DNA of 64,000 nucleotides from Niastella koreensis GR20-10 (GTDB lineage: Bacteria > Bacteroidota > Bacteroidia > Chitinophagales > Chitinophagaceae), in contig NC_016609.1 in NCBI RefSeq assembly GCF_000246855.1, positions 2,604,001 through 2,668,000 of the forward strand. The letters are read 5' to 3'. Of this stretch, positions 1-64,000 are shown one piece after another. Positions within the stretch are counted from its first letter, which is position 1. Each line of letters opens with the position of its first letter. Both the position numbers and the translations under genes were made by a program. The notes beneath the pieces are model-generated. The model saw only the letters and a list, made by a program, of their open reading frames with translations. It was not told the DNA's origin and ran no database searches.

Positions 1-106
1 CTGCCCACCAATGCGTGGGATATACTTTCAGGCTGTCCTGGGCCTGCATTTCAATAAACGATAAACATCCAATAAGCAGGAACAGTAATTTTCTACAAGA
101 GATCAT
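1..106 (-). CDS. GH13 alpha-glucan hydrolase, N-terminal fragment
   Basis: Only the first 35 codons lie in the window; the gene runs off the left edge. The reading frame starts at an ATG complementary to 104-106. It encodes a signal peptide (MISCRKLLFLLIGCLSF, then EMQAQ), followed by DSLKVYPTHWWAG-like sequence. That mature start (VYPTHWW) is typical of the N-terminal cyclomaltodextrinase-N beta domain of Bacteroidota GH13 neopullulanase/cyclomaltodextrinase proteins. The start codon overlaps the last 14 bases of the upstream MFS transporter gene, so the two are almost certainly cotranscribed and translationally coupled. The inferred role is periplasmic or surface cleavage of malto-oligosaccharides. 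Family assignment rests on a short N-terminus and the context. Confidence 0.6.
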   Translation of the reverse strand, partial: MISCRKLLFLLIGCLSFIEMQAQDSLKVYPTHWWA

Positions 107-1460
107 CGTGTATTTTTTCTTTTACAATTAACGCGCAAACAATACCTGCTACAATCAGTAAAACGCCGCCGGTTTGCACGGCCAACAGCCGGTCGTTGTG
201 CAGAAAGGCATTCATGATCTTTCCAAAGAAAAGCGATGCAATGATCTCGGGCAATACAATAAAGAAATTAAAGATGCCCATATAGATGCCGATCTTGGTT
301 TCAGGTAAATGTCCGGCCAGCATGGAATACGGCATGGATAAAATAGATGCCCAGGCGATGCCCACCATGCTCATTGAAACGTATAACATAGCAGGGTCAC
401 TGATATACTTCACCGTAAACAAGCCAATGCCGCCAATGAGTAAACAAAAAGTATGCGTCATCTTTTTACCCAGCTTGGCTACCCAAAAAGAAAGGGTGAG
501 GGAAAATAAAAAGGTAACAAGGTTTAAAACAGATGAGGTGGCGTTGGCGTGTTCTATCCCCTGTGTATAAATATCGTTGGAGGTATTGGGATCGCCTTTG
601 AAAATATCGCGCGCCACGCCGGTGGTGTAATAAAACCACATCAGGAACAAGCCGGGCCAGGTGAGGAATTGTACCAGCGCCAGCTTTTTCATTTGCGCCG
701 GCATCTTAAAAATAGAGGAAGTGATCTCTTTGATGGCGCCCCCAATGCCGCTGCCATGTTCTGCATCCAGCTGCTGCCGCCAGTTGGGATCGGTAGGCGG
801 ATATTCTTTACTGCGGAACACGGTATACAACACCGCTGCCAAAAACATGATGCCGCCAATATAAAACGACCACATAATGTTTTGCGGAATGCCCCCGGCT
901 GTTTTTTCGCGCGAAATATGAAACCAGTTCACCAGTATGCCGGGTAAGAAGCCGGCGATAAACGCGGCTGCGCCAATGAACATGCTTTGCATGCTGTACC
1001 CGAAGGGCCGCTGTTGCTCATTGAGGTTATCGGCTACAAATGCCCGGAATGGCTCCATACTAACATTGATACATGAATCAAGGATCCAAAGGGTGCCTGC
1101 GGCCATCCAGATGGCGGATGCATTGGGCATTATGAATAAAGCGAGCGAGCTTAAGATGGCGCCCACCAAAAAGAAAGGTCTTCTGCGGCCCCAGGTTGGG
1201 TGCCACGTTCTGTCACTGAGGTAACCGATAATGGGTTGAACCAGCAGGCCGGTCATGGGCGCTGCCAGCCACAGTCCGGGTATTTGATCGGCCGATGCGC
1301 CCAGGTATTCGTAAATGGCGCTCATGTTGTTCATTTGTAACGACCAGCCAAACTGTATTCCAAAGAAACCGAAACACATATTCCATATCTGCCAGAAGTT
1401 GAAATGGGGTTTTGCCTGAATGGCCTGTTCGGTATTCAAAACTATGGGGGATGGTTCCAT
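93..1460 (-). CDS. SLC45/GPH-like MFS sugar transporter
   Basis: A 455-residue inner-membrane transporter with about 12 hydrophobic segments. The loop after TM2 carries DRTWHPTWGRRRPFF, the D-x5-R-x-GRRRP signature of the SLC45/GPH group that imports maltose, sucrose and other glucosides in Bacteroidota. The ATG at 1460 (MEPSPIV) is chosen; the frame opens two codons earlier with TTG. Its last 14 bases overlap the start of the GH13 gene. It follows glgA and glgC on the same strand. Together these suggest uptake of alpha-glucosides next to glycogen synthesis and glucan hydrolysis. Substrate is inferred from context only. Confidence 0.8.
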   Translation of the reverse strand: MEPSPIVLNTEQAIQAKPHFNFWQIWNMCFGFFGIQFGWSLQMNNMSAIYEYLGASADQIPGLWLAAPMTGLLVQPIIGYLSDRTWHPTWGRRRPFFLVGAILSSLALFIMPNASAIWMAAGTLWILDSCINVSMEPFRAFVADNLNEQQRPFGYSMQSMFIGAAAFIAGFLPGILVNWFHISREKTAGGIPQNIMWSFYIGGIMFLAAVLYTVFRSKEYPPTDPNWRQQLDAEHGSGIGGAIKEITSSIFKMPAQMKKLALVQFLTWPGLFLMWFYYTTGVARDIFKGDPNTSNDIYTQGIEHANATSSVLNLVTFLFSLTLSFWVAKLGKKMTHTFCLLIGGIGLFTVKYISDPAMLYVSMSMVGIAWASILSMPYSMLAGHLPETKIGIYMGIFNFFIVLPEIIASLFFGKIMNAFLHNDRLLAVQTGGVLLIVAGIVCALIVKEKIHDDLL

Positions 1461-1550
1461 ATGCAATCGCTTTGAGGTTGTCTATGGAAAGATAAGTTAA
1501 TTACCCGAAATGCTACTGTGAACGGTGGATAGGCAGTGGGTAATGTTGCT

Positions 1551-1646
1551 GTTACCGATTTCCGGTTGCCGGTTACCTGGTATTTATTGCTTATGGCTTT
1601 GACTGAATTTTGCATTCCCGGCGACCGGTGACTGGTAACCGGGAAC
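1551..1646. repeat. 3' word-repeat element, GGTTACC family
   Basis: The left arm (1551-1580) repeats GTTACC/GGTTGCCGGTTACC words and the right arm (1616-1646) carries their complement (ACCGGTGACTGGTAACC). A spacer containing GGTATTTATTGC lies between them. It sits downstream of glgC, 52 bases past the stop, and upstream of the transporter. A short ORF across it is composed of repeat sequence and was not called. Confidence 0.6.
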
Positions 1647-1697
1647 AAAAAAGTGGACCACTCTTTACGAATGACCCACCTTAAATCTTTTTGTCTC

Positions 1698-2972
1698 CTA
1701 TATTACAAATCCATCTGGAAGGATAGATCCCTTCTTCACTACGACGATCCCGTCTTTGATGGTGTATAACGAGTGATCGGTATTTTCGAGGTGATTGCTG
1801 CCATTGATGCGCACATCGTTACCAATGCGGCAGTTTTTGTCGATAATGGCATTGCGGATGTAACAACGTTCGCCAATACCCAGCTTTGGCAATCCTCTTT
1901 CCAGCGAGTGCTGCATTTCCTCGATGGTCTCGAAATAATCGGAGCCCATTACATAGCTGCTTACTACGGTAGTGCCATGCCCAATGCGGCTGCGAATACC
2001 AATTACGCTGTTCTCGATGCGGCTGGCATTGATAATGCTGCCTTCGGCAATAATGGTTTTTTCGAGCGTGGTGCCGCTGATCTTGGCCGGGGGCAACATG
2101 CGCGCCCGGGTATATACGGCGTTCCGGTTGTCGAATAAATTGAATGGTGGAATGTCCTGCGTAAGCGCCAGGTTGGCCTCGAAGAAGGAATAGATATGGC
2201 CGATGTCGGTCCAGTACCCATCGTACTCGTAGCTCATGATTTTGTGCACACCAATTGATTTGGGAAGAATTTCCTTACCAAAATCAGTAGCGTTCTTATG
2301 TTCTTCTGTAAGTTGATCGAAGATCAGTTTACGGTTGAAGATATAAATACCCATGGATGCCAGGTATACCCTGCCCTGTTTTTGCATTTCGGGACTGGTT
2401 TCACTTTTCCAGTCGGGCAACAGCTCCTGTTTGGGTTTTTCAATGAAAGAAGTAATGTGGCCGTCGTGGTCGGCTTTCAGAATTCCGAAATCGGATGCTT
2501 CCTTGGCATTTACCGGAATGGTGGCTACCGAAATAGCGGCGCCCGATTCGCGGTGTTTGTTAATCATGTCCTGGAAGTCCATCTGGTACAACTGGTCGCC
2601 GGAAAGAATGAGCACGTATTCAAAATCGTGCTGGCTCAGGTGGCGTAATGATTTGCGTACGGCGTCGGCCGTACCCTGGTACCACGATGGATTGTCGGGG
2701 GTTTGCTCCGCGGCCAGAATGTCAACAAATGCACTGCTGAAAATACTGAAGTGATACGTGTTCTTAATGTGTTTGTTCAGCGATGCCGAGTTGAACTGCG
2801 TTAAAACAAACATGCGGTTGATACCGGAGTTGATACAGTTGGAGATAGGGATATCCACCAAACGATATTTTCCGGCGATAGGCACTGCAGGTTTCGAACG
2901 GCTGGCAGTAAGGGGATAAAGTCGTGTACCGGCTCCTCCGCCCAGGATGACAGCAATCACTTGTTTGCTCAT
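1698..2972 (-). CDS. glgC: Glucose-1-phosphate adenylyltransferase (ADP-glucose pyrophosphorylase)
   Basis: 424 residues, normal for GlgC. It makes ADP-glucose from ATP and glucose-1-phosphate, the committed step of bacterial glycogen synthesis. The N-terminal nucleotidyltransferase domain has the phosphate-binding loop GGGAGTRLYPLT at residues 11-22. SGDQLYQMDF follows as the metal-binding Asp region, then FIEKPK as the sugar-phosphate-binding motif. The C-terminal third is a left-handed beta-helix of hexapeptide-like repeats (for example IGNDVRINGS). It lies 75 bases after glgA on the same strand, giving a glgA-glgC unit. The ATG at 2972 is the natural start. Confidence 0.97.
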   Translation of the reverse strand: MSKQVIAVILGGGAGTRLYPLTASRSKPAVPIAGKYRLVDIPISNCINSGINRMFVLTQFNSASLNKHIKNTYHFSIFSSAFVDILAAEQTPDNPSWYQGTADAVRKSLRHLSQHDFEYVLILSGDQLYQMDFQDMINKHRESGAAISVATIPVNAKEASDFGILKADHDGHITSFIEKPKQELLPDWKSETSPEMQKQGRVYLASMGIYIFNRKLIFDQLTEEHKNATDFGKEILPKSIGVHKIMSYEYDGYWTDIGHIYSFFEANLALTQDIPPFNLFDNRNAVYTRARMLPPAKISGTTLEKTIIAEGSIINASRIENSVIGIRSRIGHGTTVVSSYVMGSDYFETIEEMQHSLERGLPKLGIGERCYIRNAIIDKNCRIGNDVRINGSNHLENTDHSLYTIKDGIVVVKKGSILPDGFVI

Positions 2973-3047
2973 GGTTGTAAATTTTAACCTTCTAGATCTT
3001 GTTCTTTTATTCTCTTATTCTGGTCTACTCTTCTTAAAGTTATACAA

Positions 3048-4469
3048 TTATTGCGTCACCAACGACGAATAAAGATGTATATACTGTTTAACACTACTTT
3101 CCCAGCTGAAATCAAGGTTCATCATTCTCTGTCTTATGCCTTTCATCTTTTCTGCATTGTGGTACACTTCGGCAGCACGCCATACCGCCTGGGTAATATC
3201 GGGTACACTGGCATGGTTGTAACAAATACCGTATCCATTCACGTCACCCATGTCTACAACGGTATCTTTTAACCCGCCGGTGCGCCGTACCATGGGTACG
3301 GTGCCATATCGCATGGAGTACATCTGGTTCAAACCGCAGGGTTCTACGCGTGAAGGCATCAACAAAAAATCGAGCCCGGCATACATGGTATGACTTAACC
3401 CTTCGTTATAACCGATGAATACGTTATAATCAGATTGTGATAATGGTTTTAGTGCTGCTAACCGGGCTTCCACGTCGGGGAAACCGCTTCCCAATACGAG
3501 GAAGTTCATCCGGCGGCCGATAAAATGAAACGAATCGCTGATAACCTGGGGTAACAGGTCGGCGCCTTTTTCGCCAACGAGGCGGCCTATAAAACCTATG
3601 AGGGGTTTGTCATAGTCGAGACCAAACTGATCGCACAACAGCATTTTATTTTTTGCCTTGCCGGCTTCAAAGTCGTGCTCTGAAAAATGATGCTGTAAAT
3701 ATTCATCTGTTTCGGGGTCCCATACTTTGGCGTCGATGCCGTTGAGAATGCCAACACATTTGCCTTTTTCATATTCAAACAACGCTTCCATTCCGGCGCT
3801 CATCCACTTCAGTTCCTGCATATAGCTGGGGCTTACGGTGGTTACCTTATCTGCACATTTTATGGCGCTGGCCAGTGGGTTAATTGCGCCACCCCAGTCG
3901 AGCATCCCCCATTTCCACATATCCCATTGGGGAATCAAAATGCTTTTGCTCCAGGGCATCCAACCCTGGTACTGGGCATTGTGAATGGTCAATACTGTTT
4001 TTATGGAAGCGAGTTTCCGGTACTTCAGGCAATTTTTTGCCATGAAAGGGATCAACCCGGTATGATGGTCGTGCACATGCAGGATGTCGGGCTTTTTAGC
4101 CCAGGTATTCACCCAGTCGAGCACACAGATCTGAAAAGCGGTAAAACGTTCGCTGTCGTCGTTGTAACCGTACACTTTTTCGCGGTCGAGCAAGCCATTC
4201 ACATCAACCAGGTACAGTTCAAACCCCAGTTTGTTGGTCTTTTCTTTAATGATGGTAAACTCAAACCACCAGTTGCCCATATTGGTGCTGGCTTTGTGCA
4301 CCACTTCCCATTCGTTGGCGTATAAAAATTTGGTACGGTACATGGGCATCACCACCCGGGCCGAATGCCCCAGGTCATTCATGTATTTTGGCAAGGCCCC
4401 TACCACATCTCCCAAACCACCAGCCTTAGCTACAGGGTAACATTCCGCGCTTACATGTAAAATATCCAT
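3048..4469 (-). CDS. glgA: Glycogen synthase (ADP-glucose type)
   Basis: 473 residues with the GT5 GT-B fold. It transfers glucose from ADP-glucose to the non-reducing end of an alpha-1,4-glucan. The N-terminal KAGGLGDVVGALP (Lys15 with this start) is the ADP-glucose-binding K-x-G-G-L motif. The C-terminal domain has GFIGRLVGEKGADLL and MPSRVEPCGLNQMYSMRYG, which contains the catalytic E-P-C-G-L-x-Q region. The ATG at 4469 (MDILHVSAE) is preferred over an in-frame TTG three codons upstream, since GlgA proteins begin just before the LHVSAE strand. It is first in a co-directional set glgA-glgC-transporter-GH13. The upstream spacer is shared with a divergent sugar transporter gene. Confidence 0.96.
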   Translation of the reverse strand: MDILHVSAECYPVAKAGGLGDVVGALPKYMNDLGHSARVVMPMYRTKFLYANEWEVVHKASTNMGNWWFEFTIIKEKTNKLGFELYLVDVNGLLDREKVYGYNDDSERFTAFQICVLDWVNTWAKKPDILHVHDHHTGLIPFMAKNCLKYRKLASIKTVLTIHNAQYQGWMPWSKSILIPQWDMWKWGMLDWGGAINPLASAIKCADKVTTVSPSYMQELKWMSAGMEALFEYEKGKCVGILNGIDAKVWDPETDEYLQHHFSEHDFEAGKAKNKMLLCDQFGLDYDKPLIGFIGRLVGEKGADLLPQVISDSFHFIGRRMNFLVLGSGFPDVEARLAALKPLSQSDYNVFIGYNEGLSHTMYAGLDFLLMPSRVEPCGLNQMYSMRYGTVPMVRRTGGLKDTVVDMGDVNGYGICYNHASVPDITQAVWRAAEVYHNAEKMKGIRQRMMNLDFSWESSVKQYIHLYSSLVTQ

Positions 4470-4732
4470 TCTAAACAATCGGGTTAATAGTAAAAAGGAA
4501 ATGTGTGTTCAATATAGGAAGGTTTTTGATTGAATGATGCAGTTCCATAAAAAATGATTACAAAAGACACCTCATATAAGACGATTTATAAATTGTATTG
4601 GTTCCGGCAACAGAAATTTTCATGCCCGATGCGGCTAAAGCGGTATCTTGGCGATTGCTTTTGAAAAACGTGTAAAAAGGTAATTGAATTTGTATTTTTA
4701 AAACATCTTTTTGACTAAAAACCAACCGCTCA

Positions 4733-6244
4733 ATGAGTCAACAAACCAAATGGTCGCAATTTGCTGTGCTTGTTTCTGTTTTCTTTTTCTGGGGCTTTGT
4801 GGCCGCCAGTAACGATATCCTGATTCCGGTATTCAAGAAAAAACTGGGCCTGGCTCCCTGGGAATCTCAAATGATTTCTTTTGCCTTTTATGTGGCTTAC
4901 ACAGTTGGTTCTCTTATTTATTACTTCATCAGTAAAAGGGCCGGTGGTGATATCTTAAATAAAATTGGTTATAAGAACGGTATTGCCTTAGGCCTTGTCA
5001 TTTCGGCCCTGGGTACTTTGCTGTTTTATCCCGCTGCTGAACTGCAGTCGTTCATCATCATGATCTCAGGCTTATTTATTGTGGGGCTTGGTTTTTCCCT
5101 TCAGCAAACGGCCGCCAACCCGCTGGCCATTGTAATGGGAGATCCCAAAACCGGTTCGCAACGTTTAAGCATGGCAGGCGGTGTAAATAACTTTGGCACT
5201 ACGCTGGGGCCGGTGATTGTGAGCCTGGCAATTTTTGGTTCTGTAAGTTCTGAAGCTGCTAAAACTGCCGATATAGGCGCCGTAAAAATACCCTACCTGA
5301 TATTGGGTGCTGCGTTTTTATTGGTGGCCATCATATTTAAATTCTCCCCTATCCCCAACCAGATAAATCATGATCATGCTGAAGAACTGGCGGGCGATAA
5401 AACTTCTGAAGTAGCCGCCAAACCTCATTCACCACAGGCGAATGGGAAAAGTGCCATTAAGTACCCCCAGTTATGGCTGGGTATGATCGGCATTTTTGTT
5501 TATGTGGGTGTAGAAGTGGCTACGGCCAGTAACCTGCCGCTGTTCTTAACTAAACATATGACAGGAGCCAATGGGAAGCCCTTTACCGAGGACAATGTTG
5601 CTCCCTGGGTTTCTTTATACTGGGCCAGCCTGATGATGGGCCGCTGGACCAATTCCGTTGGCGCTTTTGGTATTCCAAAAACAGTAAAGGAAATATTGCG
5701 TTTTGTTATGCCTTACCTGGCATTTGGCGTTTTCCTGGCCATCAATAGTATTGCCAAGCACGATGTAACACCGTTTTATGTATATGGGTTTGTGATCATT
5801 GCCCTGATCATTGGCGACCTGCTGAGCAAGGGGAACCCTGCCCGCCAGTTGCTCATATTCTCTGGTTGTGGTATGGCGGCGTTGATCATTGGTATGACTG
5901 CCACATCAATAGGTTTCAAACCTGAAGTGAGTGTATTTGCTTTCATCAGTGTGGGTATGTTCTGTTCAACCCTGTGGCCCTGTATCTTTACATTGGCTAT
6001 TGCCGGTTTAGGCCGTCATACCAACGAAGGCGCCAGTTTCCTGATCATGATGATCATGGGTGGCGGCTTTATCAGCGTATTCCAGGGTTGGTTGGCCGGC
6101 GATGCCTTACTTGGCATTCAGGCTTCCTTTATCGTTGGTGTGCTCTGTTTTGCTTACCTGGCATTTTATGCTGTTCGCGCCAAGGCCATTTTGAAGACTC
6201 AGGGTATTGATTATGACAAATTGGAAAGCGGCGGCGGGCATTAG
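4733..6244 (+). CDS. MFS sugar permease, FucP/FHS-like
   Basis: 503 residues, about 12 transmembrane helices with a polar cytoplasmic loop at roughly residues 215-245. The N-terminal segment FFFWGFVAASNDILIPVFKK and the internal FSLQQTAANPLA and GGVNNFGTTLGP segments are typical of the FHS sugar:proton symporters (fucose, glucose/galactose or N-acetylglucosamine permeases) of Bacteroidota. A ROK sugar kinase follows 93 bases downstream, so the pair is likely an import and phosphorylation module for a hexose. The exact sugar cannot be told from sequence. It is divergent from glgA. Confidence 0.85.
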   Translation: MSQQTKWSQFAVLVSVFFFWGFVAASNDILIPVFKKKLGLAPWESQMISFAFYVAYTVGSLIYYFISKRAGGDILNKIGYKNGIALGLVISALGTLLFYPAAELQSFIIMISGLFIVGLGFSLQQTAANPLAIVMGDPKTGSQRLSMAGGVNNFGTTLGPVIVSLAIFGSVSSEAAKTADIGAVKIPYLILGAAFLLVAIIFKFSPIPNQINHDHAEELAGDKTSEVAAKPHSPQANGKSAIKYPQLWLGMIGIFVYVGVEVATASNLPLFLTKHMTGANGKPFTEDNVAPWVSLYWASLMMGRWTNSVGAFGIPKTVKEILRFVMPYLAFGVFLAINSIAKHDVTPFYVYGFVIIALIIGDLLSKGNPARQLLIFSGCGMAALIIGMTATSIGFKPEVSVFAFISVGMFCSTLWPCIFTLAIAGLGRHTNEGASFLIMMIMGGGFISVFQGWLAGDALLGIQASFIVGVLCFAYLAFYAVRAKAILKTQGIDYDKLESGGGH

Positions 6245-6337
6245 TACGCGAATTATGTATGAATGATGTTATCTTCATGCCGCAAAATGGTCCGAAGGGG
6301 CTTTTTTAGACTGAAAAATTGAAATTGAATTTTAGCA

Positions 6338-7318
6338 ATGAGACAACAAGAGTATGCCATTGGGATTGATATTGGCGGAACCAACACCGTTTTTGGAATT
6401 GTAGATCACCGGGGCGACATCTCGTACCGGGGCGCCATTTCAACCCGAAAGCACAATAATATTTCTGATTATATCGATGAACTGGCCGTAGCGCTGGCGC
6501 CGGCCATCGAACATGTAGGCGGCCTCGATTCCATTCGTGGTATAGGAGTTGGCGCACCCAACGGAAATTATTATAAAGGCACTATTGAATATGCACCGAA
6601 TTTACCCTGGAAAGGGCTGATCCCCCTGGTTCAGCTCATGAACGATAAATTCGGCGTCCCCTGCTCCCTCACCAATGATGCCAACGCTGCGGCGGTGGGT
6701 GAAATGATGTATGGGGTGGCCCGGGGCATGCGCGATTTCATTATGATCACCCTGGGGACCGGGGTTGGCAGCGGCATCGTGGCAAACGGTCAGCTGATCT
6801 ATGGCCACGACGGTTTTGCCGGCGAACTGGGCCATACGACTACGATTCCGGGTGGACGTTTACACAAAGGAACCGGTTTGCGCGGTTCGTTGGAATCATA
6901 TGCTTCCGCTACCGGCGTGGCATTGACCGCCCTGGAATTTCTTGACCGGGATCCCAAACGCGACAGCCTGTTGCGCAACTATGCCAAAGAGCAAATTGAT
7001 AGCCGCGTTGTATATGATTGCGCCATGCAGGACGACGCCATCGCCCAGGAAGTGTACCAGTTTACCGGTGAGGTGCTGGGACTGGCCCTGGCCAATTTCG
7101 TAATGTTCTCTTCGCCCGAAGCCATCATCCTGTTCGGCGGTATGACCAAGGCCGGCGACCTGATCCTGAAACCCACCCGCGAAAATATGGAGAAGAACCT
7201 GCTGCCCATTTTCCAGAATAAAGTGAAGTTGTTGTTCTCGGAGCTGAAGGAAGCCGATGCCGCTATTTTAGGGGCTAGTGCGTTGGTTTGGGAGGTGAAG
7301 GCAGATAAGGTTGTTTAA
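6338..7318 (+). CDS. ROK-family sugar kinase (glucokinase-like)
   Basis: 326 residues with the actin-like ATPase fold of ROK kinases. DIGGTN at residues 11-16 is the phosphate-1 loop; LTNDANAAAVGE, TLGTGVGSGIV and FAGELGHTT are the sugar and ATP site motifs. The zinc-binding Cys-rich motif usual in ROK proteins (C-x-C-G-x2-G-C-x-E) is replaced by a stretch reading HKGTGLRGSLES with no cysteine. The fold and LES-YASATGV continuation remain. It likely phosphorylates glucose or a related hexose imported by the preceding permease. A 16-bp hairpin terminator follows it. Confidence 0.85.
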   Translation: MRQQEYAIGIDIGGTNTVFGIVDHRGDISYRGAISTRKHNNISDYIDELAVALAPAIEHVGGLDSIRGIGVGAPNGNYYKGTIEYAPNLPWKGLIPLVQLMNDKFGVPCSLTNDANAAAVGEMMYGVARGMRDFIMITLGTGVGSGIVANGQLIYGHDGFAGELGHTTTIPGGRLHKGTGLRGSLESYASATGVALTALEFLDRDPKRDSLLRNYAKEQIDSRVVYDCAMQDDAIAQEVYQFTGEVLGLALANFVMFSSPEAIILFGGMTKAGDLILKPTRENMEKNLLPIFQNKVKLLFSELKEADAAILGASALVWEVKADKVV

Positions 7319-7323
7319 AGCCA

Positions 7324-7455
7324 ATGTGATAATGTGATAATTCGATAATGTGATAATGGAATACAGCTCACGCGAGTGCTTCGCGTGAGCTGTATTTTTT
7401 ACAGAAGCTGTCTAGCTCTGTATTTCATTATCGAATTATCAAATTTGCTAATTTG
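7324..7455. repeat. 3' word-repeat element, TGATAATG family
   Basis: Left arm: tandem GTGATAATG/TTCGATAATG words starting about 5 bases after the ROK kinase stop. Right arm: complementary CATTATCGAATTATCAAATTTGC words running into the 3' end of the convergent gene. TGTATTT lies at 7419-7425 before the right arm. The strong terminator hairpin is nested between the arms. Confidence 0.65.
7360..7396 (+). terminator. Intrinsic terminator of the ROK kinase gene
   Basis: A perfect 16-bp inverted repeat (AATACAGCTCACGCGA and its complement) with a 5-base loop is followed by a run of T. It lies 42 bases past the kinase stop codon. Confidence 0.85.
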
Positions 7456-8497
7456 CCTTCTTTTTCCGCGGTTCTTTCTTCTTAACTATAAACACACTCG
7501 CCACTGGTCTTTCTCCTTCTTTATCTGCCGGCTGAATGGTTTCTTTTCCATTAACGAGCATACAACTGCTGCCGCCGCCATCCAGGTTGATGGCTTCTTC
7601 GCAACCCAGTTCTACCAGGATGCGCGCCGTTTCATCGAGCGTGGCGCCTTCGGCCACCCCGGGGCTACGGCCCTGTATAACCAGGATAATCAACCGGTGA
7701 TTGTGGGTATAGCCAATGGCGGTACGCGGGTGCCGGTCGTCCCGTTCAAACGCGTACAACTGCTCTTCTTTATTGGTGATAAAAACGGCGCCTTCCTGTA
7801 CCAGTACCGGACCGCCGCCAATGGCGGTATGCATCTTCCACCAGTTCCATTGTTCAATGGTATGCAGGTCGGCAAAGGATGGATCGGGATTGCTGCCTTT
7901 GGCAATTATAGGATGGGTTTGAAATGCGTAAGGCCATCGTTTGGCCGTGTCGGTGAACAGCCAGGCTACATCGGCCACCCGCTTTTTGGTTAGGCCAAAT
8001 GCGCTGCGGGTAGCGTAATAAAAGGAGTCGTTAAACAGGCTTTTCAATGCGGGAATATTGTACGCAACCATTTTTCCATCACGGATGATCACATTCAGGT
8101 TCTGGTTGGTTTGAAACGAGAAATACCCGCCGTTTACAACGATATATGGCTTTTGTTCCCGGTTATAATATTGCAAAGGGGTATACGCTTTGCCGGCGCC
8201 TGTTTGGGTGGTAAAGTCAAGGTGTTTGTCGCGCAGTTTCACTTCAACGCAAAAGGCGGTAAAAGGGCGCCCGCTTAAAGAATCGGTAGTTTTAAAAACC
8301 CGGATGGCTTTGGGCAGGCTGTCAAATTCATTATCCGCCTTTTTCCAGTGCAATTGGGCCAGGACTGTAGCTGGAAGCAAGACGATCGCTAATAATATTG
8401 CATGTCGAATATCCAATGTTGAATGTCGAAGTGAATACCAATGTAACAAAGAATATCGAATGTTAATTCTGTATTTACTTCGACATTCAATATTCAT
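7448..8497 (-). CDS. Secreted phosphodiester glycosidase (NAGPA domain)
   Basis: 349 residues. The catalytic domain carries YIVVNGGYFSF, TAIGGGPVLVQEG, HPRTAIGYT and EEAINLDGGGSSCMLVNG. These are the conserved blocks of the NAGPA/phosphodiester glycosidase family (PF09992), which removes GlcNAc-1-phosphate or related sugar phosphodiesters. A hydrophobic signal segment (ILLAIVLLPATVLAQ) sits only at about residues 34-48. The 33 residues before it are encoded by an AT-rich word repeat (8404-8512). The only ATG is at 8497, overlapping the lipA stop by one base; a TTG at the 28th codon would give a normal signal peptide, so the true start is uncertain. Confidence 0.75.
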   Translation of the reverse strand: MNIECRSKYRINIRYSLLHWYSLRHSTLDIRHAILLAIVLLPATVLAQLHWKKADNEFDSLPKAIRVFKTTDSLSGRPFTAFCVEVKLRDKHLDFTTQTGAGKAYTPLQYYNREQKPYIVVNGGYFSFQTNQNLNVIIRDGKMVAYNIPALKSLFNDSFYYATRSAFGLTKKRVADVAWLFTDTAKRWPYAFQTHPIIAKGSNPDPSFADLHTIEQWNWWKMHTAIGGGPVLVQEGAVFITNKEEQLYAFERDDRHPRTAIGYTHNHRLIILVIQGRSPGVAEGATLDETARILVELGCEEAINLDGGGSSCMLVNGKETIQPADKEGERPVASVFIVKKKEPRKKKAN

Positions 8498-8512
8498 TAT
8501 TCAATATTCATC
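8404..8512. repeat. 3' word-repeat element, GAATATTGAATGTCGAAG family
   Basis: Words of the type ATGTCGAATATC and CGACATTCAATATTC form two complementary arms around a centre with TGTATTT (8470-8476). It contains the lipA stop codon and the 5' end of the glycosidase ORF, so both reading frames run into repeat sequence. Confidence 0.65.
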
Positions 8513-9435
8513 ATTTTTTTCTGGTTCTGCCACTGTTCTTTGCCGTAACCTGGAATAACGTGTTTTTCGCTGTGATAAGAAGAACGAACCAGCGGACCGC
8601 TTTCCACGTAATCGAAGCCAATGTTATAACCAAACTCACGGAATTCGGCAAATTCGTCGGGGTGCACAAACCGGAGCACCGGTAAATGCTTTTTGGTAGG
8701 TTGCAGGTACTGGCCAAGCGTAATTACATCCACGCCGCTGTTACGCAGGTCCTGCATGGTTTGCATTACTTCTTCCTTGGTTTCACCCAGTCCGCACATG
8801 ATACCGCTTTTGGTGCGCATGCCACCTTCTTTCAGGATCTTCAGCACTTCCATGCTGCGGCGGTATTTTGCCTGAATGCGTACCTGGCGGGTGAGGCGCT
8901 CAACGGTTTCAATATTGTGTGATACTACTTCGGGATGCGCTTCGATGATGCGTTGAACATCTTCGGCCTTTCCTTTGAAATCGGGGATCAGCGTTTCGAG
9001 GGTAGTATCGGGATTTAATGCTTTTACTGCTTTAATGGTATTGTGCCAGATGGTGCTGCCACCGTCTTTCAGTTCGTCGCGGTCAACCGAGGTTAATACG
9101 GCGTGTTTTACTTTCATCAGGTGGATGGCTTCCGCCACGCGTTGGGGTTCGTCCCAATCCACTGCGTCCGGCCGGCCGGTGGCTACTGCGCAAAAACCAC
9201 AGCTGCGGGTGCACACATTACCCAGGATCATAAAGGTAGCGGTGCCTTCGCCCCAGCACTCGCCCATATTGGGACAATTGCCGCTTTCGCAAATGGTGTG
9301 CAGTTTATGGGTATCAACGAGGTTGCGTACGTGCCGGTAGTTTTCGCCGGTAGGCAGTTTTACACGCAGCCAGTTGGGCTTTTTTACAACAGAGTTCGAT
9401 TCATTTACACTACTGATAACTGGTAATTCCTGCAT
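8497..9435 (-). CDS. lipA: Lipoyl synthase
   Basis: 312 residues, a radical-SAM enzyme inserting two sulfurs into octanoyl-lipoyl domains of 2-oxoacid dehydrogenases and the glycine cleavage system. Cys49, Cys54 and Cys60 ([12 protein letters not shown]) bind the sacrificial auxiliary 4Fe-4S cluster. Cys75, Cys79 and Cys82 (CTRSCGFC) bind the SAM cluster. RSSYHSE near the end supplies the conserved Arg-Ser-Ser motif whose serine is the fourth auxiliary ligand. The final residues MMNIE are encoded inside a word repeat, and the stop overlaps the next ORF's ATG by one base. No lipB is seen in the window. Confidence 0.97.
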
Positions 9436-9531
9436 ATGTCTTAGTATTCTGATTAAACCTTAGGGGGGTGTTGCATATCAGGTATAATAACACACCAAAA
9501 TCCAAAAGGTTTTCTGTAACAAATTGATAGC

Positions 9532-9560
9532 TAGTCAACTAATAATCACCTCGTTGACTA
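9532..9560. promoter_or_regulatory. Inverted repeat TAGTCAAC-N13-GTTGACTA upstream of lipA
   Basis: Perfect 8-bp arms at 9532-9539 and 9553-9560, about 97-125 bases before the lipA start. A third related GATTGATAG/TTAATCAAC half-site lies on each side. This could be an operator; no regulator can be named. Confidence 0.35.
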
Positions 9561-9631
9561 TTAATCAACAAAAATAATATAAAACCGGTAATCAGGGGCT
9601 TTTAGTTATCCCGCAACAGTGTATAAATCAG

Positions 9632-9863
9632 GCATCGAGGCATAAAGGCAACAAGGCAACGAGGGGAACAAGTTGCTTTTGGTTATGGCAACGGAATCTG
9701 GTGTGCGTTGTGAAACGGCAAACGGTTCGCAGCCAGGTTGCTTACCAACCAATAACCTGGAACCCGGAACTCTGAACTAATATAAAAACCCCTAAATAAA
9801 AAGGCGGGCCTTGCGACCCACCTGGTATCTTTATGCCTTTATGCCTCGTTGCCTCGTAGCCTC
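9632..9863. repeat. 3' word-repeat element, AAGGCAACGAGGCAT family
   Basis: The left arm (9632-9663) has CGAGGCATAAAGGCAACAAGGCAACGAGG-type words. The right arm (9829-9863) is its complement (TTTATGCCTTTATGCCTCG and so on). The right arm abuts the stop codon of the outer-membrane protein gene at 9863. The arms are about 165 bases apart and enclose a GC-rich terminator. Confidence 0.6.
9803..9822 (-). terminator. Terminator hairpin of the outer-membrane protein gene
   Basis: On the minus strand GGTGGG-TCGCAAGG-CCCGCC forms a six-pair stem with one G-T pair and is followed by TTTTTATTT. Confidence 0.55.
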
Positions 9864-10663
9864 TACTTTCGTCTGCCTAACAACAGAGTAATATATGCAT
9901 TAAAGAAAAAGTTCTTCTCTGGATTATATGCCATCTGAGCTACTTTCTGCGCATAGTATTCGGCATTTAAACCTACCTCAACGGCCGATACGGTTTCGTT
10001 AAACCGGCCGTAATCGAAGCGAAGGGCTGCTTTGGCAGCTAAGCCAAATTTTGGTTGAACCTTGTTCCAGCCAACGGTAAAGCCCGATGCGCCCTGCTCC
10101 AGGTAATTGCTGTCGATAATTTCGGGATAGGTTTTGCGATAGCGTTGCTGCGCCTGGTCAATCACATCTACATAATAAGGTTTTTGTAACCCAAGGCTTA
10201 AACCGCCCGTATAAATGGCCATCACCCCCACTCCGTTTTTATTGCCTTTGCCGCCAATAATGCGTTGCTGGCCCACACTGAGTTTTACCTGGTAAAAGTT
10301 ATTGAGTTTACCGTAAATAACGCTGTTGAAGTTAAATCCGTTCAACAGGGAAGTGCGCTTTTCTTTCTTGTGCTTTTTTTCGTTGATCTCCAACTGAAAG
10401 ATATTCGCTACCCGGGCGCTTTTAAACCGTCCTATTTCATAGGATAGCCCATAACCATCGGTATTAAGCTTAATGCCGAAAATGCTTTGTTTGTTAAAGA
10501 TAATTTCTCCTTCCTCTTCCCGTTTTATCAGGTCATTGATCCTCTCTTTCCTGGCGGCCTGTTTGTCTTTCTTTGCTGTTGGCGATTTGGGTGTTGGGTT
10601 ATCCTGCGCCCATGTTGTGTGGGCAAGGGTAACAGCCAAAAGGAACAAAACAATTTTCTTCAC
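9863..10663 (-). CDS. Outer-membrane beta-barrel protein, unknown function
   Basis: 266 residues with a clear signal peptide (MKKIVLFLLAVTLAHTTWAQ). A short Lys/Pro-rich segment follows (residues 22-45), then alternating aromatic/polar strands (YGLSYEIGRF, FYQVKLSVGQQR, FFFNAYITLLLGRRK) typical of a small beta-barrel. The last strand ends in an aromatic-rich sequence. It starts with GTG at 10663, since no ATG gives the same signal peptide. It is divergent from the OsmC gene with only 49 bases between starts. No specific function can be recognised; similar proteins are common in Chitinophagaceae. Confidence 0.7.
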   Translation of the reverse strand: MKKIVLFLLAVTLAHTTWAQDNPTPKSPTAKKDKQAARKERINDLIKREEEGEIIFNKQSIFGIKLNTDGYGLSYEIGRFKSARVANIFQLEINEKKHKKEKRTSLLNGFNFNSVIYGKLNNFYQVKLSVGQQRIIGGKGNKNGVGVMAIYTGGLSLGLQKPYYVDVIDQAQQRYRKTYPEIIDSNYLEQGASGFTVGWNKVQPKFGLAAKAALRFDYGRFNETVSAVEVGLNAEYYAQKVAQMAYNPEKNFFFNAYITLLLGRRK

Positions 10664-10712
10664 TGGCTATGATTTGATTATTAAACGTAAATTTAAGGTA
10701 AAAATATACATA

Positions 10713-11153
10713 ATGACTTCTACCGTAGTTTACGAAGGAAATCTAAGAACGGTTTGTTTACACGAAAAATCCGGGTCCACTTTTGAAACCGATCCGCCAA
10801 CGGATAACCAGGGTTTGGGTGAGCGTTTTTCCCCCACCGACATAGTGGCAACTGCCCTTGGCTCCTGCATGCTAACGATCATGGGTATTAAAGCCCGCGA
10901 TATGAACCTCGATATAAAAGGCATTAAAATAGATGTGGAAAAGATCATGAAGGCCGATCCCCGCCGGATCGGTGGCATTAATTTAACATTTCATTTACCA
11001 GATACTTTACAGGTCGATGAAAAACAAAAGACCATCCTGGAAAGAGCAGCCAATACCTGCCCGGTTATGTACAGCATTCACCCCGATATTGAAGTGAATG
11101 TGACCTTTAACTGGAAACCTGAAAACCAATTGGCAATAGACAATAACCAATAA
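10713..11153 (+). CDS. OsmC-family peroxiredoxin
   Basis: 146 residues from the ATG at 10713; the longer open frame begins in non-coding sequence and is rejected. Two redox cysteines are present: Cys52 in TALGSCMLTIMGI and Cys116 in ANTCPVMYSI. These are the paired residues that reduce organic hydroperoxides in OsmC/Ohr proteins. FSPTDIVATALGSC is the family core helix. The expected C-terminus is NVTFNW; the remaining ENQLAIDNNQ is encoded by a word repeat that also supplies the stop codon. It probably detoxifies hydroperoxides in the cytoplasm. Confidence 0.9.
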   Translation: MTSTVVYEGNLRTVCLHEKSGSTFETDPPTDNQGLGERFSPTDIVATALGSCMLTIMGIKARDMNLDIKGIKIDVEKIMKADPRRIGGINLTFHLPDTLQVDEKQKTILERAANTCPVMYSIHPDIEVNVTFNWKPENQLAIDNNQ

Positions 11154-11241
11154 TCAATAACCAATAGTCAATAATCAATAGCCAATTGTCGTGAAATAAA
11201 GATTTTTTGAATATTGGCAATTGACTATTGACTATTGATTC
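11127..11241. repeat. 3' word-repeat element, CAATAGACAATTGG family
   Basis: Tandem CAATAACCAATAATC words form the left arm and GGCAATTGACTATTGAC words the right arm, with a T-rich centre (GATTTTTTG). The stop codon of the OsmC gene is inside the left arm. Confidence 0.65.
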
Positions 11242-11358
11242 AAGCTGGTGGACATCCATCAGCTTTTTTATTATGTATAAACAACCTTTTGGCACCAAAT
11301 CGCCTCTACCTGTCATATCATTATAAAATACATTTCATCGCACAAATTGCTATTTAGT

Positions 11359-12750
11359 ATGAAAAAATGGTCCTCGTTTCTTCTCTTATGTACGCTTGCC
11401 ATCGCTTCTCATGCCACCGTTCGCCTGCCCGCGATCATTTGCAGCAACATGGTACTGCAACAGCAATCAACCGTAAAACTGTGGGGCTGGAGCGCTCCTT
11501 TTGAAAAAATTGTTATTACCACCAGCTGGAATAACAAATCAGATACCCTGAAGGCCACTAACAATGCCAACTGGCAAAAGAATATTCAAACCCCTGCAGC
11601 CGGCGGTCCCTATACCATTACCATCAAGGGCAGCAATACTCCCGCTCCTATTGTGCTGGAAAATGTAATGATCGGTGAAGTGTGGGTTTGCTCGGGCCAG
11701 TCGAACATGGAGTTTGGCTATTATAATAAAATACCTGATGTGGTAGCCGAAGTGCCCACCTGTTATAACCAGAACATCCGCTTTTTTGCCATTCCCAAAA
11801 CCACAGCTACCAGTCCGCAGGATGATTGCGCCGCTAAATGGACTGTGTGTGACAGTAACACGCTGAAAACCTTCAGCGCCGTGGGCTATTTCTTTGGAAA
11901 GAAATTAAATAAAGACCTGAACGTACCCATTGGTTTAATCAATAGCAACTGGGGTGGTACCCCGGCCGAAGTCTGGACACCCGATTCTCTGGTGAACAAC
12001 GATGCGGAACTGAAAGGCGCCGCCGCTAAATTAAAAGCCAATGGCGGCTGGCCCATTACCCCGGGCTATACCTATAATGCCATGATAAACCCGATTGTTA
12101 ATTATAACATCGCAGGTACTATCTGGTACCAGGGTGAGAGCAATACCGAAACCAATGCTTCGTATGCCAAACTGTTTACGATCATGATCGACAGCTGGCG
12201 CAAAGCCTGGGGAAAGGAATTCCCTTTTTATTATGTAGAAATAGCCCCTTATAAATATGGCACCCCGTTGATCGGCGCCCTGCTGCGCGAACAGCAAACA
12301 AGGGTGATGTCGCATCCGCAAACAGGCATGGTGGTTATTACCGACCTGGTGGCTGATACCAATAACATTCACCCCACCAATAAACACGATGTGGGCGCCC
12401 GCCTGGCTAACTGGGCCCTGCACGATACCTATAAAAAAGAAGGGTTCGCCTATAAAAGCCCCCTGTACAAAAGCATGGAAGTGAAGAAGGGCAAAGCATA
12501 CATCAGCTTTGATTATGCGCCTGCCGGCTTAATGGCTACCGGAAAAACCATCACTGAAATATATGTGGCGGGAGCCGATCAGCAGTTCTACCCTGCTGAG
12601 GCCAAAATTGAAAATAACCAGCTGGTGGTGTGGAGTAAACTGGTGAAAGAACCGGTGGCTGTACGCTATGGTTTCACCAATACCGCAATGGGTAATTTGT
12701 TTGGGAAGGAAGGGTTGCCGGTAAATCCGTTCAGGACTGATAGTTGGTAA
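11359..12750 (+). CDS. Secreted sialate O-acetylesterase-like SGNH esterase
   Basis: 463 residues from the ATG at 11359, with a signal peptide (KKWSSFLLLCTLAIASHA). CSGQSNME holds the nucleophile Ser115, GTIWYQGESN is the oxyanion block, and DTNNIHPTNKHD supplies the Asp and His of the triad. This is the SASA (PF03629) layout: an N-terminal beta sandwich (LPAIICSNMVLQQ...), then the split SGNH domain. It removes O-acetyl groups from sialic acid or plant polysaccharides such as xylan; the substrate is not evident. A word repeat starts in the base after the stop codon. Confidence 0.88.
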   Translation: MKKWSSFLLLCTLAIASHATVRLPAIICSNMVLQQQSTVKLWGWSAPFEKIVITTSWNNKSDTLKATNNANWQKNIQTPAAGGPYTITIKGSNTPAPIVLENVMIGEVWVCSGQSNMEFGYYNKIPDVVAEVPTCYNQNIRFFAIPKTTATSPQDDCAAKWTVCDSNTLKTFSAVGYFFGKKLNKDLNVPIGLINSNWGGTPAEVWTPDSLVNNDAELKGAAAKLKANGGWPITPGYTYNAMINPIVNYNIAGTIWYQGESNTETNASYAKLFTIMIDSWRKAWGKEFPFYYVEIAPYKYGTPLIGALLREQQTRVMSHPQTGMVVITDLVADTNNIHPTNKHDVGARLANWALHDTYKKEGFAYKSPLYKSMEVKKGKAYISFDYAPAGLMATGKTITEIYVAGADQQFYPAEAKIENNQLVVWSKLVKEPVAVRYGFTNTAMGNLFGKEGLPVNPFRTDSW

Positions 12751-12838
12751 GTTCCGAGTTCAGAGTTCCAAGTTCCGAGTTTCGAGTTCAGAGTTCAGAG
12801 TTCAAAAACCTGGAACCTGGAACTCGAAACTTGGAACT
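12751..12838. repeat. 3' word-repeat element, AGTTCCGAG family
   Basis: Left arm: GTTCCGAGTTCAGAGTTCC-type words immediately after the esterase stop. Right arm: complementary CCTGGAACTCGAAACTTGG words. It fills the whole space between two convergent genes and could fold into one long imperfect hairpin. Confidence 0.7.
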
Positions 12839-12844
12839 AAAAAA

Positions 12845-13303
12845 TTAATAAATTCTACCTCTACCCTCTGCTGTTTTAATTAACTCTTCAGCCAAAGTAT
12901 CATCAAACACTTCTTCCCGGTTGGCCAGTACTTCTCTGAGAATGTCGTGAATAGTGATAATCCCCATAAATTTTTTCTCATCGATGGCTACCAGGTAGCG
13001 GGCTTTGCTTCTTATCATCAGGATCATGCAATGCTCCACCGTTTCTTCGGGACCTACCACGGGTAAATCGGTGGTCATTACTTCCTGTACATGGGCCTCT
13101 TTACTGCTGCGGCCTTTTAAAACTACGTTGCGGCTGTAATCCTTTTCCGAAAAAACGCCTTTGTACGCGTCCCCGTCCATTACAATCAGGTAACTCAGGT
13201 TTACCTGTTCAAGCAGGTGCAGGGCATCGATCACTAAAGCATCGGGCTTAATGATATTCTCCGGACGCGGTTTACTAGCAATAAGATCGTCTACCGTTCT
13301 CAT
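12845..13303 (-). CDS. Two-CBS-domain protein
   Basis: 152 residues with two consecutive CBS domains. The first covers roughly 15-70 (VIDALHLLEQVNLSYLIVMD, GVFSEKDYSRNVV) and the second 75-130 (VQEVMTTDLPVVGPEE, ARYLVAIDEKKFMGIITIHD). Such stand-alone CBS proteins bind adenosine nucleotides and regulate partner enzymes or transporters. No partner domain is fused. A short tail (EELIKTAEGRGRIY) follows. The repeat between this gene and the esterase separates two convergent transcripts. Confidence 0.9.
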   Translation of the reverse strand: MRTVDDLIASKPRPENIIKPDALVIDALHLLEQVNLSYLIVMDGDAYKGVFSEKDYSRNVVLKGRSSKEAHVQEVMTTDLPVVGPEETVEHCMILMIRSKARYLVAIDEKKFMGIITIHDILREVLANREEVFDDTLAEELIKTAEGRGRIY

Positions 13304-13478
13304 GAAATGAACATTTGTTTAAAGTTCGTATTTTATTCTATACGACCATGATATAAATCATGTGCCGTAGTGCATATTGGCGATAAATTTATTACTTAAT
13401 TGGGTTGAGCCTTCATGAACTATCCTGTTCAGGGCCAAAAAACGCCTATTTTCGCACCAATCAAATATCATCAGTCAT

Positions 13479-13733
13479 ATGAATATCCAGGAATTGTTCG
13501 ATCAGGCCGTGGCCCGCAGCAAAACCCTAACCGAAAAACCGGGTAATGATGTGCTTTTACAATTATACAGCCTGTATAAACAAGCTACCGAAGGCGATGT
13601 AAACATCGATCCCCCGGCCAATGCCTTTGATTTTGTTGGCAAAGCTAAATATAACGCCTGGGAAGGGTTGAAAGGCAAGTCTAAAGAAAATGCGATGCAG
13701 GAGTATATAGACCTTATTGGTAAGTTGAAATAA
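13479..13733 (+). CDS. Acyl-CoA-binding protein
   Basis: 84 residues, a four-helix bundle. LLQLYSLYKQATEGDVN and AKYNAWEGLKGKSKENAMQEYI match the ACBP signature, including the Tyr, Lys and Trp that bind the CoA adenine and the acyl chain. It buffers long-chain acyl-CoA in the cytoplasm and is frequent in Bacteroidota. A word repeat of 53 bases separates it from the following membrane-protein gene. Confidence 0.93.
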   Translation: MNIQELFDQAVARSKTLTEKPGNDVLLQLYSLYKQATEGDVNIDPPANAFDFVGKAKYNAWEGLKGKSKENAMQEYIDLIGKLK

Positions 13734-13737
13734 TATC

Positions 13738-13790
13738 AGTTCCAGGTTCCAGGTTTTTGAACTCGGAACCTGGAACTCGGAACTCTGAAC
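13738..13790. repeat. 3' word-repeat element, GTTCCAGG family
   Basis: CAGTTCCAGGTTCCAGG and its complement CCTGGAACTCGGAAC form a short hairpin of words just after the ACBP stop. The word is the same family as at 12751-12838, about 0.9 kb upstream. Confidence 0.65.
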
Positions 13791-13795
13791 AAATA

Positions 13796-14341
13796 ATGAA
13801 AAAGACCTTTCTATATAAAATATGGCAACATAACAGGAAATTGGGCTTCCTGTTAACTGCATTTGCTTGTTTAACTGTAATTACGAATTTGATGGGCGAT
13901 GAAGTAACGCCGTTTTTTGTATGGGGAATGTATTCTGAAAAAGAAAAGCCGGTACAGGCGGTGGAGATCTTAAAAACCACCATTAACGGGGATACCGTTG
14001 TTAATGTTTACAATTACACAAACGGAGATACCCGTTTTTTCCTGTTGGGCCCCCTGGCCTATTTCAAAAAAATAAAGGATAATAATAACCAGGACCCTAC
14101 CATCACCTTTCTGCAAACGAAGCTGGGCAGGCATTATAACAACATTCGCCCGTTTGAGCGGGCGTTGTTCAATACCGGGCCGCAGCAACAGGAATTTCTC
14201 AACTGGTATGTCCGCTACCTGCAACAGGTAACCTTTATTCCGGTAAACACATTGCGGGTGGAGGTGGTTCATGCACATTATACCAGCCAAAACCTGGTAA
14301 CCGATTCCGTTAACCTGTTTGCAACATGGCAAAGACACTGA
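13796..14341 (+). CDS. Single-TM membrane protein, unknown
   Basis: 181 residues. One transmembrane segment near the N-terminus (LGFLLTAFACLTVITNLMG) follows a basic start (MKKTFLYKIWQHNRK). The rest is soluble, with GDTVVNVYNYTNGDTRFFLLGPL and LNWYVRYLQQVTFIPVNTLRVEVV. The ATG at 13796 is preferred because the earlier frame runs through repeat sequence. Its last 16 bases overlap the start of the next membrane-protein gene, so the two products probably work together. I do not recognise a family. Confidence 0.6.
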   Translation: MKKTFLYKIWQHNRKLGFLLTAFACLTVITNLMGDEVTPFFVWGMYSEKEKPVQAVEILKTTINGDTVVNVYNYTNGDTRFFLLGPLAYFKKIKDNNNQDPTITFLQTKLGRHYNNIRPFERALFNTGPQQQEFLNWYVRYLQQVTFIPVNTLRVEVVHAHYTSQNLVTDSVNLFATWQRH

Positions 14342-15204
14342 CCAATATTGTATTTTATTCACCCTGGGAACGCAGGCGCATAGCCCGGATCGTATTTGCA
14401 CTGATCGGGCTTTCGCTCATCTGGTCGTTCTTTTCCGATACCCTGTTGCATCAGCTACAGCGCCCCGTTATCAGGTTCCCGTATGTTGACCTTACTTATT
14501 GGGGCATGCACTGGCTGGGCATTCCTGAGTTTTTAACCGGTAATTTCTGGGTGGCGCTGATTTTTGACGGGGCCCTTTTTGCGGCTTGCATCGGGTCGTT
14601 TCTGGCGCCGGAAAAAAAGCTGTACGTATGGTCGCTGATCGTCCTGTACTTTTTTTATTTTATTACTTTCAATACGTTTGGCACGCACCATACCAACCAT
14701 AAAATCGGCTTCCTGCTGGTTGCTCTTCCTTTTACCGTTGCCGACTACAAATCGTTTAACTACCTGTGGCAGGGGCTGCGCTATTTTTTCCTGTTTGCCC
14801 TGGCCGATGCTTTCTTATGGAAATTCTTCAGGCTGGCCTGGCTGCATCCCAATCAGGGCCTGTTTATAATGAAAAAGAATGCGGCTGCGATTTTATATTT
14901 TGAAACCAATAGCTGGATAGCAGCCGTGTACCGCTGGCTGTTACAATACCCCGGCCTGGTTAATGCAGGGTATCTGGCAGGTGTGGTAATGGAAGGGTTG
15001 TTTATCATTGGCTTTTTTACCCGCAAATACGATAAATACCTGTTGGCTTTGGCAATTGTGCTCACCCTGGGATTCTGGTTGATTGCCGATGCCTATTTCT
15101 TTCAATTTATGGTGTTGTCGCTTACGCTTATTAACTTTCATAAGCTTTATGAACCCCGCCGTTTTGCCAGCATCCGGAAAAAGGGCGATATGACGCCGGT
15201 ATGA
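14326..15204 (+). CDS. Multi-spanning membrane protein (HTTM-like), unknown
   Basis: 292 residues with about seven to eight hydrophobic segments. Features include FGTHHTNHKIGFLLVALPF after the third or fourth segment and a His/Trp-rich periplasmic stretch. The arrangement recalls the HTTM/vitamin-K-carboxylase-like membrane domain, but the match is only impressionistic. It overlaps the preceding single-TM gene by 16 bases. Its own 3' end overlaps the convergent flippase gene by 58 bases, so both strands code there. Possible role in the envelope or glycan block that follows. Confidence 0.6.
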   Translation: MAKTLTNIVFYSPWERRRIARIVFALIGLSLIWSFFSDTLLHQLQRPVIRFPYVDLTYWGMHWLGIPEFLTGNFWVALIFDGALFAACIGSFLAPEKKLYVWSLIVLYFFYFITFNTFGTHHTNHKIGFLLVALPFTVADYKSFNYLWQGLRYFFLFALADAFLWKFFRLAWLHPNQGLFIMKKNAAAILYFETNSWIAAVYRWLLQYPGLVNAGYLAGVVMEGLFIIGFFTRKYDKYLLALAIVLTLGFWLIADAYFFQFMVLSLTLINFHKLYEPRRFASIRKKGDMTPV

Positions 15205-16502
15205 TTGCCGGCATACACCGTCAATAAAATATTGTAGATAACATTACTGATTAGCATGGCCAGGGCCGCGCCGGTAATACCCTGTAGAGGTATCAACAGT
15301 CGGCTTAACACAGTAAGCAAAATCACATACACCAGCAGCGCAATGGCCGATAATTTTTCCTTTCCCTGCATCATTAAAATGGTGTTTGCCGGGCCAAACA
15401 AACCAAACAACGCGTTAGACGCACTCATTAAAACAAGCGCCGGGTAACCGGCAGTAAATTCTGCGCCAAAATACCCCAGCAACCAGGGACCAGCCAGTAC
15501 GTTCAATGCTATCAATGGTAACGAGGTAATTAGAATGATATAAGTTGACTCGGTATACAGTTTTTGTTTGTACGATTGTTCGGAGGTATGGTGAACCGCA
15601 AACATTTGCGGCAATACTGTATGTAACAGGAAGAATGGATAAGTGATGAGATCGGCGAACCGGGCGCTGATGTTGAAGATGCCAATGCTTTTTTCGGCGG
15701 TAAAAAATGGCATCATCAGCATACCGATTTTACTCACCAGTAAATTCAACAGGCTGATGCTTAAAAAATAAAATGTTTGGGTGCGCAAGCCCTCCCCCTG
15801 GTACCGTTCGGTCCCATTTTTAAAAAAGGGTTTTGTTTTTTGTATTATAAGCCAGGCCAGCACAGCCGCACAAATAAACAGGTTGAACACGGAAATGCCT
15901 ATGAGCCTGCCGGCATCCATGGTAAAAGATAACCATCCCGCTGCAGCTATAAAGGCCGTGAATAAAAAAGGCTTTAACAGGCGTTCAATTACCTGGCTTA
16001 GCCTGATGTGGTTCAGCGATTGTAAAACCATCTGGTTAATGGTTAAAAATGCCGATAAATAAATGGCCAAAGCGGCAATCAGGAATTGCGGGCGGTATTC
16101 ACTTAACGTTGGAATGGGAAAAAGATAAATAAGCAGCAAAAAAAGCCCGCTGATAACTATACCGCCCAGCGCCACGCGAATATTGGCATGCCTGATAACC
16201 GCGCCCCCCTGCACCAGGTTGTTCTGCACTTTGTATTTTGGCAGGCGGCTCAACACCACATCATCCTGCCCGTTCAGGGCCAGCATAGTCAATATGCTGA
16301 TCCAGTTAAACACATGCACATACACGCCGTATTTTTCCGACCCAAAGAATTTTACCAGTAAATAATTGCCGGCGAATACCAGCACCAGAGAAATGCCCTG
16401 GATGATCAGGGAATGAATGATCCCTTTTATCAGTCTGGTGCGGTCCGCTTCCTGCAGATCGCTTTTCATTAATTTCTGGTAAATAGACTGTAAAAGGTTC
16501 AT
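15147..16502 (-). CDS. Wzx-like polysaccharide flippase (MATE/MVF fold)
   Basis: 451 residues with about 12-14 predicted transmembrane helices. IIHSLIIQGISLVLVFAGNYLLVKFFG at the N-terminus and GAALAMLISNVIYNILLTVYAG at the C-terminus match the polysaccharide biosynthesis/O-antigen flippase family (PF01943/PF13440). It would move lipid-linked saccharides across the inner membrane. It is 14 bases downstream of an FkbM methyltransferase and convergent with the HTTM-like gene. The ATG at 16502 fits the family start. Confidence 0.85.
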   Translation of the reverse strand: MNLLQSIYQKLMKSDLQEADRTRLIKGIIHSLIIQGISLVLVFAGNYLLVKFFGSEKYGVYVHVFNWISILTMLALNGQDDVVLSRLPKYKVQNNLVQGGAVIRHANIRVALGGIVISGLFLLLIYLFPIPTLSEYRPQFLIAALAIYLSAFLTINQMVLQSLNHIRLSQVIERLLKPFLFTAFIAAAGWLSFTMDAGRLIGISVFNLFICAAVLAWLIIQKTKPFFKNGTERYQGEGLRTQTFYFLSISLLNLLVSKIGMLMMPFFTAEKSIGIFNISARFADLITYPFFLLHTVLPQMFAVHHTSEQSYKQKLYTESTYIILITSLPLIALNVLAGPWLLGYFGAEFTAGYPALVLMSASNALFGLFGPANTILMMQGKEKLSAIALLVYVILLTVLSRLLIPLQGITGAALAMLISNVIYNILLTVYAGNHTGVISPFFRMLAKRRGS

Positions 16503-16516
16503 GGGTGTTTTTAGGG

Positions 16517-17368
16517 TTATGATCGGGCGTGGATGTCAACCCAAAATATCAATTGTTTGTTTTGTGTGGTGGCATAAAAGTCATCGTAATGACGCCGGAT
16601 GTATTTCCTGGTAGTTTCATAATCGCTCCAGGTACCGCTTAACGCTTCCCCAAAAGGAGCGGTCACATAATCAGGGTCCACTTTTCTTGTGCAGGCTACC
16701 AGGTGCCGGTTGCTGAAGCGGGCGGTATACCAGCCGGTTATCCGTTCCAGTTTGGTGCGCACCCGGGAATAGAATTGCTGGATGCGGCGGTAATAATTTT
16801 CATCGGTTAAGGGCAGCAGGCTTTCCTGGTCAATCAACTGAAAAGAGGTGTACCCGGCTGCCCTGAGGGCATCGAGGGTTGTAAATAACAGGTGGTTGTT
16901 TTGCTGAATTTCCGCTATGCTGTGGCAGGCGATCTCACAGGAAATATACCTGGGTTGGCTGGTTTTACCGGCAAGGCTCCGGATGGCCACGGCATCATTC
17001 CCTTCTATATCTATTTTGCAATAATAGGGCGTTCCGTATTTCTCAAACAGGCCGGCCAATGTGGTGGAGGCCAGTTCCACTGTTTGATCGATGGCCGCTT
17101 CCCTTTCGGCCAGGTTTTTGGTGGCCGAACTGCGCCAGTCGTCACGGCTTACATAAAAGAAGATCCAGTCATTGTCTTTTTCGGCAACCGCCACATTCAA
17201 CACGATCAGGTTACCCGCTTTTATAGCAGCGCTGAAATGCTGTTCCAGCTCTTCTGCCAGCAGCGGGTTGGCTTCCACTGCCACTACCCGGTAGCCTTTT
17301 GCCAGGTACCACGCGGTATCGTCACCATGATGCGCCCCGATATCATATACTAAATTCGATTGTACCAT
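16517..17368 (-). CDS. FkbM-family methyltransferase
   Basis: 283 residues. The Rossmann SAM site is LVYDIGAHHGDDTAWYL, then VVAVEANPLL with the acidic ribose ligand. YYCKIDIEGNDAVAI is the FkbM catalytic block. About 70 C-terminal residues lie beyond the core. FkbM enzymes O-methylate sugars in surface polysaccharides. It lies between a sulfatase-fold membrane enzyme (25 bases upstream) and a flippase (14 bases downstream) in a probable operon, so a glycan substrate is likely. Confidence 0.88.
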   Translation of the reverse strand: MVQSNLVYDIGAHHGDDTAWYLAKGYRVVAVEANPLLAEELEQHFSAAIKAGNLIVLNVAVAEKDNDWIFFYVSRDDWRSSATKNLAEREAAIDQTVELASTTLAGLFEKYGTPYYCKIDIEGNDAVAIRSLAGKTSQPRYISCEIACHSIAEIQQNNHLLFTTLDALRAAGYTSFQLIDQESLLPLTDENYYRRIQQFYSRVRTKLERITGWYTARFSNRHLVACTRKVDPDYVTAPFGEALSGTWSDYETTRKYIRRHYDDFYATTQNKQLIFWVDIHARS

Positions 17369-17393
17369 TAATGGAATGCTTTTGAAACGAAAA

Positions 17394-18932
17394 TCAGTTT
17401 TTCCTCACCCGGCCATCATCAAATCCATTGGCATATATATAAATGCTGGTATCTGGCAGATACTTCAATTTCTCATTAAAATACTGGTTTAATACAACCC
17501 GGAAGGTATTCACCGGTGTCATGGAATTATATAAAGCAGTATAGTTTTTGTCATAGAAATAGATGGCATTCAGGTTTTCAAAAAAACGGCCGATCTTGCT
17601 GGAGTCGCCGTAATCACGGAACCCGTGATCGCCTTCCACTATCACAATTTTATTGAGTGTGTCTTTGTCGAAAATGGTTTTAATAACGTCTTTTACCACT
17701 CGTTGTGTATAGATCACCTGGTCAAGGTAATCCTTTTTAAGTGTATGCGGCCTGAACATGGGTGAGTCCAATTTCAGGGTGCCATCTTTATTATACAGGT
17801 ACGGTTCATGCGGAAGCATTAAGTGGCACGAAACAAATTTTGGCCCTGCAACTTTTTCTTCCGCTGCCGATCGTAATCCATTCAGTTTGTCATATACGTA
17901 CTCCTGTAAAAACTTCAATTTTGCTGCGTGGTCTTTATCGGACCGGGTAAAGTTCCACATAATGTCTTTGCTTATTCTGCCTGGTAAAGTTTGCTGTACT
18001 ATCACATTGCCGGGCAGGTCATGAAACAACGTATGGCTTAAAGCCGGATGCCTGTTGTAATCAAACAACGAATGGTTAATGATTGTATATCCTTTTGCCT
18101 CCAGGTAAGGGATCAACCGGTTTTGCGATACGGTGGAAACGCCCTGTAATAAATCTTTGGCAGTAACTTCCTGGTTGTATAAACTGTCTGCCAGGTAAGA
18201 GAAGTTTAAGGTAGAACCAATGGAATAGAACGTAACCGGGTAATTACTTTTTGAATTGGCCACTACATAAAATCCCTGTTTATATAAAAAGCTGTCCAGC
18301 TCTTTAGGGTTATAGCCAAACTCCTCCTGTAAACACCGGGAACTGGTAAAGGCATCAAAAACGATGAAATAGATATTGGGCAGTTTGCTGGTTTTTGAAG
18401 CAGGCGATAATGAATCCTTTTGCGCTTTCTGAACCAGGTTATTTTCACTGGCTTTTCCTGATGATAAATTGATTAGTAAAAGAACGACTTCCCATACTAC
18501 CAGGATGGAAATGGTGAGCTGAATGAATTTGCTGACGGAGCTAAAATCCTTTTTCGATCTTTTAAACAGGATAAAAGAGCCTGCAGCTATTAATAAAATA
18601 AAAGGGAGCAGGAATTTATATTTTTTAAAAAAGTTTGTAACCGGAATTGTTTTTATCAGGTCCTGCGCGGCGCCAAAAAACAACAGGATGGCCGTTAACA
18701 GGATCAGGTACAAAAATGCCTTCGATTGGTTTTTTAATACATACATCAAAAAAGCGGCAGCAAACACAATAAATAAAAAGTAACAGAAAAAGATCTTTAA
18801 TGAAAACGGGAGGGGTATAAGTCCGAAATAGGCATTATTTTCATGAAGTATAAAATAAGCAGTCAGTAAAACGGGGAATAATAATACGTTGATGGTGGCA
18901 ATGGAGAATGTGATACTTTTTCTTTTATTCAC
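17394..18932 (-). CDS. LtaS-like membrane sulfatase-fold hydrolase/transferase
   Basis: 512 residues: about five N-terminal transmembrane segments (residues 1-165), then an extracytoplasmic alkaline-phosphatase/sulfatase domain. NIYFIVFDAFTSSRC, SNYPVTFYSIGSTLNFSYL, HLMLPHEPYLY and IVIVEGDHGFRDYG hold the metal-binding Asp and His sets. The start is GTG at 18932. By analogy with LtaS and EptA-type enzymes it could transfer phosphoethanolamine or phosphoglycerol, or remove sulfate; the formylglycine C-x-P-x-R motif is absent, so sulfate removal is less likely. It is first in the S-FkbM-flippase unit. Confidence 0.8.
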   Translation of the reverse strand: MNKRKSITFSIATINVLLFPVLLTAYFILHENNAYFGLIPLPFSLKIFFCYFLFIVFAAAFLMYVLKNQSKAFLYLILLTAILLFFGAAQDLIKTIPVTNFFKKYKFLLPFILLIAAGSFILFKRSKKDFSSVSKFIQLTISILVVWEVVLLLINLSSGKASENNLVQKAQKDSLSPASKTSKLPNIYFIVFDAFTSSRCLQEEFGYNPKELDSFLYKQGFYVVANSKSNYPVTFYSIGSTLNFSYLADSLYNQEVTAKDLLQGVSTVSQNRLIPYLEAKGYTIINHSLFDYNRHPALSHTLFHDLPGNVIVQQTLPGRISKDIMWNFTRSDKDHAAKLKFLQEYVYDKLNGLRSAAEEKVAGPKFVSCHLMLPHEPYLYNKDGTLKLDSPMFRPHTLKKDYLDQVIYTQRVVKDVIKTIFDKDTLNKIVIVEGDHGFRDYGDSSKIGRFFENLNAIYFYDKNYTALYNSMTPVNTFRVVLNQYFNEKLKYLPDTSIYIYANGFDDGRVRKN

Positions 18933-18970
18933 TGTTGCTGGTTAAAAATCAAAAATATATTAAAAATAGG

Positions 18971-20101
18971 ATGAAAACAGGCATTTTTGAAATGGAGCAT
19001 TATGAGGGAGCCTACCCGGTCATACAACTGTTCGATATGCCTGCGAACCAACTGGTGATCTTTACCGATGCCGCCACCTATACCCGGTTTGCCGATCTGT
19101 TTAAAGCGGATGTAAACCGGTTTCAATGGGAAATTCTCGACCGCACTAAGGGAAAATGGCATTTTTTCAGCCAGTTGTATAAAGCTGCCAAAAAACACCG
19201 GCTCGATCTTTTTTACCTGAACACCATCAGCAATAACCACCTGTTTTATGCCTGGGTGATCGGGCTTTTACGGATTGCGCGGGTGGTGATCACGGTGCAT
19301 GACATCAATTGTTTGTTTAAATCCCGCCGTTCGGCACAACTGAGGCAAATGGTGCATCATATAGGCAAGAAAGCGCTTATAAAACGGGTGCAGGAGTATA
19401 ATGTGGTGTCCGATACCATGGTTGATTATTTACGCGAAACCACCCGCAACAGCGTGCAGGTGCATAACATTCCCGGGGCCGTTTTTGAAAGCGAACAGGC
19501 TTCCTTGTCCCTTCGCGACCGGCTTCACCTGGTAGTGCCAGGCTCGCTGGATAAAAAACGCCGTGATTATTGGCAGGTATTTGAGCTGCTGAAAGCGGCC
19601 GAAGCCAGCCAGCTGCCGTTGCACATCACTTTACTGGGTGGGCATTCCGATGAGTACGGCCAGGCCATCATTCAAGAGGCGGCTGCGCTAAAAACGACTT
19701 ATTCGTCCATCGGGTTTTATGATGAAAGAGTAGTGCACCAGGATGAATTTGACAAACAACTGAATGCGGCCCACTTTATTTTTATTCCTTCGGTAATCAA
19801 TACCGCTATTTGTTTTTCCATTCCCGAAACCTATGGCCTTACCAAATCATCGGGCAATATGTTTGATGTGATCAAACATGCGCGACCGTTTATTGCTCCC
19901 CAATCATTGCGTATTTCCAGCTCACTGGGCACCAGCTGTTTTAAGTATACCTCCATCGAACACCTGTTGCAGTTTTTACAGCGTTGTATGCAGTATAAGG
20001 ATAGTTACCAGTACTGGCAGCAACAGGCATTGGTTAATTCCAGGGAATATACCATTACCAAAGTGCGGGCAAAAAATCCTACACTTTTTGCAGGGCTGTA
20101 A
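18971..20101 (+). CDS. GT-B glycosyltransferase, surface glycan
   Basis: 376 residues from the ATG at 18971. Overall layout is GT4-like: an N-terminal domain with ARVVITVHDIN and a C-terminal domain with LVVPGSLDKKRRDYWQVFELLKA, ITLLGG and SIPETYGLTKSSGNMFDVIKHARPFI. The last segment corresponds to the donor-binding E-x7-E type region. Donor and acceptor cannot be read from sequence. It is divergent from the sulfatase-fold gene (38 bases between starts) and tail-to-tail overlapping by 23 bases with a GT9-type gene. An upstream in-frame codon exists but lacks a plausible ribosome site. Confidence 0.75.
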   Translation: MKTGIFEMEHYEGAYPVIQLFDMPANQLVIFTDAATYTRFADLFKADVNRFQWEILDRTKGKWHFFSQLYKAAKKHRLDLFYLNTISNNHLFYAWVIGLLRIARVVITVHDINCLFKSRRSAQLRQMVHHIGKKALIKRVQEYNVVSDTMVDYLRETTRNSVQVHNIPGAVFESEQASLSLRDRLHLVVPGSLDKKRRDYWQVFELLKAAEASQLPLHITLLGGHSDEYGQAIIQEAAALKTTYSSIGFYDERVVHQDEFDKQLNAAHFIFIPSVINTAICFSIPETYGLTKSSGNMFDVIKHARPFIAPQSLRISSSLGTSCFKYTSIEHLLQFLQRCMQYKDSYQYWQQQALVNSREYTITKVRAKNPTLFAGL

Positions 20102-20987
20102 CCCCTTTGTGGTGCATAAAGGCGGTAAATACTTCATCGGGCGTTATAGAGTCAATAACTGCCTGGGAGAAACTGGTTTTGTAAAATGCTTCCGTAAGCA
20201 GTGGGCTTACTATTTTTGTGAGGGTGCCATAGTCGTGGATCTCCGCCGGACTGGTACAGTTGAACAGGGCGATGGAAGGGATCTTATAAGCAAGGGCTAC
20301 GTGCATGGCCAGTGTATCGCCGGAAATAATAAAACTGCAACCGGCAATATCATCGAGGTATTCCGCCAGGGTGCTGCGTTGTTCCAGCAGTTTGCAGGTA
20401 TAGCCTTGTTGCTGTAATTTGTTTATCAGCACCGGGTAACCGCTCCAGCCTTTGTTGGGCCACCGCGCTCCTACCCTGGTTTCAATCCCGATAACGCCTG
20501 CTACCCGGGTTATTTTGCTGTTGTGGTGAATACAATAAGGCTCGCCTTCAAATGAAAAGCCAAACATCTCCAATAATAATTCCTGAAAAGTGGCGGTATT
20601 ACTTTTTTTGGTGTCATTGGCGCAGGCAGTCCCCAGCGCGGAAATCAGGCTCATATCGTACCAGCCGGCAGCATCGCTTGTATAACAAAGCTGTTTATCT
20701 TCCAGGTAAACGCCGGTTAATTTGTTAGTGGGGATCCTGCTGGCCAGTATGGCGCATTCCAAACTTTCCTCCAGTGAAATGGTGTGATCGAAAACTTCGT
20801 GCAGTAAAACAGATTGAGCTTCTTCGAGGGTAATTACCCGATGCAAATGGGGGTGCTCGTTGGGTAAAATAGCAGCATACTTGCTATCTATAACCCAGGT
20901 AACAGCACCCTGTAACACATTTAACAGAACAGTTGTACGAACTACATCACCGGCAGCTCCTGTTTTAATCAGCAGAATTTTAGTCAT
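20079..20987 (-). CDS. GT9 (heptosyltransferase-like) glycosyltransferase
   Basis: 302 residues. ILLIKTGAAGDVVRTTVLLNVL is the characteristic GT9 N-terminal strand-loop-helix. CSFIISGDTLAMHVALAYKIP with LFNCTSPAEIHDYG matches the C-terminal donor-binding segment (S-x-D-T-x-x-M-H-x-A and F-x-x-T-x-P). Family members add heptoses or other sugars to lipopolysaccharide core from ADP- or UDP-activated donors. It completes the glycan block with the neighbouring GT-B gene, with which it overlaps by 23 bases at the 3' ends. Confidence 0.85.
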   Translation of the reverse strand: MTKILLIKTGAAGDVVRTTVLLNVLQGAVTWVIDSKYAAILPNEHPHLHRVITLEEAQSVLLHEVFDHTISLEESLECAILASRIPTNKLTGVYLEDKQLCYTSDAAGWYDMSLISALGTACANDTKKSNTATFQELLLEMFGFSFEGEPYCIHHNSKITRVAGVIGIETRVGARWPNKGWSGYPVLINKLQQQGYTCKLLEQRSTLAEYLDDIAGCSFIISGDTLAMHVALAYKIPSIALFNCTSPAEIHDYGTLTKIVSPLLTEAFYKTSFSQAVIDSITPDEVFTAFMHHKGVTALQKV

Positions 20988-21034
20988 TATGTAATTTTTC
21001 TCCGGTACCTCTCTACCGGGGCTAAACTACATAA

Positions 21035-21100
21035 ATTAACGCTTAACGCCTAATGCAAAACGTCTAACGCCTGTATTGAATAGGGCGTTCTGCGTTCAGA
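21035..21100. repeat. 3' word-repeat element, TTAACGCCTAA family
   Basis: TTAACGCTTAACGCCTAATGC words, a centre with CTGTATTGAATAG, and complementary GGGCGTTCTGCGTT words. It ends a few bases after the stop codon of the hemerythrin gene. Confidence 0.6.
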
Positions 21101-21103
21101 TTT

Positions 21104-21538
21104 TTATTTACTTACAGCTGCCAGTGACACATTCAACTGACTCAGGTCATGTTGGGGAATTTCTTCTTCCATTTTTTTGAAAATGAACTCATCTTCAAAA
21201 TAGCTGTGTTGGTCAACCAGCTTAATAAAGGCACTATATAAATAGTAGTCTTCATCATTGCGGTTTAACCGTTCGGCCAACAGGCGAATGGTTTCGTGTT
21301 CGCGCTTTAAGATGTTCATGAAGTTGTAAGGAAACTGATGCTTCAACAAAAAAGGAAATAATATCGCCTCTTCTGCATCCACATGCTTTTGGAGCTCATT
21401 TTTCCAGAATTGAACTATCCGCTGCCGGATGCTTGTTTTATCACGTTGCTGCTGGATGTCTCGTAGAAATTCGCGGCACTTAAGCCGGTCTTCTTTGTGC
21501 TGCCAGGATAATACCTGTAATGCCCTAGAATGTTCCAT
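21104..21538 (-). CDS. Hemerythrin-like four-helix protein
   Basis: 144 residues from the ATG at 21538; the codons before it are read from a GGGAGGA-containing leader. His residues fall in the helical pattern of hemerythrin HHE domains: HSRALQVLSWQHKED, HVDAEEAILFPFL, REHETIRLLAERL and QHSYFEDEFIFKKMEE. These would bind a di-iron centre for oxygen sensing or scavenging of reactive nitrogen species. The purine-rich GGGAGGA lies about 10 bases before the ATG, unusual for Bacteroidota, which rarely use Shine-Dalgarno sites. Confidence 0.82.
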   Translation of the reverse strand: MEHSRALQVLSWQHKEDRLKCREFLRDIQQQRDKTSIRQRIVQFWKNELQKHVDAEEAILFPFLLKHQFPYNFMNILKREHETIRLLAERLNRNDEDYYLYSAFIKLVDQHSYFEDEFIFKKMEEEIPQHDLSQLNVSLAAVSK

Positions 21539-21639
21539 AAACAGATCCTCCCTGTTTTGCTTAAACAAAGATCACTCCATTCACGGACAATGGGGATAAG
21601 TTAAATTAATTTAACACTCAATTTGCATTAGAAATTTTA

Positions 21640-21782
21640 GGCCAAAGCCTAAATCAAAAAAAGCCTAAAGCAGAAAGCTTAAAGCAGAAAGCCTAAAGCC
21701 CAAAACAGAAAGTCCAAAGTTGTATTTGCTTTCAGCTTTAACCTTTAGGCTTTAAGCCCTGTATTGCTTATAGCTTACAGCT
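21640..21782. repeat. 3' word-repeat element, AAAGCCTAAAGC family
   Basis: Left arm of repeated AAAGCCTAAAGCAGAAAGC words; TGTATTTGCTTT at 21721-21732; right arm of CTTTAACCTTTAGGC and GCTTATAGCTTACAGC words. It stops about 5 bases from the tpiA stop codon. Confidence 0.7.
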
Positions 21783-21786
21783 ATTT

Positions 21787-22548
21787 TTATTTTAAACTAT
21801 TGATGATCGTAATAAACTCGCCCGCATTCAAAGAGGCGCCGCCAACTAGTCCGCCATCAACATCAGGACAGCTAAACAATTCTTTGGCGTTATTGGCTTT
21901 TACGCTGCCGCCATATAAGATAGAAACAGCATCGGCAGTAGTTGTGCCATATTGTTTGGCCAGCACGCTGCGCAAAAAGGCATGCATTTCCTGTGCCTGT
22001 TCAGAGGTGGCGGTTTTACCGGTACCAATTGCCCAGATGGGTTCATAGGCGATCACCACTTTTTTGATGTCGGCATCAGACAAATGGAACAGCGATTCTT
22101 TTAACTGGGTTTCCACATAGCTGTTCTGGGTGCCGGCCTCGCGAATGTTCAGCGGCTCGCCACAACAGAATATGGGGGTGATATTGTATTGCAGGCACAG
22201 GTCCAGTTTCTCTGCCAGCATTTTATTCGATTCCTGGAAATATTCGCGGCGTTCGCTATGGCCCAACACGCAAAATTGAATGCCGATCGATTGCAGCATT
22301 TCAACTGATACTTCACCGGTATAAGCGCCGGATTTCTTGTTATAACAATTCTGGGCAGCTACGAAGTAGTTGTTCTCTTCTTCGGTTTCACTTTTTGCCA
22401 TAATGAGGTAAGGGAACGGAACAGCAAAAATGGTTTGCTGGTGTGCTTTTAATTCAATGTTGGCAGAAAGGATCTCATCGAGTAACTGTTCACCCTGTTG
22501 GTAGGTACAATTCATCTTCCAGTTAGCCGCGGCAATTTGTTTGCGCAT
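21787..22548 (-). CDS. tpiA: Triosephosphate isomerase
   Basis: 253 residues, normal TIM length. It interconverts dihydroxyacetone phosphate and glyceraldehyde-3-phosphate. AANWKMN has the catalytic Lys, LGHSERRE the electrophilic His, and VIAYEPIWAIGTGKTA the catalytic Glu and flexible loop. ILYGGSVKANN is the phosphate site. It is 30 bases downstream of the GlmU-like gene, so the two are probably cotranscribed. Confidence 0.98.
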   Translation of the reverse strand: MRKQIAAANWKMNCTYQQGEQLLDEILSANIELKAHQQTIFAVPFPYLIMAKSETEEENNYFVAAQNCYNKKSGAYTGEVSVEMLQSIGIQFCVLGHSERREYFQESNKMLAEKLDLCLQYNITPIFCCGEPLNIREAGTQNSYVETQLKESLFHLSDADIKKVVIAYEPIWAIGTGKTATSEQAQEMHAFLRSVLAKQYGTTTADAVSILYGGSVKANNAKELFSCPDVDGGLVGGASLNAGEFITIINSLK

Positions 22549-22578
22549 ATGTAATCGTCTTTTTTTGTTGGTGAGCTT

Positions 22579-23646
22579 TTATGATTGCCCAAAAATATGT
22601 TTCAATTGAGTTATTTCTGCTTCTGTAAGCTCCTGATTTTTTAATTTTTTCCAGTTGCGGATGTCTGACAGGGCTTTTTCAAATTCATACAGGCTCAATC
22701 CCTTGTTGCCCCAGGTAAAATTGGGGATGAATTTGGGGGGCATGCCTTCGCCGAATACATTGGCGCAAACGCCCACCACCGTTCCGGTATTGAACGAGGT
22801 ATTGATGGCGGCCCGCGAATAATCGCCCATCAGCAACCCGCATTTCAGCCCCGCTTTCAGGAATTCGCGGCTATGGTAGTGCCATACATTTACTTCGCTG
22901 GCGGTATTCTTGATATTTGAATTGGAAGTGCCGGCGCCCAGGTTACACCACTCGCCTATTACCGAATCGCCCAGGTACCCATCGTGCGCTTTGTTTGAAT
23001 AGGCGAACATAATGGAGTTCTTGATCTCGCCCCCTGCCATACAATACGGGCCAATGGTGGTGGCGCCGTAGATTTTAGCGCCCATTCTCACCAGGGCGCC
23101 TTCGCCCAGCGAAAACGGCCCTCTAATGAGCGATCCTTCCAGGATCTCGGCGTTCTTTCCAATATAAACGGGCCCGGTTGAAGCATTCAGGATGCAATGG
23201 CTCAGGGTGGCGCCTGGTTCAATAAAGATGTTTTCGGGATTAACTGTTTGCACCGTGGCGGGAATGGGTGCCGAAACCCGGTCGAAGGTCAATGTTTTAA
23301 AATCTTCCCGCAGGGCCCAGTCGTTAAACTGAAAAATGTGCCAGGGGTATTGAATGTACTTTACCAGGCTGTAATCGGGTTCCTGGTCAGGTTCGGGCAG
23401 GCCATTGCCATCGTACATAGAGTCAATAAAGGCCTGTGTGGGAATAATGTTGGCGGCTAATACCACGGCGTCGGCTGGTGGCTCTTCGCCCTTTTTAAGC
23501 AAATAAACGGGTTGGCGCAACAGTCGCTCCCATTTTTCGCGGATGGTAAGAATGCCGATGCGGATCCCGGCTACATGGCGGGTTTGGGTAAAAGGATATA
23601 AATGATCTGATACTTCTTTGTCTGACAGAAAGACCCGTTTATTCAT
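22579..23646 (-). CDS. GlmU-like LbH sugar-phosphate nucleotidyltransferase family protein
   Basis: 355 residues. The C-terminal two thirds is a left-handed beta-helix (IGKNAEILEGSLIRGPFSLGEG, then TTIGPYCMAGGEIKNSIMF, then GEWCNLGAGTSNSNIKNT). The N-terminal 110 residues keep the scaffold of a nucleotidyltransferase but show no clear GxGTRM loop. This is the single-copy Bacteroidota protein annotated as GlmU-family or putative sugar nucleotidyltransferase. A -7 box (TAAGTTTG on the minus strand, 23664-23671) lies just upstream and would give a very short leader. Precise reaction is unknown. Confidence 0.75.
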   Translation of the reverse strand: MNKRVFLSDKEVSDHLYPFTQTRHVAGIRIGILTIREKWERLLRQPVYLLKKGEEPPADAVVLAANIIPTQAFIDSMYDGNGLPEPDQEPDYSLVKYIQYPWHIFQFNDWALREDFKTLTFDRVSAPIPATVQTVNPENIFIEPGATLSHCILNASTGPVYIGKNAEILEGSLIRGPFSLGEGALVRMGAKIYGATTIGPYCMAGGEIKNSIMFAYSNKAHDGYLGDSVIGEWCNLGAGTSNSNIKNTASEVNVWHYHSREFLKAGLKCGLLMGDYSRAAINTSFNTGTVVGVCANVFGEGMPPKFIPNFTWGNKGLSLYEFEKALSDIRNWKKLKNQELTEAEITQLKHIFGQS

Positions 23647-23823
23647 AATGCTTGGTTCTGGGCCAAACTTAAGGCATTTTGTCTGAACTGGGATTGGTGG
23701 GATGTATGGGATGCCCGGGAGATTAATCTTAAAAATCCCAGTTCGGACTTATGGAGTTTTTTGTTTGCTGCATCTTAGAATTGACCTCACTTTCCATTTA
23801 ACAGCCATGTTATAAAACAAAAA

Positions 23824-23849
23824 TCCCCTTCCTTAGACAAGGAAAGGGA
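23824..23849 (-). terminator. Terminator of rpmE2
   Basis: TCCCTTTCCTT-GTCT-AAGGAAGGGGA on the minus strand forms an 11-pair stem with one G-T pair and is followed by TTTTTG, 47 bases past the rpmE2 stop. Confidence 0.75.
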
Positions 23850-23896
23850 AAGTATAGCCATGAAAAACAAAAATGTTTGTATTGAAATTACGCTTT

Positions 23897-24148
23897 TTAT
23901 TTTTTCTTTTCGTAACGTTTCTTGAATTTATCAATTCTACCCGCAGTATCTACCAGTACGTTTTGACCAGTAAAGAAAGGGTGAGACGTATTAGAAATTT
24001 CTAATTTGAGCAGGGGATATTCGTTGCCATCTTCCCATTTCACAGTTTCTTTAGAAGGAGAAGTAGAACGGCTCAGGAACTGGTGACCGTTACTCATATC
24101 TTTAAAAACAACTAACCGATAATTTTCGGGATGAATACCCTTTTTCAT
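23897..24148 (-). CDS. rpmE2: 50S ribosomal protein L31, type B (zinc-free)
   Basis: 83 residues. [21 protein letters not shown] and [11 protein letters not shown] match L31 type B. There is no cysteine at all, so this is the C-minus form that replaces zinc-binding L31, often under zinc limitation. Its leader carries a candidate promoter (24233-24264), a hairpin (24169-24190) and a motif also found before rpmI. A terminator follows. No C-plus L31 is present in the window. Confidence 0.97.
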
Positions 24149-24168
24149 AACTCTTTGATTTTTAAATT

Positions 24169-24190
24169 GTACACCGATTTTGCGGTATAC
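24169..24190 (-). promoter_or_regulatory. Hairpin/imperfect palindrome in the rpmE2 leader
   Basis: GTATACCG-CAAAAT-CGGTGTAC on the minus strand is an 8-bp stem with one G-U pair, ending 20 bases before the ATG. The CCGCAAAA segment is also perfectly complementary to TTTTGCGG at the promoter (plus-strand 24230-24237). It may be a translational control site or a DNA operator, for example for a zinc regulator. Confidence 0.45.
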
Positions 24191-24194
24191 CCTG
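24178..24194 (-). promoter_or_regulatory. Leader motif CAGGGTATACCGCAAAA shared with rpmI
   Basis: The 17-base leader sequence before rpmE2 recurs before rpmI (39442-39459) with a single inserted C, in the same orientation relative to the gene. Confidence 0.55.
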
Positions 24195-24232
24195 TTATTG
24201 TAATTGTTATACTGGTTTTAGCAGCAAAGCCG

Positions 24233-24264
24233 CAAAATTAGCCTTCCAATATAACTCCGCCAAA
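24233..24264 (-). promoter_or_regulatory. Promoter of rpmE2
   Basis: Minus strand TTTG (24261-24264), 20-base spacer, TAATTTTG (24233-24240), fitting the Bacteroidota consensus TTTG-N19-TAnnTTTG. Predicted transcript start is near 24227, leaving a leader of about 80 bases. Confidence 0.6.
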
Positions 24265-24359
24265 TTAAATTTTATTCCTGACTTTTTTAATAATTAATTA
24301 AAGAAAAAAGGAAAATTAATAAACCGGCGGGTAAAAATAAATTTTTTCAGGCAAGAAAT

Positions 24360-24470
24360 AAAAAAGAAAGCACCGGATCCATTTTATACCTGCTACGTGC
24401 ACGTATAACCTGTATACCCAATGCTTTCCGCTAATCGCATTTAACCATTTTACTGGTCTACTGCGATTTT
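24360..24470 (-). ncRNA. Candidate structured small RNA
   Basis: On the minus strand two stem-loops follow each other. Stem 1 (24433-24468) pairs AATCGCA with TGCGATT and, inside, ACCA with TGGT. Stem 2 (24366-24428) pairs GAAAGCA with TGCTTTC, encloses TATAC/GTATA and the self-complementary TACGTGCACGTA, and is followed by TTTTTT. A promoter-like TTTG-N21-TATCTTAG lies just upstream (24477-24509). Predicted size is about 105 bases. No open reading frame fits. It does not contain the signal-recognition-particle RNA or tmRNA landmarks I could look for; a 6S-like role is possible but unproven. Confidence 0.5.
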
Positions 24471-24472
24471 CT

Positions 24473-24485
24473 GTATCTAAGATAC
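24473..24485. promoter_or_regulatory. 13-base palindrome GTATCTAAGATAC
   Basis: A perfect 6+1+6 palindrome that overlaps the predicted -7 box of the candidate small RNA; a possible repressor site. Confidence 0.35.
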
Positions 24486-24524
24486 TTATTATATAAAATT
24501 CAATCCAAAATTACCGGGTGTAGG

Positions 24525-24556
24525 TTATGCACCTCTTGTGCACCTGGTTATCCACA
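24525..24556 (+). promoter_or_regulatory. Three phased DnaA-box-like 9-mers
   Basis: TTATGCACC (24525), TTGTGCACC (24536) and the consensus DnaA box TTATCCACA (24548) occur in the same orientation, 11 and 12 bases apart. An AT-rich region lies to the left. They could bind DnaA; an origin is not established. Confidence 0.35.
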
Positions 24557-24563
24557 CCGTAAA

Positions 24564-24653
24564 ACAGCTGTAAGCTTTAAGCGGTAAGCTGTAAGCAAAT
24601 ACAGAACGTCATGACCGCGACGCTTACAGCTTATAGCTTAGGGCTTATAGCTA
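24564..24653. repeat. 3' word-repeat element, AGCTGTAAGCTT family
   Basis: CAGCTGTAAGCTTTAAGCGG words, AAATACA (complement of TGTATTT, 24597-24603), then complementary CGCTTACAGCTTATAGC words that run into the stop codon of the yajQ-like gene (24651-24653). Confidence 0.65.
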
Positions 24654-25142
24654 GCTTCTCATATTCTCATACTGCAGCGGGATGCCCAGTTCTGCGCCAC
24701 GGCACAGGGCGATCACTTCCTGCAGGTCGTCGATTTTTTTGCCGGTAACCCGTACCAGGTCGTCGTTAATGGACGCCTGTACTTTCAGGCCGGAGTCCTT
24801 GATAAGTTTAACGATCTTTTTGGCATCTTCCTGTTTCAGCCCGTTGCGAACCGAAACTTCCTGTTTGGTGAGTTTACCGCTTTGGTACGATTCTTTGCTG
24901 GTGTCGAACGCCTCGGGCGCAATGTTCTGTTTGTGGGCCCGGTTGATCAATACATCTATCAGCTGGCGCATTTTCATGTCGTCTTCTGTTTCAATGCTGA
25001 TCTTAAACTCTTTTTTGTCGAGTTTGATCTCCACGTGCGAACCTTTAAAGTCGAAACGATTGGTGATTTCCTTAGTGGTTACATTCACTGCATTGTCCAG
25101 TGCCTGTGCATCCACCTTGCTTACAATGTCAAACGAAGGCAT
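24651..25142 (-). CDS. YajQ-family nucleotide-binding protein
   Basis: 163 residues, typical of YajQ/UPF0234. The start MPSFDIVSKVDAQALDNAVN is the family signature, followed by FDFKGSHVEIKLDKKEFKI. The end has the typical LGIPLQYENMR. These proteins have two RRM-like folds, bind nucleotides or RNA, and some bind cyclic di-GMP. It stands alone between repeats. A TACTTTCG sequence about 50 bases upstream resembles a -7 box with one mismatch. Confidence 0.93.
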   Translation of the reverse strand: MPSFDIVSKVDAQALDNAVNVTTKEITNRFDFKGSHVEIKLDKKEFKISIETEDDMKMRQLIDVLINRAHKQNIAPEAFDTSKESYQSGKLTKQEVSVRNGLKQEDAKKIVKLIKDSGLKVQASINDDLVRVTGKKIDDLQEVIALCRGAELGIPLQYENMRS

Positions 25143-25205
25143 AGCGTAAAATTTTATGGGGCGTTGCCGTACTAACGGAACGAACTACGAAAGTAGGAAA
25201 AAACT

Positions 25206-25303
25206 GGTTACCGGTTACCTGTTTCCGGTTACCGGGCAACACCTGCATAACGATATATAACCTGTATCCGGATCAACCCGGCGCCCGGTACCTGGTAACG
25301 GCA
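25206..25303. repeat. 3' word-repeat element, GGTTACCGG family
   Basis: GGTTACCGGTTACCTG and CCGGTTACCGGGCAAC words form the left arm and GCGCCCGGTACCTGGTAACGG the right arm, with AACCTGTATCCGG in the middle. Same word family as at 1551-1646, 23 kb away. Confidence 0.6.
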
Positions 25304-25371
25304 ACAAAAAAGGCCCGCCCAAAACTGGACAGGCCTGGTGTGTTGCACATGAAACGAAAGAAAGAAGGTTA

Positions 25372-25554
25372 ATGTGATAATTTGATAATGTGCTAATGTG
25401 AAAATGGAAATCCAGCATTTCGTTAACAACTACATTTTTGAGCGCTCGCCCATGCGGGCCAGGGCTGAGAGTCACTGAAATTGGTATACTATATGCGAAG
25501 CACTCACAAATGCTGTATTTCATTAGCTAATTATCGCATTATCGAGTTAGCTAA
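25372..25554. repeat. 3' word-repeat element, TGATAATGTGCTAATG family
   Basis: Left arm GTGATAATTTGATAATGTGC; right arm TTAGCTAATTATCGCATTATCGAG, reaching the stop codon of the receptor gene at 25555. TGTATTT at 25514-25520. Same word family as at 7324-7455. Confidence 0.65.
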
Positions 25555-28050
25555 TTATTCTTTATTGCCGGCTCCGCCGGCTCTGTTCTGTTCATCGGTA
25601 ACCCCGCTGGTGCGGCGGCGGGCCTGGGCTACCGAGCTTTTGCCAAAGCGGTAGCTGAAGGTGGCAGTAACATTTCTGTTATCCCATCGGTTATGAATTT
25701 TCACATCAATATCGCTGTATAAGGTTCGTCCGGTGAATTGCTGCCAGTGAAACGGGTCGCGAATGTTCAGTCGCACGGTGCCCTTCCCTTTCATTACCAG
25801 CTTTTGCCCGCCCAGGCTCATAAAATACATGGGGTCGGCAATGGTCAGCTGCTCAATTGTTTTGCCCCGGTACCAGCCGGTGAGCTCGGCACTCCACCCT
25901 TTTTTAAAGCTGAAGCTGTTACTAACGTTTACCAGTGCCGAAGTATAACCTATGTCGATGGGATCGTTTTTGCCGGTGTAGGAATTGTAATAAACGCCGG
26001 TATACCGGTTGTTGAACACATTTACAAACAGGTTTACGTTCCAGCCCTTTACCGGGGAAAAAGGTGCATTTACCGCCACCCCAATATTCTTGAGCCGCGC
26101 CACATTATCGGTAGTGAGATAAGTGATCCTTTTTTCGGTGTTCTGTTTTAACAGCTGCGAAATTACATCGTCTGTAACCGTGTAGTTGAGTGTAGTGGTA
26201 AACCTGCCACTGAGCGTATGCCTTAATTCCAGGTTGTTGGAATATTGTGGCAACAGGTATGGGTTGCCCTGGCGGTATTGTAACGAATCGAGGAACCAGA
26301 TAAACGGGTTCAGGTCCTGGTAATTGGGCCGCTCAATGCGCCGGCCGAACGACAGGGTAAATGAATGATTTTTATTTACGTCGTAATTGATATATCCCGT
26401 AGGGAACAGGTTGGTGTAATTGCGGGTAAAGCTGGAGTCATTGGTGACCTGGTTTCCCCGGGCATTGGTATTTTCAACACGCAGGCCGGCCTGTGCGCTC
26501 CATTTCTTCCATTTTTTGTTCAGGCTTATATAACCGGCATTGATATTTTCCCGGTAAATAAAATGGTTGCTGCGGTCGTCGGGTTTCCAGGTGCCGTTGT
26601 CGTTGCGCTGGTATTTTACTTCGTTATCGTTGGTTACATCACTTATTTTAATCCCGGCATCAAAGCGCAGGTTGTGTTTAAGCGGATGCACATAATCGCT
26701 TTTTATGGAATAAATATTTATGACGCCGGGAATATCACCGTATAAAGTAAGGTTGCCCAGGTTGTTGCCCATGCCATCGTAAATATATGTGTACAGGGTG
26801 TTTTTGGCGCTGTTGGTGTAACCCATATAATCCAGGTCTACCGTAAGCTCGCGCCCGCTGGAGTCGAATGAGTGTTTGTAATTTATATTGGCTGAGTAAT
26901 TATAGAAATCATTCTTGTTGTAGTTATTCGAGAGCAGTACTGATTCTGTACTGCCATCAGGTTGACTGATTACCTGGTTGCTGGTGGGCGTTGGCCGGCC
27001 AAAAAATCCAAAGCCGGACATTACTATGCCAATGACGTTCTTTTTATTAGCGTAATAATCGAAACCCATTTTCAGGGTGTGGTTGTTGTTGCGAAAATTA
27101 AAATCGGTATGGGTAAAAGAGGTGGAGTTCAGGGAGCCGTCTTTTTCATAAAACCGGCGGGTAAGGTCCAGGGCGCCACTATTTTCGCGGTAATTGTAAT
27201 TATAATTCCCAAACAGGTTCCATTTTCCTTTGCGGTAGTTGAGGTTGATGCTGCTGGTTGTTTTCAGCGGGAACAGCCATTCGTTGTTGCGTTTAAAAAA
27301 ACTAACGGTGCCACCCATGGTGGCGCTCCCATTCAACCCTTCGGCTAAACTTTTCTTTGTTTTGATGTTGATAATGCCCGAATTACCGCTTGCTTCATAA
27401 CGGGCCGGCGGGTTGGTCATGATCTCTATCTGGTCAAGGGCCGAGGCCGGCAGGTTCTTCAACACATTGGCCAGGTCAGCTGCCGACAAATAGGTAGGTT
27501 TGCCGTCGAGGAGGATCTTTACGCCCTGTTTTCCTTTTAAACTGATCTCCCCGTCATTACTAACGGTTATGCCGGGCGACTTTTCCAGCACTTCCATGGC
27601 GGATGCTCCGGCATTGGTAGGCGCCGCTTCTACATTCACTACCATACGATCGATCTTGTTTTCTATCAATGGCCTTTTACCGGTAACAGTTACAGCGCCC
27701 AGCGCTTTGGCTTCTGATTTTTTTAATTGAAAGGAAGGTATTTTATAAACTGCTGATGGCGCCAGGGTGAATTTTTTACTGCTTGTTTTGATAAATCCTA
27801 CTGCTGTAACAATTACAAAATAATCACCCTGGGCAAGGTTCTCAAATTCAAACAATCCAAATTTATCAGTTAAGGCAACTTTTAGAAGAGAAGAGTCTTT
27901 GGCCCGCTGCAGGGAGGCAGTGGCTGATTCTACCGGCTGGGCATTGTCATCGGTGATAACCCCGCTTACTTTACCAGATCTGCTTTGTGCATTCACTACA
28001 GAATATACAAAACACAACAAGACCAGTGGCCAGACAGATCTAATTTTCAT
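25555..28050 (-). CDS. Outer-membrane beta-barrel receptor (OMP_b-brl_3, TonB-like), paralogue A
   Basis: 831 residues from the ATG at 28050. Signal peptide, then a carboxypeptidase-regulatory-like domain (residues about 25-105, GVITDDNAQPVESATASLQR). A plug-like domain follows with NAGASAMEVLEKSPGI, GKQGVKILLDGKP and IEIMTNPPARYEASGNSGI, then a long C-terminal barrel. The last strand is followed by a short soluble tail with DEQNRAGG. It is clearly paralogous to the receptor at 28878-31337. Ligand unknown; no SusD-like lipoprotein is adjacent, so it is unlike a classical polysaccharide-utilisation pair. Confidence 0.88.
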   Translation of the reverse strand: MKIRSVWPLVLLCFVYSVVNAQSRSGKVSGVITDDNAQPVESATASLQRAKDSSLLKVALTDKFGLFEFENLAQGDYFVIVTAVGFIKTSSKKFTLAPSAVYKIPSFQLKKSEAKALGAVTVTGKRPLIENKIDRMVVNVEAAPTNAGASAMEVLEKSPGITVSNDGEISLKGKQGVKILLDGKPTYLSAADLANVLKNLPASALDQIEIMTNPPARYEASGNSGIINIKTKKSLAEGLNGSATMGGTVSFFKRNNEWLFPLKTTSSINLNYRKGKWNLFGNYNYNYRENSGALDLTRRFYEKDGSLNSTSFTHTDFNFRNNNHTLKMGFDYYANKKNVIGIVMSGFGFFGRPTPTSNQVISQPDGSTESVLLSNNYNKNDFYNYSANINYKHSFDSSGRELTVDLDYMGYTNSAKNTLYTYIYDGMGNNLGNLTLYGDIPGVINIYSIKSDYVHPLKHNLRFDAGIKISDVTNDNEVKYQRNDNGTWKPDDRSNHFIYRENINAGYISLNKKWKKWSAQAGLRVENTNARGNQVTNDSSFTRNYTNLFPTGYINYDVNKNHSFTLSFGRRIERPNYQDLNPFIWFLDSLQYRQGNPYLLPQYSNNLELRHTLSGRFTTTLNYTVTDDVISQLLKQNTEKRITYLTTDNVARLKNIGVAVNAPFSPVKGWNVNLFVNVFNNRYTGVYYNSYTGKNDPIDIGYTSALVNVSNSFSFKKGWSAELTGWYRGKTIEQLTIADPMYFMSLGGQKLVMKGKGTVRLNIRDPFHWQQFTGRTLYSDIDVKIHNRWDNRNVTATFSYRFGKSSVAQARRRTSGVTDEQNRAGGAGNKE

Positions 28051-28400
28051 GTGCAAAGTTAGTTGAAGGTTCTAACGGTGAATCACTGGTGTAAGATGCA
28101 ATGTATTTGCGAGATTAAAAAACGGTTAATGATAATCAGTATTTATACCTGTACAAGGGGAGTAATTTCCGTACCAATACACCAGCGGAAAAAATGCGGG
28201 AAGAAAGGAAGGTTCCCTACTGCGCTAAAGCATGCGCCTTCTCCGCCGGCTGGCGGATTCGGCAGCACCCGGACGGCGTGCAAAGCAAGGTTCAGGACAC
28301 AAATGTTCAATGGAAATGTATAAAAAGCTGACGATGGTCAGTAAAATTGGGGTGGTTCATCTACAGTTTCCCAACAATGTAAAACCTTATAAAAAAGTAA

Positions 28401-28422
28401 AGGCCCCATAGAAATGGGGCCT
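28401..28422 (-). terminator. Intrinsic terminator downstream of the mini-ORF
   Basis: AGGCCCCAT-TTCT-ATGGGGCCT-type 9-bp stem (plus-strand 28401-28422); on the minus strand it is followed by TTACTTTTTT. It ends a transcript coming from the region of 28500-28800, not from the receptor genes' coding sequence directly. Confidence 0.7.
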
Positions 28423-28505
28423 CGTTAACCAAAACTAACTGCTTATGAGAAAAACTGTATGACTGCTATTTATGAAGAAAGTTTATTTACTTAATTAATT
28501 GTTCT

Positions 28506-28574
28506 TTACATATATGAAATTCCACATCCTACCAGGTAAACAAGTGCTATTGCGATTAGTATTATCTTTCCCAT
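28506..28574 (-). CDS. Candidate 22-residue hydrophobic small protein
   Basis: ATG at 28574, stop at 28506. The product MGKIILIAIALVYLVGCGI-SYM is a single hydrophobic segment with one cysteine. A terminator follows 84 bases later on the same strand, showing that a transcript plausibly covers it. It is too short for statistics and no ribosome site can be judged in this phylum, so it is offered as a candidate only. Confidence 0.35.
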   Translation of the reverse strand: MGKIILIAIALVYLVGCGISYM

Positions 28575-28877
28575 TGTCCATTCTGTTTGTTTATTGCCGT
28601 TCTGTATATAAGACGCTTGAACGGCTAAAAAGGTTTCATTGTCCACTGTTAAAAAAAACTAAATACTCTTTTTGATTATTTCTTCCTTTCAAACAGTTAT
28701 TCTACCTAATTCAGAAACTGTGCCACGGTAACTAATTCAATTCTTAAAATCCTTTTAATCTTCTGTTTTTTTTCTGTTGTTTCCGTGCTCGTTATTAGGA
28801 CTTGCTTTTAGCGTGATGGTTTAACGAAAGTACTGTTGCAAATGTTAACCGCCTGTTATCGGGCCATAAAGCTTTCG

Positions 28878-31337
28878 TTAATTTCCCATATTAACGCGGT
28901 TTTGTTCGTCGCCGGCGCCGCCTTTTTTACGTTGACTATTGTTGCTTTTAATGGGCTTTCCAAACCGGTAACTAAAGGTGAGGTTGGCTACCCGGGTATC
29001 GCGACTGTTTCTGAACCGTGCTTCGGTTTCTTTAAAGTTGATATCGCCATGTGGTAGCTGGGTATACAGAATATCCCGCACATTGAATTTAACGGAGCCC
29101 TGTCCTTTTAACACTGTTTTTGAAATACCTGCTGACAGCTGTCCCATAGCAGCCAACAGTATTTGTCCTTCCACGCCTTTGCTCAGATACCAGCCGCTCA
29201 GTTCGGCGCCCCACCCTTTGTTAAAATTAAACTGGTTGTTAATATTAAAGTAGATGGTGCCTGCGGCCACATCCAGGTTTTCGCCATACAAATTGCCGGT
29301 ATAACGGGTGTAGCGATAGTTGGTATAAATCATACTGGTGAACCATTTGTTAACCGGGATCTGCGCATTTACCGAAATACCATAGTCCTCCCGTTTTCCG
29401 ATATTGTTTCTTTTTACAATGGTTGCATAGCCCGACTGATCGAATGTTTCGTTGAACAGGTTGCGGGTAATGCTGTAGTTAAGTGTAGTGGTGAGCTTGC
29501 CTTTAAATATATGGGTAAGCTCAATGTTATTTGAATACTGGGGTCTTAGGTAAGGGTTACCGGCTTCATATGTGTATTTATCAATAAAGAACATGAACGG
29601 GTTCAGGCTGGCATAACCGGGCCTGTCGATACGGCGGCCAAATGATAACCCAAACTGGTTGCTGCTATCGGCATTGTAACTGATATACACAGTGGGGAAC
29701 CAGCTATTGTAAGAGCGTTGAAAAGAGGAGTCGGGTTTCACGGGGTTACCGTACTGATTGCCTTTGTAGTTTGTATTTTCATAACGCAAACCCGATTGTA
29801 ACCCCCATTTTTTTGTAAACTGTTTGTTGAAGCTTATATAGGCAGCATTAATGTTTTCTTTATAATCGAAATGATTTGTTTTGCCGGTATCGATCGCCCA
29901 TTCATAGTTCTTGAACAGGGTGTAGTCGGCTTTGTTTACTGTTTGTACATAACTGGTTTTCCAACCGGCTTCTATTTTGCCATTGTTTTTCAGGGGATGG
30001 GTGTAATCCATTTTTGCTGAGTAAATGTTCACCTTTACAGGCAATACGCCCTGTAACTGGTCATCGCTGAGTTTGGTCCAATTCGGTTCATACGAGTTGT
30101 TGTAAAAATGCTGGTTGTTCGGGTTGTCATATACGATATAGTCCAGGTCGGTGGTCAGTTCGCGGCCGGTGGTGTCGAACTGGTGGCGCATATTCAGGTT
30201 AACACTGGCGTTCTTCCAAATGCCGTGAATATTTGAGCTGGCAGTAACAATGGAATCGGTGTTGTATTCCGGGTCTTTAAGATAGCTGGTATTGGTGTTA
30301 ATGCTTTTTTCAGGATTGTATACACCGCTCAGGACAAAACCCAGGGTTGTTTTATTGTTTACGAAATAATCCATTCCCAGTTTCAGGTTGTTGTTGATAT
30401 TGTAGCGTTTCATATAGGCTACCTGTTCAAAGATGGCATTGGTGGTTCCATCGTCGTTTTTATAGCGGCGGAAGATTTCCAGTTGCTGAAAATTCTTGTT
30501 CCAGCCGTAACTGTAATTACTGAACAGGTTTACTTTTCCGTTGCGGTAATTGAGGCTGATGCTTTCATTGGTTTTGAAGTATACCCCCTGCCCTACGCCG
30601 GCGCTCAGGTTGCCGTTAAAGCCTTTTACTTTGTTCTTTTTGGTTTTGATGTTAATGATACCGGCATTGCCTGCGGCATCATAGCGTGCTGGCGGGTTGG
30701 TCATGATCTCTATTTGCTCCAGCTGCGAGGCCTGCATGCCTTTCAGCATATTGGCCAGGTCGGCGCCGCTGAGGTAAGCCGGCCGGCCGTCGATCAATAC
30801 AATCACATTTTGTTTTCCTTTCAGGCTGATGTTCCCGTCTTTATCAACCTGGATGCCGGGCGATTTTTCCAGGGCCTCCAGGGCATTGGCGCCGGTGTTG
30901 CTTATAAAGGCGTCTACATTCACTACGGTGCGGTCGATCTTTTGCTCAACCATGGGTTTGCGGGCGCTGATGGTCACCGCTTTCAGGTTGTTGTTGCGTT
31001 CATTGAGCACGATGGCGGGTAATTCAATTACCGGGTTTTCGGCTGAAATGGTAAAAGGGGCGGAATATTGTTTTTCATATCCAACCGCCGATGCGGCTAC
31101 CAGGTAGCGCCCTTTAGGCGGGTTCTCGAACGAATACTGTCCTTCCTGATCGGTAACGGACATCTTTACTACACTGGAATCTTTGGCCTTTAACAGGGTT
31201 ATAGTGGCGGCAGACAGGGCTGATTGGTTGGTGGCTGATACTTTCCCTTTGAGCTTTGAGGTATTGGTGTTTTGTGCCCTGCTTATTAACGATACTGTTA
31301 ACAGCATGATTATAAACAGGTTGATTGGCGTTCTCAT
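28878..31337 (-). CDS. Outer-membrane beta-barrel receptor (OMP_b-brl_3, TonB-like), paralogue B
   Basis: 819 residues from the ATG at 31337, giving a standard signal peptide (MRTPINLFIIMLLTVSLISRAQ). Domains match paralogue A in order: carboxypeptidase-regulatory-like (about 28-110), plug-like with NTGANALEALEKSPGI and IEIMTNPPARYDAAGNAGI, and a barrel. The C-terminal tail again has DEQNRV after the last strand. A -7 box (TACTTTTG, minus, 31383-31390) would give a leader of about 45 bases. Ligand unknown. Confidence 0.88.
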   Translation of the reverse strand: MRTPINLFIIMLLTVSLISRAQNTNTSKLKGKVSATNQSALSAATITLLKAKDSSVVKMSVTDQEGQYSFENPPKGRYLVAASAVGYEKQYSAPFTISAENPVIELPAIVLNERNNNLKAVTISARKPMVEQKIDRTVVNVDAFISNTGANALEALEKSPGIQVDKDGNISLKGKQNVIVLIDGRPAYLSGADLANMLKGMQASQLEQIEIMTNPPARYDAAGNAGIINIKTKKNKVKGFNGNLSAGVGQGVYFKTNESISLNYRNGKVNLFSNYSYGWNKNFQQLEIFRRYKNDDGTTNAIFEQVAYMKRYNINNNLKLGMDYFVNNKTTLGFVLSGVYNPEKSINTNTSYLKDPEYNTDSIVTASSNIHGIWKNASVNLNMRHQFDTTGRELTTDLDYIVYDNPNNQHFYNNSYEPNWTKLSDDQLQGVLPVKVNIYSAKMDYTHPLKNNGKIEAGWKTSYVQTVNKADYTLFKNYEWAIDTGKTNHFDYKENINAAYISFNKQFTKKWGLQSGLRYENTNYKGNQYGNPVKPDSSFQRSYNSWFPTVYISYNADSSNQFGLSFGRRIDRPGYASLNPFMFFIDKYTYEAGNPYLRPQYSNNIELTHIFKGKLTTTLNYSITRNLFNETFDQSGYATIVKRNNIGKREDYGISVNAQIPVNKWFTSMIYTNYRYTRYTGNLYGENLDVAAGTIYFNINNQFNFNKGWGAELSGWYLSKGVEGQILLAAMGQLSAGISKTVLKGQGSVKFNVRDILYTQLPHGDINFKETEARFRNSRDTRVANLTFSYRFGKPIKSNNSQRKKGGAGDEQNRVNMGN

Positions 31338-31737
31338 GACTTTGTTTGGTTGGTTGAATACTTTGCTTAATAGATTACAGTTCAAAAGTAGGTACTATGC
31401 AATGTAAAGTACTTGCTTTTGTGGCGAATGGTAAGTTTTACTGATATCCGGAAATAATTGACATGTTGGTAGGACGCACAGGCTTGCCTGGGGTTACACT
31501 TGCCGGTTGTTTTGGGATGAATGGCGGCCAGGCCGGTTAAGCGGATACCCCCAAGCGAAAAAATGCGTAAACGGACTACTAACGGTGTGTTATAAAATGA
31601 TGAATTATAGCCGAAATGGTTAAGAACATCGAAGATTGGCTTCCGAACATCGAAACCTGTGATATTTTGAGCGATATTGGTTTTAACTTGCGGCCAGTTA
31701 CATTTTTCATGGACCCCTTTTAAAATTGAGTATCCCT
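31338..31737. other. 400-base divergent spacer
   Basis: Separates receptor B from a divergent secreted-protein gene. It contains a -7 box for receptor B (31383-31390) and a promoter for the plus-strand gene (31677-31706). No word repeat is present and no coding frame is supported. Confidence 0.5.
31677..31706 (+). promoter_or_regulatory. Candidate promoter of the secreted-protein gene
   Basis: TTG (31677-31679), 19-base spacer, TACATTTT (31699-31706; one mismatch to TAnnTTTG). Predicted start near 31712, 26 bases before the ATG. Confidence 0.4.
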
Positions 31738-32244
31738 ATGACCAATCGTTTCCTGATCATGGCTCTATGCCTATGCCTTTCTGTATCCGCATTTGCCTAC
31801 AGAGACCCCAACAAAGCTCCTCACAAGGACTGGAGCACCGTATTAACCCGCAACAAAGTTGGAAAGAAGTACGTTTTTGACCGTTCTAAAAAAGGACAGT
31901 ACAACCAAACGGAACTTACCTACCTGGGAAAAATCAAGACCAATGACGGCCGCATCTTTAAAGTGGTGACTTCTACCGTTTTCTTTGGTAATTCCCCGGC
32001 AGCTACCAACAAAGTAGTGGTATTCAACAGCAAGAACCAATATGTAGGCAATTATGCTTTTGGCGCTGATTTCAACCTGCCGAAGAAGATTGTAAACAAC
32101 GAGCTGGTGTTCGATCATAAAGACACAGGCGGGCTTTGCGATCCTTCTGTGGTAAACCGCATCAGTTTCGAGGATGGTTTACCCAAGCAAATGTTTGTTG
32201 AGTGCAGAAATAAGCAAGGAGACCTGTACAGTTTTAGCGATTAA
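31738..32244 (+). CDS. Small secreted protein, unknown
   Basis: 168 residues from the ATG at 31738, with a signal peptide (MTNRFLIMALCLCLSVSAFA). The mature part is polar and beta-rich: KVVTSTVFFGNSPAATNKVVVFN, YVGNYAFGADFNLPKKI and CDPSVVNRISFEDGLPKQ. Two cysteines (in GLCDPS and FVECRN) could form a disulfide. I recognise no family. It is monocistronic with its own promoter and a GC-rich terminator. Confidence 0.7.
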   Translation: MTNRFLIMALCLCLSVSAFAYRDPNKAPHKDWSTVLTRNKVGKKYVFDRSKKGQYNQTELTYLGKIKTNDGRIFKVVTSTVFFGNSPAATNKVVVFNSKNQYVGNYAFGADFNLPKKIVNNELVFDHKDTGGLCDPSVVNRISFEDGLPKQMFVECRNKQGDLYSFSD

Positions 32245-32269
32245 AAATTTACCCCAAACCGTAGTAAGA

Positions 32270-32302
32270 GCCCCTGGAGCAACTATTTGTTTTTCCAGGG
32301 GC
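32270..32302 (+). terminator. Terminator of the secreted-protein gene
   Basis: GCCCCTGGA and its complement TCCAGGGGC flank a 15-base loop; GTTTCG follows. It lies 26 bases past the stop. Confidence 0.65.
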
Positions 32303-32319
32303 GTTTCGATTAGGAGAGG

Positions 32320-32509
32320 CAGCTCAAGCTTCAAGCCACAAGCTGCAAGTAAATACCGGGTTAAAGCCTAAAGGTTAAAGGCTAAAGCCTTTAATACAAA
32401 AACCCGAATACGAAAATATATTTCGTATTCGGGTTTTGCATTATGCTTTTGGCTTTGGGCTTTTACCTTTTGGCTTTAGGCTTTCGCCTTTAAGCCTTTA
32501 TGCTAGGCT
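32320..32509. repeat. 3' word-repeat element, TTAAAGCCTAAAGG family
   Basis: AAGCTTCAAGCCACAAGCTGC and TTAAAGCCTAAAGG words left, TTTGGCTTTAGGC words right, nested around a terminator hairpin at 32401-32435. AAATACC lies near 32350. The stop codon of lgt (32503) is inside the right arm. Confidence 0.65.
32401..32435. terminator. Bidirectional terminator between convergent genes
   Basis: AACCCGAATACGAAA and its complement around a short AT loop give a 15-bp stem. T-runs follow on both strands, so it can end both the secreted-protein transcript and lgt. Confidence 0.75.
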
Positions 32510-33807
32510 TTTGCAGCAAGTGCAGTTTCGTATTTTTTCTTGGAAATAACGTATAGTGTACCGCCGCCGATTATCAGTAACACCGCAATAATCTCGGCCT
32601 GGGTGGGGTGAAAACCAAAAATGGAGTACTTGGTGTTAACCCTGATCTGTTCTACAAAAAAGCGTTCAATCCCATTTACTATAAGATATACGCCAAACAA
32701 AGTGCCCGGTGCTTTTAGCTTTTTTCGCAACGACCATAGTAACAGGAAGAGGAAAAAGGAAACCACCGTTTCATAAAAAGGCGTTGGGAATACCGGTATG
32801 GGCAACTGATTGCAGTATTGATCTCCGGTACAACCAGGTATAGGTGCACCTTCGTTTACCACGTTGTGCGGATAGGAATACGCAAACAGCCAGTCGGGCA
32901 ACCAACCGGGGGCCTTTACACTGGCATGCGGAATTTCGGATGTATTCTGTACCTGGAAATTTCTTAAATAAAAGTTGCCGTGCGATTGCAGGGTGCGCTG
33001 AAACGTAGCGGTATCGGCCAGCACCACTTTTGATTTTGGTCCGGGCTCGGTTACATAAGCGCTGTTTAAAATACCCCAGTCGCCATCACCGGCCACCTGG
33101 CAACCGATACGGCCAAGCGAATAGGCCAGAATAAGTGCTGGTGCAATAGCATCGCACAATAGTGTGAAATTGATCTTATGTTTACGGGTATAGAACCAGA
33201 TGGCTACGGCAGCGCAAATAAGTCCACCGTAAAAGGTTAACCCGCTGAATGATAACAATGCCTCGATGGGATTGGCTACAAAGTCGTTCCAGTTTTCGAG
33301 GTTATGGAAAATTTTCGCGCCCAGAAATCCAAACAGGGCGGCATAGATCACCAGGTCGCCTACCCGATCGTGTGGCCAGATGCGAATGGTGCGCTCTTCA
33401 GGCTTATCCAGTTTTTGTTTGTGTTTTTCCCACCATTTCAACCCGGCAAACAAAATACCCAGCCCTATACCTACCGGCCAGTTGCCATCCGCTGAAAAAA
33501 TGAATTGTTGCGGGTCGCCGCTGGCGTTACCTGAAATAAATAAACCTATGATCTTATAGCCTAATAAAAAACCGAGCAAAAAGTTCAGCAACAACTCCCC
33601 TGCACTGGCTGGTTTGCCTACCACCATTTTAACATCCTGACCTGTTAACAAACCTGCTCTTTCCTTGCGTTTTAATTCAATGGTCAAAACATAGGCCGCA
33701 GCCAAAAAAGACAGGGCTACGAAAAAACCGAATGAATTGATGAAACGAAGTCCGCCAGGGGCTTTACCAAAAAAATCCTTAAAAGCGTAATATAGGTTTG
33801 GATACAT
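32503..33807 (-). CDS. lgt: Prolipoprotein diacylglyceryl transferase, long form
   Basis: 434 residues, about 150 more than the E. coli enzyme. It transfers diacylglycerol from phosphatidylglycerol to the lipobox cysteine of prolipoproteins. SGLTFYGGLICAAVAIWFY corresponds to the HGGL block (His replaced by Tyr), YSLGRIGCQVAGDGDWG to the GRIGN-x-x-N-G-E block (Asn replaced by Gln) and GIERFFVEQIR to the Arg-Phe-x-x-Glu block. A roughly 100-residue periplasmic insertion (LNSAYVTEP to CNQLPIPVF) separates the last two. Such long forms are usual in Bacteroidota; activity is inferred. Confidence 0.85.
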   Translation of the reverse strand: MYPNLYYAFKDFFGKAPGGLRFINSFGFFVALSFLAAAYVLTIELKRKERAGLLTGQDVKMVVGKPASAGELLLNFLLGFLLGYKIIGLFISGNASGDPQQFIFSADGNWPVGIGLGILFAGLKWWEKHKQKLDKPEERTIRIWPHDRVGDLVIYAALFGFLGAKIFHNLENWNDFVANPIEALLSFSGLTFYGGLICAAVAIWFYTRKHKINFTLLCDAIAPALILAYSLGRIGCQVAGDGDWGILNSAYVTEPGPKSKVVLADTATFQRTLQSHGNFYLRNFQVQNTSEIPHASVKAPGWLPDWLFAYSYPHNVVNEGAPIPGCTGDQYCNQLPIPVFPTPFYETVVSFFLFLLLWSLRKKLKAPGTLFGVYLIVNGIERFFVEQIRVNTKYSIFGFHPTQAEIIAVLLIIGGGTLYVISKKKYETALAAKA

Positions 33808-33866
33808 GTATCAGGAATAGATTTTAATCTACCAATAAATTCAATAAAGGTGCAATGATAAGGAAA

Positions 33867-33960
33867 CCAATTGACAATTGCCAATCGGTTCTCAAACCGG
33901 GGTCAGCCTGACTGCAAACGAACGTTCCGCATTTGCGAATTATTGCCTATTGACTATTGC
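33867..33960. repeat. 3' word-repeat element, CCAATTGACAATTGCC family
   Basis: CCAATTGACAATTGCC words and complementary GCCTATTGACTATTGC words, with GGTTCTCAAACCGG between. It lies immediately beyond the bacilliredoxin terminator. Same word family as at 11127-11241 and 44900-44989. Confidence 0.6.
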
Positions 33961-33968
33961 AACAAAAA

Positions 33969-33992
33969 AACCCTCTCAGGAATGAGAGGGTT
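33969..33992 (-). terminator. Terminator of the bacilliredoxin gene
   Basis: AACCCTCTCA-TTCC-TGAGAGGGTT: a perfect 10-bp stem on the minus strand followed by TTTTTTTG, 42 bases after the stop. Confidence 0.85.
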
Positions 33993-34033
33993 CATCACTA
34001 TGAACAAAGCTGAATTAATCAGCTAAGAAATTT

Positions 34034-34447
34034 TTAACAATATTCTTCGAATGCTGCGATCAGGTTATGAGCGATCAATTGAGCGGGGCGGCCTTCGATC
34101 ATATGTCTTTCGATGAAGTGCACCAACTGACCATCTTTAAACAGCGCAATAGCGGGTGAAGATGGCGGATAAGGCAATAAATGCTCGCGCAATTTCTTTA
34201 CAGCATCAATATCGTAACCGGCAAAGCTGGTAGTTAAATGATCGGGCTTTTTTGCTGAGTTGGTTACCGCCATCAATACACCAGGGCGGGCTGAACCTGC
34301 TGAACAACCACAAACCGAATTGATCATTACCAGGGTTGTGCCTTTTGAGTTCAATTGATTATCAACTGCTTCTGAGGTTAACAGCTCCTGAAATCCGTTG
34401 TCTGTTAACTCCTCTTTCATGGGGAGTACTATTTCTGTTGGATACAT
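34034..34447 (-). CDS. Bacilliredoxin (BrxA/BrxB, YphP-like)
   Basis: 137 residues with a thioredoxin-like fold. The active site is NSVCGCSAGSARPG, the C-G-C motif of BrxA/BrxB (DUF1094). These proteins remove bacillithiol from mixed disulfides or act as thiol oxidoreductases. AIALFKDGQLVHFIERHMIEGR is the conserved C-terminal segment. A -7 box TAGTTTTG (minus, 34471-34478) lies upstream. A strong terminator follows. Confidence 0.93.
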   Translation of the reverse strand: MYPTEIVLPMKEELTDNGFQELLTSEAVDNQLNSKGTTLVMINSVCGCSAGSARPGVLMAVTNSAKKPDHLTTSFAGYDIDAVKKLREHLLPYPPSSPAIALFKDGQLVHFIERHMIEGRPAQLIAHNLIAAFEEYC

Positions 34448-34670
34448 TCTTGTATTTTTTAATTATTACGCAAAACTACGTAAAAAGTTCATTTATAACC
34501 GGTATCGGAATTTATGTCAGGTATAAATGGTCTTAACTGCTATTGTGTCTGTATTTTATTAATGGTTTCTGTCAATCCTGTCCGGTTTTTGGTCATTTTT
34601 TGCAATGGTACGCTGTTTGGGAAATAGGTACACGTACATCAAAATTTAAAAAACAATAAAATTTATAATT

Positions 34671-35102
34671 ATGACAGTAAGACTGCACCATCCCGCCAGA
34701 AAATCATTCGATTCTGTAGTTGATGATTTCTTTAACTCAATTCCCGGTTTATGGAATGAAGGTTACAGCGGTATTAACCTGGCGCCGGTTAACATTGACG
34801 AAACTGCTGAAGGTTTTCAACTGGAAGTAAGTGTGCCCGGCATCAGTAAAGAAGAGATTAAGGTGAACGTTGATAAAGGCTTATTAACGATCAGCTACGA
34901 TAAAAAAGACGAAAACAAATCCGAGGGTCAGAAATCTATTCGCCGCGAATTCAGCCGTAAAAGCTTTAAGCGCAGCTTCACTATAGCCGAGCAGGTAAAT
35001 GCCGATGCTATAGAAGCTAAATACGAAAATGGTGTTCTGAGGCTCTTCCTGCCTAAAAAAGAGCAGGTGAAAGAAACACCTAAACAGGTAGTTGTTCAAT
35101 AA
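34671..35102 (+). CDS. Small heat-shock protein Hsp20
   Basis: 143 residues. The alpha-crystallin domain (about residues 35-125) has NIDETAEGFQLEVSVPG, KEEIKVNVDKGLLTISY and the conserved A-x-x-x-N-G-V-L block (EAKYENGVLRLFLPKKE). It is an ATP-independent chaperone holding unfolded proteins under heat or envelope stress. A canonical terminator follows; no CIRCE element or obvious heat operator was seen upstream. Confidence 0.95.
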   Translation: MTVRLHHPARKSFDSVVDDFFNSIPGLWNEGYSGINLAPVNIDETAEGFQLEVSVPGISKEEIKVNVDKGLLTISYDKKDENKSEGQKSIRREFSRKSFKRSFTIAEQVNADAIEAKYENGVLRLFLPKKEQVKETPKQVVVQ

Positions 35103-35162
35103 TAATAGTAAAAGAAATACTAAAGTTTTGGTTTCATAAGCAGTTGGTTTTGGTTTAACAAG

Positions 35163-35184
35163 CCATCCGCCTTTTGGCGGATGG
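35163..35184 (+). terminator. Terminator of the Hsp20 gene
   Basis: CCATCCGCC-TTTT-GGCGGATGG: perfect 9-bp stem followed by eight T. It ends just before the next gene's start region. Confidence 0.9.
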
Positions 35185-35217
35185 TTTTTTTTGCGTTTTG
35201 CACTAACTTCGGCCCCC

Positions 35218-36525
35218 ATGAGAGCACTTACCTTCTGTATCCGAAAGACGTTGGTATTGATCGTGCTATGTATATTTTCAGGCGTAGGGATGATAGTTGC
35301 ACAGGAAAAGCAGCCGGTAGATAGCACATATCGCGGTCATAAACATGTTGACACGTTACCTTTTGTTATTGATTCCGCCGAGGTGGCTTTGCGGATCAAG
35401 AACCTCAATCCGTCATTTAATCTGCATGTAGATTCTTCACTTTTTTATAAGCTGGAGATAAACAAGGACCAATCCAAGTATTACTGGTTCCTGCGCAACC
35501 CCCCCGTGGGTCTGCGAATTAATAAGGATAACGGCCTGTTAACCTTCAAGGCGGAGAAATCCTATTTCCTTTCCGGTAAACTGAAATACGACTACCAGTA
35601 CCGGGTGAGCGTGGGCGTACAGAACCTGGAAACTCCCGGTGATCACCTGGACACCGCTTTTTATATCACATTCTATAATACAGATATTATTCAGTCGAAG
35701 GTTAAACCCACTATTGGGTCAACCTTAACGATTGATGAGGGTGATACAGTTGCCTTTAAAATACAATGTGAGAATGGTAATTTTCCCATTGAGACAATTA
35801 CCTTTTTTTCCAGCATGCCGGTGCGGGGCGCTACCCTGGTAAGAAAGTGTGATGATGATTTTATTTGGGCACCCGGATTTGATTTTGTAAAGGAATCGGA
35901 CCCCGGTAAGCAAAGGACTGTTGTGCTGAGCTTTGTTGGCTCCAACAAGTTTGGTATTCGCGATACGGCCCAGGTTAAGATAATAGTGAATGACGCATTG
36001 AACTATCCATTGTCGGTGGAAGATTATAAGCTGACGGTGAATGTGATCAATAGTTATGTTTTGCGGCTGAAGTATACCTTCCTGCAGCTGGATAAAGGGG
36101 TGAAGAAAAACAAGGGTACCCGTACCACTTTTGATATCACCGGTTCTACAACCGCTTTAACAGGCAGTATTCTGGCTTCTTCGCAGCCAAACAGCCAGAT
36201 TGGTAAGGTAATGCCAAGTGTGGGTGTTTCGCTGGTGCCGGTAAAGGAAGCCGTAGCCCCCATAAAAAACACGGAGCAAAACCAGGCATCGCAGATCCGT
36301 TCAACAGTTAAAAGGCTGGAGTATATGGTAAGCGACAATGCCACTGTTGGCGAACGCGATCCTGATATTGCCAAGAAAACCGCCAAGCTGAAAGAAGAAT
36401 TAAAACAGGCGCAGGTACAGCTGGTTGATATTCCTATTGAGATCACCAGCGGCATGAGCGAAAAGGAACTGAACGATTATTTTAACAGTAAAAAGGTGAT
36501 GAAGAAATATCGCCTGAAGAAGTAG
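35218..36525 (+). CDS. Secreted protein with Ig-like regions and a C-terminal coiled coil, unknown
   Basis: 435 residues from the ATG at 35218 with a signal peptide (about MRALTFCIRKTLVLIVLCIFSG...IVAQ). The middle has repeated beta-strand blocks (LRINKDNGLLTFKAEK; TLTIDEGDTVAFKIQCENG; IVNDALNYPLSVEDYKLTV) resembling Ig-like or cadherin-like folds. The last 120 residues contain a helical, Lys/Glu/Gln-rich segment (AKKTAKLKEELKQAQVQ). No family name is certain. It starts right after the Hsp20 terminator, so it needs its own promoter. A word repeat begins at its stop. Confidence 0.65.
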   Translation: MRALTFCIRKTLVLIVLCIFSGVGMIVAQEKQPVDSTYRGHKHVDTLPFVIDSAEVALRIKNLNPSFNLHVDSSLFYKLEINKDQSKYYWFLRNPPVGLRINKDNGLLTFKAEKSYFLSGKLKYDYQYRVSVGVQNLETPGDHLDTAFYITFYNTDIIQSKVKPTIGSTLTIDEGDTVAFKIQCENGNFPIETITFFSSMPVRGATLVRKCDDDFIWAPGFDFVKESDPGKQRTVVLSFVGSNKFGIRDTAQVKIIVNDALNYPLSVEDYKLTVNVINSYVLRLKYTFLQLDKGVKKNKGTRTTFDITGSTTALTGSILASSQPNSQIGKVMPSVGVSLVPVKEAVAPIKNTEQNQASQIRSTVKRLEYMVSDNATVGERDPDIAKKTAKLKEELKQAQVQLVDIPIEITSGMSEKELNDYFNSKKVMKKYRLKK

Positions 36526-36527
36526 AC

Positions 36528-36655
36528 AGCTAATGTGCTAAGGGCTAATTAACTAATGGGCTGGATTTATAAATGAACTATTAAATAAAAAGTCCCCTCG
36601 GCGCTCTGCTGAGGGGACTTTTAGCATATTATCGTATTAGCAAATTAGCCCATTA
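36528..36655. repeat. 3' word-repeat element, GCTAATGTGCTAAGG family
   Basis: GCTAATGTGCTAAGGGC words after the plus-strand stop and complementary CGTATTAGCAAATTAGCCC words abutting the minus-strand stop, flanking a terminator hairpin. A single inverted element thus spans two convergent 3' ends. Confidence 0.65.
36591..36619. terminator. Bidirectional terminator
   Basis: AGTCCCCTC and GAGGGGACT flank GGCGCTCTGCT; T-runs follow on both strands. It serves the convergent secreted-protein and NTF2-like genes. Confidence 0.85.
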
Positions 36656-37108
36656 TTTATTACAATCCTTCTGTCTTGTATCTATCAAATACTGGATCTT
36701 CCAGTTATTATCGATGCGTACCAGCTGAAAGGAATTTACCCCGCAGTGGTGGAATTTTCCCTTGTAGTAAAACTGATAAGGCGCCCATACCATGGCCAGC
36801 GGGCCGTCGATGCGGATGGTCTCAAATTCAACCCGTTCGTCGGCCTCTCCTACTTTTTGGTCGCCAATAAACTTTACAAAGTCTTTAAACTTATCGCTCT
36901 TGATATAGACCTGTTTCTTTTTATTGGTGGCAACGGTTTGCAGGATGGGGTCATCGGTAAAAGCCGATTTCAACAGTACGGTGTCGGCATTTTTCATGCC
37001 TTCAAACAACTGGTTGATGGTGATTTTCACCGAGTCTTCGGTTGTTTGGGCTTGTACGGTTGAGGTAAAGGCCAGTATTACAGTAAATAAAATCGCAAAT
37101 CGTTTCAT
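36653..37108 (-). CDS. Secreted NTF2/SnoaL-like protein
   Basis: 151 residues from the ATG at 37108 with a signal peptide (MKRFAILFTVILAFTSTVQAQ). The mature part has the cone fold pattern of NTF2-like proteins: SVKITINQLFEGMKNADTVLLKSAF, then DGPLAMVWAPYQFYYKGKFHH and FQLVRIDNNWKIQYLIDTR. Ligand or enzymatic role is unknown. It follows the arginine decarboxylase gene by 25 bases on the same strand, so cotranscription is likely though the functional link is unclear. Confidence 0.75.
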   Translation of the reverse strand: MKRFAILFTVILAFTSTVQAQTTEDSVKITINQLFEGMKNADTVLLKSAFTDDPILQTVATNKKKQVYIKSDKFKDFVKFIGDQKVGEADERVEFETIRIDGPLAMVWAPYQFYYKGKFHHCGVNSFQLVRIDNNWKIQYLIDTRQKDCNK

Positions 37109-37133
37109 GTGGTCAATTAACTGAATCACTTTT

Positions 37134-38528
37134 CTAATACCCTAAAATCTTCAGCATACTTTGGGCCGACTGCTCTTTGGCGTAAACCCAGTCAACCAGT
37201 TTCCCATTTTTATCGTGCCCTACAATAATATGTTTGGGTGATGGAATAAGGCAGTGTTTAATACCGCCATATCCACTGATCTGGTCCTGGTAGGCGCCGG
37301 TATGGAAAAAGCCTAAATAAAGCGGTTCGCCATTATTGACCTTGGGCAGGAACACCTCATTGATGTGTTCTTCCGAGTCGTAATAGTCGTGGCTGTCGCA
37401 GGTGATACCCCCCAGCACCACGCGTTGGTACTCCTCGTCCCATTTGTTTACCGGCAGCATCAGAAATTTCTCCCCAATACCCCAGGTGTCTGGCAGGGTG
37501 GTTATGAACGATGAATCGATCATGTACCAGATCTCCCGGTCGTTCTGCACCTTGGTGCCGATAACGCTGTAAATATGCGCCATGCTCTCCCCTACGGTAT
37601 AGCTGCCAAATTCGGTGAAGATGTGCGGCATGGGCACGTTATTCTTTTTGCAGGCCTTTTTGATATTGCCTACAATTTCATTGATCATAAACTGGTAGTC
37701 GTACTCAAAACCCAGTGAGTGCTTGATGGGGAAGCCGCCGCCGATGTTTATGGAGTCCAGCTCGGGGCAGATCTTCTTCAACTGGCAATACAGGTTGATT
37801 ACCTTGTTCAACTCAGACCAGTAGTAGATGTCGTCCTTGATCCCCTTGTTCAGGAAGATATGGAGCATCTTTAACTGAAAGCGGTCTTCATTGCCTTCTA
37901 TTTTGTCAACGTAAAATTCCAGTACATCCCTTGCTCTGAAACCCAGGCGTGAGGTATAGAACGGGAAGGTTGGTTCTTCTTCCGCCGCTACCCTGATGCC
38001 GAGTTTGAAGGGCCCCTTTACGGTTTTTTTATAATTCTGTAATTCTTCCCTGTTGTCGAGAATGGGAATTACATTTTTGAAACCGGAGTTCAGCAGGTTG
38101 GCTATACGGCTGGTATAGGTCTTTTGCTTGTACCCGTTACAAATGATGAAGGTGTCCTTGGAGATCTTTTTACGGTCGTACAGTTTTTTGATGATCTCGA
38201 TGTCGTAGGCGTATGAAGTTTCCAGGTGAATATCGTGCTTTAAGGCCTCTTCCACCACAAAAGAGAAGTGAGAGCTTTTTGTACAGTAACAATAGTTGTA
38301 TTCACCTTCATACTTATGCTTTTTGATGGCATTGGCGAACATCTTTTTTGCCTTCTTTATCTGCATACCTATCTTGGGGAGATAGGTCAATTTCATGGGG
38401 GTGCCGTACTTGTCGATTAGCGCTTTCAGGTCGAGCCCGTTAAATTGCAGATAATTGTCTTTTACATCGAACCCTTCCTGGGGAAAGTTAAAGGTTTGGT
38501 TCACCAGGTCGGTGTACGAGTTATTCAT
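37134..38528 (-). CDS. Arginine decarboxylase (fold III PLP enzyme, short form)
   Basis: 464 residues. The alanine-racemase-like barrel has YNYCYCTKSSHFSFV with the PLP lysine, IGGGFPIKHS as the phosphate-binding Gly loop, and GITCDSHDYYD as the substrate-binding Cys-Asp block. The Bacteroidota short arginine decarboxylase group shares this layout; a diaminopimelate or carboxynorspermidine decarboxylase role is less likely. It would make agmatine for polyamine synthesis. A promoter fits at 38606-38635. An NTF2-like gene follows 25 bases later. Confidence 0.8.
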   Translation of the reverse strand: MNNSYTDLVNQTFNFPQEGFDVKDNYLQFNGLDLKALIDKYGTPMKLTYLPKIGMQIKKAKKMFANAIKKHKYEGEYNYCYCTKSSHFSFVVEEALKHDIHLETSYAYDIEIIKKLYDRKKISKDTFIICNGYKQKTYTSRIANLLNSGFKNVIPILDNREELQNYKKTVKGPFKLGIRVAAEEEPTFPFYTSRLGFRARDVLEFYVDKIEGNEDRFQLKMLHIFLNKGIKDDIYYWSELNKVINLYCQLKKICPELDSINIGGGFPIKHSLGFEYDYQFMINEIVGNIKKACKKNNVPMPHIFTEFGSYTVGESMAHIYSVIGTKVQNDREIWYMIDSSFITTLPDTWGIGEKFLMLPVNKWDEEYQRVVLGGITCDSHDYYDSEEHINEVFLPKVNNGEPLYLGFFHTGAYQDQISGYGGIKHCLIPSPKHIIVGHDKNGKLVDWVYAKEQSAQSMLKILGY

Positions 38529-38605
38529 GAACTGGTTCAGGTTGCTGATGGTAGTGAATTTTAATTGTCAGTAAAGATTGTACCCGAAACAAAAAAATTA
38601 TTGCA

Positions 38606-38635
38606 CAAAAGTAATAGTTTGAGGATTTTTTCAAA
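38606..38635 (-). promoter_or_regulatory. Promoter of the arginine decarboxylase gene
   Basis: Minus strand TTTG (38632-38635), 18-base spacer, TACTTTTG (38606-38613). Predicted start near 38600, leader about 72 bases. Confidence 0.6.
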
Positions 38636-38689
38636 TAAAAATTATGCCCGGATTAAAATTGTCAGTATAGTGTTGATTTCTGACCCAGA

Positions 38690-38768
38690 ACGCTTAAGGC
38701 TGAGCGCTCAACGCCGAACGCTGGTTGCCGCTACGGCTTGGGGCTTGCAGCTTATAGCTTATGGCTGT
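38690..38768. repeat. 3' word-repeat element, AACGCTTAAGGC family
   Basis: AACGCTTAAGGCTGAGCGC and CAACGCCGAACGC words, then GGCTTGCAGCTTATAGC words. It lies just beyond the rplT terminator. The pairing between arms is weaker here than elsewhere. Confidence 0.5.
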
Positions 38769-38794
38769 GTTAAGCGAGTGTTACTATAAAGAAG

Positions 38795-38822
38795 AAGCCC
38801 CACACTGTGTAGTATGGGGCTT
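38795..38822 (-). terminator. Terminator of rpmI-rplT
   Basis: AAGCCCCA and TGGGGCTT enclose a 12-base AT-rich region with further pairing (TACTACACAGTG); CTTCTTT follows on the minus strand, 22 bases past the rplT stop. Confidence 0.75.
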
Positions 38823-38843
38823 AGTATATTTAAACCGTGCAGC

Positions 38844-39188
38844 TTATTTTACAGAAGCTACCAGATTTTTGAAGGTTTCTGGTTCGTTCATAGCCAGGTC
38901 AGCCAGGATCTTACGATCCAAACCAATACCTTTTACATTGAGCTTGTGGATGAACTCAGAATACGTTAAGCCTTCAGCGCGAACGGCCGCGTTAATACGG
39001 GCGATCCACAGGGCGCGGTATTCTCTTTTCTTTAATTTACGGCCTACATATTTATATTGCAGACCTTTTTCCATTACGTTTTTCGCAACGGTATATACGT
39101 TTTTACGTTTGCCATAGTAACCTTTGGCAGCTTTCAGAATCCTTTTACGGCGTGCACGTGATGCAACAGCGTTTACTGAACGAGGCAT
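38844..39188 (-). CDS. rplT: 50S ribosomal protein L20
   Basis: 114 residues. [31 protein letters not shown] and [24 protein letters not shown] are the L20 signature blocks. L20 is a primary 23S rRNA binder needed for early 50S assembly and represses its own operon in other bacteria. It follows rpmI by 44 bases; a terminator follows. Confidence 0.98.
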
Positions 39189-39232
39189 ATCTTAAATAAT
39201 TTGAAAATTCGAAAATTGGTTAAAGGAACAGT

Positions 39233-39430
39233 TTACTTCAATCTCAGCAGACGCTTTACAAAGTCTACGTTTGACTTGTGCACTACGCCATCCTTGTTCA
39301 GGTTACGTTTGCGGCGATTAGACTTTTTGGTAAGAATGTGACGTTTGAAGGACTTCTGATGCGTGATCTTGCCGGTGCCAGTTACTTTAAATCTTTTTTT
39401 GGCACTGGAGTTTGTTTTAACCTTTGGCAT
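39233..39430 (-). CDS. rpmI: 50S ribosomal protein L35
   Basis: 65 residues. [22 protein letters not shown] and [14 protein letters not shown] are diagnostic. It is transcribed with rplT from its own promoter (39551-39581); a terminator for infC lies upstream, so the usual infC-rpmI-rplT operon is split. The leader is about 115 bases and holds the motif shared with rpmE2. Confidence 0.98.
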
Positions 39431-39441
39431 GTTAAACTACC

Positions 39442-39459
39442 TTTTGCGGTGATACCCTG
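39442..39459 (-). promoter_or_regulatory. Leader motif CAGGGTATCACCGCAAAA shared with rpmE2
   Basis: 18 bases, 12 bases before the rpmI start. It matches the rpmE2 leader sequence at 24178-24194 with one extra base. Confidence 0.55.
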
Positions 39460-39550
39460 CTGGCGCTCCCGAACTGACGGGAAACTTTTTGGGCCATGTG
39501 GGCAATGTTTGTTTTACGGCTTATAAACCAGTAAAACCTAAAATGGAGCG

Positions 39551-39581
39551 CAAAGGTATGTTTTTTATTAATACGGGCAAA
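39551..39581 (-). promoter_or_regulatory. Promoter of rpmI-rplT
   Basis: Minus strand TTTG (39578-39581), exactly 19-base spacer, TACCTTTG (39551-39558): a full match to the Bacteroidota consensus TTTG-N19-TAnnTTTG. Predicted start near 39546. Confidence 0.8.
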
Positions 39582-39639
39582 AGGAATCTTTTAAAATGTC
39601 CTGCTGTTAAAGTGTTTATTTTCAGGATATTAGTAGATG

Positions 39640-39708
39640 GTTGACAAGTTGATAGCGTTGATAGAGTTGACAAGGGCCTGCCTTTGAGCCCACTATCAAC
39701 TTGTTAAC
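39640..39708. repeat. 3' word-repeat element, GTTGACAAGTTGATAG family
   Basis: GGTTGACAAGTTGATAGCG and GATAGAGTTGACAAGG words left, ACTATCAACTTGTTAACC right. It lies beyond the infC terminator. Confidence 0.6.
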
Positions 39709-39726
39709 CTTTCTCTTAATATAAAA

Positions 39727-39752
39727 GAGCATCCCGCCGAAACGGAATGCTC
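39727..39752 (-). terminator. Terminator of infC
   Basis: GAGCATTCCG-TTTCGG-CGGGATGCTC with one G-T pair, followed by TTTTATATT on the minus strand, 34 bases after the infC stop. It separates infC from rpmI-rplT. Confidence 0.8.
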
Positions 39753-39785
39753 CAATAAAAGAATTTCAATCTTATAATAACAAAC

Positions 39786-40373
39786 CTAAGCCCCTTCTTT
39801 CTTCTTCTTACTTGTCTTAGGCGAAATGATCATCAGCATGCGTTTGCCCTCCAGTTTGGGTAAGCCTTCCGGCTGCCCTACTTCACCCAGGCGTTCTGCA
39901 AATTTCAACAATACCAGCTCACCCCGTTCTTTGAACATGATGGCGCGGCCTTTAAACTGCACATATGCCTTTACTTTGTTGCCTTCTTTTAAAAAGCTTT
40001 CAGCGTGGCGCGCTTTAAAGTCAAAGTCATGATCGTCTGTACCAGGCGTAAAACGGATCTCTTTTACCTCGGCCGTTTTACTTTTGGCCTTCATCTCTTT
40101 TTCCTTCTTCTTCTTCTCGTACAGGAATTTATTATAATCAATGATTTTACAAACGGGCGGGTCAGCCTGTGGTGAAATTTCAACCAGGTCAAGCTGTTGC
40201 TCCTGCGCCATTTTCAGCGCCTCCTGGATAGAATAAACTCCTACTTCTACATTATCGCCAACCAACCGTACCTGTGGTACGCGAATCATGTTATTGGTGC
40301 GATGTTCCTGTTGCTGTTCCTTCTTAAATCGGGGATTGAAATTACCTCTCGGTTGTCGCGGTGGAAATGCCAT
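39786..40373 (-). CDS. infC: Translation initiation factor IF-3
   Basis: 195 residues. The N-terminal domain begins at [30 protein letters not shown] after a 28-residue basic extension. The C-terminal domain has [26 protein letters not shown] and [18 protein letters not shown]. It starts with an ordinary ATG rather than the rare AUU of enterobacteria, so the classical start-codon autoregulation is not evident. It lies 153 bases downstream of thrS on the same strand. Confidence 0.98.
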
Positions 40374-40526
40374 TTAAATCTTTTAGTTAAACAATTTTTG
40401 ATTTTGGTAACCAGTTGTTATTGCTGAATTACCGGTTTTTGAATGTTGATTTTGTTTTCAAATATATTACGGACCAAATGTTGTAGCTCTAAGTTATGAA
40501 AACTATAGAATCTTCACAACACAATA

Positions 40527-42467
40527 TTATTCACCCCGGCGTTCCCTGATCTCGGCTTTGGCCTCGTTGATGAATTCCTCAACACCTTTTGACCCCAGAT
40601 CGCCCTTACCCTGCCTGCGTATAGCCACCTGGTTCTCATTCATCTCTTTTTCGCCCACAACCAGCATGTACGGCACTTTCATGAGTTCGGTATCGCGGAT
40701 CTTTTTGCCTATTTTCTCGTTCCGGTCGTCCACTTCGGCACGAATATCTGCATTTTTCAGGGATTCCAGAACACTATTCGCATACGGTAAAAATTTATCG
40801 CTGATGGGCAAAATCTTTACCTGAACCGGTGCCAGCCACAGCGGGAATTTACCGGCATAGTGTTCCAGCAAAAAGCCAATGAACCGCTCATGGGTGCCTA
40901 ATGGTGCCCGGTGAATGATCAATGGGGTGTCTGAGGAGTTGTCCTTATTGGTATATTCCAGCTTAAAGCGGCGGCCCTGGGCAAAATCAACCTGGTTGGT
41001 AGCCAGGGTAAATTCACGGCCAATTACGCTCCAGATCTGCACATCAATTTTAGGACCATAGAACGCAGCCTCATCAGGTACCTCTACGTATGGAATGTTC
41101 GATTCGATCAATACCTGGCGAACCATGTCCTCGGTTTCCTTCCATAGTTCGGGTTCGTTAATGTATTTCTGACCCAACTTTGCGGGATCGTGTAATGACA
41201 AACGCATAACGAATCTGTCGATACCGAATATTTTGAAATATTTCTGGTACATGTCGTTCACCGCACGAAACTCCTGGGCAAATTGTTCCTTGGTGCAATA
41301 GATGTGGGCGTCGTTCATATGCAAACAACGTACACGCATCAGTCCGAACAGCTCACCACTTTGCTCATACCGGTAACAGGTACCATACTCGGCCAAACGT
41401 AATGGCAGGTCCTTATAGCTTCTGGGTTCTGCCCCGAATATTTTATGGTGGTGCGGGCAGTTCATAGACTTCAGGAAGTATTTCTGTCCATCCATTTCCA
41501 TGGGCGGGAACATACTATCCTGGTAATACGGCAGGTGACCGCTGGTGATGTACATGCTTTCTTTGGCAATATGCGGGGTTACTACCCTTTTATAGCCGGC
41601 ACGCTGCTCGGTTTCCTTAGCCAGTTTTTCCAGTTCCTCAATAATGATGGTGCCATTGGGCATCCATAAAGGCAAACCAGGGCCTACATCATCGTCCATG
41701 GTGAAAATTCCCAGTTCCTTACCCAATTTACGGTGGTCGCGTTTCTTCGCTTCCTCCAGGAGGGTATTATACTCATCCAGCTCCTTTTGGGAAGGGAAGG
41801 TAACTCCGTATACGCGGGTAAGCTGCCGGTTGTTGGCGTCGTTTTTCCAGTAAGCACCGGCAATATTGGTGAGTTTGATCGCCTTTATTGGTCCGGTTGA
41901 GGGGATATGTGGTCCACGGCACAGATCGGTAAAACCGCCCTGGGTGTAGAACGTTATCGATCCGTCTGCAAGATTACTGAGCAGGTCCAGTTTATATTCG
42001 TCGCCTTTTTCGGTGAAATACTGAACGGCTTCGGCCTTGGGCATTTCTTTACGAACGTAGCTGTTGTTCTGTTTGGCCAGTTCGTTCATTTTCTTTTCCA
42101 GCCTGGCCAGGTCTTCTTCGGTAAGCTTGTTATCGCCCATGTCTATATCATAATAGAACCCTGCCTGGCTGTCGAGGGCGGGTCCCACCCAGAATTTTAC
42201 GCCGGGGTACAGGCTTTCCACTGCCTCCGCCAACAGGTGGGCAGAAGAGTGCCAGAAGGTTTTTTTACCATCTTTGTCGTCCCAGGTCAATAAATTGAGG
42301 GTCGCATCGGTGTAAATGGGGCGCGTCAGGTCCCATACCTCACCGTTTACTTTTGCGGCCAATACTTTTCGAGCCAATCCTTCACTGATTGACTTCGCTA
42401 TTTCCAACCCTGTGGTTCCTTCTTTGTACTCCCGTACATTTCCATCCGGGAAAGTAATTTTAATCAT
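40527..42467 (-). CDS. thrS: Threonine--tRNA ligase
   Basis: 646 residues in the standard order. TGS domain (1-62), SAD editing domain with HSSAHLLAEAVESLYP (an H-x3-H site), class II catalytic core with SMNCPHHHKIF (zinc-binding Cys) and HRAPLGTHERF, and the C-terminal anticodon-binding domain (LAPVQVKILPISDKF). It charges tRNA-Thr and edits Ser-tRNA-Thr. A -7 box TAAATTTG (minus, 42540-42547) gives a leader of about 70 bases; no T-box-like structure was seen. It precedes infC. Confidence 0.98.
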   Translation of the reverse strand: MIKITFPDGNVREYKEGTTGLEIAKSISEGLARKVLAAKVNGEVWDLTRPIYTDATLNLLTWDDKDGKKTFWHSSAHLLAEAVESLYPGVKFWVGPALDSQAGFYYDIDMGDNKLTEEDLARLEKKMNELAKQNNSYVRKEMPKAEAVQYFTEKGDEYKLDLLSNLADGSITFYTQGGFTDLCRGPHIPSTGPIKAIKLTNIAGAYWKNDANNRQLTRVYGVTFPSQKELDEYNTLLEEAKKRDHRKLGKELGIFTMDDDVGPGLPLWMPNGTIIIEELEKLAKETEQRAGYKRVVTPHIAKESMYITSGHLPYYQDSMFPPMEMDGQKYFLKSMNCPHHHKIFGAEPRSYKDLPLRLAEYGTCYRYEQSGELFGLMRVRCLHMNDAHIYCTKEQFAQEFRAVNDMYQKYFKIFGIDRFVMRLSLHDPAKLGQKYINEPELWKETEDMVRQVLIESNIPYVEVPDEAAFYGPKIDVQIWSVIGREFTLATNQVDFAQGRRFKLEYTNKDNSSDTPLIIHRAPLGTHERFIGFLLEHYAGKFPLWLAPVQVKILPISDKFLPYANSVLESLKNADIRAEVDDRNEKIGKKIRDTELMKVPYMLVVGEKEMNENQVAIRRQGKGDLGSKGVEEFINEAKAEIRERRGE

Positions 42468-42821
42468 TTTATCACTTCCTTTTTATGTGACCGGTTATAC
42501 AATTCCTTTTCCGTTGGTCTCGTATTTCCGGAAGAACGGCAAATTTAACGAACAATTTGCAGACCACCATTTACGATGTGTGTCGTAAGAAACTAATTAT
42601 TAAGTAATTTGCCGGGTGACAGAAAAGGCGGCCGGTGGTAAACTGCGGTAAAACCGGGAAAATACCGGCAATTACACATTAAAACGTAGTTATAACCGGC
42701 ACAAGAAAATAACAATTTCAGATGAAACGTCCAGGGCAAAATTTTCATTAAAACACATAGGGTAATGAAAATTTTGACATGGTAAGTTCCATCTGGCCAT
42801 AAAACAACAGTTATTTTTCAG
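42468..42821. other. 354-base divergent spacer upstream of thrS and a secreted-protein gene
   Basis: No coding frame is supported and no word repeat is present. It contains the thrS -7 box and, nearer the plus-strand gene, a perfect 14-bp inverted repeat (42737-42776). Two copies of TTTCAGATGAAA-type sequence flank it, about 100 bases apart. Confidence 0.55.
42737..42776. repeat. Perfect 14-bp inverted repeat
   Basis: CAAAATTTTCATTA (42737-42750) and TAATGAAAATTTTG (42763-42776) with a 12-base loop, 46 bases before a secreted-protein gene. TTCAGATGAAA occurs at about 42718 and again at the start of that gene. Confidence 0.6.
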
Positions 42822-43961
42822 ATGAAATCAGTTTTACTTTTTTTGTTTTTGGGGATCAGCTTTTGCGGTCATACGCAGGACCTGACCGGCATTTGGCGGG
42901 GAAATTTTAAAAGAACCCCGGTGGGCCAGCAAGGCCGCATGATGGATTTATTGGGTAATGATGAGCGTTATAAGTTTGAAGTACAGCTAGATCAGAAAAG
43001 TAAATCATTCAAAGGTGTTACCTATTCCTACCTTACCACCATATTTTACGGGAAGGCCACCTGCCAGGGAACCGTGAACCCCGCCACTCACCAGGTAATG
43101 CTGGAAGAACTGAAAATTGTGGAAGTGCGCATGTCGGGCAGCAGCGATGCCTGTGTGATGACCCTGTTCATGAAATATTCCAAAGAAAATGGTGAAGAGT
43201 TCCTGGAAGGGACCTACATCAGTTACAATACCAAGGATTCAACCAACTGTGGCCGTGGCACCGTTTTTCTGCGTAAGGTTACCACCTCCGATTTTTACGA
43301 GGAACCTTTCCTCACGAATAAAGAAAAGCAAAAGCCGGAAGAGAAAAAACCGGAGGTTGTAAAGGTTGACACCACTACCAACAAGGCGATCGTAAAAACA
43401 ACGCCTAAAACCAAACCGCAAACGACAACCACTGTTAAAAAGCCTGTTAACAACAAGGTAGTTACTACTAAGCCGGCTACTACCAAACCCGATAATAAAG
43501 CCATTGTAAAAACACCTGCCGAAACAAAACCCAATGTAAAAATTGTGGATATGGATACGCTGAAGAAGGTAACGGTAAAAGTGCCGCCGGCTACCATTCC
43601 GGTGCCGAAGGTATTGGCCAGCCGGGAAAATGAACTGGTAAAGACCATTACCACCAATGCCAAAACGGTGGAGATAAATATCTACGACAACGGTACGGTC
43701 GATGGCGATACCATTTCGGTATACGTTGATAAAAAACTGGTGTTGTCAAAGAAACGGCTTACCGAAAAAGCCATTCCGCTCACCTTAACGCTCGATGAAA
43801 ACCTACCCGTTCACGAACTGGTGATGGTGGCCGAAAACCTCGGCGAAATTCCACCCAATACTTCGCTCATGGTAGTAAAAGCAGGCGGCAAGGAATATGA
43901 GGTGAGGATTACTTCTACTGAACAGAAGAATGCGGTAGTGGTGTTTAAGTACGAGAAGTAG
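42822..43961 (+). CDS. Secreted lipocalin-like protein with low-complexity linker, unknown (paralogue 1)
   Basis: 379 residues. Signal peptide (MKSVLLFLFLGISFCGHTQ). N-terminal domain (20-165) of repeated beta strands starting LTGIWRGNF and ending GRGTVFLRKV. Then a Lys/Thr/Pro-rich linker (about 170-265: KTTPKTKPQTTTTVKKP and similar). C-terminal domain (about 275-379) with VEINIYDNGTVDGDTISVY and ENLGEIPPNTSLMVV. Both end domains recur in the next gene, which lacks the linker. Function unknown; surface or periplasmic. Confidence 0.65.
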   Translation: MKSVLLFLFLGISFCGHTQDLTGIWRGNFKRTPVGQQGRMMDLLGNDERYKFEVQLDQKSKSFKGVTYSYLTTIFYGKATCQGTVNPATHQVMLEELKIVEVRMSGSSDACVMTLFMKYSKENGEEFLEGTYISYNTKDSTNCGRGTVFLRKVTTSDFYEEPFLTNKEKQKPEEKKPEVVKVDTTTNKAIVKTTPKTKPQTTTTVKKPVNNKVVTTKPATTKPDNKAIVKTPAETKPNVKIVDMDTLKKVTVKVPPATIPVPKVLASRENELVKTITTNAKTVEINIYDNGTVDGDTISVYVDKKLVLSKKRLTEKAIPLTLTLDENLPVHELVMVAENLGEIPPNTSLMVVKAGGKEYEVRITSTEQKNAVVVFKYEK

Positions 43962-44052
43962 ATCGAATTATCACATTGGCATTTATCTACCGTTTGCATA
44001 AATTTTTCAATTCATATACATAGTACGTGGTATATTCCATTAAAATTAACGC

Positions 44053-44907
44053 ATGCGTTTTTTGCTGTTATCCCTGTTGCTTGGGTTAACCGGGGTTGGT
44101 GAGGCACAACTGTTAACGGGGGTATGGGGTGGAATAAGAACACAGAATGTAGGTGGGTGTTTTCCAGAATATTCAACGGAGCTGCATATTATTTATATGC
44201 AGAACAATGCGTTTATTGGTAATGTATACAGTTACGATAACGACCGGTACACCAAAATAAACTTTTCAGGCAGGTACAACCCGCTTACCAAACGCATGGT
44301 GATTATTGAAAACTCCGTTCTGCAATATAATGTACCCGATAGCTGTATTCCCTGCATAAAAACCTACGAACTTACTTTTTCAAAAAATGGCGAGGGCAAC
44401 GAATTGCTGCAGGGCGAATGGCGCGGCCACGAAATGGGCAATAACAACAATTGTCAGCCTGGTAAAATTTCCCTGGCACGTGTGGCCAAATCAATCTTCC
44501 CGGTTGATGTATACCAGAACGATACCCTGGCCAGATTGCAAAAGAACCTGAAACTGAAAAAGCGGGATAAAGACCTGGTTCAAACGCTTACCATCGATAC
44601 TTCTTTTTTAAAAATTGAATTGTACGACAATGCCGAGATCGATGACGATACGGTAACTGTGTTCCTGAACAATACCATGCTGTTGTACCAAAAACGGCTT
44701 ACCGGCAAACCGCTTGTACTGAATGTAACCGCTTTTCCCAATACCGAATATGAACTGATGATGTATGCCGATAACCTGGGCCGCATTCCACCCAATACTG
44801 CGCTGATGGTTATAACAGCCGGCCGGAAACGCTATCAACTGCACCTGTCGTCGAGCGAGGAGAAAAGCGCCGTGGTACGGTTTAAGTATGAACCGAAAAG
44901 CCAATAG
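44053..44907 (+). CDS. Secreted lipocalin-like protein, unknown (paralogue 2)
   Basis: 284 residues. Signal peptide (MRFLLLSLLLGLTGVGEAQ). N-terminal domain with LLTGVWGGIR and YSYDNDRYTKINFSGRY. C-terminal domain with LKIELYDNAEIDDDTVTVF and DNLGRIPPNTALMVI, which closely matches paralogue 1. It lies 91 bases after paralogue 1. Four cysteines (C-x3-CIPC-like spacing) occur in the N-terminal domain. A word repeat overlaps its stop codon. Family unknown. Confidence 0.65.
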   Translation: MRFLLLSLLLGLTGVGEAQLLTGVWGGIRTQNVGGCFPEYSTELHIIYMQNNAFIGNVYSYDNDRYTKINFSGRYNPLTKRMVIIENSVLQYNVPDSCIPCIKTYELTFSKNGEGNELLQGEWRGHEMGNNNNCQPGKISLARVAKSIFPVDVYQNDTLARLQKNLKLKKRDKDLVQTLTIDTSFLKIELYDNAEIDDDTVTVFLNNTMLLYQKRLTGKPLVLNVTAFPNTEYELMMYADNLGRIPPNTALMVITAGRKRYQLHLSSSEEKSAVVRFKYEPKSQ

Positions 44908-44989
44908 ACAATAGACAATTGGCAAAGGCCCAACCTCCCTGCCGACAGGTCGGGAGGGCCGGGGAAGGCCTCAAGCAATGGGCAATAAA
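44900..44989. repeat. 3' word-repeat element, CAATAGACAATTGGC family
   Basis: GCCAATAGACAATAGAC words at the stop codon of paralogue 2 and CAAGCAATGGGCAATAAATACC words on the far side. A GC-rich palindromic insert lies between them (CCTCCC-TGCCGACAGG-TCGGGAGG, 44934-44957). The stop codon is in the left arm. Confidence 0.6.
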
Positions 44990-45033
44990 TACCTATCTTT
45001 ATTCGCAAATAACGCCTAAGGCCAATATTTACT

Positions 45034-45963
45034 ATGAGTTTAAAGCATTTTAAACCCGCCCACTGGTTATACAACCTGCTTCATTATAAACAACTGCTCC
45101 ATAATAAAAAGGCGTATAAAAAATACAATATAAAGAAGTCGCTCATTGCCTCCGTTAGCAGCAGGGATTTTCCCGATAAGGAATCCCGCGCCTGGCTCGA
45201 TACGGGCGATTCTGCGGTGTTGGCCGCACAGAAAGAAGGCTTTCAACAATTCCCAACCGGAATACAGCAAAAGATCAGGGACTGGAGCACCAAAGGCTAT
45301 ATGGTGCTGGAGAATTATTTTTCACCGGAAGCCTGCGATGCTATTAATAAAGAGATAGACACCCTGATGGCAAATGGCGCCCTGCAATTTAAATGGGGCA
45401 ATAAGCTCATGTTCGCCAATAAAAAATCGGCTGTCATTCGCCAGGCAACAAAAGACCCGCTGATAAGCCGGGTGCTTAATTTTTTGCTGGATAAAGAAAT
45501 GGTGCCGTTTCAAACCATCAATTTTATCAATGGCAGCGGGCAACGGGCGCACTCAGACAGTGTGCACATGACCACCTATCCGCTGGGGTATTTAACCGCC
45601 ATTTGGGTGGCGCTGGAAGATGTGCACCCCGACAGCGGCCCCCTGTTCTATTACCCCGGCAGCCATAAATTACCCTACCTGCTTAATAACCACTGGAACG
45701 CCGGCAGCTCCTTTTTATCGCTGGGAAAACATGATTACCCCGATTATGAAGACATGGTGGAAGAACTGCTGGCAAAACACAAGTTTCCGCGGGAAGAACT
45801 GATTGCCAAAAAAGGCGACGTGCTGATCTGGCATGCCAACCTGGTGCATGGCGGCGCGCCTATCCGCAACCCCGCGCTTACCCGTAAAAGTATGGTAGTG
45901 CATTATTATGCCAGTGATGTGATCAAATACCACGAAATAACGGAGCGCCCTTCCCTGATGTAA
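45034..45963 (+). CDS. Phytanoyl-CoA dioxygenase (PhyH) family oxygenase
   Basis: 309 residues with a double-stranded beta-helix. QRAHSDSVHMTTYP gives the H-x-D iron ligands, NLVHGGAPI the distal His, and LTRKSMVVHYY the Arg that binds 2-oxoglutarate. PhyH enzymes hydroxylate acyl chains or small molecules using Fe(II) and 2-oxoglutarate. The substrate is not evident. About 90 residues precede the domain. Its stop is directly adjacent to the stop of the convergent TonB-receptor gene. Confidence 0.88.
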   Translation: MSLKHFKPAHWLYNLLHYKQLLHNKKAYKKYNIKKSLIASVSSRDFPDKESRAWLDTGDSAVLAAQKEGFQQFPTGIQQKIRDWSTKGYMVLENYFSPEACDAINKEIDTLMANGALQFKWGNKLMFANKKSAVIRQATKDPLISRVLNFLLDKEMVPFQTINFINGSGQRAHSDSVHMTTYPLGYLTAIWVALEDVHPDSGPLFYYPGSHKLPYLLNNHWNAGSSFLSLGKHDYPDYEDMVEELLAKHKFPREELIAKKGDVLIWHANLVHGGAPIRNPALTRKSMVVHYYASDVIKYHEITERPSLM

Positions 45964-48315
45964 TCAGAACTTGAAGTTCCAGGTTATAGACGGGATGATC
46001 GGAAACAGCGATACCTGCTCGGCTTTTATGGTTAAGGAACCGTCGTATGGACTACCCTCCTGGCTGAAATAGATAAAATACGGGTTCAACCTGCTGTATA
46101 CATTGTAAATGCTGAACACCCAGTTGGTTTGAAATTTAGCATCGGGCCGGGTACGGGGTGTATAAACCGCCGAAAGATCCATCCGGTGATAAGGCGCCAG
46201 CCGGTATTGATTGATCCGGCTATACTCCTGGGTAAGTATGCCGCCCACTACATAAAAACGCTCCGGTAAGCTGGTAGCATTGCCGCTGCCGTATACAAAC
46301 ACGCCCGAGAGTTTCCATTTGTTATTTAACTGGTACGTGGCTACTACCGACAGGTCGTGACGGCGATCGTATTTTGATGGATACTTTTGTCCTTCGTTCA
46401 GGGTATCAAACTTACGCCAGGTCCAGGAAAGGGTGTAACCGATCCAGCCGGTAAGCCTGCCCTTTGTTTTATTCAGGAACAACTCTGTACCATAACTCCA
46501 GCCTTTTCCAAAAACAAAATCATTCTCCGGGTCTTTTAATGTGGGGGTATAGCCTTCGCGGTATTCTATCTGGTTGTTCATTTGCTTGTAATACACTTCC
46601 AGCGAAGTTTCCCACATATTATGGCTGAAGTTTTTGAAATAGCCGGCTGCATATTGCCAGCTTTCCTGTGGTTTTACCCGGTAAGTGCTGGGCACCCACA
46701 GATCGGTTGGCAGGGTTGAACCGGCATTGCTTACCAGGTGAATGTATTGCAGGTTGCGGGTAATCCCTGCTTTTAAAGAAGTTTCGTCGTTGATGGCATA
46801 GCGCAGGGTGAACCGCGGTTCAAACCCACCATAGGCTTTTACCGGTTTATTGCGGCCATACGTTATACTGTCAGACTTGTTGCCATTTATATCGGTAGAA
46901 AATATTTTGTAAGGCCCCATTTGTACAAAGCGGCTGAACCGCAACCCGGCGTTTATTTTAATGCGGTCGCTAACGTCCCATTCGTCCTGCAGGTAAATAC
47001 CAGATTCACCGGCATATTTTCTCATGGCATTATCAGGTGTGAACTGGTTACTGCCCTGGTTACCGCTCAAAACATTCGGGGTAAAGGTATGGTAGGTGTA
47101 TGCGGCGCCAAAGCGGACCTTATGTTGGGTGGATGGATAATAATCAAAGTCGGTTTTAGCGTTCCAGTCGTGAATGCCAGATGACAGTTTTATGCTGAAA
47201 TCGTTCTGGGTAGCGCCAAATGAGAACGCATAATCATTATACACCAGCGTGGTATTGGCAAACAGCTTACGGTTAAATACGTGGTTCCAGCGTAAGGTGG
47301 CCGTTGAATTGCCCCAGGGAATATCGGCCTTGAATACGCGGCGCGAGTTGCGGTAAGTAAACACATCCCGGCCAAAATAACCGCTTAGGTACAGGCGGTC
47401 TTTTTCGGAAAAGATATAATTTACCTTGGCATTGAAATCATAGAAATAATACCCTGAGCCGTAAAAATCGCTGTTGGATTTAATGAATGGTTTTACCAGC
47501 AGATCGATGTAGGTGCGCCGGCCGGAAATAATAAAGGAAGATTTATTCTTTTTAATGGGGCCCTGTACCGAAAGCCGGGAGGCAATGGCCCCTATTCCAC
47601 CCTCCACTTCAAATTTGTTCAGGTTGCCTTCTTTCATGGCCACGTCCAGTACCGAAGAAAGCCGTCCGCCATATTGCGCCGGCATGCCGCCTTTTATCAG
47701 CGAAATATTTTTGATGGCATCTGAGTTAAAGATGGAGAAAAAACCAAACAGGTGACCTGTATTGTAAACAATGGCGTCATCGAGCAGGATCAGGTTTTGA
47801 TCGGGCCCCCCGCCCCGTACATACAACCCGGTATTGCCTTCCCCCGCGTTGCGTACCCCCGGCAGCAATTGCAGGGTTTTTAGCAGATCGGTTTCGCCCA
47901 GCAACACCGGTACCGATTTTACCTGGGTTATAGACAGATCTATCTTGCCCATTTGCGCATTCGTTACATTCCCATCGCGCTTGCGGGCCGATACTATTAC
48001 TTCCTCTAAAACGGGTTTTAGTGACAGGTAAAAACTTTGTTCAACGTTTTTGTCGAGGGTAACCTGCTGCTCTACCGGCTGATAGCCGGCAAAGGTCACC
48101 AATACCGGGTAGGCGCCCCGGGGTAATGTTATAGAGTAGAACCCAAACTGGTTGCTTACAATGCTTTTGCCATGTCCGTTTACCGATACCGTAGCGCCAA
48201 TAAGCGTTTCGCCCGATAAAGAGTCGCGCACATATCCGCTCAGCGTAAATTTTTCCTGTGCTGTTGCAAATAATACACTACATAAGCCAAATACTATAGC
48301 AACCAGTTTGGTCAT
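45964..48315 (-). CDS. TonB-dependent receptor with carboxypeptidase-regulatory-like domain
   Basis: 783 residues from the ATG at 48315. Signal peptide, regulatory-like domain (FTLSGYVRDSLSGETLIGATVSVNG), plug with VPVLLGETDLLKTLQLLPGVRNAGEGNTGLYVRGGGPDQNLILLD, and a barrel ending SITWNFKF, a classical terminal aromatic. The plug contains the TonB-type signature region. Unlike the two receptors at 25-31 kb it has a full TonB-receptor layout. Ligand unknown. A DUF3347 gene lies 50 bases upstream on the same strand. Confidence 0.92.
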   Translation of the reverse strand: MTKLVAIVFGLCSVLFATAQEKFTLSGYVRDSLSGETLIGATVSVNGHGKSIVSNQFGFYSITLPRGAYPVLVTFAGYQPVEQQVTLDKNVEQSFYLSLKPVLEEVIVSARKRDGNVTNAQMGKIDLSITQVKSVPVLLGETDLLKTLQLLPGVRNAGEGNTGLYVRGGGPDQNLILLDDAIVYNTGHLFGFFSIFNSDAIKNISLIKGGMPAQYGGRLSSVLDVAMKEGNLNKFEVEGGIGAIASRLSVQGPIKKNKSSFIISGRRTYIDLLVKPFIKSNSDFYGSGYYFYDFNAKVNYIFSEKDRLYLSGYFGRDVFTYRNSRRVFKADIPWGNSTATLRWNHVFNRKLFANTTLVYNDYAFSFGATQNDFSIKLSSGIHDWNAKTDFDYYPSTQHKVRFGAAYTYHTFTPNVLSGNQGSNQFTPDNAMRKYAGESGIYLQDEWDVSDRIKINAGLRFSRFVQMGPYKIFSTDINGNKSDSITYGRNKPVKAYGGFEPRFTLRYAINDETSLKAGITRNLQYIHLVSNAGSTLPTDLWVPSTYRVKPQESWQYAAGYFKNFSHNMWETSLEVYYKQMNNQIEYREGYTPTLKDPENDFVFGKGWSYGTELFLNKTKGRLTGWIGYTLSWTWRKFDTLNEGQKYPSKYDRRHDLSVVATYQLNNKWKLSGVFVYGSGNATSLPERFYVVGGILTQEYSRINQYRLAPYHRMDLSAVYTPRTRPDAKFQTNWVFSIYNVYSRLNPYFIYFSQEGSPYDGSLTIKAEQVSLFPIIPSITWNFKF

Positions 48316-48365
48316 TTGCTGCAATTTTCCGTTATCAAAAACCGGTTACCCGGCCGATAGCGTAA

Positions 48366-48977
48366 TTACTTCGAGTAGTCGATGGAATCTTCCACGCTGC
48401 CGCAATTGATCATTTTACTACCGAAGTAAGGGTTTTTTATATCCCTTTCATAACTGATCCAATAAGCGCCCTGGTTGTTAAAAGCCATTGGGCAGTATTC
48501 CCAGAATAACTTTTTACCACCGTACCTTACTGTACGGGTAAGGGTCCACATGGACTCAGCTATATTTCCAAATATGTTACGCTTTCTTTCAATGTCTTTT
48601 TCTGTGGCCAAAGTCTGTGCCGAATCTGAAATAGTTTTGGTGTAGGTTAGGGCCGTTTCTTTTATTACCCCGGTACTATCGCCTTTTATTTCATTTAATT
48701 TCAGGCTGTCGGAAGCGGTACGCAGGGTTTGCGCGGCGGCCGATGCTTTGGCGGCATCACTGGCTACCAGGGCGTCTTTTAAACTGATGTATGCATTGAT
48801 TAAACCGGTGAACGACTGGTTAAAGGCATCGGAATTACCCTCCATCGATAAGGGTTGTTGTTTTTCTTCTACCCCCCCATTTGCCTGTTTATCTTCTCTT
48901 TTACTATTACAAAAAAAGGGTCGGGCGATAAAGATAACAGCGGCAAGCACAATAACTACGATTAACGTTTTTTTCAT
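48366..48977 (-). CDS. DUF3347-domain secreted/anchored protein
   Basis: 203 residues. An N-terminal hydrophobic anchor (KTLIVVIVLAAVIFIA) is followed by a helical stretch (residues 55-140). The C-terminal block has YCPMAFNNQGAYWISYERDIKNPYFGSKMINCG, the hallmark of DUF3347 seen in copper-efflux membrane-fusion proteins. The paired cysteines (YCPM and INCG) could bind metal. A -7 box TATCTTTG (minus, 48997-49004) would give a 14-base leader. It may be cotranscribed with the TonB receptor. Confidence 0.8.
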   Translation of the reverse strand: MKKTLIVVIVLAAVIFIARPFFCNSKREDKQANGGVEEKQQPLSMEGNSDAFNQSFTGLINAYISLKDALVASDAAKASAAAQTLRTASDSLKLNEIKGDSTGVIKETALTYTKTISDSAQTLATEKDIERKRNIFGNIAESMWTLTRTVRYGGKKLFWEYCPMAFNNQGAYWISYERDIKNPYFGSKMINCGSVEDSIDYSK

Positions 48978-49149
48978 CTCAGACTTTTTAACATACCAAA
49001 GATAAATGAATAACCTTACATTACTGCCTCATACACAAGTGATTTCGTGCTAAAAACGGCCTTGTTTTTGAATAACTGCCATCTTTTGTGGAACACTTCC
49101 CAATCGGCCCGAATTGTTATATTTTTGCACCTCATTTGAAGTAAAATTT

Positions 49150-51162
49150 ATGCTGGCAGGATTAACGAACGTAACTTTTGAATTTGGAGCCCGGGCAATT
49201 GTAGAAGATGCAACCTGGCATATTCAACCCAACGAACGTATTGGATTAATTGGTTATAATGGTACTGGTAAATCTACCTTGCTGAAATTGTTAGTGGGGC
49301 AATACCTGCCCTCGGCAGGTACGGTTGAACGCAGCCGCAGCACCTCCATCGGCTATTTGCACCAGGACCTGTTAAGTTTTGATACGAACGATAGCATCCT
49401 GGGGGTTGCTTTAGGCGCTTTTGAACGCGTAATGCAGCTGGAAAAGGAAATTGAGGAACTGGGTAAAGAACTTGAAAACACGAACAGTGGCCGAACACCG
49501 GCGCAGGAAGATGCGTTGTTGCACAAATATTCCGACCGCTTACATGAAATGGATACCCTCGACGGGTACAACATTCACCATAAAACAGAGGAAGTGCTGC
49601 AGGGGCTTGGGTTCTCCAATGCCGATCTGCAACGGCCCTACAAGGAATTCAGCGGGGGCTGGCGCATGCGGGTGCTGCTGGCGAAAATGATCCTGCAACA
49701 GCCCGATCTGTTGCTGATGGACGAACCTACCAACCACCTTGACCTGCCATCCATTGAATGGCTGGAAAAATACCTGGTGCATTATCAGGGTTCTGTGGTG
49801 ATCGTGAGCCACGATAAGTACTTTCTCGACCGCATGGTAACCAAAATTGTGGAAGTTTACCAACGGCAACTACATGTTTACAATGGTAATTATTCGTACT
49901 ACGAAACAGAGAAAGTACAGCGCGTAGAATTACAACAACGCGCCTTTGAGAACCAGCAGGATTATATTCGCCAGCAGGAGCGTTTTATTGAGCGGTTTAA
50001 AGCCAAGGCCAGTAAAGCGGCCGCCGCACAAAGCGCCATGAAACGCCTCGATAAGCTCGACCGCATCGAAGATGTAGCTATAGAACGGCCTAACATCAAG
50101 ATCAACTTCCAGGTAGATAAAGTGCCGGGTAAAGTGCTGTGCGAATTAAAACATATCACCAAGAAATTCGGCGATAACGAAATCGTTCACGACGCCGGCG
50201 CCGAAATAAACCGCGGCGATAAGATCGCGCTAATTGGGGCCAACGGTAAAGGTAAATCAACCCTGTTGCGCATTATAGCCGGCGCAGAGTCGTTTACCGG
50301 CGAACGCAAATGGGGGCATAATGTAGAAGAAAGCTTTTACGCCCAGCACCAGCTGGAGAGCCTGAACGTAAACAATACCCTGCTGGATGAATTGAAAGGG
50401 GCCGGCAGCCAGAAAACCGAGCAGGAGCTGCGCACCTTACTGGGTTGCTTCTTATTTGGCGGCGACGACGTTGATAAAAAGATCAAAGTATTGAGTGGAG
50501 GTGAAAAAGCCCGCGTGGCCCTGGCAAAAACCATCATCAGCAAGGCCAACTTCCTGATGCTCGATGAGCCTACCAACCACCTTGACATCCATTCCGTAGA
50601 ATTATTGATAGAGGCCCTGAAAAAATACGAAGGCAGTCTTATATTGGTAAGCCACGACCGTTATTTTGTTTCAAAAGTGGCCAATACCATCTGGGAGATC
50701 GATAATAAGAAAATTAAGACATTCCCCGGCGGTTACGAAGAATGGGGTGAATGGAAAGAAAGACAAAAAGCAAATGGAGGACCTGTTGGAAAAAAGTTGG
50801 AAGCCGGTAGTCAGAAAGCAGAGCCGGCTGCGCCAAAACAGGAAGTAGCAGTTCCCAAACCCCAGCCGGTAGTGGATAACAAACCACAGCCCGCCAGCGT
50901 TAAAGAACCGATCAATAAAGAACAGAAAAAAGAATTGCAGAAACAGCAAAAACTGTTTCAGCAACTGGAAGAAAAGATAGCGCAGCTGAACCAGCAAAAA
51001 GCAACGCTGGAAGCGCAGTTAACAGCTCCCGATACCTATTCCGACAGGAATAAATTTGTGCAAACAGAGACAGATTATAAAAAAGTGAGCGACGAACTGG
51101 TGCAAATGAATAAACAGTACGAGGAGGTGTTTGAGAAGATTATGGAGCTGGAGTCGAAATAA
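49150..51162 (+). CDS. ABC-F ATPase (Uup/EttA group)
   Basis: 670 residues from the ATG at 49150. Two ABC domains: GYNGTGKST, EFSGGWRMRVLLA and LLMDEPTNHLD in the first; GANGKGKST, LSGGEKARVALA and LMLDEPTNHLD in the second. The interdomain linker is charged and helical (VELQQRAFENQQDYI...). A C-terminal coiled coil follows a Gln/Pro-rich spacer (from about residue 590, KKELQKQQKLFQQLEEKIAQL). ABC-F proteins act on the ribosome E-site, in translation or antibiotic protection. A -7 box TATTTTTG (49120-49127) is 22 bases upstream. A GNAT gene follows after 7 bases. Confidence 0.93.
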   Translation: MLAGLTNVTFEFGARAIVEDATWHIQPNERIGLIGYNGTGKSTLLKLLVGQYLPSAGTVERSRSTSIGYLHQDLLSFDTNDSILGVALGAFERVMQLEKEIEELGKELENTNSGRTPAQEDALLHKYSDRLHEMDTLDGYNIHHKTEEVLQGLGFSNADLQRPYKEFSGGWRMRVLLAKMILQQPDLLLMDEPTNHLDLPSIEWLEKYLVHYQGSVVIVSHDKYFLDRMVTKIVEVYQRQLHVYNGNYSYYETEKVQRVELQQRAFENQQDYIRQQERFIERFKAKASKAAAAQSAMKRLDKLDRIEDVAIERPNIKINFQVDKVPGKVLCELKHITKKFGDNEIVHDAGAEINRGDKIALIGANGKGKSTLLRIIAGAESFTGERKWGHNVEESFYAQHQLESLNVNNTLLDELKGAGSQKTEQELRTLLGCFLFGGDDVDKKIKVLSGGEKARVALAKTIISKANFLMLDEPTNHLDIHSVELLIEALKKYEGSLILVSHDRYFVSKVANTIWEIDNKKIKTFPGGYEEWGEWKERQKANGGPVGKKLEAGSQKAEPAAPKQEVAVPKPQPVVDNKPQPASVKEPINKEQKKELQKQQKLFQQLEEKIAQLNQQKATLEAQLTAPDTYSDRNKFVQTETDYKKVSDELVQMNKQYEEVFEKIMELESK

Positions 51163-51169
51163 CCATCCC

Positions 51170-51616
51170 ATGAATATAACAATCCGTAAAGGCGTAGAAG
51201 CCGATTACCCGGCCATTATTGAGCTTATTCACCAGTTTGCACTGTACCAGAAAACACCGCAAAGTGTAACAAATTCAGCGGAACAAATGAAAGCAGACAA
51301 CAATTTGTTCCAATGTTTTGTTGCTGTAGATGATTCAAACAGGATCATTGGTTACGCGGCCTGGTTTTTTGCCTATTTCTCCTGGACGGGTAAAGCGCTT
51401 TATCTCGATGATCTGTATGTAGTGGAATCAGCCCGGGGAAAGTCCATAGGCACCCGGCTGCTGCAAACAGTGATTGACCACGCAAGGGGCACCAATTGTG
51501 TAAAAGTACGCTGGCAGGTTTCCAACTGGAACAAACCCGCTATAGCATTCTACCGGAAAATGGGCGCCCTGATAGATGATGTAGAAATGAATTGCCACTT
51601 TGAATTAAGACATTAG
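51170..51616 (+). CDS. GNAT N-acetyltransferase, SSAT-like
   Basis: 148 residues from the ATG at 51170. The acetyl-CoA-binding block is LYVVESARGKSIGTRLLQTVI (R-G-K-x-I-G-x). The N-terminal IRKGVEADYPAIIELIHQFA, YFSWTGKALYLDDLYV and the terminal WNKPAIAFYRKMGA resemble spermidine/thialysine N-acetyltransferases. Substrate is probably an amine. It is 7 bases downstream of the ABC-F gene and likely cotranscribed. Confidence 0.88.
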   Translation: MNITIRKGVEADYPAIIELIHQFALYQKTPQSVTNSAEQMKADNNLFQCFVAVDDSNRIIGYAAWFFAYFSWTGKALYLDDLYVVESARGKSIGTRLLQTVIDHARGTNCVKVRWQVSNWNKPAIAFYRKMGALIDDVEMNCHFELRH

Positions 51617-51695
51617 GTTTCCCTGACCCGCCATAGTTGAGGGGGATTTAATAAACAATAAATCGCATACCCGAAATCAATTGTGGGGATTACAG

Positions 51696-53948
51696 ATGGT
51701 TATATTCAAACGCTACAAACCAGGCCTGGCCTGGTTATCTTTATTCCTGGGGTTTCAATCCGCTTCAGCCCAATTGCCAGCTCCCCGTCCCAAAATTGGG
51801 GTAACCTTAAGTGGCGGCGGCGCCAAAGGACTGGCGCATATTGGTATTTTAAAGGCCATTGACAGTGCCGGACTGAAAGTTGATTATATAACCGGCACCA
51901 GTATGGGCAGTATCATTGGCAGTTTGTACGCCATTGGTTACTCCGCCGACAGCATTGAAAAAATTACCCGTAGTATCGATTGGGACCTGCTGCTCAGTAA
52001 CTCGGTTTCGCTCCGCAGCATTTTCATGGAAGAAAAAGACGAGTACTCAAAATATGTAGTTGAATTGCCCTGGCAAAACAACAATTTCCGTTTGCCCAGC
52101 GGGTTGTTACAGGGGCAGGAATTGTGGTTGAAATTCTCTGAATTGTATTTCCCCGTTTACCGGCAAAAAAATTTTTCCCAATTCAGCATACCCTTTCGTT
52201 GTATCGGTACCGATGTAGGTACCGGCGAAGCCATCGTGATGAAAGATGGCGAGATCATTTCGGCCATCCGCAGCAGCATGGCCATTCCCTCGGTATTTAC
52301 GGCCATTGATTTTAAAGGCAAGCGTATGGTCGATGGCGGTATTGTGCGCAACTTTCCCGTTCGCGATGTAAAAGATATGGGCGCTAATATTGTCATTGGC
52401 AGTAACGTGGCCAGTGGCCTGCTGCCTTCTGAAAAAGTGCGCAATGCCTTACAGATCCTGTTACAGATCGCCTTTTTCCGCGAAGCCGAAGATGCCAAAA
52501 CCGAAGTGCCGCAATGTGATATTTATGTTCCCTTCAAGCTGCAGAAATACACCATGGGCAGTTTTGGTGAAGGCGGGGCCATTCTTGATTCCGGTATAGT
52601 GGAAGGACGTAAACTGTATCCCCGGTTTAAACAACTGGCCGATTCGCTGAATGCTATTTACGGACCCGCAGAGGTGCCCAAAAGCCGCTTGCCGCAGGAG
52701 AGCTCGGCGGTTATTTCTTCCTACGAGGTACATGGGGTGGAAAGAACCTCTTCGGAGTTCTTTGTGCATACCATGGACCTGATGTTGAATAAATCCTATA
52801 CGGCGCACAGACTCTCCAACATGGTGCGCCAGGCATATGGCACGCGGTACTACAGCCGCATTATCTATTCACTGGAACCACAGGCCGATGGTACCAACAA
52901 GATCATCTTTGAAGTAACGGAAAACCCGTTTACGTTTGCCAAGCTGGGCATCCATTACAACCGGTTTACGGGGATAGGCATCATTGGGAATATAACGGCC
53001 AGGAATTTTTTTATCACCAACTCCCGCAGCCTGGTCACGGTTAATATCGGCGAAAGTTTCCGCATCAGGGGCGAACACCTGCAATACCTTGGCCGCCTTA
53101 AAAACTATGCGCTGGTGGGAGAAGCCCAGTTCGACCGGTTTGATGTGAATTCGTACGATCAATACAAGCAGGATGGGTTATACAAACAAACTATTGCCAA
53201 GATTGGTGAAAAGTTTCAGTTCTCCCCTTCCCGCAGCTTTTCAATTGGCGCGGGTCACCGCTTTGAATGGGTGCATTACACGCCCAAAATAACCAAGAGC
53301 ATCGATCTGAAAGGCAGTAATAATTTTAATACGTTGTATACGTATGTGGCATATAATTCGCTCGACCGCGGCATTTATGCCCGCAAAGGCGTAAAGCTGT
53401 ATGGCGAAGCCGGCCGGGTACTGGGGCAGCACCCCGACCTTGAATTTTTGGTAAATGGCGAACCCCTGCCCGATTCGCTAAGCATCAGCACGCATCCCTA
53501 CTGGCGCACTACGCTGGATGTGGAAAGTTATATTCCCATCAGCAAACGCACTATCTTATTGCTGAACGGGCAGGGCGGCATCAACTTCAACTATACCCGC
53601 AATGCCCTGAATGAATTTGCCATTGGAGGGTTAACAAAAGTATTCCGCAACCAGATCACCTTTGCCGGGTTACAGGAAGGAACGCTGTATGCGCCTACCG
53701 TGGCTATGTTACAGGGCGGTGTGCGGGTAAACTTATTTACCAATAACTACGTCATTGGCAAGGCCAATGTATTGTTCACCAATTTTATCAGCAAAAGTGA
53801 TTTCTTCAAGAACAATCCCAGTTTTATGTCGGGTTATTCATTGACCTATTCCTACAATTTTGCATTGGGCCCGCTTGATATCAGTACCATGTACTGCGAT
53901 CAAACCGGCAAGCTGCAATGGTATATCAACCTTGGTATTCCCTTCTAA
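51696..53948 (+). CDS. Patatin-like phospholipase with C-terminal Omp85-type barrel (PlpD-like)
   Basis: 750 residues from the ATG at 51696, with a signal peptide (VIFKRYKPGLAWLSLFLGFQSASAQ). The patatin domain has GVTLSGGGAKGLAHIG as oxyanion hole, GTSMGS with Ser69 as nucleophile and VDGGIVRNFPV with the catalytic Asp. A POTRA-like segment follows (about 330-410), then a barrel (about 415-750, ending in the aromatic-rich NLGIPF). This matches the type Vd autotransporter PlpD layout, a secreted or surface phospholipase. It overlaps the convergent hutG gene by 23 bases. Confidence 0.9.
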   Translation: MVIFKRYKPGLAWLSLFLGFQSASAQLPAPRPKIGVTLSGGGAKGLAHIGILKAIDSAGLKVDYITGTSMGSIIGSLYAIGYSADSIEKITRSIDWDLLLSNSVSLRSIFMEEKDEYSKYVVELPWQNNNFRLPSGLLQGQELWLKFSELYFPVYRQKNFSQFSIPFRCIGTDVGTGEAIVMKDGEIISAIRSSMAIPSVFTAIDFKGKRMVDGGIVRNFPVRDVKDMGANIVIGSNVASGLLPSEKVRNALQILLQIAFFREAEDAKTEVPQCDIYVPFKLQKYTMGSFGEGGAILDSGIVEGRKLYPRFKQLADSLNAIYGPAEVPKSRLPQESSAVISSYEVHGVERTSSEFFVHTMDLMLNKSYTAHRLSNMVRQAYGTRYYSRIIYSLEPQADGTNKIIFEVTENPFTFAKLGIHYNRFTGIGIIGNITARNFFITNSRSLVTVNIGESFRIRGEHLQYLGRLKNYALVGEAQFDRFDVNSYDQYKQDGLYKQTIAKIGEKFQFSPSRSFSIGAGHRFEWVHYTPKITKSIDLKGSNNFNTLYTYVAYNSLDRGIYARKGVKLYGEAGRVLGQHPDLEFLVNGEPLPDSLSISTHPYWRTTLDVESYIPISKRTILLLNGQGGINFNYTRNALNEFAIGGLTKVFRNQITFAGLQEGTLYAPTVAMLQGGVRVNLFTNNYVIGKANVLFTNFISKSDFFKNNPSFMSGYSLTYSYNFALGPLDISTMYCDQTGKLQWYINLGIPF

Positions 53949-55020
53949 GTAAGGGTTGTTCCTCCTCCATTTCTTCGTGTGCTTTTATAAAATCACTCAC
54001 GAGGTAGCTGATTAATTTACCGGTAGTCTCATCGCTGCGGCCATCAGCCAGGCGGGTAGCGCCTTCACAAATATGTAAATAAGCTACCTGGCTTTCTCTT
54101 GCAGCCAGTGTTATGTACTGGCGGGCGTGCAGGGCTGAAATACCCGAAGGCGTCATGGCGCTTGACAGCGTATTTTCAATGCAATCCATGTCCAGCTCAA
54201 TACCGGTATAATTATCTTCGGTAAAATTGGTGGCGTGGGCTATGGCCTGAATGAAATTCCTTTTCTCCAGGATGAAGATATCTTCGTATGTAATGAAGTC
54301 CAAAAAGGGATTGTTTACAATATCGAGCCATACGTTTTGCGGCAGATAGTTTTCGTGTAAACCAACCACGCAATACTTCTGTAAATAACCATCTTCTTCG
54401 GCATAACGGAACCCATTGCCGCTGTGCCGCCCTTCGGATGGGCGGAAATCGGAATGCGCATCGAGGTTAATGCAGTTTATTTGCGCCAGGGGTAAAACGC
54501 CCGCTTTGTGCAGCCCCTTGGCTGCCCCTTTTATCAATGGATAGGCGTTATTATGGCCACCGCCAATGGCAACGGGTATTTTACCATTCGAAGTAATGAT
54601 CTTGGTCAACTCCTCCACTTCATCATCGATGGTGATCACCGCATGGCGGTACGCATCTATCTTTTCTTCATACCCATAGGCATTTTGTTCTATCACTTCA
54701 CTGAGATCGCTGAAATTAAACTGACCCAGCAGGATGATCTCTTCCCCGTTCAAAAAGTCATTGCTCTGCAGGTTCAGAAAAGCAGACAGGAATGGCGTCC
54801 ATACAGAATCGGCGCCGCCGGTACCATGATTGGCGCGAATGCCAATATCTTCCGGAATTCCAAACACTACGTACTTTGCCGTCGATTGCTGCAGGGCTGT
54901 TTCCAGGGTATTTTTATCGGGCACAACGTGCACACTTTCACCCAGTTTGGTTTCAAACCGCCGGATCCGGGTAAGATTCAACACATCGTGCTTGCTGTAG
55001 AATTTGAAATGTTTGATCAT
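53926..55020 (-). CDS. hutG: Formimidoylglutamase (arginase fold)
   Basis: 364 residues, with the binuclear manganese site of the ureohydrolase family. IGGGHNNAYPLIKG (His ligand), INLDAHSDFRPSEGRHSGNG (two Asp and a His) and ELDMDCIENTLSSAMTPSG (two Asp) are the ligand blocks. The rest fits Bacteroidota HutG, which splits N-formimino-glutamate to glutamate and formamide. An agmatinase is the main alternative, but hutI, hutU and hutH are nearby on the same strand and the nearest decarboxylase is 16 kb away. Confidence 0.85.
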   Translation of the reverse strand: MIKHFKFYSKHDVLNLTRIRRFETKLGESVHVVPDKNTLETALQQSTAKYVVFGIPEDIGIRANHGTGGADSVWTPFLSAFLNLQSNDFLNGEEIILLGQFNFSDLSEVIEQNAYGYEEKIDAYRHAVITIDDEVEELTKIITSNGKIPVAIGGGHNNAYPLIKGAAKGLHKAGVLPLAQINCINLDAHSDFRPSEGRHSGNGFRYAEEDGYLQKYCVVGLHENYLPQNVWLDIVNNPFLDFITYEDIFILEKRNFIQAIAHATNFTEDNYTGIELDMDCIENTLSSAMTPSGISALHARQYITLAARESQVAYLHICEGATRLADGRSDETTGKLISYLVSDFIKAHEEMEEEQPLLRREYQG

Positions 55021-55095
55021 ATAGCTGAAGTTTGAAATATGGTTAATTAATGCTATTATGCTGTTGCTGTTTTTTCTGTCTTGCCCGCCAAAGCT

Positions 55096-57120
55096 TTAGC
55101 GTAGGAGGGCCGATCTGCGCTTGCGTGGCCTGATAAAATCAAGCGGATGACTGCGGAAATACTTCCAGAGTATCTTTAAAAAGCCGGGATAATCCTTTAA
55201 ATGAATACCTCTCGACCGTACCGCTACAAAAAATGCCAGTGAAAAGCTAACCAAAAAATTCAGGAACCCGATGCCTAGTACCCCGGCCACCACATTGGCC
55301 AGGTACCGGTAATTCATATGCTGCCAGCCAATTCCATAAGCGCCCAGGGAAGTGTTGGCGGCCGAAATGGTAATATGTCTGATATCGAAAGGTATACCAA
55401 ATATCTTTCCCATGATGCCGGCCATACCAAGAAAAAAACCTAATGAAATGTTACCGGCTAAACTGCCCCCGTGCGAAGTCACATAATCTGCTATTTTCTG
55501 TAGCCGGCGGGGCGGTATGGAGATGCGCAAAACGGGGTGTTCGGTAAGCCGTTTATCAATACGGCCGTAATTTATTTTGTTTTGCACGTAGCCCGCTATA
55601 ATTCCACTCAGAAAAAGAAAGAACCCCGTATTGCAGGCGTATAACAAAGAAAGGCTTTGCCAGGGATGCTGGTCCTGTAATAACTGTGCCGCCTTTTCGC
55701 GGCCTACCAGCGGATGCCCCATTGCCCAATCGTACAGCCAGGCCAGTAAATAAGTTACGGGAAATACAATAATGAGGTTACCGATAAAAGAGGCGATCTG
55801 GCTGCGGCTTACTTTTGATACCGTAACTGCCAGGTTGTATAAATTAGGCGGGTCGTCCTGCTTGCGCGTATCTAACGAACTGGCCACTGCGCTGGCGGTA
55901 AAGGCCGGTTGTTTGGTGGCCAGGGTTGACCCGGTTTCTTCAATGGCTACAAACCCCACGCTGTAATTAACGCTGTAAACAAAGCCATGCCAGAAGGGAG
56001 CTATCTGCAGCAGTCCCAACAGGTTTTTAAAAATGGCTACAAAACAAATGATAAGGCCGCCCCACATGGCGCTGCCGATCATTTGAAAATACTCCAGTGG
56101 CGAGGCCGTAATATATTTACTTCCCTTCCTGCCCTTGTGCTCGGCAATCTGGTAAGCCAGATAGCCGGTTGTTTGGGATAGAAATTCCCTGATACTGTTT
56201 TTCCTGTTCTCATTGCGGATCACTGTAATGAACATATTGGCAAAGCGGGCCATATTCAGCTTTTCTTCGGCTTCGGCAATGTCAAGCAGCAGGGTCATGC
56301 GGTTCAGCTTCTGCTCCAGCTGGTACAGGATAAAAGTTTGCGATAGGCTGGTGCCTTTATCGGCCGTTTCGTCGCGGAGCAACTGCACCAGTTCCCCGCA
56401 TGTAACTAATACCCCGCTCAACTGCGTGGCCAGGTCCTGTATAGACTCAGGGCCCAGGTTTTCGCGCAGGATGCGTTCTTTTATCTGGTACACCAGGTAT
56501 TGTTGAACCGAAAACGGATTGTTAGGCGGTTGCCATTGCGCCGGTATATGCTGAATTATTTCATTTTCCCAACCCAGCTGGGCTACCCGGGCGCTCAGGA
56601 TCTGTAAGGAAACAACCGCCTGCCTGATAATGATGGGGTTGCTGCCTGAAAATGAAATGCCGATCAGTTCAAAGAAACGCATCCATTTATCGCGCCCTAA
56701 TTGCTCCACCCATTCATAATCGGTATGTTTAAAAAAGATGCGGTTCAACAGGTACAGGAAATCGTTGGGGTCCTGTGCGGCTGGTAATAATTTATGTTTT
56801 AAGCGCGCATACAATTCACGGCCTGCCCCCCGCGAAATGGTGATCCCGCTTTCAGTAAGCATGGGTACCAGGTTGCTGTTGATCAGCTGCGCCATAATAG
56901 CGGTGCGCAGGTTGTTCAGCACTTCAGGGTGCAGGTGCACAAAGGCTATCGTTTCTGCAAACTTCCTGTGTACGTTCTCAAACTCAGAAATACGCGGGCG
57001 GATCATGGCCACAAAAGCCACCAGGTAATCGAGGGCCTCTTCCCGGTCCTTGATGGAAACGGAATGGCCCTGCGCCAGGAATTCCTTTACCAGATTTTCT
57101 TTTTTCTTTCTTTTAAACAT
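55096..57120 (-). CDS. PF10136 'site-specific recombinase' family membrane protein
   Basis: 674 residues. The N-terminal 330 residues are soluble and helical (RPRISEFENVHRKFAETIAF, LYLLNRIFFKHTDYEWV). From about residue 340 there are eight or so transmembrane segments (MIGSAMWGGLIICFVAIFKNLLGL; GNLIIVFPVTYLLAWLYDW; FFLFLSGIIAGYVQNKI). This is the family named after Neisseria Gcr, but the many transmembrane helices and lack of a DDE, serine or tyrosine-recombinase motif argue against a recombinase. It lies between hutI and hutG. Confidence 0.75.
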   Translation of the reverse strand: MFKRKKKENLVKEFLAQGHSVSIKDREEALDYLVAFVAMIRPRISEFENVHRKFAETIAFVHLHPEVLNNLRTAIMAQLINSNLVPMLTESGITISRGAGRELYARLKHKLLPAAQDPNDFLYLLNRIFFKHTDYEWVEQLGRDKWMRFFELIGISFSGSNPIIIRQAVVSLQILSARVAQLGWENEIIQHIPAQWQPPNNPFSVQQYLVYQIKERILRENLGPESIQDLATQLSGVLVTCGELVQLLRDETADKGTSLSQTFILYQLEQKLNRMTLLLDIAEAEEKLNMARFANMFITVIRNENRKNSIREFLSQTTGYLAYQIAEHKGRKGSKYITASPLEYFQMIGSAMWGGLIICFVAIFKNLLGLLQIAPFWHGFVYSVNYSVGFVAIEETGSTLATKQPAFTASAVASSLDTRKQDDPPNLYNLAVTVSKVSRSQIASFIGNLIIVFPVTYLLAWLYDWAMGHPLVGREKAAQLLQDQHPWQSLSLLYACNTGFFLFLSGIIAGYVQNKINYGRIDKRLTEHPVLRISIPPRRLQKIADYVTSHGGSLAGNISLGFFLGMAGIMGKIFGIPFDIRHITISAANTSLGAYGIGWQHMNYRYLANVVAGVLGIGFLNFLVSFSLAFFVAVRSRGIHLKDYPGFLKILWKYFRSHPLDFIRPRKRRSALLR

Positions 57121-57146
57121 CTTTAATCGTCAATGGTCTTCTGCTT

Positions 57147-57236
57147 TAACATTCAACATTGGATATTCAATATTTTGTATGCTGCCTTTCACTTTTTCAT
57201 TTCTAATTCTTCATTTCTCATTTTTAATTTCCTACT
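57147..57236. repeat. 3' word-repeat element, ATTCAACATTGGATATTC family
   Basis: AACATTCAACATTGGATATTC words then TTTCATTTCTAATTCTTCATTTC words with a TTTTGTATGCTG centre, running into the hutI stop codon. The arms pair only weakly here. Confidence 0.5.
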
Positions 57237-58470
57237 GGCCTTTGATCATTACGCGCTCAATTAAATTTGAGCCAAACGAATAAGGGAGATATGCCAGTGA
57301 CGGTACCTGTTTGGTAAGTATGATGTTTGCTTTTTTTCCTATAGAAATACTACCCAGTTCATTGGCGCATTCCATGGCCCAGGCGCCGTTTAGCGTGGCG
57401 GCATTGATCGCTTCTTCAGGCAGCATTTTCATTTGAATACAACTCATATTCACCACTACATTCATATTGCCGCTTGGGGAAGAACCTGGATTGAAATCGG
57501 TAGCCAGCGCAATGGCGCACCCGGCATCTATAAGGGCGCGGGCCGGTTGAAACGGCATTCTTAAAAAGAACGCGGCGGTTGGCAGCAAAGTTCCGATGGT
57601 ATCAGCGCCGGCCAGCGCTTGTATCGCCGCTTCATCCATGGTTTCCAGGTGATCTACGCTTACAGCGCCCAGGGCTACCCCGGTTTGCACGCCGCCCGAT
57701 AAATTCAACTGGTTGGCATGGATCTTTGGTTTTAATCCATACTGCATACCGGCTTTACAGATCAATGCTGTTTCTTCCGGGGAGAAGAAACCTGTTTCGC
57801 AAAACACATCAATATAATCGGCCAATTGTTCCCGCCCAATAACAGGCAGCATCTCCTGTATAATGAGGTCGATGTATCCCTGGTGATTTTCTTTATACGC
57901 CATCGGGTACGTATGTGCGCCCAGGAAAGTAGCTTTGATGGTAACGGTGCTCCGTTCGCGTAATCGCTTTATCACGCGCAGCATTTTCAATTCTCCGTCA
58001 ACGGTAAGACCGTACCCGCTTTTTATTTCAATAGCGCCGGTGCCCAGTTTTTTCAGCTCTTCTAATCGCGCCCACGCCAGGTTGAACAACTCGTCTTCTG
58101 AAGCTTCATTTAATTTACGGGCCGAATTCAGGATGCCCCCACCCTTTGCTGCAATTTCCGCGTAGCTGAGCCCTTTTAATTTATCAATGAATTCATTTTC
58201 CCGGCTTGCGGCAAACACCAGGTGGGTATGACTGTCGCACCAGGCAGGTAATACCATTTTTCCGGTGGCGTCAATCTTATCTGCCGGCAGGGCGCGATTG
58301 ATTGTTGCCAGTTCGTCCATAGCGCCATAAGCAACTATGGTATCATCTTCTATCAATAAATATGCGTTGTGTATACATGGAAGATCTGCCAGTTCTTTTC
58401 CCCGCAATACGGGCCATTTTTCCCGTACGTTTACGAGTTGCTTGATATTGGTAATAAGTGTTGCGGCCAT
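57232..58470 (-). CDS. hutI: Imidazolonepropionase
   Basis: 412 residues, amidohydrolase fold. CDSHTHLVFAASRENEF has the metal-binding His pair and the active-site Arg/Glu region, KIHANQLN the third His, and ALATDFNPGSSPSGN the catalytic Asp. GAIEIKSGYGLTVDGELKMLR is the family-specific block. It opens the imidazolone ring to N-formimino-glutamate. It lies downstream of a trehalose synthase/phosphatase gene and its terminator, so it probably has its own promoter. Confidence 0.97.
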   Translation of the reverse strand: MAATLITNIKQLVNVREKWPVLRGKELADLPCIHNAYLLIEDDTIVAYGAMDELATINRALPADKIDATGKMVLPAWCDSHTHLVFAASRENEFIDKLKGLSYAEIAAKGGGILNSARKLNEASEDELFNLAWARLEELKKLGTGAIEIKSGYGLTVDGELKMLRVIKRLRERSTVTIKATFLGAHTYPMAYKENHQGYIDLIIQEMLPVIGREQLADYIDVFCETGFFSPEETALICKAGMQYGLKPKIHANQLNLSGGVQTGVALGAVSVDHLETMDEAAIQALAGADTIGTLLPTAAFFLRMPFQPARALIDAGCAIALATDFNPGSSPSGNMNVVVNMSCIQMKMLPEEAINAATLNGAWAMECANELGSISIGKKANIILTKQVPSLAYLPYSFGSNLIERVMIKGQ

Positions 58471-58508
58471 TTAGTGAAGATAGGCTAATTTGAAAATCTG
58501 CAAATGAA

Positions 58509-58554
58509 AAAGCCCGGAAGCAGTCCTGCTTTGCGGTAACTGCTCACGGGCTTT
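58509..58554 (-). terminator. Terminator of the trehalose synthase/phosphatase gene
   Basis: AAAGCCCG and CGGGCTTT enclose a second stem AGCAGT/ACTGCT; on the minus strand TTTTTC follows. It lies 18 bases past the stop. Confidence 0.75.
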
Positions 58555-58571
58555 CCGTTGGACAATTCAAT

Positions 58572-60833
58572 TTACATCCTTAGCCTGGTGTCCTGAGCGG
58601 AGTCGAAGGATGCATATTGATTTTTTATGACCGGTTGCATGAGCTTTTTCAACAACTGCAACACTTTTATTTGTGAGAAAACAGTGTATTGCGCCGCAGT
58701 GGATCCATTGCTTACTTTTATACTATAAGCCCGTTCGCCCAGCGCTTTAAACATGTCTTCATCGGTGGTATCATCGCCAATGCACAACACAAAATCGGGT
58801 TGCATATCGTTCACTATTTTCAACGCCATAATGCCTTTATCAAAGCCCGACATGCGTACTTCCACTACTTTGTTGCCATCCACTACCTGCAGCATGGTGT
58901 TTTGTAACAGCTGCGAAAGATTATTGATCAATTCCCTCGACCGGGTAAAACCCAGTTCGGGATGCGTATTACGATAGTGCCAGGCCAGCGTATTGGTTTT
59001 TTCTTCAATAAAAGAACCCACGCAGTGAGTAACGAAGAGCTGCATAATAGGCCTGATCTCGTTCTTCCATTGATCGGGAATAGATACTGCCTGCTGCCAC
59101 TGATCGCCTTTGGGTTTATAGCTGGCTCCATGTTCTGCAACCAGCATCATCGGCAGATCGCCCAGCCATTTTTCCAGGGTATAGGCTTCGCGGCCGCTGA
59201 TGATAACTGCATTGTTTTTAGGGTCTGATGATAACCCGCCTAAGATGCTTCGCAGTTCTTCATTGGGTTTTGCTTCTGAAGGTATGCGGGCATACGGAAC
59301 CAGGGTACCGTCATAATCCAGTAACAGGCAACGGCTATTTGCCATCTGGTAGTGCAAATGAATCTGGGCAATCACCCGTTCATCGAGCACTTTTACCTGT
59401 TGTTTCAACTGCTCCTGTTTTACATTCGCCAGTTGGTCGAGAAAATCGCTTACCCATTTTATAACATCGTAGTCCGATAAGCGCTGTTGCATCAGGAACA
59501 TGCGGTGCTCCTGTTCTTCTTCGGGCATGGTCAATGCCCGGTTAATTGCTTTCGACACCTCAATAGTGTCTGTGGGATTTACCAACAGGGCCTCATTCAG
59601 TTCGTTGGCAGCCCCGGCCAGTTCACTCAGGATCAAAACGCCTTTCCGGCCCGAACAGCTGGCTACGTATTCTTTGGCAACGAGGTTCATGCCATCGCGC
59701 AAAGGTGTTATCAAAGCTACATCGGCTGCTTTGTACAAAGCAGCCAGTTCGTTGAACGGAAGATGGGTGTATCGGTATATGATGGGTTGCCAGGTAATGG
59801 TGGATACTTTACCATTAATGGTGCCTATCTTTTGTTCTATTTGTTGTTTACGTTCGGTGTATGCCTGAATATCATCCCGTGAAGGAACAATGTTCAGGAT
59901 GAACACTACTTTCTCCCGCCACTCGGGATAATTGTCCAGGAAATGCTCGAACGCGTTCAGGCGGTCCATCAATCCTTTGGTATAATCCAATCTGTCTACC
60001 GAGAAAATGATCTTCTTACCTTCAAAATTCTTCTTTATCTCGTTGTAGTATTGTTTTGTTTCCGGATCGTTACAGGCCTTGTTGAATTTTTTATAGTCGA
60101 TACTGATCGGGAACAGATCGGCTTTTATTAACCGGTCCTGGTATTGCATGCTGTGAAATGAACTATCCACACCCAGGATCATTTTAGCCGATTGCAAAAA
60201 GTGTTGCGCGTAATCGTGGGTGTGAAAACCAATGAGGTCACTGCCCAGTACGCCCTTCACCAGGGATGTTTTCCATTCGGCCGGTAAGGTCCTGAACAAT
60301 TCGTATGAGGGAAAAGGAATATGCAAAAAGAAACCAATGGTGGCATCCGCTTTCTCCGCCCGGATCAATTCGGGCAGCATAAGCAGCTGATAATCGTGGA
60401 TCCAAATGGTGTCATCGGGTTGTAAAAGCGGAATCAGCTTATCGGCAAACGCCCGGTTCACTTTTACATAGGCATCAAAATAATGCACGTTCGATTCTAC
60501 CAGGTTTGGAAAATAATGGAACAGGGGCCATAATACCGAATTGGAAAATCCGTTATAGTAGTCCTTGTACAGGAGCTTATTTAAAAAGAGCGGAACAATT
60601 TGAAAATCACGCCCTGAAAGTTTTTCCTCGACTACGCTCCATTCATTTTGGGGAAAATCTGCCACACCTAACCACAGCTTCTCTGTAAATCCTCTGTTTT
60701 TAGAACTATCACTTTCAAAATAACTTTTAATAGCCGATACCAGTCCTCCCGAGCTTTGCCGCAGGTTAAGCTGATCTCCCTCATGATCAATAGAGAAAGG
60801 TAGCCTGTTAGATATTATAATCAATCGTCCCAT
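58572..60833 (-). CDS. Fused trehalose-6-phosphate synthase/phosphatase
   Basis: 753 residues. The N-terminal two thirds is OtsA (GT20): MGRLIIISNRLPFSI, IWIHDYQLLMLP, FFLHIPFPSYELFRTLP and DGMNLVAKEYVA. From about residue 505 comes OtsB, a HAD phosphatase: LLLDYDGTLVPYA (nucleophile Asp), VIISGREAYTLEKWL and LCIGDDTTDEDMF. It makes trehalose from UDP-glucose (or a related donor) and glucose-6-phosphate in one polypeptide, a known arrangement. Trehalose serves as stress protectant. It sits between hutU and hutI without an evident pathway link. A 9-residue tail after ASF (DSAQDTRLRM) is low-complexity. Confidence 0.95.
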   Translation of the reverse strand: MGRLIIISNRLPFSIDHEGDQLNLRQSSGGLVSAIKSYFESDSSKNRGFTEKLWLGVADFPQNEWSVVEEKLSGRDFQIVPLFLNKLLYKDYYNGFSNSVLWPLFHYFPNLVESNVHYFDAYVKVNRAFADKLIPLLQPDDTIWIHDYQLLMLPELIRAEKADATIGFFLHIPFPSYELFRTLPAEWKTSLVKGVLGSDLIGFHTHDYAQHFLQSAKMILGVDSSFHSMQYQDRLIKADLFPISIDYKKFNKACNDPETKQYYNEIKKNFEGKKIIFSVDRLDYTKGLMDRLNAFEHFLDNYPEWREKVVFILNIVPSRDDIQAYTERKQQIEQKIGTINGKVSTITWQPIIYRYTHLPFNELAALYKAADVALITPLRDGMNLVAKEYVASCSGRKGVLILSELAGAANELNEALLVNPTDTIEVSKAINRALTMPEEEQEHRMFLMQQRLSDYDVIKWVSDFLDQLANVKQEQLKQQVKVLDERVIAQIHLHYQMANSRCLLLDYDGTLVPYARIPSEAKPNEELRSILGGLSSDPKNNAVIISGREAYTLEKWLGDLPMMLVAEHGASYKPKGDQWQQAVSIPDQWKNEIRPIMQLFVTHCVGSFIEEKTNTLAWHYRNTHPELGFTRSRELINNLSQLLQNTMLQVVDGNKVVEVRMSGFDKGIMALKIVNDMQPDFVLCIGDDTTDEDMFKALGERAYSIKVSNGSTAAQYTVFSQIKVLQLLKKLMQPVIKNQYASFDSAQDTRLRM

Positions 60834-61180
60834 AAAAAAAAACAGTAAACCAATTAATAATAAAGGCTTCTGCCACGTACAAATGTGTCAGGCCTCGTTA
60901 CATGGTTTATTATCAATGAAATTATGGTGCCAATAGAGGAGAAAACTGCGATTAACCGGCTGTTTTATAGGGATTGTAACTTGATTTTAATGTGGATCTT
61001 AGAGAAAGCTTAAAGCCAAAAGGCGAAAGCTCAAAGCCCAAAGGTGAAAGCTTAAATTGTATTTGCTTTGGCCTTTGACCTTTAGGCTTTATCCTGAAGC
61101 TAATAACAGAAGGTATATAAAAAGAAAAAGAGACAAAGATTTGCATCCTTATCTCCCTTAATGTTGTATGTTCTTTGGCC
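60834..61180. other. 347-base spacer upstream of the trehalose gene
   Basis: Holds a word repeat (61004-61100) and, near the trehalose gene, an imperfect stem AGGCCTGACACA...TGGCAGAAGCCT (about 60868-60898). No coding frame is supported; no clear promoter was recognised. Confidence 0.5.
61004..61100. repeat. 3' word-repeat element, AAAGCTTAAAGCC family
   Basis: GAAAGCTTAAAGCCAAAAGGC words left, TGTATTT at 61058-61064, then TTTGGCCTTTGACC and TTTAGGCTTTATCC words right. It lies 80 bases past the stop of the small secreted-protein gene. Same word family as at 21640-21782 and 32320-32509. Confidence 0.65.
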
Positions 61181-61762
61181 TTATTTGAAATTCAACTTCG
61201 CGCGCTGACGATATTGCTCTCTTACTACGCCACGTTGGTTATAAGGATTGGTAACCAGGAAAAATAAATAGAGTGGTTCACCAACCTCTGTCATTTTAAC
61301 GGTTTTCTCTTTTACCGGGAAATATACCTGTTCAATAGTACGGGTAGCTGTCACCGTGTTGGCATCTATCGTTTTGATATCGCGGTCCCAACGGTATTCG
61401 TTAGTGCCTTTGTTGTAATACCAGAACGACCAGGTGTCGGAATTGATCGCAATTTGTTTGTTAGGGTTAAAATTGTCTTCTTTCACCAATTTAAACGGAA
61501 TGTCTTGCAGGTCGGCTAAAGGGGCTTTGTCACCGATTTTGTAAATACCATCGGTAAAATCGGCATTAACGAAAACGCCATCAACGGCATTTACGTCAAA
61601 AGTAAACTCAACTGAAAAAGGTGCTTTCTTTAAATCATACTCGCCATTAACGGGGGCAATGGCTGCTCCGTTTTGAACTATCTTCAAGCTTACTTTGGCT
61701 TGGGAAAAAACGGAGCTGGTAGCTACTAAGGCAAAAATGAACAAGGAAATGGTTGTTTTCAT
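61181..61762 (-). CDS. Secreted protein, unknown
   Basis: 193 residues with a signal peptide (MKTTISLFIFALVATSSVFSQ). The mature part is beta-rich: VSLKIVQNGAAIAPVNGEYDLKKAPFSVEFTFD, VFVNADFTDGIYKIGD, TVTATRTIEQVYFPVKEKTVK. No known motif or cysteine pattern is seen. It lies between hutU and the trehalose gene on the same strand, 134 bases after the hutU stop. Role unknown. Confidence 0.65.
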   Translation of the reverse strand: MKTTISLFIFALVATSSVFSQAKVSLKIVQNGAAIAPVNGEYDLKKAPFSVEFTFDVNAVDGVFVNADFTDGIYKIGDKAPLADLQDIPFKLVKEDNFNPNKQIAINSDTWSFWYYNKGTNEYRWDRDIKTIDANTVTATRTIEQVYFPVKEKTVKMTEVGEPLYLFFLVTNPYNQRGVVREQYRQRAKLNFK

Positions 61763-61896
61763 ATTGCGGATTTTTCATGCGTGTTAATCTTCATAACTGC
61801 TACAACGTACAGATTACGGAGATATTTTGTCATAGTATAAATACCAGTTTTTCCGGTCGGGGTCGGTGGTATCGACAGCAAAATAGAAAATAATTA

Positions 61897-63576
61897 TTAT
61901 TTATGAAAGCGTTTATTCAAATCAAGGTCAAATTTATTTGAAGTTTCTTTTGCGAGGTCATATCCGGCATCTGCATGTCGTATAACTCCCATGCCCGGAT
62001 CGTTTCTTAATACCCTTGCCAGTCGTTGTTCTGCATCGGAAGTTCCGTCTGCTACGATCACCATCCCCGCATGAATACTATACCCCATTCCCACTCCGCC
62101 GCCATGATGCAAACTTACCCAGCTGGCGCCGCCGGCAGTATTCACCAGTGCATTCAGAATGGGCCAGTCAGCCACGGCATCGCTGCCATCGAGCATGGAT
62201 TCTGTTTCGCGATTGGGCGATGCCACGGATCCGGTGTCCAGGTGATCGCGGCCAATAACAATAGGCGCTTTTACTTTTCCGGTTCTTACTAACTCATTAA
62301 ATGCCAATCCTGCTTTTTCTCTTTCACCCTGGCCCAGCCAGCAAATACGCGCCGGCAATCCCTGGAAGGCGATCTTTTCTTTGGCCAGCTTCAGCCAGCG
62401 TTGCAGTGATTTATTTTCAGGGAACAAATTGCTAATAACTTCGTCGGTGACGGAAATGTCGTTTGGGTCGCCGCTCAAAGCTGCCCAGCGGAAAGGACCT
62501 TTGCCCTCACAAAACAGTGGACGGATATAAGCCGGCACAAAACCCGGAAAATCAAAGGCATTCTGCAATCCTTTCTCCTGTGCGCAGGCGCGGATGTTAT
62601 TGCCATAATCGAAAGTGATGGCACCTTTTTGTTGCAGGGCCAACATCAACTCCACATGGCGGCACATGCTGTTGTAGGCGTAATAAATATATTGCTCGGG
62701 GTTTTGCGCTCGTAAAACCTTTGCCTGCTCATAGGAAATTTCATGCGGCCAGTATCCTATCAACGGATCATGGGCCGAGGTTTGATCTGTAAGTGTATCA
62801 GGCACAATATTTCTTTCAACCAGGCGTTCTAATAATTCAACAGCGTTGCATAACACCCCGATTGATAGTATTTCTCCTTTTTCTTTTGCCTGCAGCGCGC
62901 GATCGATTGCCGCATCAATACTTGTCATTTTTACATCGAGGTACTTTGTTTCGATGCGTTTATCTATTCGCCATTCTTCCACTTCTGCAATCAATGCTAC
63001 TCCTTCATTCATGGTAATTGCTAAAGGTTGAGCACCACCCATGCCACCCAGTCCGGCTGTTACATTCAACGTTCCTTTTAAAGTACCGCCGAAATGTTTA
63101 TCGGCTGCTGCCGAATAGGTTTCATACGTTCCCTGTACAATGCCCTGGCTGCCGATGTAGATCCATGAACCGGCAGTCATTTGTCCGTACATCATCAACC
63201 CTTTTCTTTCCAGTTCGTCAAAATGCTGCCAGGTGGCCCATTTAGGCACCAGTTGCGAGTTGGAGATCAACACGCGGGGTGCATTCACATGTGTTTGTAA
63301 AATGCCCACCGGTTTGCCACTTTGTATCAGTAAGGTCTCATTGTCATTCAGGTCTTTTAACGACCGGATGATGAGATCGAGCGCCTCAAAATTGCGGGCT
63401 GCTTTTCCACGACCGCCATAAACGATCAGGTCATCGGGGCGTTCGGCCACTGCGGGGTCAAGGTTGTTTAACAACATGCGCAAGGCGGCTTCCTGGATCC
63501 AGCCTTTGCAGGTAAGTTGTGAACCCGTTGGGGTTTTATATTTTATGGCATCATAGTGTTTTGTAGCAGGTGTCAT
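61897..63576 (-). CDS. hutU: Urocanate hydratase
   Basis: 559 residues from the ATG at 63576. [16 protein letters not shown]-like start, [34 protein letters not shown] (NAD-binding) and [11 protein letters not shown] are the conserved blocks. The C-terminal [16 protein letters not shown] is also diagnostic. It adds water to urocanate to give imidazolonepropionate, using NAD as an electrophile. It lies 42 bases downstream of hutH, so the two form an operon. Confidence 0.97.
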
Positions 63577-63618
63577 CGTTTGAGTAGTTTTTGTTACCAA
63601 TGTAGTTTTTGTGTGGGG

Positions 63619-64000
63619 TTACAACCCGAAGGCCTCGTATCCTGTATTTAAATGTACCTTTTTCTTTGTGGCGAAAGCGTTACAATGCTCCACAAACGAA
63701 AAGTTACTGATGAGTTGTTTTATCTGGTCGATGTCATCGGCAAAAATGCGGTCCTCCTCGGCAAAGCCTACAAACTGCCGTACATAATCATGGGCCGATT
63801 CCAGGATCTCGCTGCTTTTTAATGGCCGCCTGAATTCAATGGCCTGGCAGGCGCTTAATAATTCAATGGCCAGAATGAATTCAAGATTGTCCAGCACCTG
63901 GTTCAGCTTGCGGCCGCTGATGCTGCCCATGCTCACATGGTCTTCCTGGCCCAGCGAGGTGGGAATGCTGTCGGCGCTGGCAGGAAAACAAAGGGTTTTA
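63619..64000 (-). CDS. hutH: Histidine ammonia-lyase, C-terminal fragment
   Basis: The last 127 codons; the gene enters from the right edge. The frame reads PASADSIPTSLGQEDHVSMG at the window end, the conserved C-terminal active-site block of HutH (with Gln-Glu-Asp-His). GRKLNQVLDNLEFILAIELLSA follows. The MIO-forming Ala-Ser-Gly is outside the window. It deaminates histidine to urocanate. The apparent start at 63936 is internal; the frame stays open to the edge. Confidence 0.93.
   Translation of the reverse strand, partial: KTLCFPASADSIPTSLGQEDHVSMGSISGRKLNQVLDNLEFILAIELLSACQAIEFRRPLKSSEILESAHDYVRQFVGFAEEDRIFADDIDQIKQLISNFSFVEHCNAFATKKKVHLNTGYEAFGL

Follow-up and report, generated by a model that had tools for sequence, protein, structure and literature searches.

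The heptamer repeats GGGAATC and GGGGA(C/T)T have been described from Xanthomonas and Nostoc (Rehm et al. 2015, PMC4692102). According to that report, such repeats are few between divergent genes and variable between related species, and in Xanthomonas, two repeats converge in 70 and 75 cases, and repeats lie on average 28 nt from the 5′ ORF and 160 nt from the next. On the over-representation of heptamers in bacterial spacers, the report, where it treats the subject, offers little beyond a polymerase-slippage hypothesis for the origin and names no known function. TAACTGA direct repeats have been described in Beggiatoaceae, Cyanobacteria, and some Bacteroidetes (MacGregor 2015, PMC4679880), and REP/REPIN elements are associated with RAYT transposases (Bertels and Rainey 2011, PMC3116915). 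Our literature search found no paper on intergenic inverted repeats in Chitinophaga or on Bacteroidetes inverted repeats with terminators and convergent genes.

The window analyzed here is a stretch of 64,000 nucleotides from Niastella koreensis GR20-10, which we compared with further sequence of the same genome, with relatives in the genus, and with genomes of other genera, including G075 and G013. The word arrays in its spacers are closest among known systems to the heptamers of Xanthomonas, with which they share a placement rule. Like the repeats of Xanthomonas and Nostoc, they are intergenic, include degenerate 7-base tandem units, and are under-represented between divergent genes; like those of Xanthomonas, they form inward (G-strand) inverted pairs near the 5′ ORF, clearly in the genus and more weakly in G075. 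In contrast, Xanthomonas and Nostoc are described as having a single G-rich word family in each genome, whereas many words of 7, 8, and 9 bases occur here and the word itself changes between orthologous sites, and paired repeats, reported as few in Nostoc (PMC4692102), are not so here. Unlike those heptamers, the arrays have almost no G-quadruplex capacity, and a G-quadruplex function was rejected because four GGG or CCC runs occurred in only 7 of 415 arrays (a set that includes G013; spacers up to 1300 bases). The arrays resemble the TAACTGA repeats in being intergenic heptamer arrays with other heptamers mixed in, also in Bacteroidetes. The TAACTGA repeats are direct, however, and in the Beggiatoaceae genome described lie mostly just upstream of starts, whereas the arrays here are often mirrored and sparse near starts; direct TAACTGA units close upstream of starts were not found, and the words differ. 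With REP/REPIN elements, as described, they share extragenic inverted doublets and predicted hairpins, and an IS200-type Y1 gene is present, but the arms are tandem words with few indications that a unit has been copied from locus to locus, and no dispersed, conserved short palindromic REP consensus was found among the arrays and elements examined.

Word arrays of the window

The initial annotation had listed about 20 elements of one design, each with two arms of near-tandem words. When a 220-base stretch at each site was scored for tandem structure and inverted repeats against 100 dinucleotide shuffles, a near-tandem array with a 7–9 base word was confirmed at all 20 listed sites, with tandem scores reached by 0 of 100 shuffles, and the words differed between sites as described (Table 1). 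The two-arm design was borne out only in part: a significant inverted repeat (shuffle fraction ≤0.03) was present in the stretches around 15 of the 20 sites, and not in those at 33867, 38690, 44900, and 57147. At site 36528, the significant repeat was the nested terminator only, and at site 9632, the partner arm lay outside the stretch scored. The seven divergent spacers listed as free of elements indeed contained no word array, by tandem score against shuffles. One of them (42468–42821) carries a plain inverted repeat unrelated to the word arrays. No match above the Rfam 15 gathering score was obtained within the window.

Table 1. Word arrays, word pairs, and nested terminators in the 64-kb window
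Feature	Position	Strand	Detail or basis
Word pair GGTTACC/GGTAACC, period 7	1535..1662	.	Arms 1535–1583 / 1614–1662, tandem 1618–1646; either reached by 0/100 shuffles
8-base word AATGTGAT pair flanking canonical terminator, convergent genes	7317..7459	.	Arms 7317–7355 / 7421–7459
Nested canonical bidirectional terminator	7360..7396	.	Perfect 16-nt stem, loop 5, T-run
Word GAATGTC pair, period 7	8391..8518	.	58-nt arms, complementarity 74%; tandem 8479–8510
8-base word AGGCAACG/AGGCATAA, far-spaced pair enclosing one-sided AGTTCCG-family array	9630..9854	.	Array and hairpin scan
Word CAATAGN pair, period 7	11127..11240	.	Arms 11159–11197 / 11202–11240; tandem 11127–11186
Word AGTTCCG pair, convergent genes (SASA-domain esterase / CBS-domain)	12750..12847	.	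Inverted repeat and tandem; Pfam
Word AGTTCCA pair	13738..13790	.	Inverted repeat and tandem score
Word TAACGCC pair	21025..21109	.	Shuffle-tested scores
Word AAAGCCT pair	21660..21757	.	Inverted repeat and tandem score
Word AAGCTGT pair	24566..24652	.	Right arm extends to stop codon of 24651–25142 gene; AAATACAG at inner edge
Word GGTTACC pair	25203..25299	.	Shuffle-tested scores
8-base word AATGTGAT pair	25370..25543	.	Word-hairpin scan and shuffle-tested scores
Word AAAGCCT pair flanking terminator, convergent genes	32362..32491	.	Inverted repeat and tandem score
Nested canonical bidirectional terminator	32399..32437	.	Perfect 17-nt stem, loop 5
Word CAATTGN, weak pair, beyond genus-conserved terminator	33868..33959	.	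Tandem 0/100, inverted repeat 0.20; alignment
8-base word GCTAATGT pair flanking terminator	36542..36651	.	Arms 36542–36557 / 36636–36651; tandem 36621–36655; orthologues compared
Nested canonical terminator	36588..36622	.	Inverted-repeat scan
Word AAGCTGC/GGCTTAT array	38735..38766	.	Tandem 0/100, inverted repeat 0.14; alignment
8/9-base word GTTGACAA pair	39639..39709	.	Inverted repeat and tandem score
Word CAATAGA array without significant inverted partner	44896..44925	.	Tandem 0/100, inverted repeat 0.70
Weak period-7 array without significant inverted partner	57193..57230	.	Tandem 0/100, inverted repeat 0.50
Word AAAGCCN/AAAGGTN pair	61002..61093	.	Inverted repeat and tandem score

Gene orientation and word turnover

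In the spacers of an 864-kb sample of the same genome (genes from a simple custom caller rather than standard annotation; spacers of at least 20 bases here and in all counts), 90 period-7 and 39 period-8 arrays were detected, with none at either period in the coding sample or in shuffles. When periods 7, 8, 9, and 11 were counted (later counts cover 7, 8, and 9), 27 of the 79 convergent spacers had an array, as did 74 of the 365 tandem and 10 of the 97 divergent ones. Divergent spacers are therefore depleted in arrays but not empty, and the claim that elements lie only at gene 3′ ends holds within the window and not genome-wide. In the syntenic region of eight genomes, this one included, none of the 51 divergent spacer-by-genome cases had an array, compared with 55 of the 172 tandem and 21 of the 29 convergent cases. 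Array coverage was lowest beside start codons, and at more than 150 bases from any start, it was 5.3% in divergent, 6.6% in tandem, and 9.1% in convergent spacers (up to 1500 bases, without G013); avoidance of the DNA before start codons thus accounts for part of the 3′ bias. Between convergent genes, the median distances were 26 nt to the near 5′ ORF and 98 nt to the far ORF (spacers up to 1000 bases, without G013). By eye, each word family kept its own period of 7, 8, or sometimes 9 (in part from spacers up to 1300 bases, without G013). There were 106 distinct words among 175 arrays; the vocabulary was common across the genus, and array density per 100 kb was 14–47 in the genus, 34 in G075, and 7–8 in G013.

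At orthologous spacers, the slot persisted and the word turned over. Arrays co-occurred in the same slot above chance (98 versus 52.3 ± 5.0 over 20 tandem spacers; 0 of 5000 shuffles), and only 28 of 152 orthologous pairs had a common word, 124 differing at one mismatch allowed and 91 at two, so the predicted change of word across orthologous spacers, together with a 3′ bias, was observed. The slot of the element at 7317, for example, held an array with a different word in five of seven relatives, and that of the element at 21660 held GGCAGAG, GAAGTAGG, or other words. The usual change between orthologues was replacement of the whole element. The center was alignable in 2 of 40 pairs of paired-element orthologues, and the words differed in only one of these, G003 and G005, where the central terminator is conserved and both arms carry another word; both arms were thus seen once to change together about a conserved center. 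That related species keep repeats in the same places with other words points to a process that would keep rewriting tolerant gaps. The suggestion in the initial annotation of a repeat family with one design, varying words, and a 3′-end bias gained support. Since syntenic relatives keep the slots but swap the words, with the polarity fixed and the order of words not retained, this clade makes the origin of such repeats testable.

Facing arms and the RNA-hairpin reading

Among 98 neighboring same-period pairs (spacers up to 1000 bases, without G013), 53 were inward by G-strand, 9 outward, and 36 in the same direction, and 37 of the 53 inward pairs shared a word within two mismatches, against a baseline of 25%. 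In 161 word hairpins (without G013), the left arm had more G than C in 133 and less in 17, with 11 ties. In the genus, the G-rich strand is thus directed into the spacer; this polarity was weaker in G075 (9 inward, 5 outward) and not clear in other genera (12 versus 7 of 25). The upstream half of tandem spacers was near parity, with GTT in 50 and AAC in 40 of 175 arrays (G013 included), and the inward placement near the 5′ ORF does not extend to tandem arrays that lie on the strand opposite the genes.

Inverted repeats were enriched in spacers (133 versus 9.3 in letter-level shuffles; spacers up to 1800 bases), 56 of the 133 overlapping word arrays. The order of the words did not match: when the words of one arm were permuted in 67 pairs, pairing was no lower (mean difference −0.18; 1 of 67 at ≤0.05), so that complementarity showed no excess over shuffled-word controls and the original claim fails for word order. 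The positive control, an arm against its own exact copy, gave a mean difference of +8.5, with only 15 of 67 single pairs able to reach 0.05, which means that the test speaks for the set and not for single pairs. The arms, which are unequal in length with words in random order, pair because both use one word.

These results bear on the possibility, raised by the initial annotation, that the elements are RNA hairpins or decay or termination elements, namely bidirectional terminators or barriers to exonucleases in which selection preserves the pairing as the sequence drifts. Like intrinsic bidirectional terminators, they form hairpins between convergent genes, and word pairs enclose the terminators at 7360, 32399, and 36588. 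Convergent spacers with arrays folded more strongly than those without (median z −4.95, n = 58, versus −3.14, n = 70; up to 70 spacers per class, each folded over its first 250 bases; spacers up to 600 bases, without G013) and had fewer canonical terminators per strand (39/124 versus 82/182), and by eye, 8 of 10 orthologous spacers contained words, 2 having a plain terminator only. Nevertheless, pairing was no better than in word-permuted controls, the enclosed terminators were stems separate from the word arms, and by eye, these arms mostly lacked a T-run at the stem base. In 28 of the 39 tandem spacers in which an array was accompanied by a detected canonical terminator, the array lay only beyond the terminator (best-scoring terminator per spacer; spacers up to 800 bases, without G013). 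An aligned example lies beside the ribosomal protein L20 gene (38844–39188, minus strand; L20 by Pfam), where the slot of the array at 38735 extends from the terminator of that gene to the promoter region of the next. Terminators were also much alike in frequency in tandem spacers with (39/157) and without (119/449) arrays, and divergent spacers with arrays folded normally (median z −0.37, n = 17). Selection for exact pairing in a 3′ RNA hairpin was rejected on the set-level permutation result and the arrays beyond terminators, and RNA hairpins as the main reading are, in our view, unlikely. A secondary terminator role between convergent genes is possible. Not every strong hairpin after a gene should be read as a terminator.

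Origin of the word arrays

Given the unmatched word order and the arrays beyond terminators, the elements seem to be convergent word arrays that turn over fast in tolerated slots, and not mainly 3′ RNA hairpins. Our preferred explanation, put forward tentatively and at slightly less than an even chance, is that degenerate 7–9 base arrays in the constraint-free part of the spacer originate by slippage and fold-back and persist through tolerance. Arrays would occupy the spacer between a stop codon or terminator and the promoter that follows, often as two same-word arrays facing each other. They may arise and expand by slippage in 7–8 base steps during DNA synthesis, and the same word could reach the other arm through fold-back or template-switch synthesis across a central hairpin, sometimes a terminator. 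Variable letters would re-randomize faster than copies are inherited in order, arrays would persist where selection tolerates them, and whatever they do for termination or insulation, chiefly where genes converge, would be a by-product or secondary use. Slippage leaves unexplained both the polarity and the recurrence of the same words in another genus: 18 of 55 period-7 words recurred exactly in G075 (mean 6.4, maximum 15, by letter shuffling), as did 4 of 12 period-8 words (0.08 by letter shuffling), from a word list that included one all-N entry.

Copying of whole elements between loci was rejected, since elements had word order in common no more than permutation would give (≤0.01 in 3 of 427 pairs within a genome and in 2 of 947 pairs between genomes). 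The non-self matches over at least 80% of the length of 25 of 59 elements of this genome reflect shared words. The element at 12750, compared across 10 genus genomes, had 124 partial matches in its own genome at E ≤ 10; it had no match in a phage collection, and a phage origin was rejected. As an exception, one element in L062 was duplicated nearly exactly 3 kb away. This would fit REPIN-like elements mobilized by a single-strand transposase of the Y1 (IS200/RAYT) type. Strong Y1 matches (open frames of 146–171 aa) were present in all 10 genus genomes and in the array-bearing G075 and G013, whereas ten genomes without a match (G015, G017, G037, G038, G042, G057, G062, G072, G073, and G076) had 8 arrays in ~463 kb, or ~469 kb with G044 (5.6 kb, atypical), which was set aside along with the weakly matching G034. 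Such mobility is nonetheless improbable, considering the scarcity of shared word order and the lack of a palindromic consensus. Moreover, strong hits (E below 1e-15) occurred in 26 genera outside Niastella, with sampling limited to G075 and G013 among these; G076, despite lacking a match, has 2 arrays in 24 kb, G034 has 2 low-complexity arrays in 40 kb, and genome size is a confounder, several Y1-less genomes being small or fragmented. The transposase is a weak lead as generator; the 142-aa protein of this genome reached 53.8 bits against a cut-off of 55 for IS200/IS605, and 24.2 against a cut-off of 80 for REP-associated tyrosine transposase.

To the idea that words are written rather than inherited, with a dedicated activity (perhaps the Y1 transposase or another end-processing enzyme) adding G-rich words on both strands from the gene edges inward, we would give only a small chance. 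Repeated writing of this kind would let each lineage rewrite the same tolerated slots in its own words, and if it were true, the same placement rule described for Xanthomonas would suggest a general, unrecognized DNA-writing process in bacteria. Telomere-like addition of words to broken 3′ DNA ends, with two extended ends then joined as (word)n–center–(complement)n, is highly improbable. It would fit the same G-rich word running 5′ to 3′ toward the center from both sides, the unequal arms with random word order, and the position-specific degeneracy of the words (GTT columns 0.95–0.98, others 0.71–0.94, in the 415-array set), but some centers are kept terminators, and no templating RNA or enzyme was identified. 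A conserved retron-type reverse transcriptase, with like-sized matches in all nine near-complete genus genomes, was rejected as the generator: it is dispensable in G075, which has no relative at E 1e-40 yet 68 arrays in 200 kb, and it is present in G015, which has no array in 60 kb. RVT_1 matches were found in G075 and G013, and none in the array-poor G038 and G042, so another reverse transcriptase could still be involved.

There is likewise only a slim chance that each word is a recognition site of a nucleoid or RNA-binding protein, because at orthologous sites one word usually gives way to another and the neighboring genes typed have no common function (Pfam families for 7 of 10 proteins, all different). 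Consistent with binding sites are the vocabulary held in common across the genus and partly with G075, and an AATACA box that lies 3′ of the array on its G-rich strand, common to different words and species. This box was found in 38 of 384 arrays (31 of 415 with equal G and C being left out, as in all polarity counts), against ~3.8 expected per 415 random stretches.

Detection of word arrays and their vocabulary

The initial annotation had described 20 intergenic elements in the window as two complementary arms built of near-tandem words. The near-tandem words were borne out, with a tandem array of degenerate words scoring above all 100 dinucleotide shuffles at 20 of 20 sites. An inverted repeat reached a shuffle fraction of ≤0.03 at 15 of these sites, and at one of the 15 (36528) it was a nested terminator rather than the words. 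The N. koreensis genome (9,033,684 bases in one contig) was then sampled as the window and 40 further stretches of 20 kb each (864 kb in total), in which genes were called with a simple hexamer caller. In the 541 spacers of this sample (133 kb), array numbers peaked sharply at periods 7 (n = 90) and 8 (n = 39); a further six arrays had period 9 and ten had period 11, and multiples appeared at 14, 16, and 21. Shuffled spacers contained no arrays across periods 4–22, and none of period 7 or 8 turned up in a coding sample of the same size. The period-11 arrays (10 in this sample at score 11) are a rarer class and were omitted from later counts.

The word did vary from site to site: 106 different words were distinguished among 175 arrays. 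Words nonetheless recurred: when sites of the N. koreensis genome were compared, two words differed by at most one mismatch in 7.7% of period-7 pairs and 12.9% of period-8 pairs, against a baseline of 2.4% with letter-shuffled words. For GTT words, constancy was 0.95–0.98 in the GTT columns and 0.71–0.94 in the remaining columns.

The two arms of a pair did not match word by word. Permuting the word order of one arm in 67 inverted pairs left pairing undiminished (mean difference −0.18, Wilcoxon p 0.08), with one pair reaching ≤0.05. An exact arm copy supplied as partner gave a mean of +8.5 and was detectable at 0.05 in just 15 of the 67 single pairs; the absence of word-by-word matching therefore holds for the set of pairs, not for single pairs. 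Between loci, 3 of 427 pairs within a genome and 2 of 947 pairs from different genomes had a common word order at ≤0.01; one of the three was a near-exact copy in two convergent spacers 3 kb apart at one sampled locus. The shared composite element, with several word families and a CTGTATTT box, is likely a recent copy.

Placement and polarity relative to genes

Among the spacers of the 864-kb sample, an array was present in 27 of the 79 convergent, 74 of the 365 tandem, and 10 of the 97 divergent ones. The seven divergent spacers reported as free of elements were indeed array-free, but the accompanying statement that elements lie only at gene 3' ends did not extend to the wider sample, given the 10 array-bearing divergent spacers. 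Across eight genus genomes, arrays covered 0.4–1.7% of divergent and 2–7% of tandem positions ≤100 bases from a start codon. At >150 bases from any start, divergent spacers had 5.3% coverage, tandem spacers 6.6%, and convergent spacers 9.1%. Coverage within tandem spacers peaked at approximately 150 bases or less from the upstream stop (6–11%) and was 1–3% beyond 300. The 3' bias thus has two parts, one being that arrays avoid starts and the other a genuine preference.

Of 39 tandem spacers in which both an array and a canonical terminator were detected, 28 had the array solely beyond the terminator; in the remaining 11 it lay before (four), on both sides (three), or overlapping (four). In convergent spacers, counted per strand (n = 39), the corresponding numbers were 16 after, 11 before, 11 on both sides, and one overlapping. 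A word pair enclosed the terminator at three sites of the window. In the eight-genome alignment of spacer 38529–38843 (upstream gene L20), the terminator and the promoter region of the next gene were kept and the slot between them differed, with arrays of different words in six of the eight genomes.

Arrays of the genus also showed a polarity. Among 161 word hairpins from eight genomes, the left arm had G > C in 133 and G < C in 17, with 11 ties, and same-word elements at different loci agreed in polarity in 545 of 594 pairs (297 ± 12 under random flips). Among neighbouring same-period arrays (n = 98), the G-strand ran inward in 53, outward in nine, and in the same direction in 36; 37 of the 53 inward pairs had a common word at ≤2 mismatches (baseline, 25%). 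Judged by the words present, GTT (50) and AAC (40) were near parity among the 175 cases from the upstream half of tandem spacers. Polarity was weaker outside the genus, in the genome G075 (inward 9, outward 5) as well as in other genera (12 vs 7 of 25), a set that includes one unrelated conserved operator-like repeat.

We compared median distances to the ORFs on the 5' and 3' sides of the G-strand. The 5' side was nearer in convergent spacers (26 vs 98 bases; 82 of 100), in tandem spacers with arrays on the gene strand (47 vs 178; 87 of 106), and in divergent spacers (120 vs 206; 22 of 32). This rule failed for tandem arrays on the strand opposite the genes (medians 112 and 97; 62 of 130). An AATACA box flanked the G-rich strand of 384 arrays 38 times on the 3' and 21 times on the 5' side (approximately 3.8 per 415 expected), beside several different words and in several species; the reverse form, TGTATT, occurred 17 and 8 times, respectively.

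Two operator-like inverted repeats were also encountered. One, AAAATTTTCATTA, 12 bases, TAATGAAAATTTT, is a plain 20-nt repeat in a divergent spacer, is not related to the words, and has one more exact copy in the genome. The other, AAAACTATGTACTATG / CATAGTACATAGTTTT, is conserved in spacers whose flanking genes run in the same direction, close to orthologues of the LGT-domain gene at 32503–33807.

Turnover at orthologous slots and comparison with known repeats

Seven syntenic relatives retained 31–46 of the 51 genes of the window, with mean protein identities of 84–92%. In all syntenic spacers with at least four genomes, N. koreensis included, arrays were found in 21 of the 29 cases for convergent spacers, in 55 of the 172 for tandem ones, and in 0 of the 51 for divergent ones. 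Words changed across orthologous spacers, as the initial annotation anticipated: among 152 pairs of array-bearing orthologous spacers, 28 had a common word when one mismatch was allowed and 61 when two were (non-orthologous pairs: 180 and 588 of 2772, respectively). Some words are therefore inherited, and most are not. Slots persisted across 20 tandem spacers (co-occurrence 98 vs 52.3 ± 5.0). When 40 pairs of orthologous paired elements were compared, just two had a centre that could be aligned, which implies that an element is usually replaced whole. Orthologue identity was 0.49 (shuffled, 0.47) in three array-bearing convergent spacers of the window, 0.60 (0.53) in eight array-bearing tandem spacers, and 0.685 (0.545) in divergent spacers, where most sequence was kept. 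By eye, spacer 12751–12844 held a word pair in eight of ten genus genomes, with approximately seven words represented, and a plain terminator in the other two; the adjoining divergent spacer was recognisably conserved.

The Xanthomonas GGGAATC repeats have been described as degenerate heptamers in convergent inverted pairs that begin near the upstream ORF and are few between divergent genes, their function and origin being left open by the authors (PMC4692102). The Niastella arrays have the same design (heptamers, inward pairs, upstream-ORF proximity, divergent scarcity) but differ in their many words, in their periods of 7, 8, and 9, in a near-absent quadruplex capacity (7 of 415), and in swapping words at orthologous slots. 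We thus class them as a variant of the Xanthomonas-type heptamer repeats. Slippage plus fold-back copying in tolerated slots is the likeliest of the mechanisms proposed for them, and they may have a secondary role in termination between convergent genes. The geometry of the word pairs resembles that of telomere end joining, as an analogy only.

Locations of arrays, inverted repeats, and genes
Feature	Location	Basis
Spacers with period-11 arrays	L061:895-1411, L035:16777-17888, L057:17471-17830	
Convergent spacers with composite element	L062:4406-4630, L062:7709-7844	
20-nt inverted repeat	window 42731-42782	
Exact copy of the 20-nt repeat pattern	G000:C1:4763749-4763786	
AAAACTATGTACTATG / CATAGTACATAGTTTT inverted repeat	L143, L148, L158, L159, L161, L169, L178, L180	
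Retron type XIII-like reverse transcriptase	G000:C1:7533430-7534935 (L242; L239:958-2466)	model match
Y1 gene	L235:1435-1863	

Spread beyond the genus and candidate generators

Among 80 named loci around one orthologue, arrays occurred in 7 of 8 from Niastella or Longitalea and in 14 of 72 others. Arrays were patchy in whole-genome samples outside the genus, with 68 in 200 kb of G075, 10–11 in 140 kb of G013, 1–2 in 100 kb of G038, 1–2 in 80 kb of G042, and none in 60 kb of G015.

The N. koreensis reverse transcriptase matched the retron type XIII model at 621 bits. Matches of similar size and score were found in all nine near-complete genus genomes, the N. koreensis copy alone being typed, and this genus-wide retention is notable. 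As a generator of the arrays, the retron-type enzyme is disfavoured because a search at E 1e-40 gave no relative in array-rich G075, and G015, array-free in its sample, had a relative 54% identical. The case does not extend to reverse transcription generally, because G075 and G013 have other reverse transcriptases, which are also present in G015 and were not found in G038 and G042.

A short Y1 (IS200-type transposase) gene gave one strong match per genome in all ten genus genomes and was also present in G075 and G013; searches of G015, G038, and G042 gave no match. Ten genomes without a Y1 match together held eight arrays in approximately 463 kb; one of these genomes, G076, had two arrays in 24 kb. 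The association between Y1 and arrays is suggestive only, strong matches having been found in 26 genera outside Niastella in the family sample and array sampling among them covering just G013 and G075. Word arrays lie near the Y1 gene at L235, whose flanking genes we take, by eye from their translations, to encode 3-dehydroquinate synthase and DAHP synthase/chorismate mutase. At another sampled locus (L107), a long near-perfect octamer run, AATAACTG, lies downstream of the match; its tandem reading includes MacGregor's TAACTGA, and the corresponding spacer of L104 holds a degenerate version.
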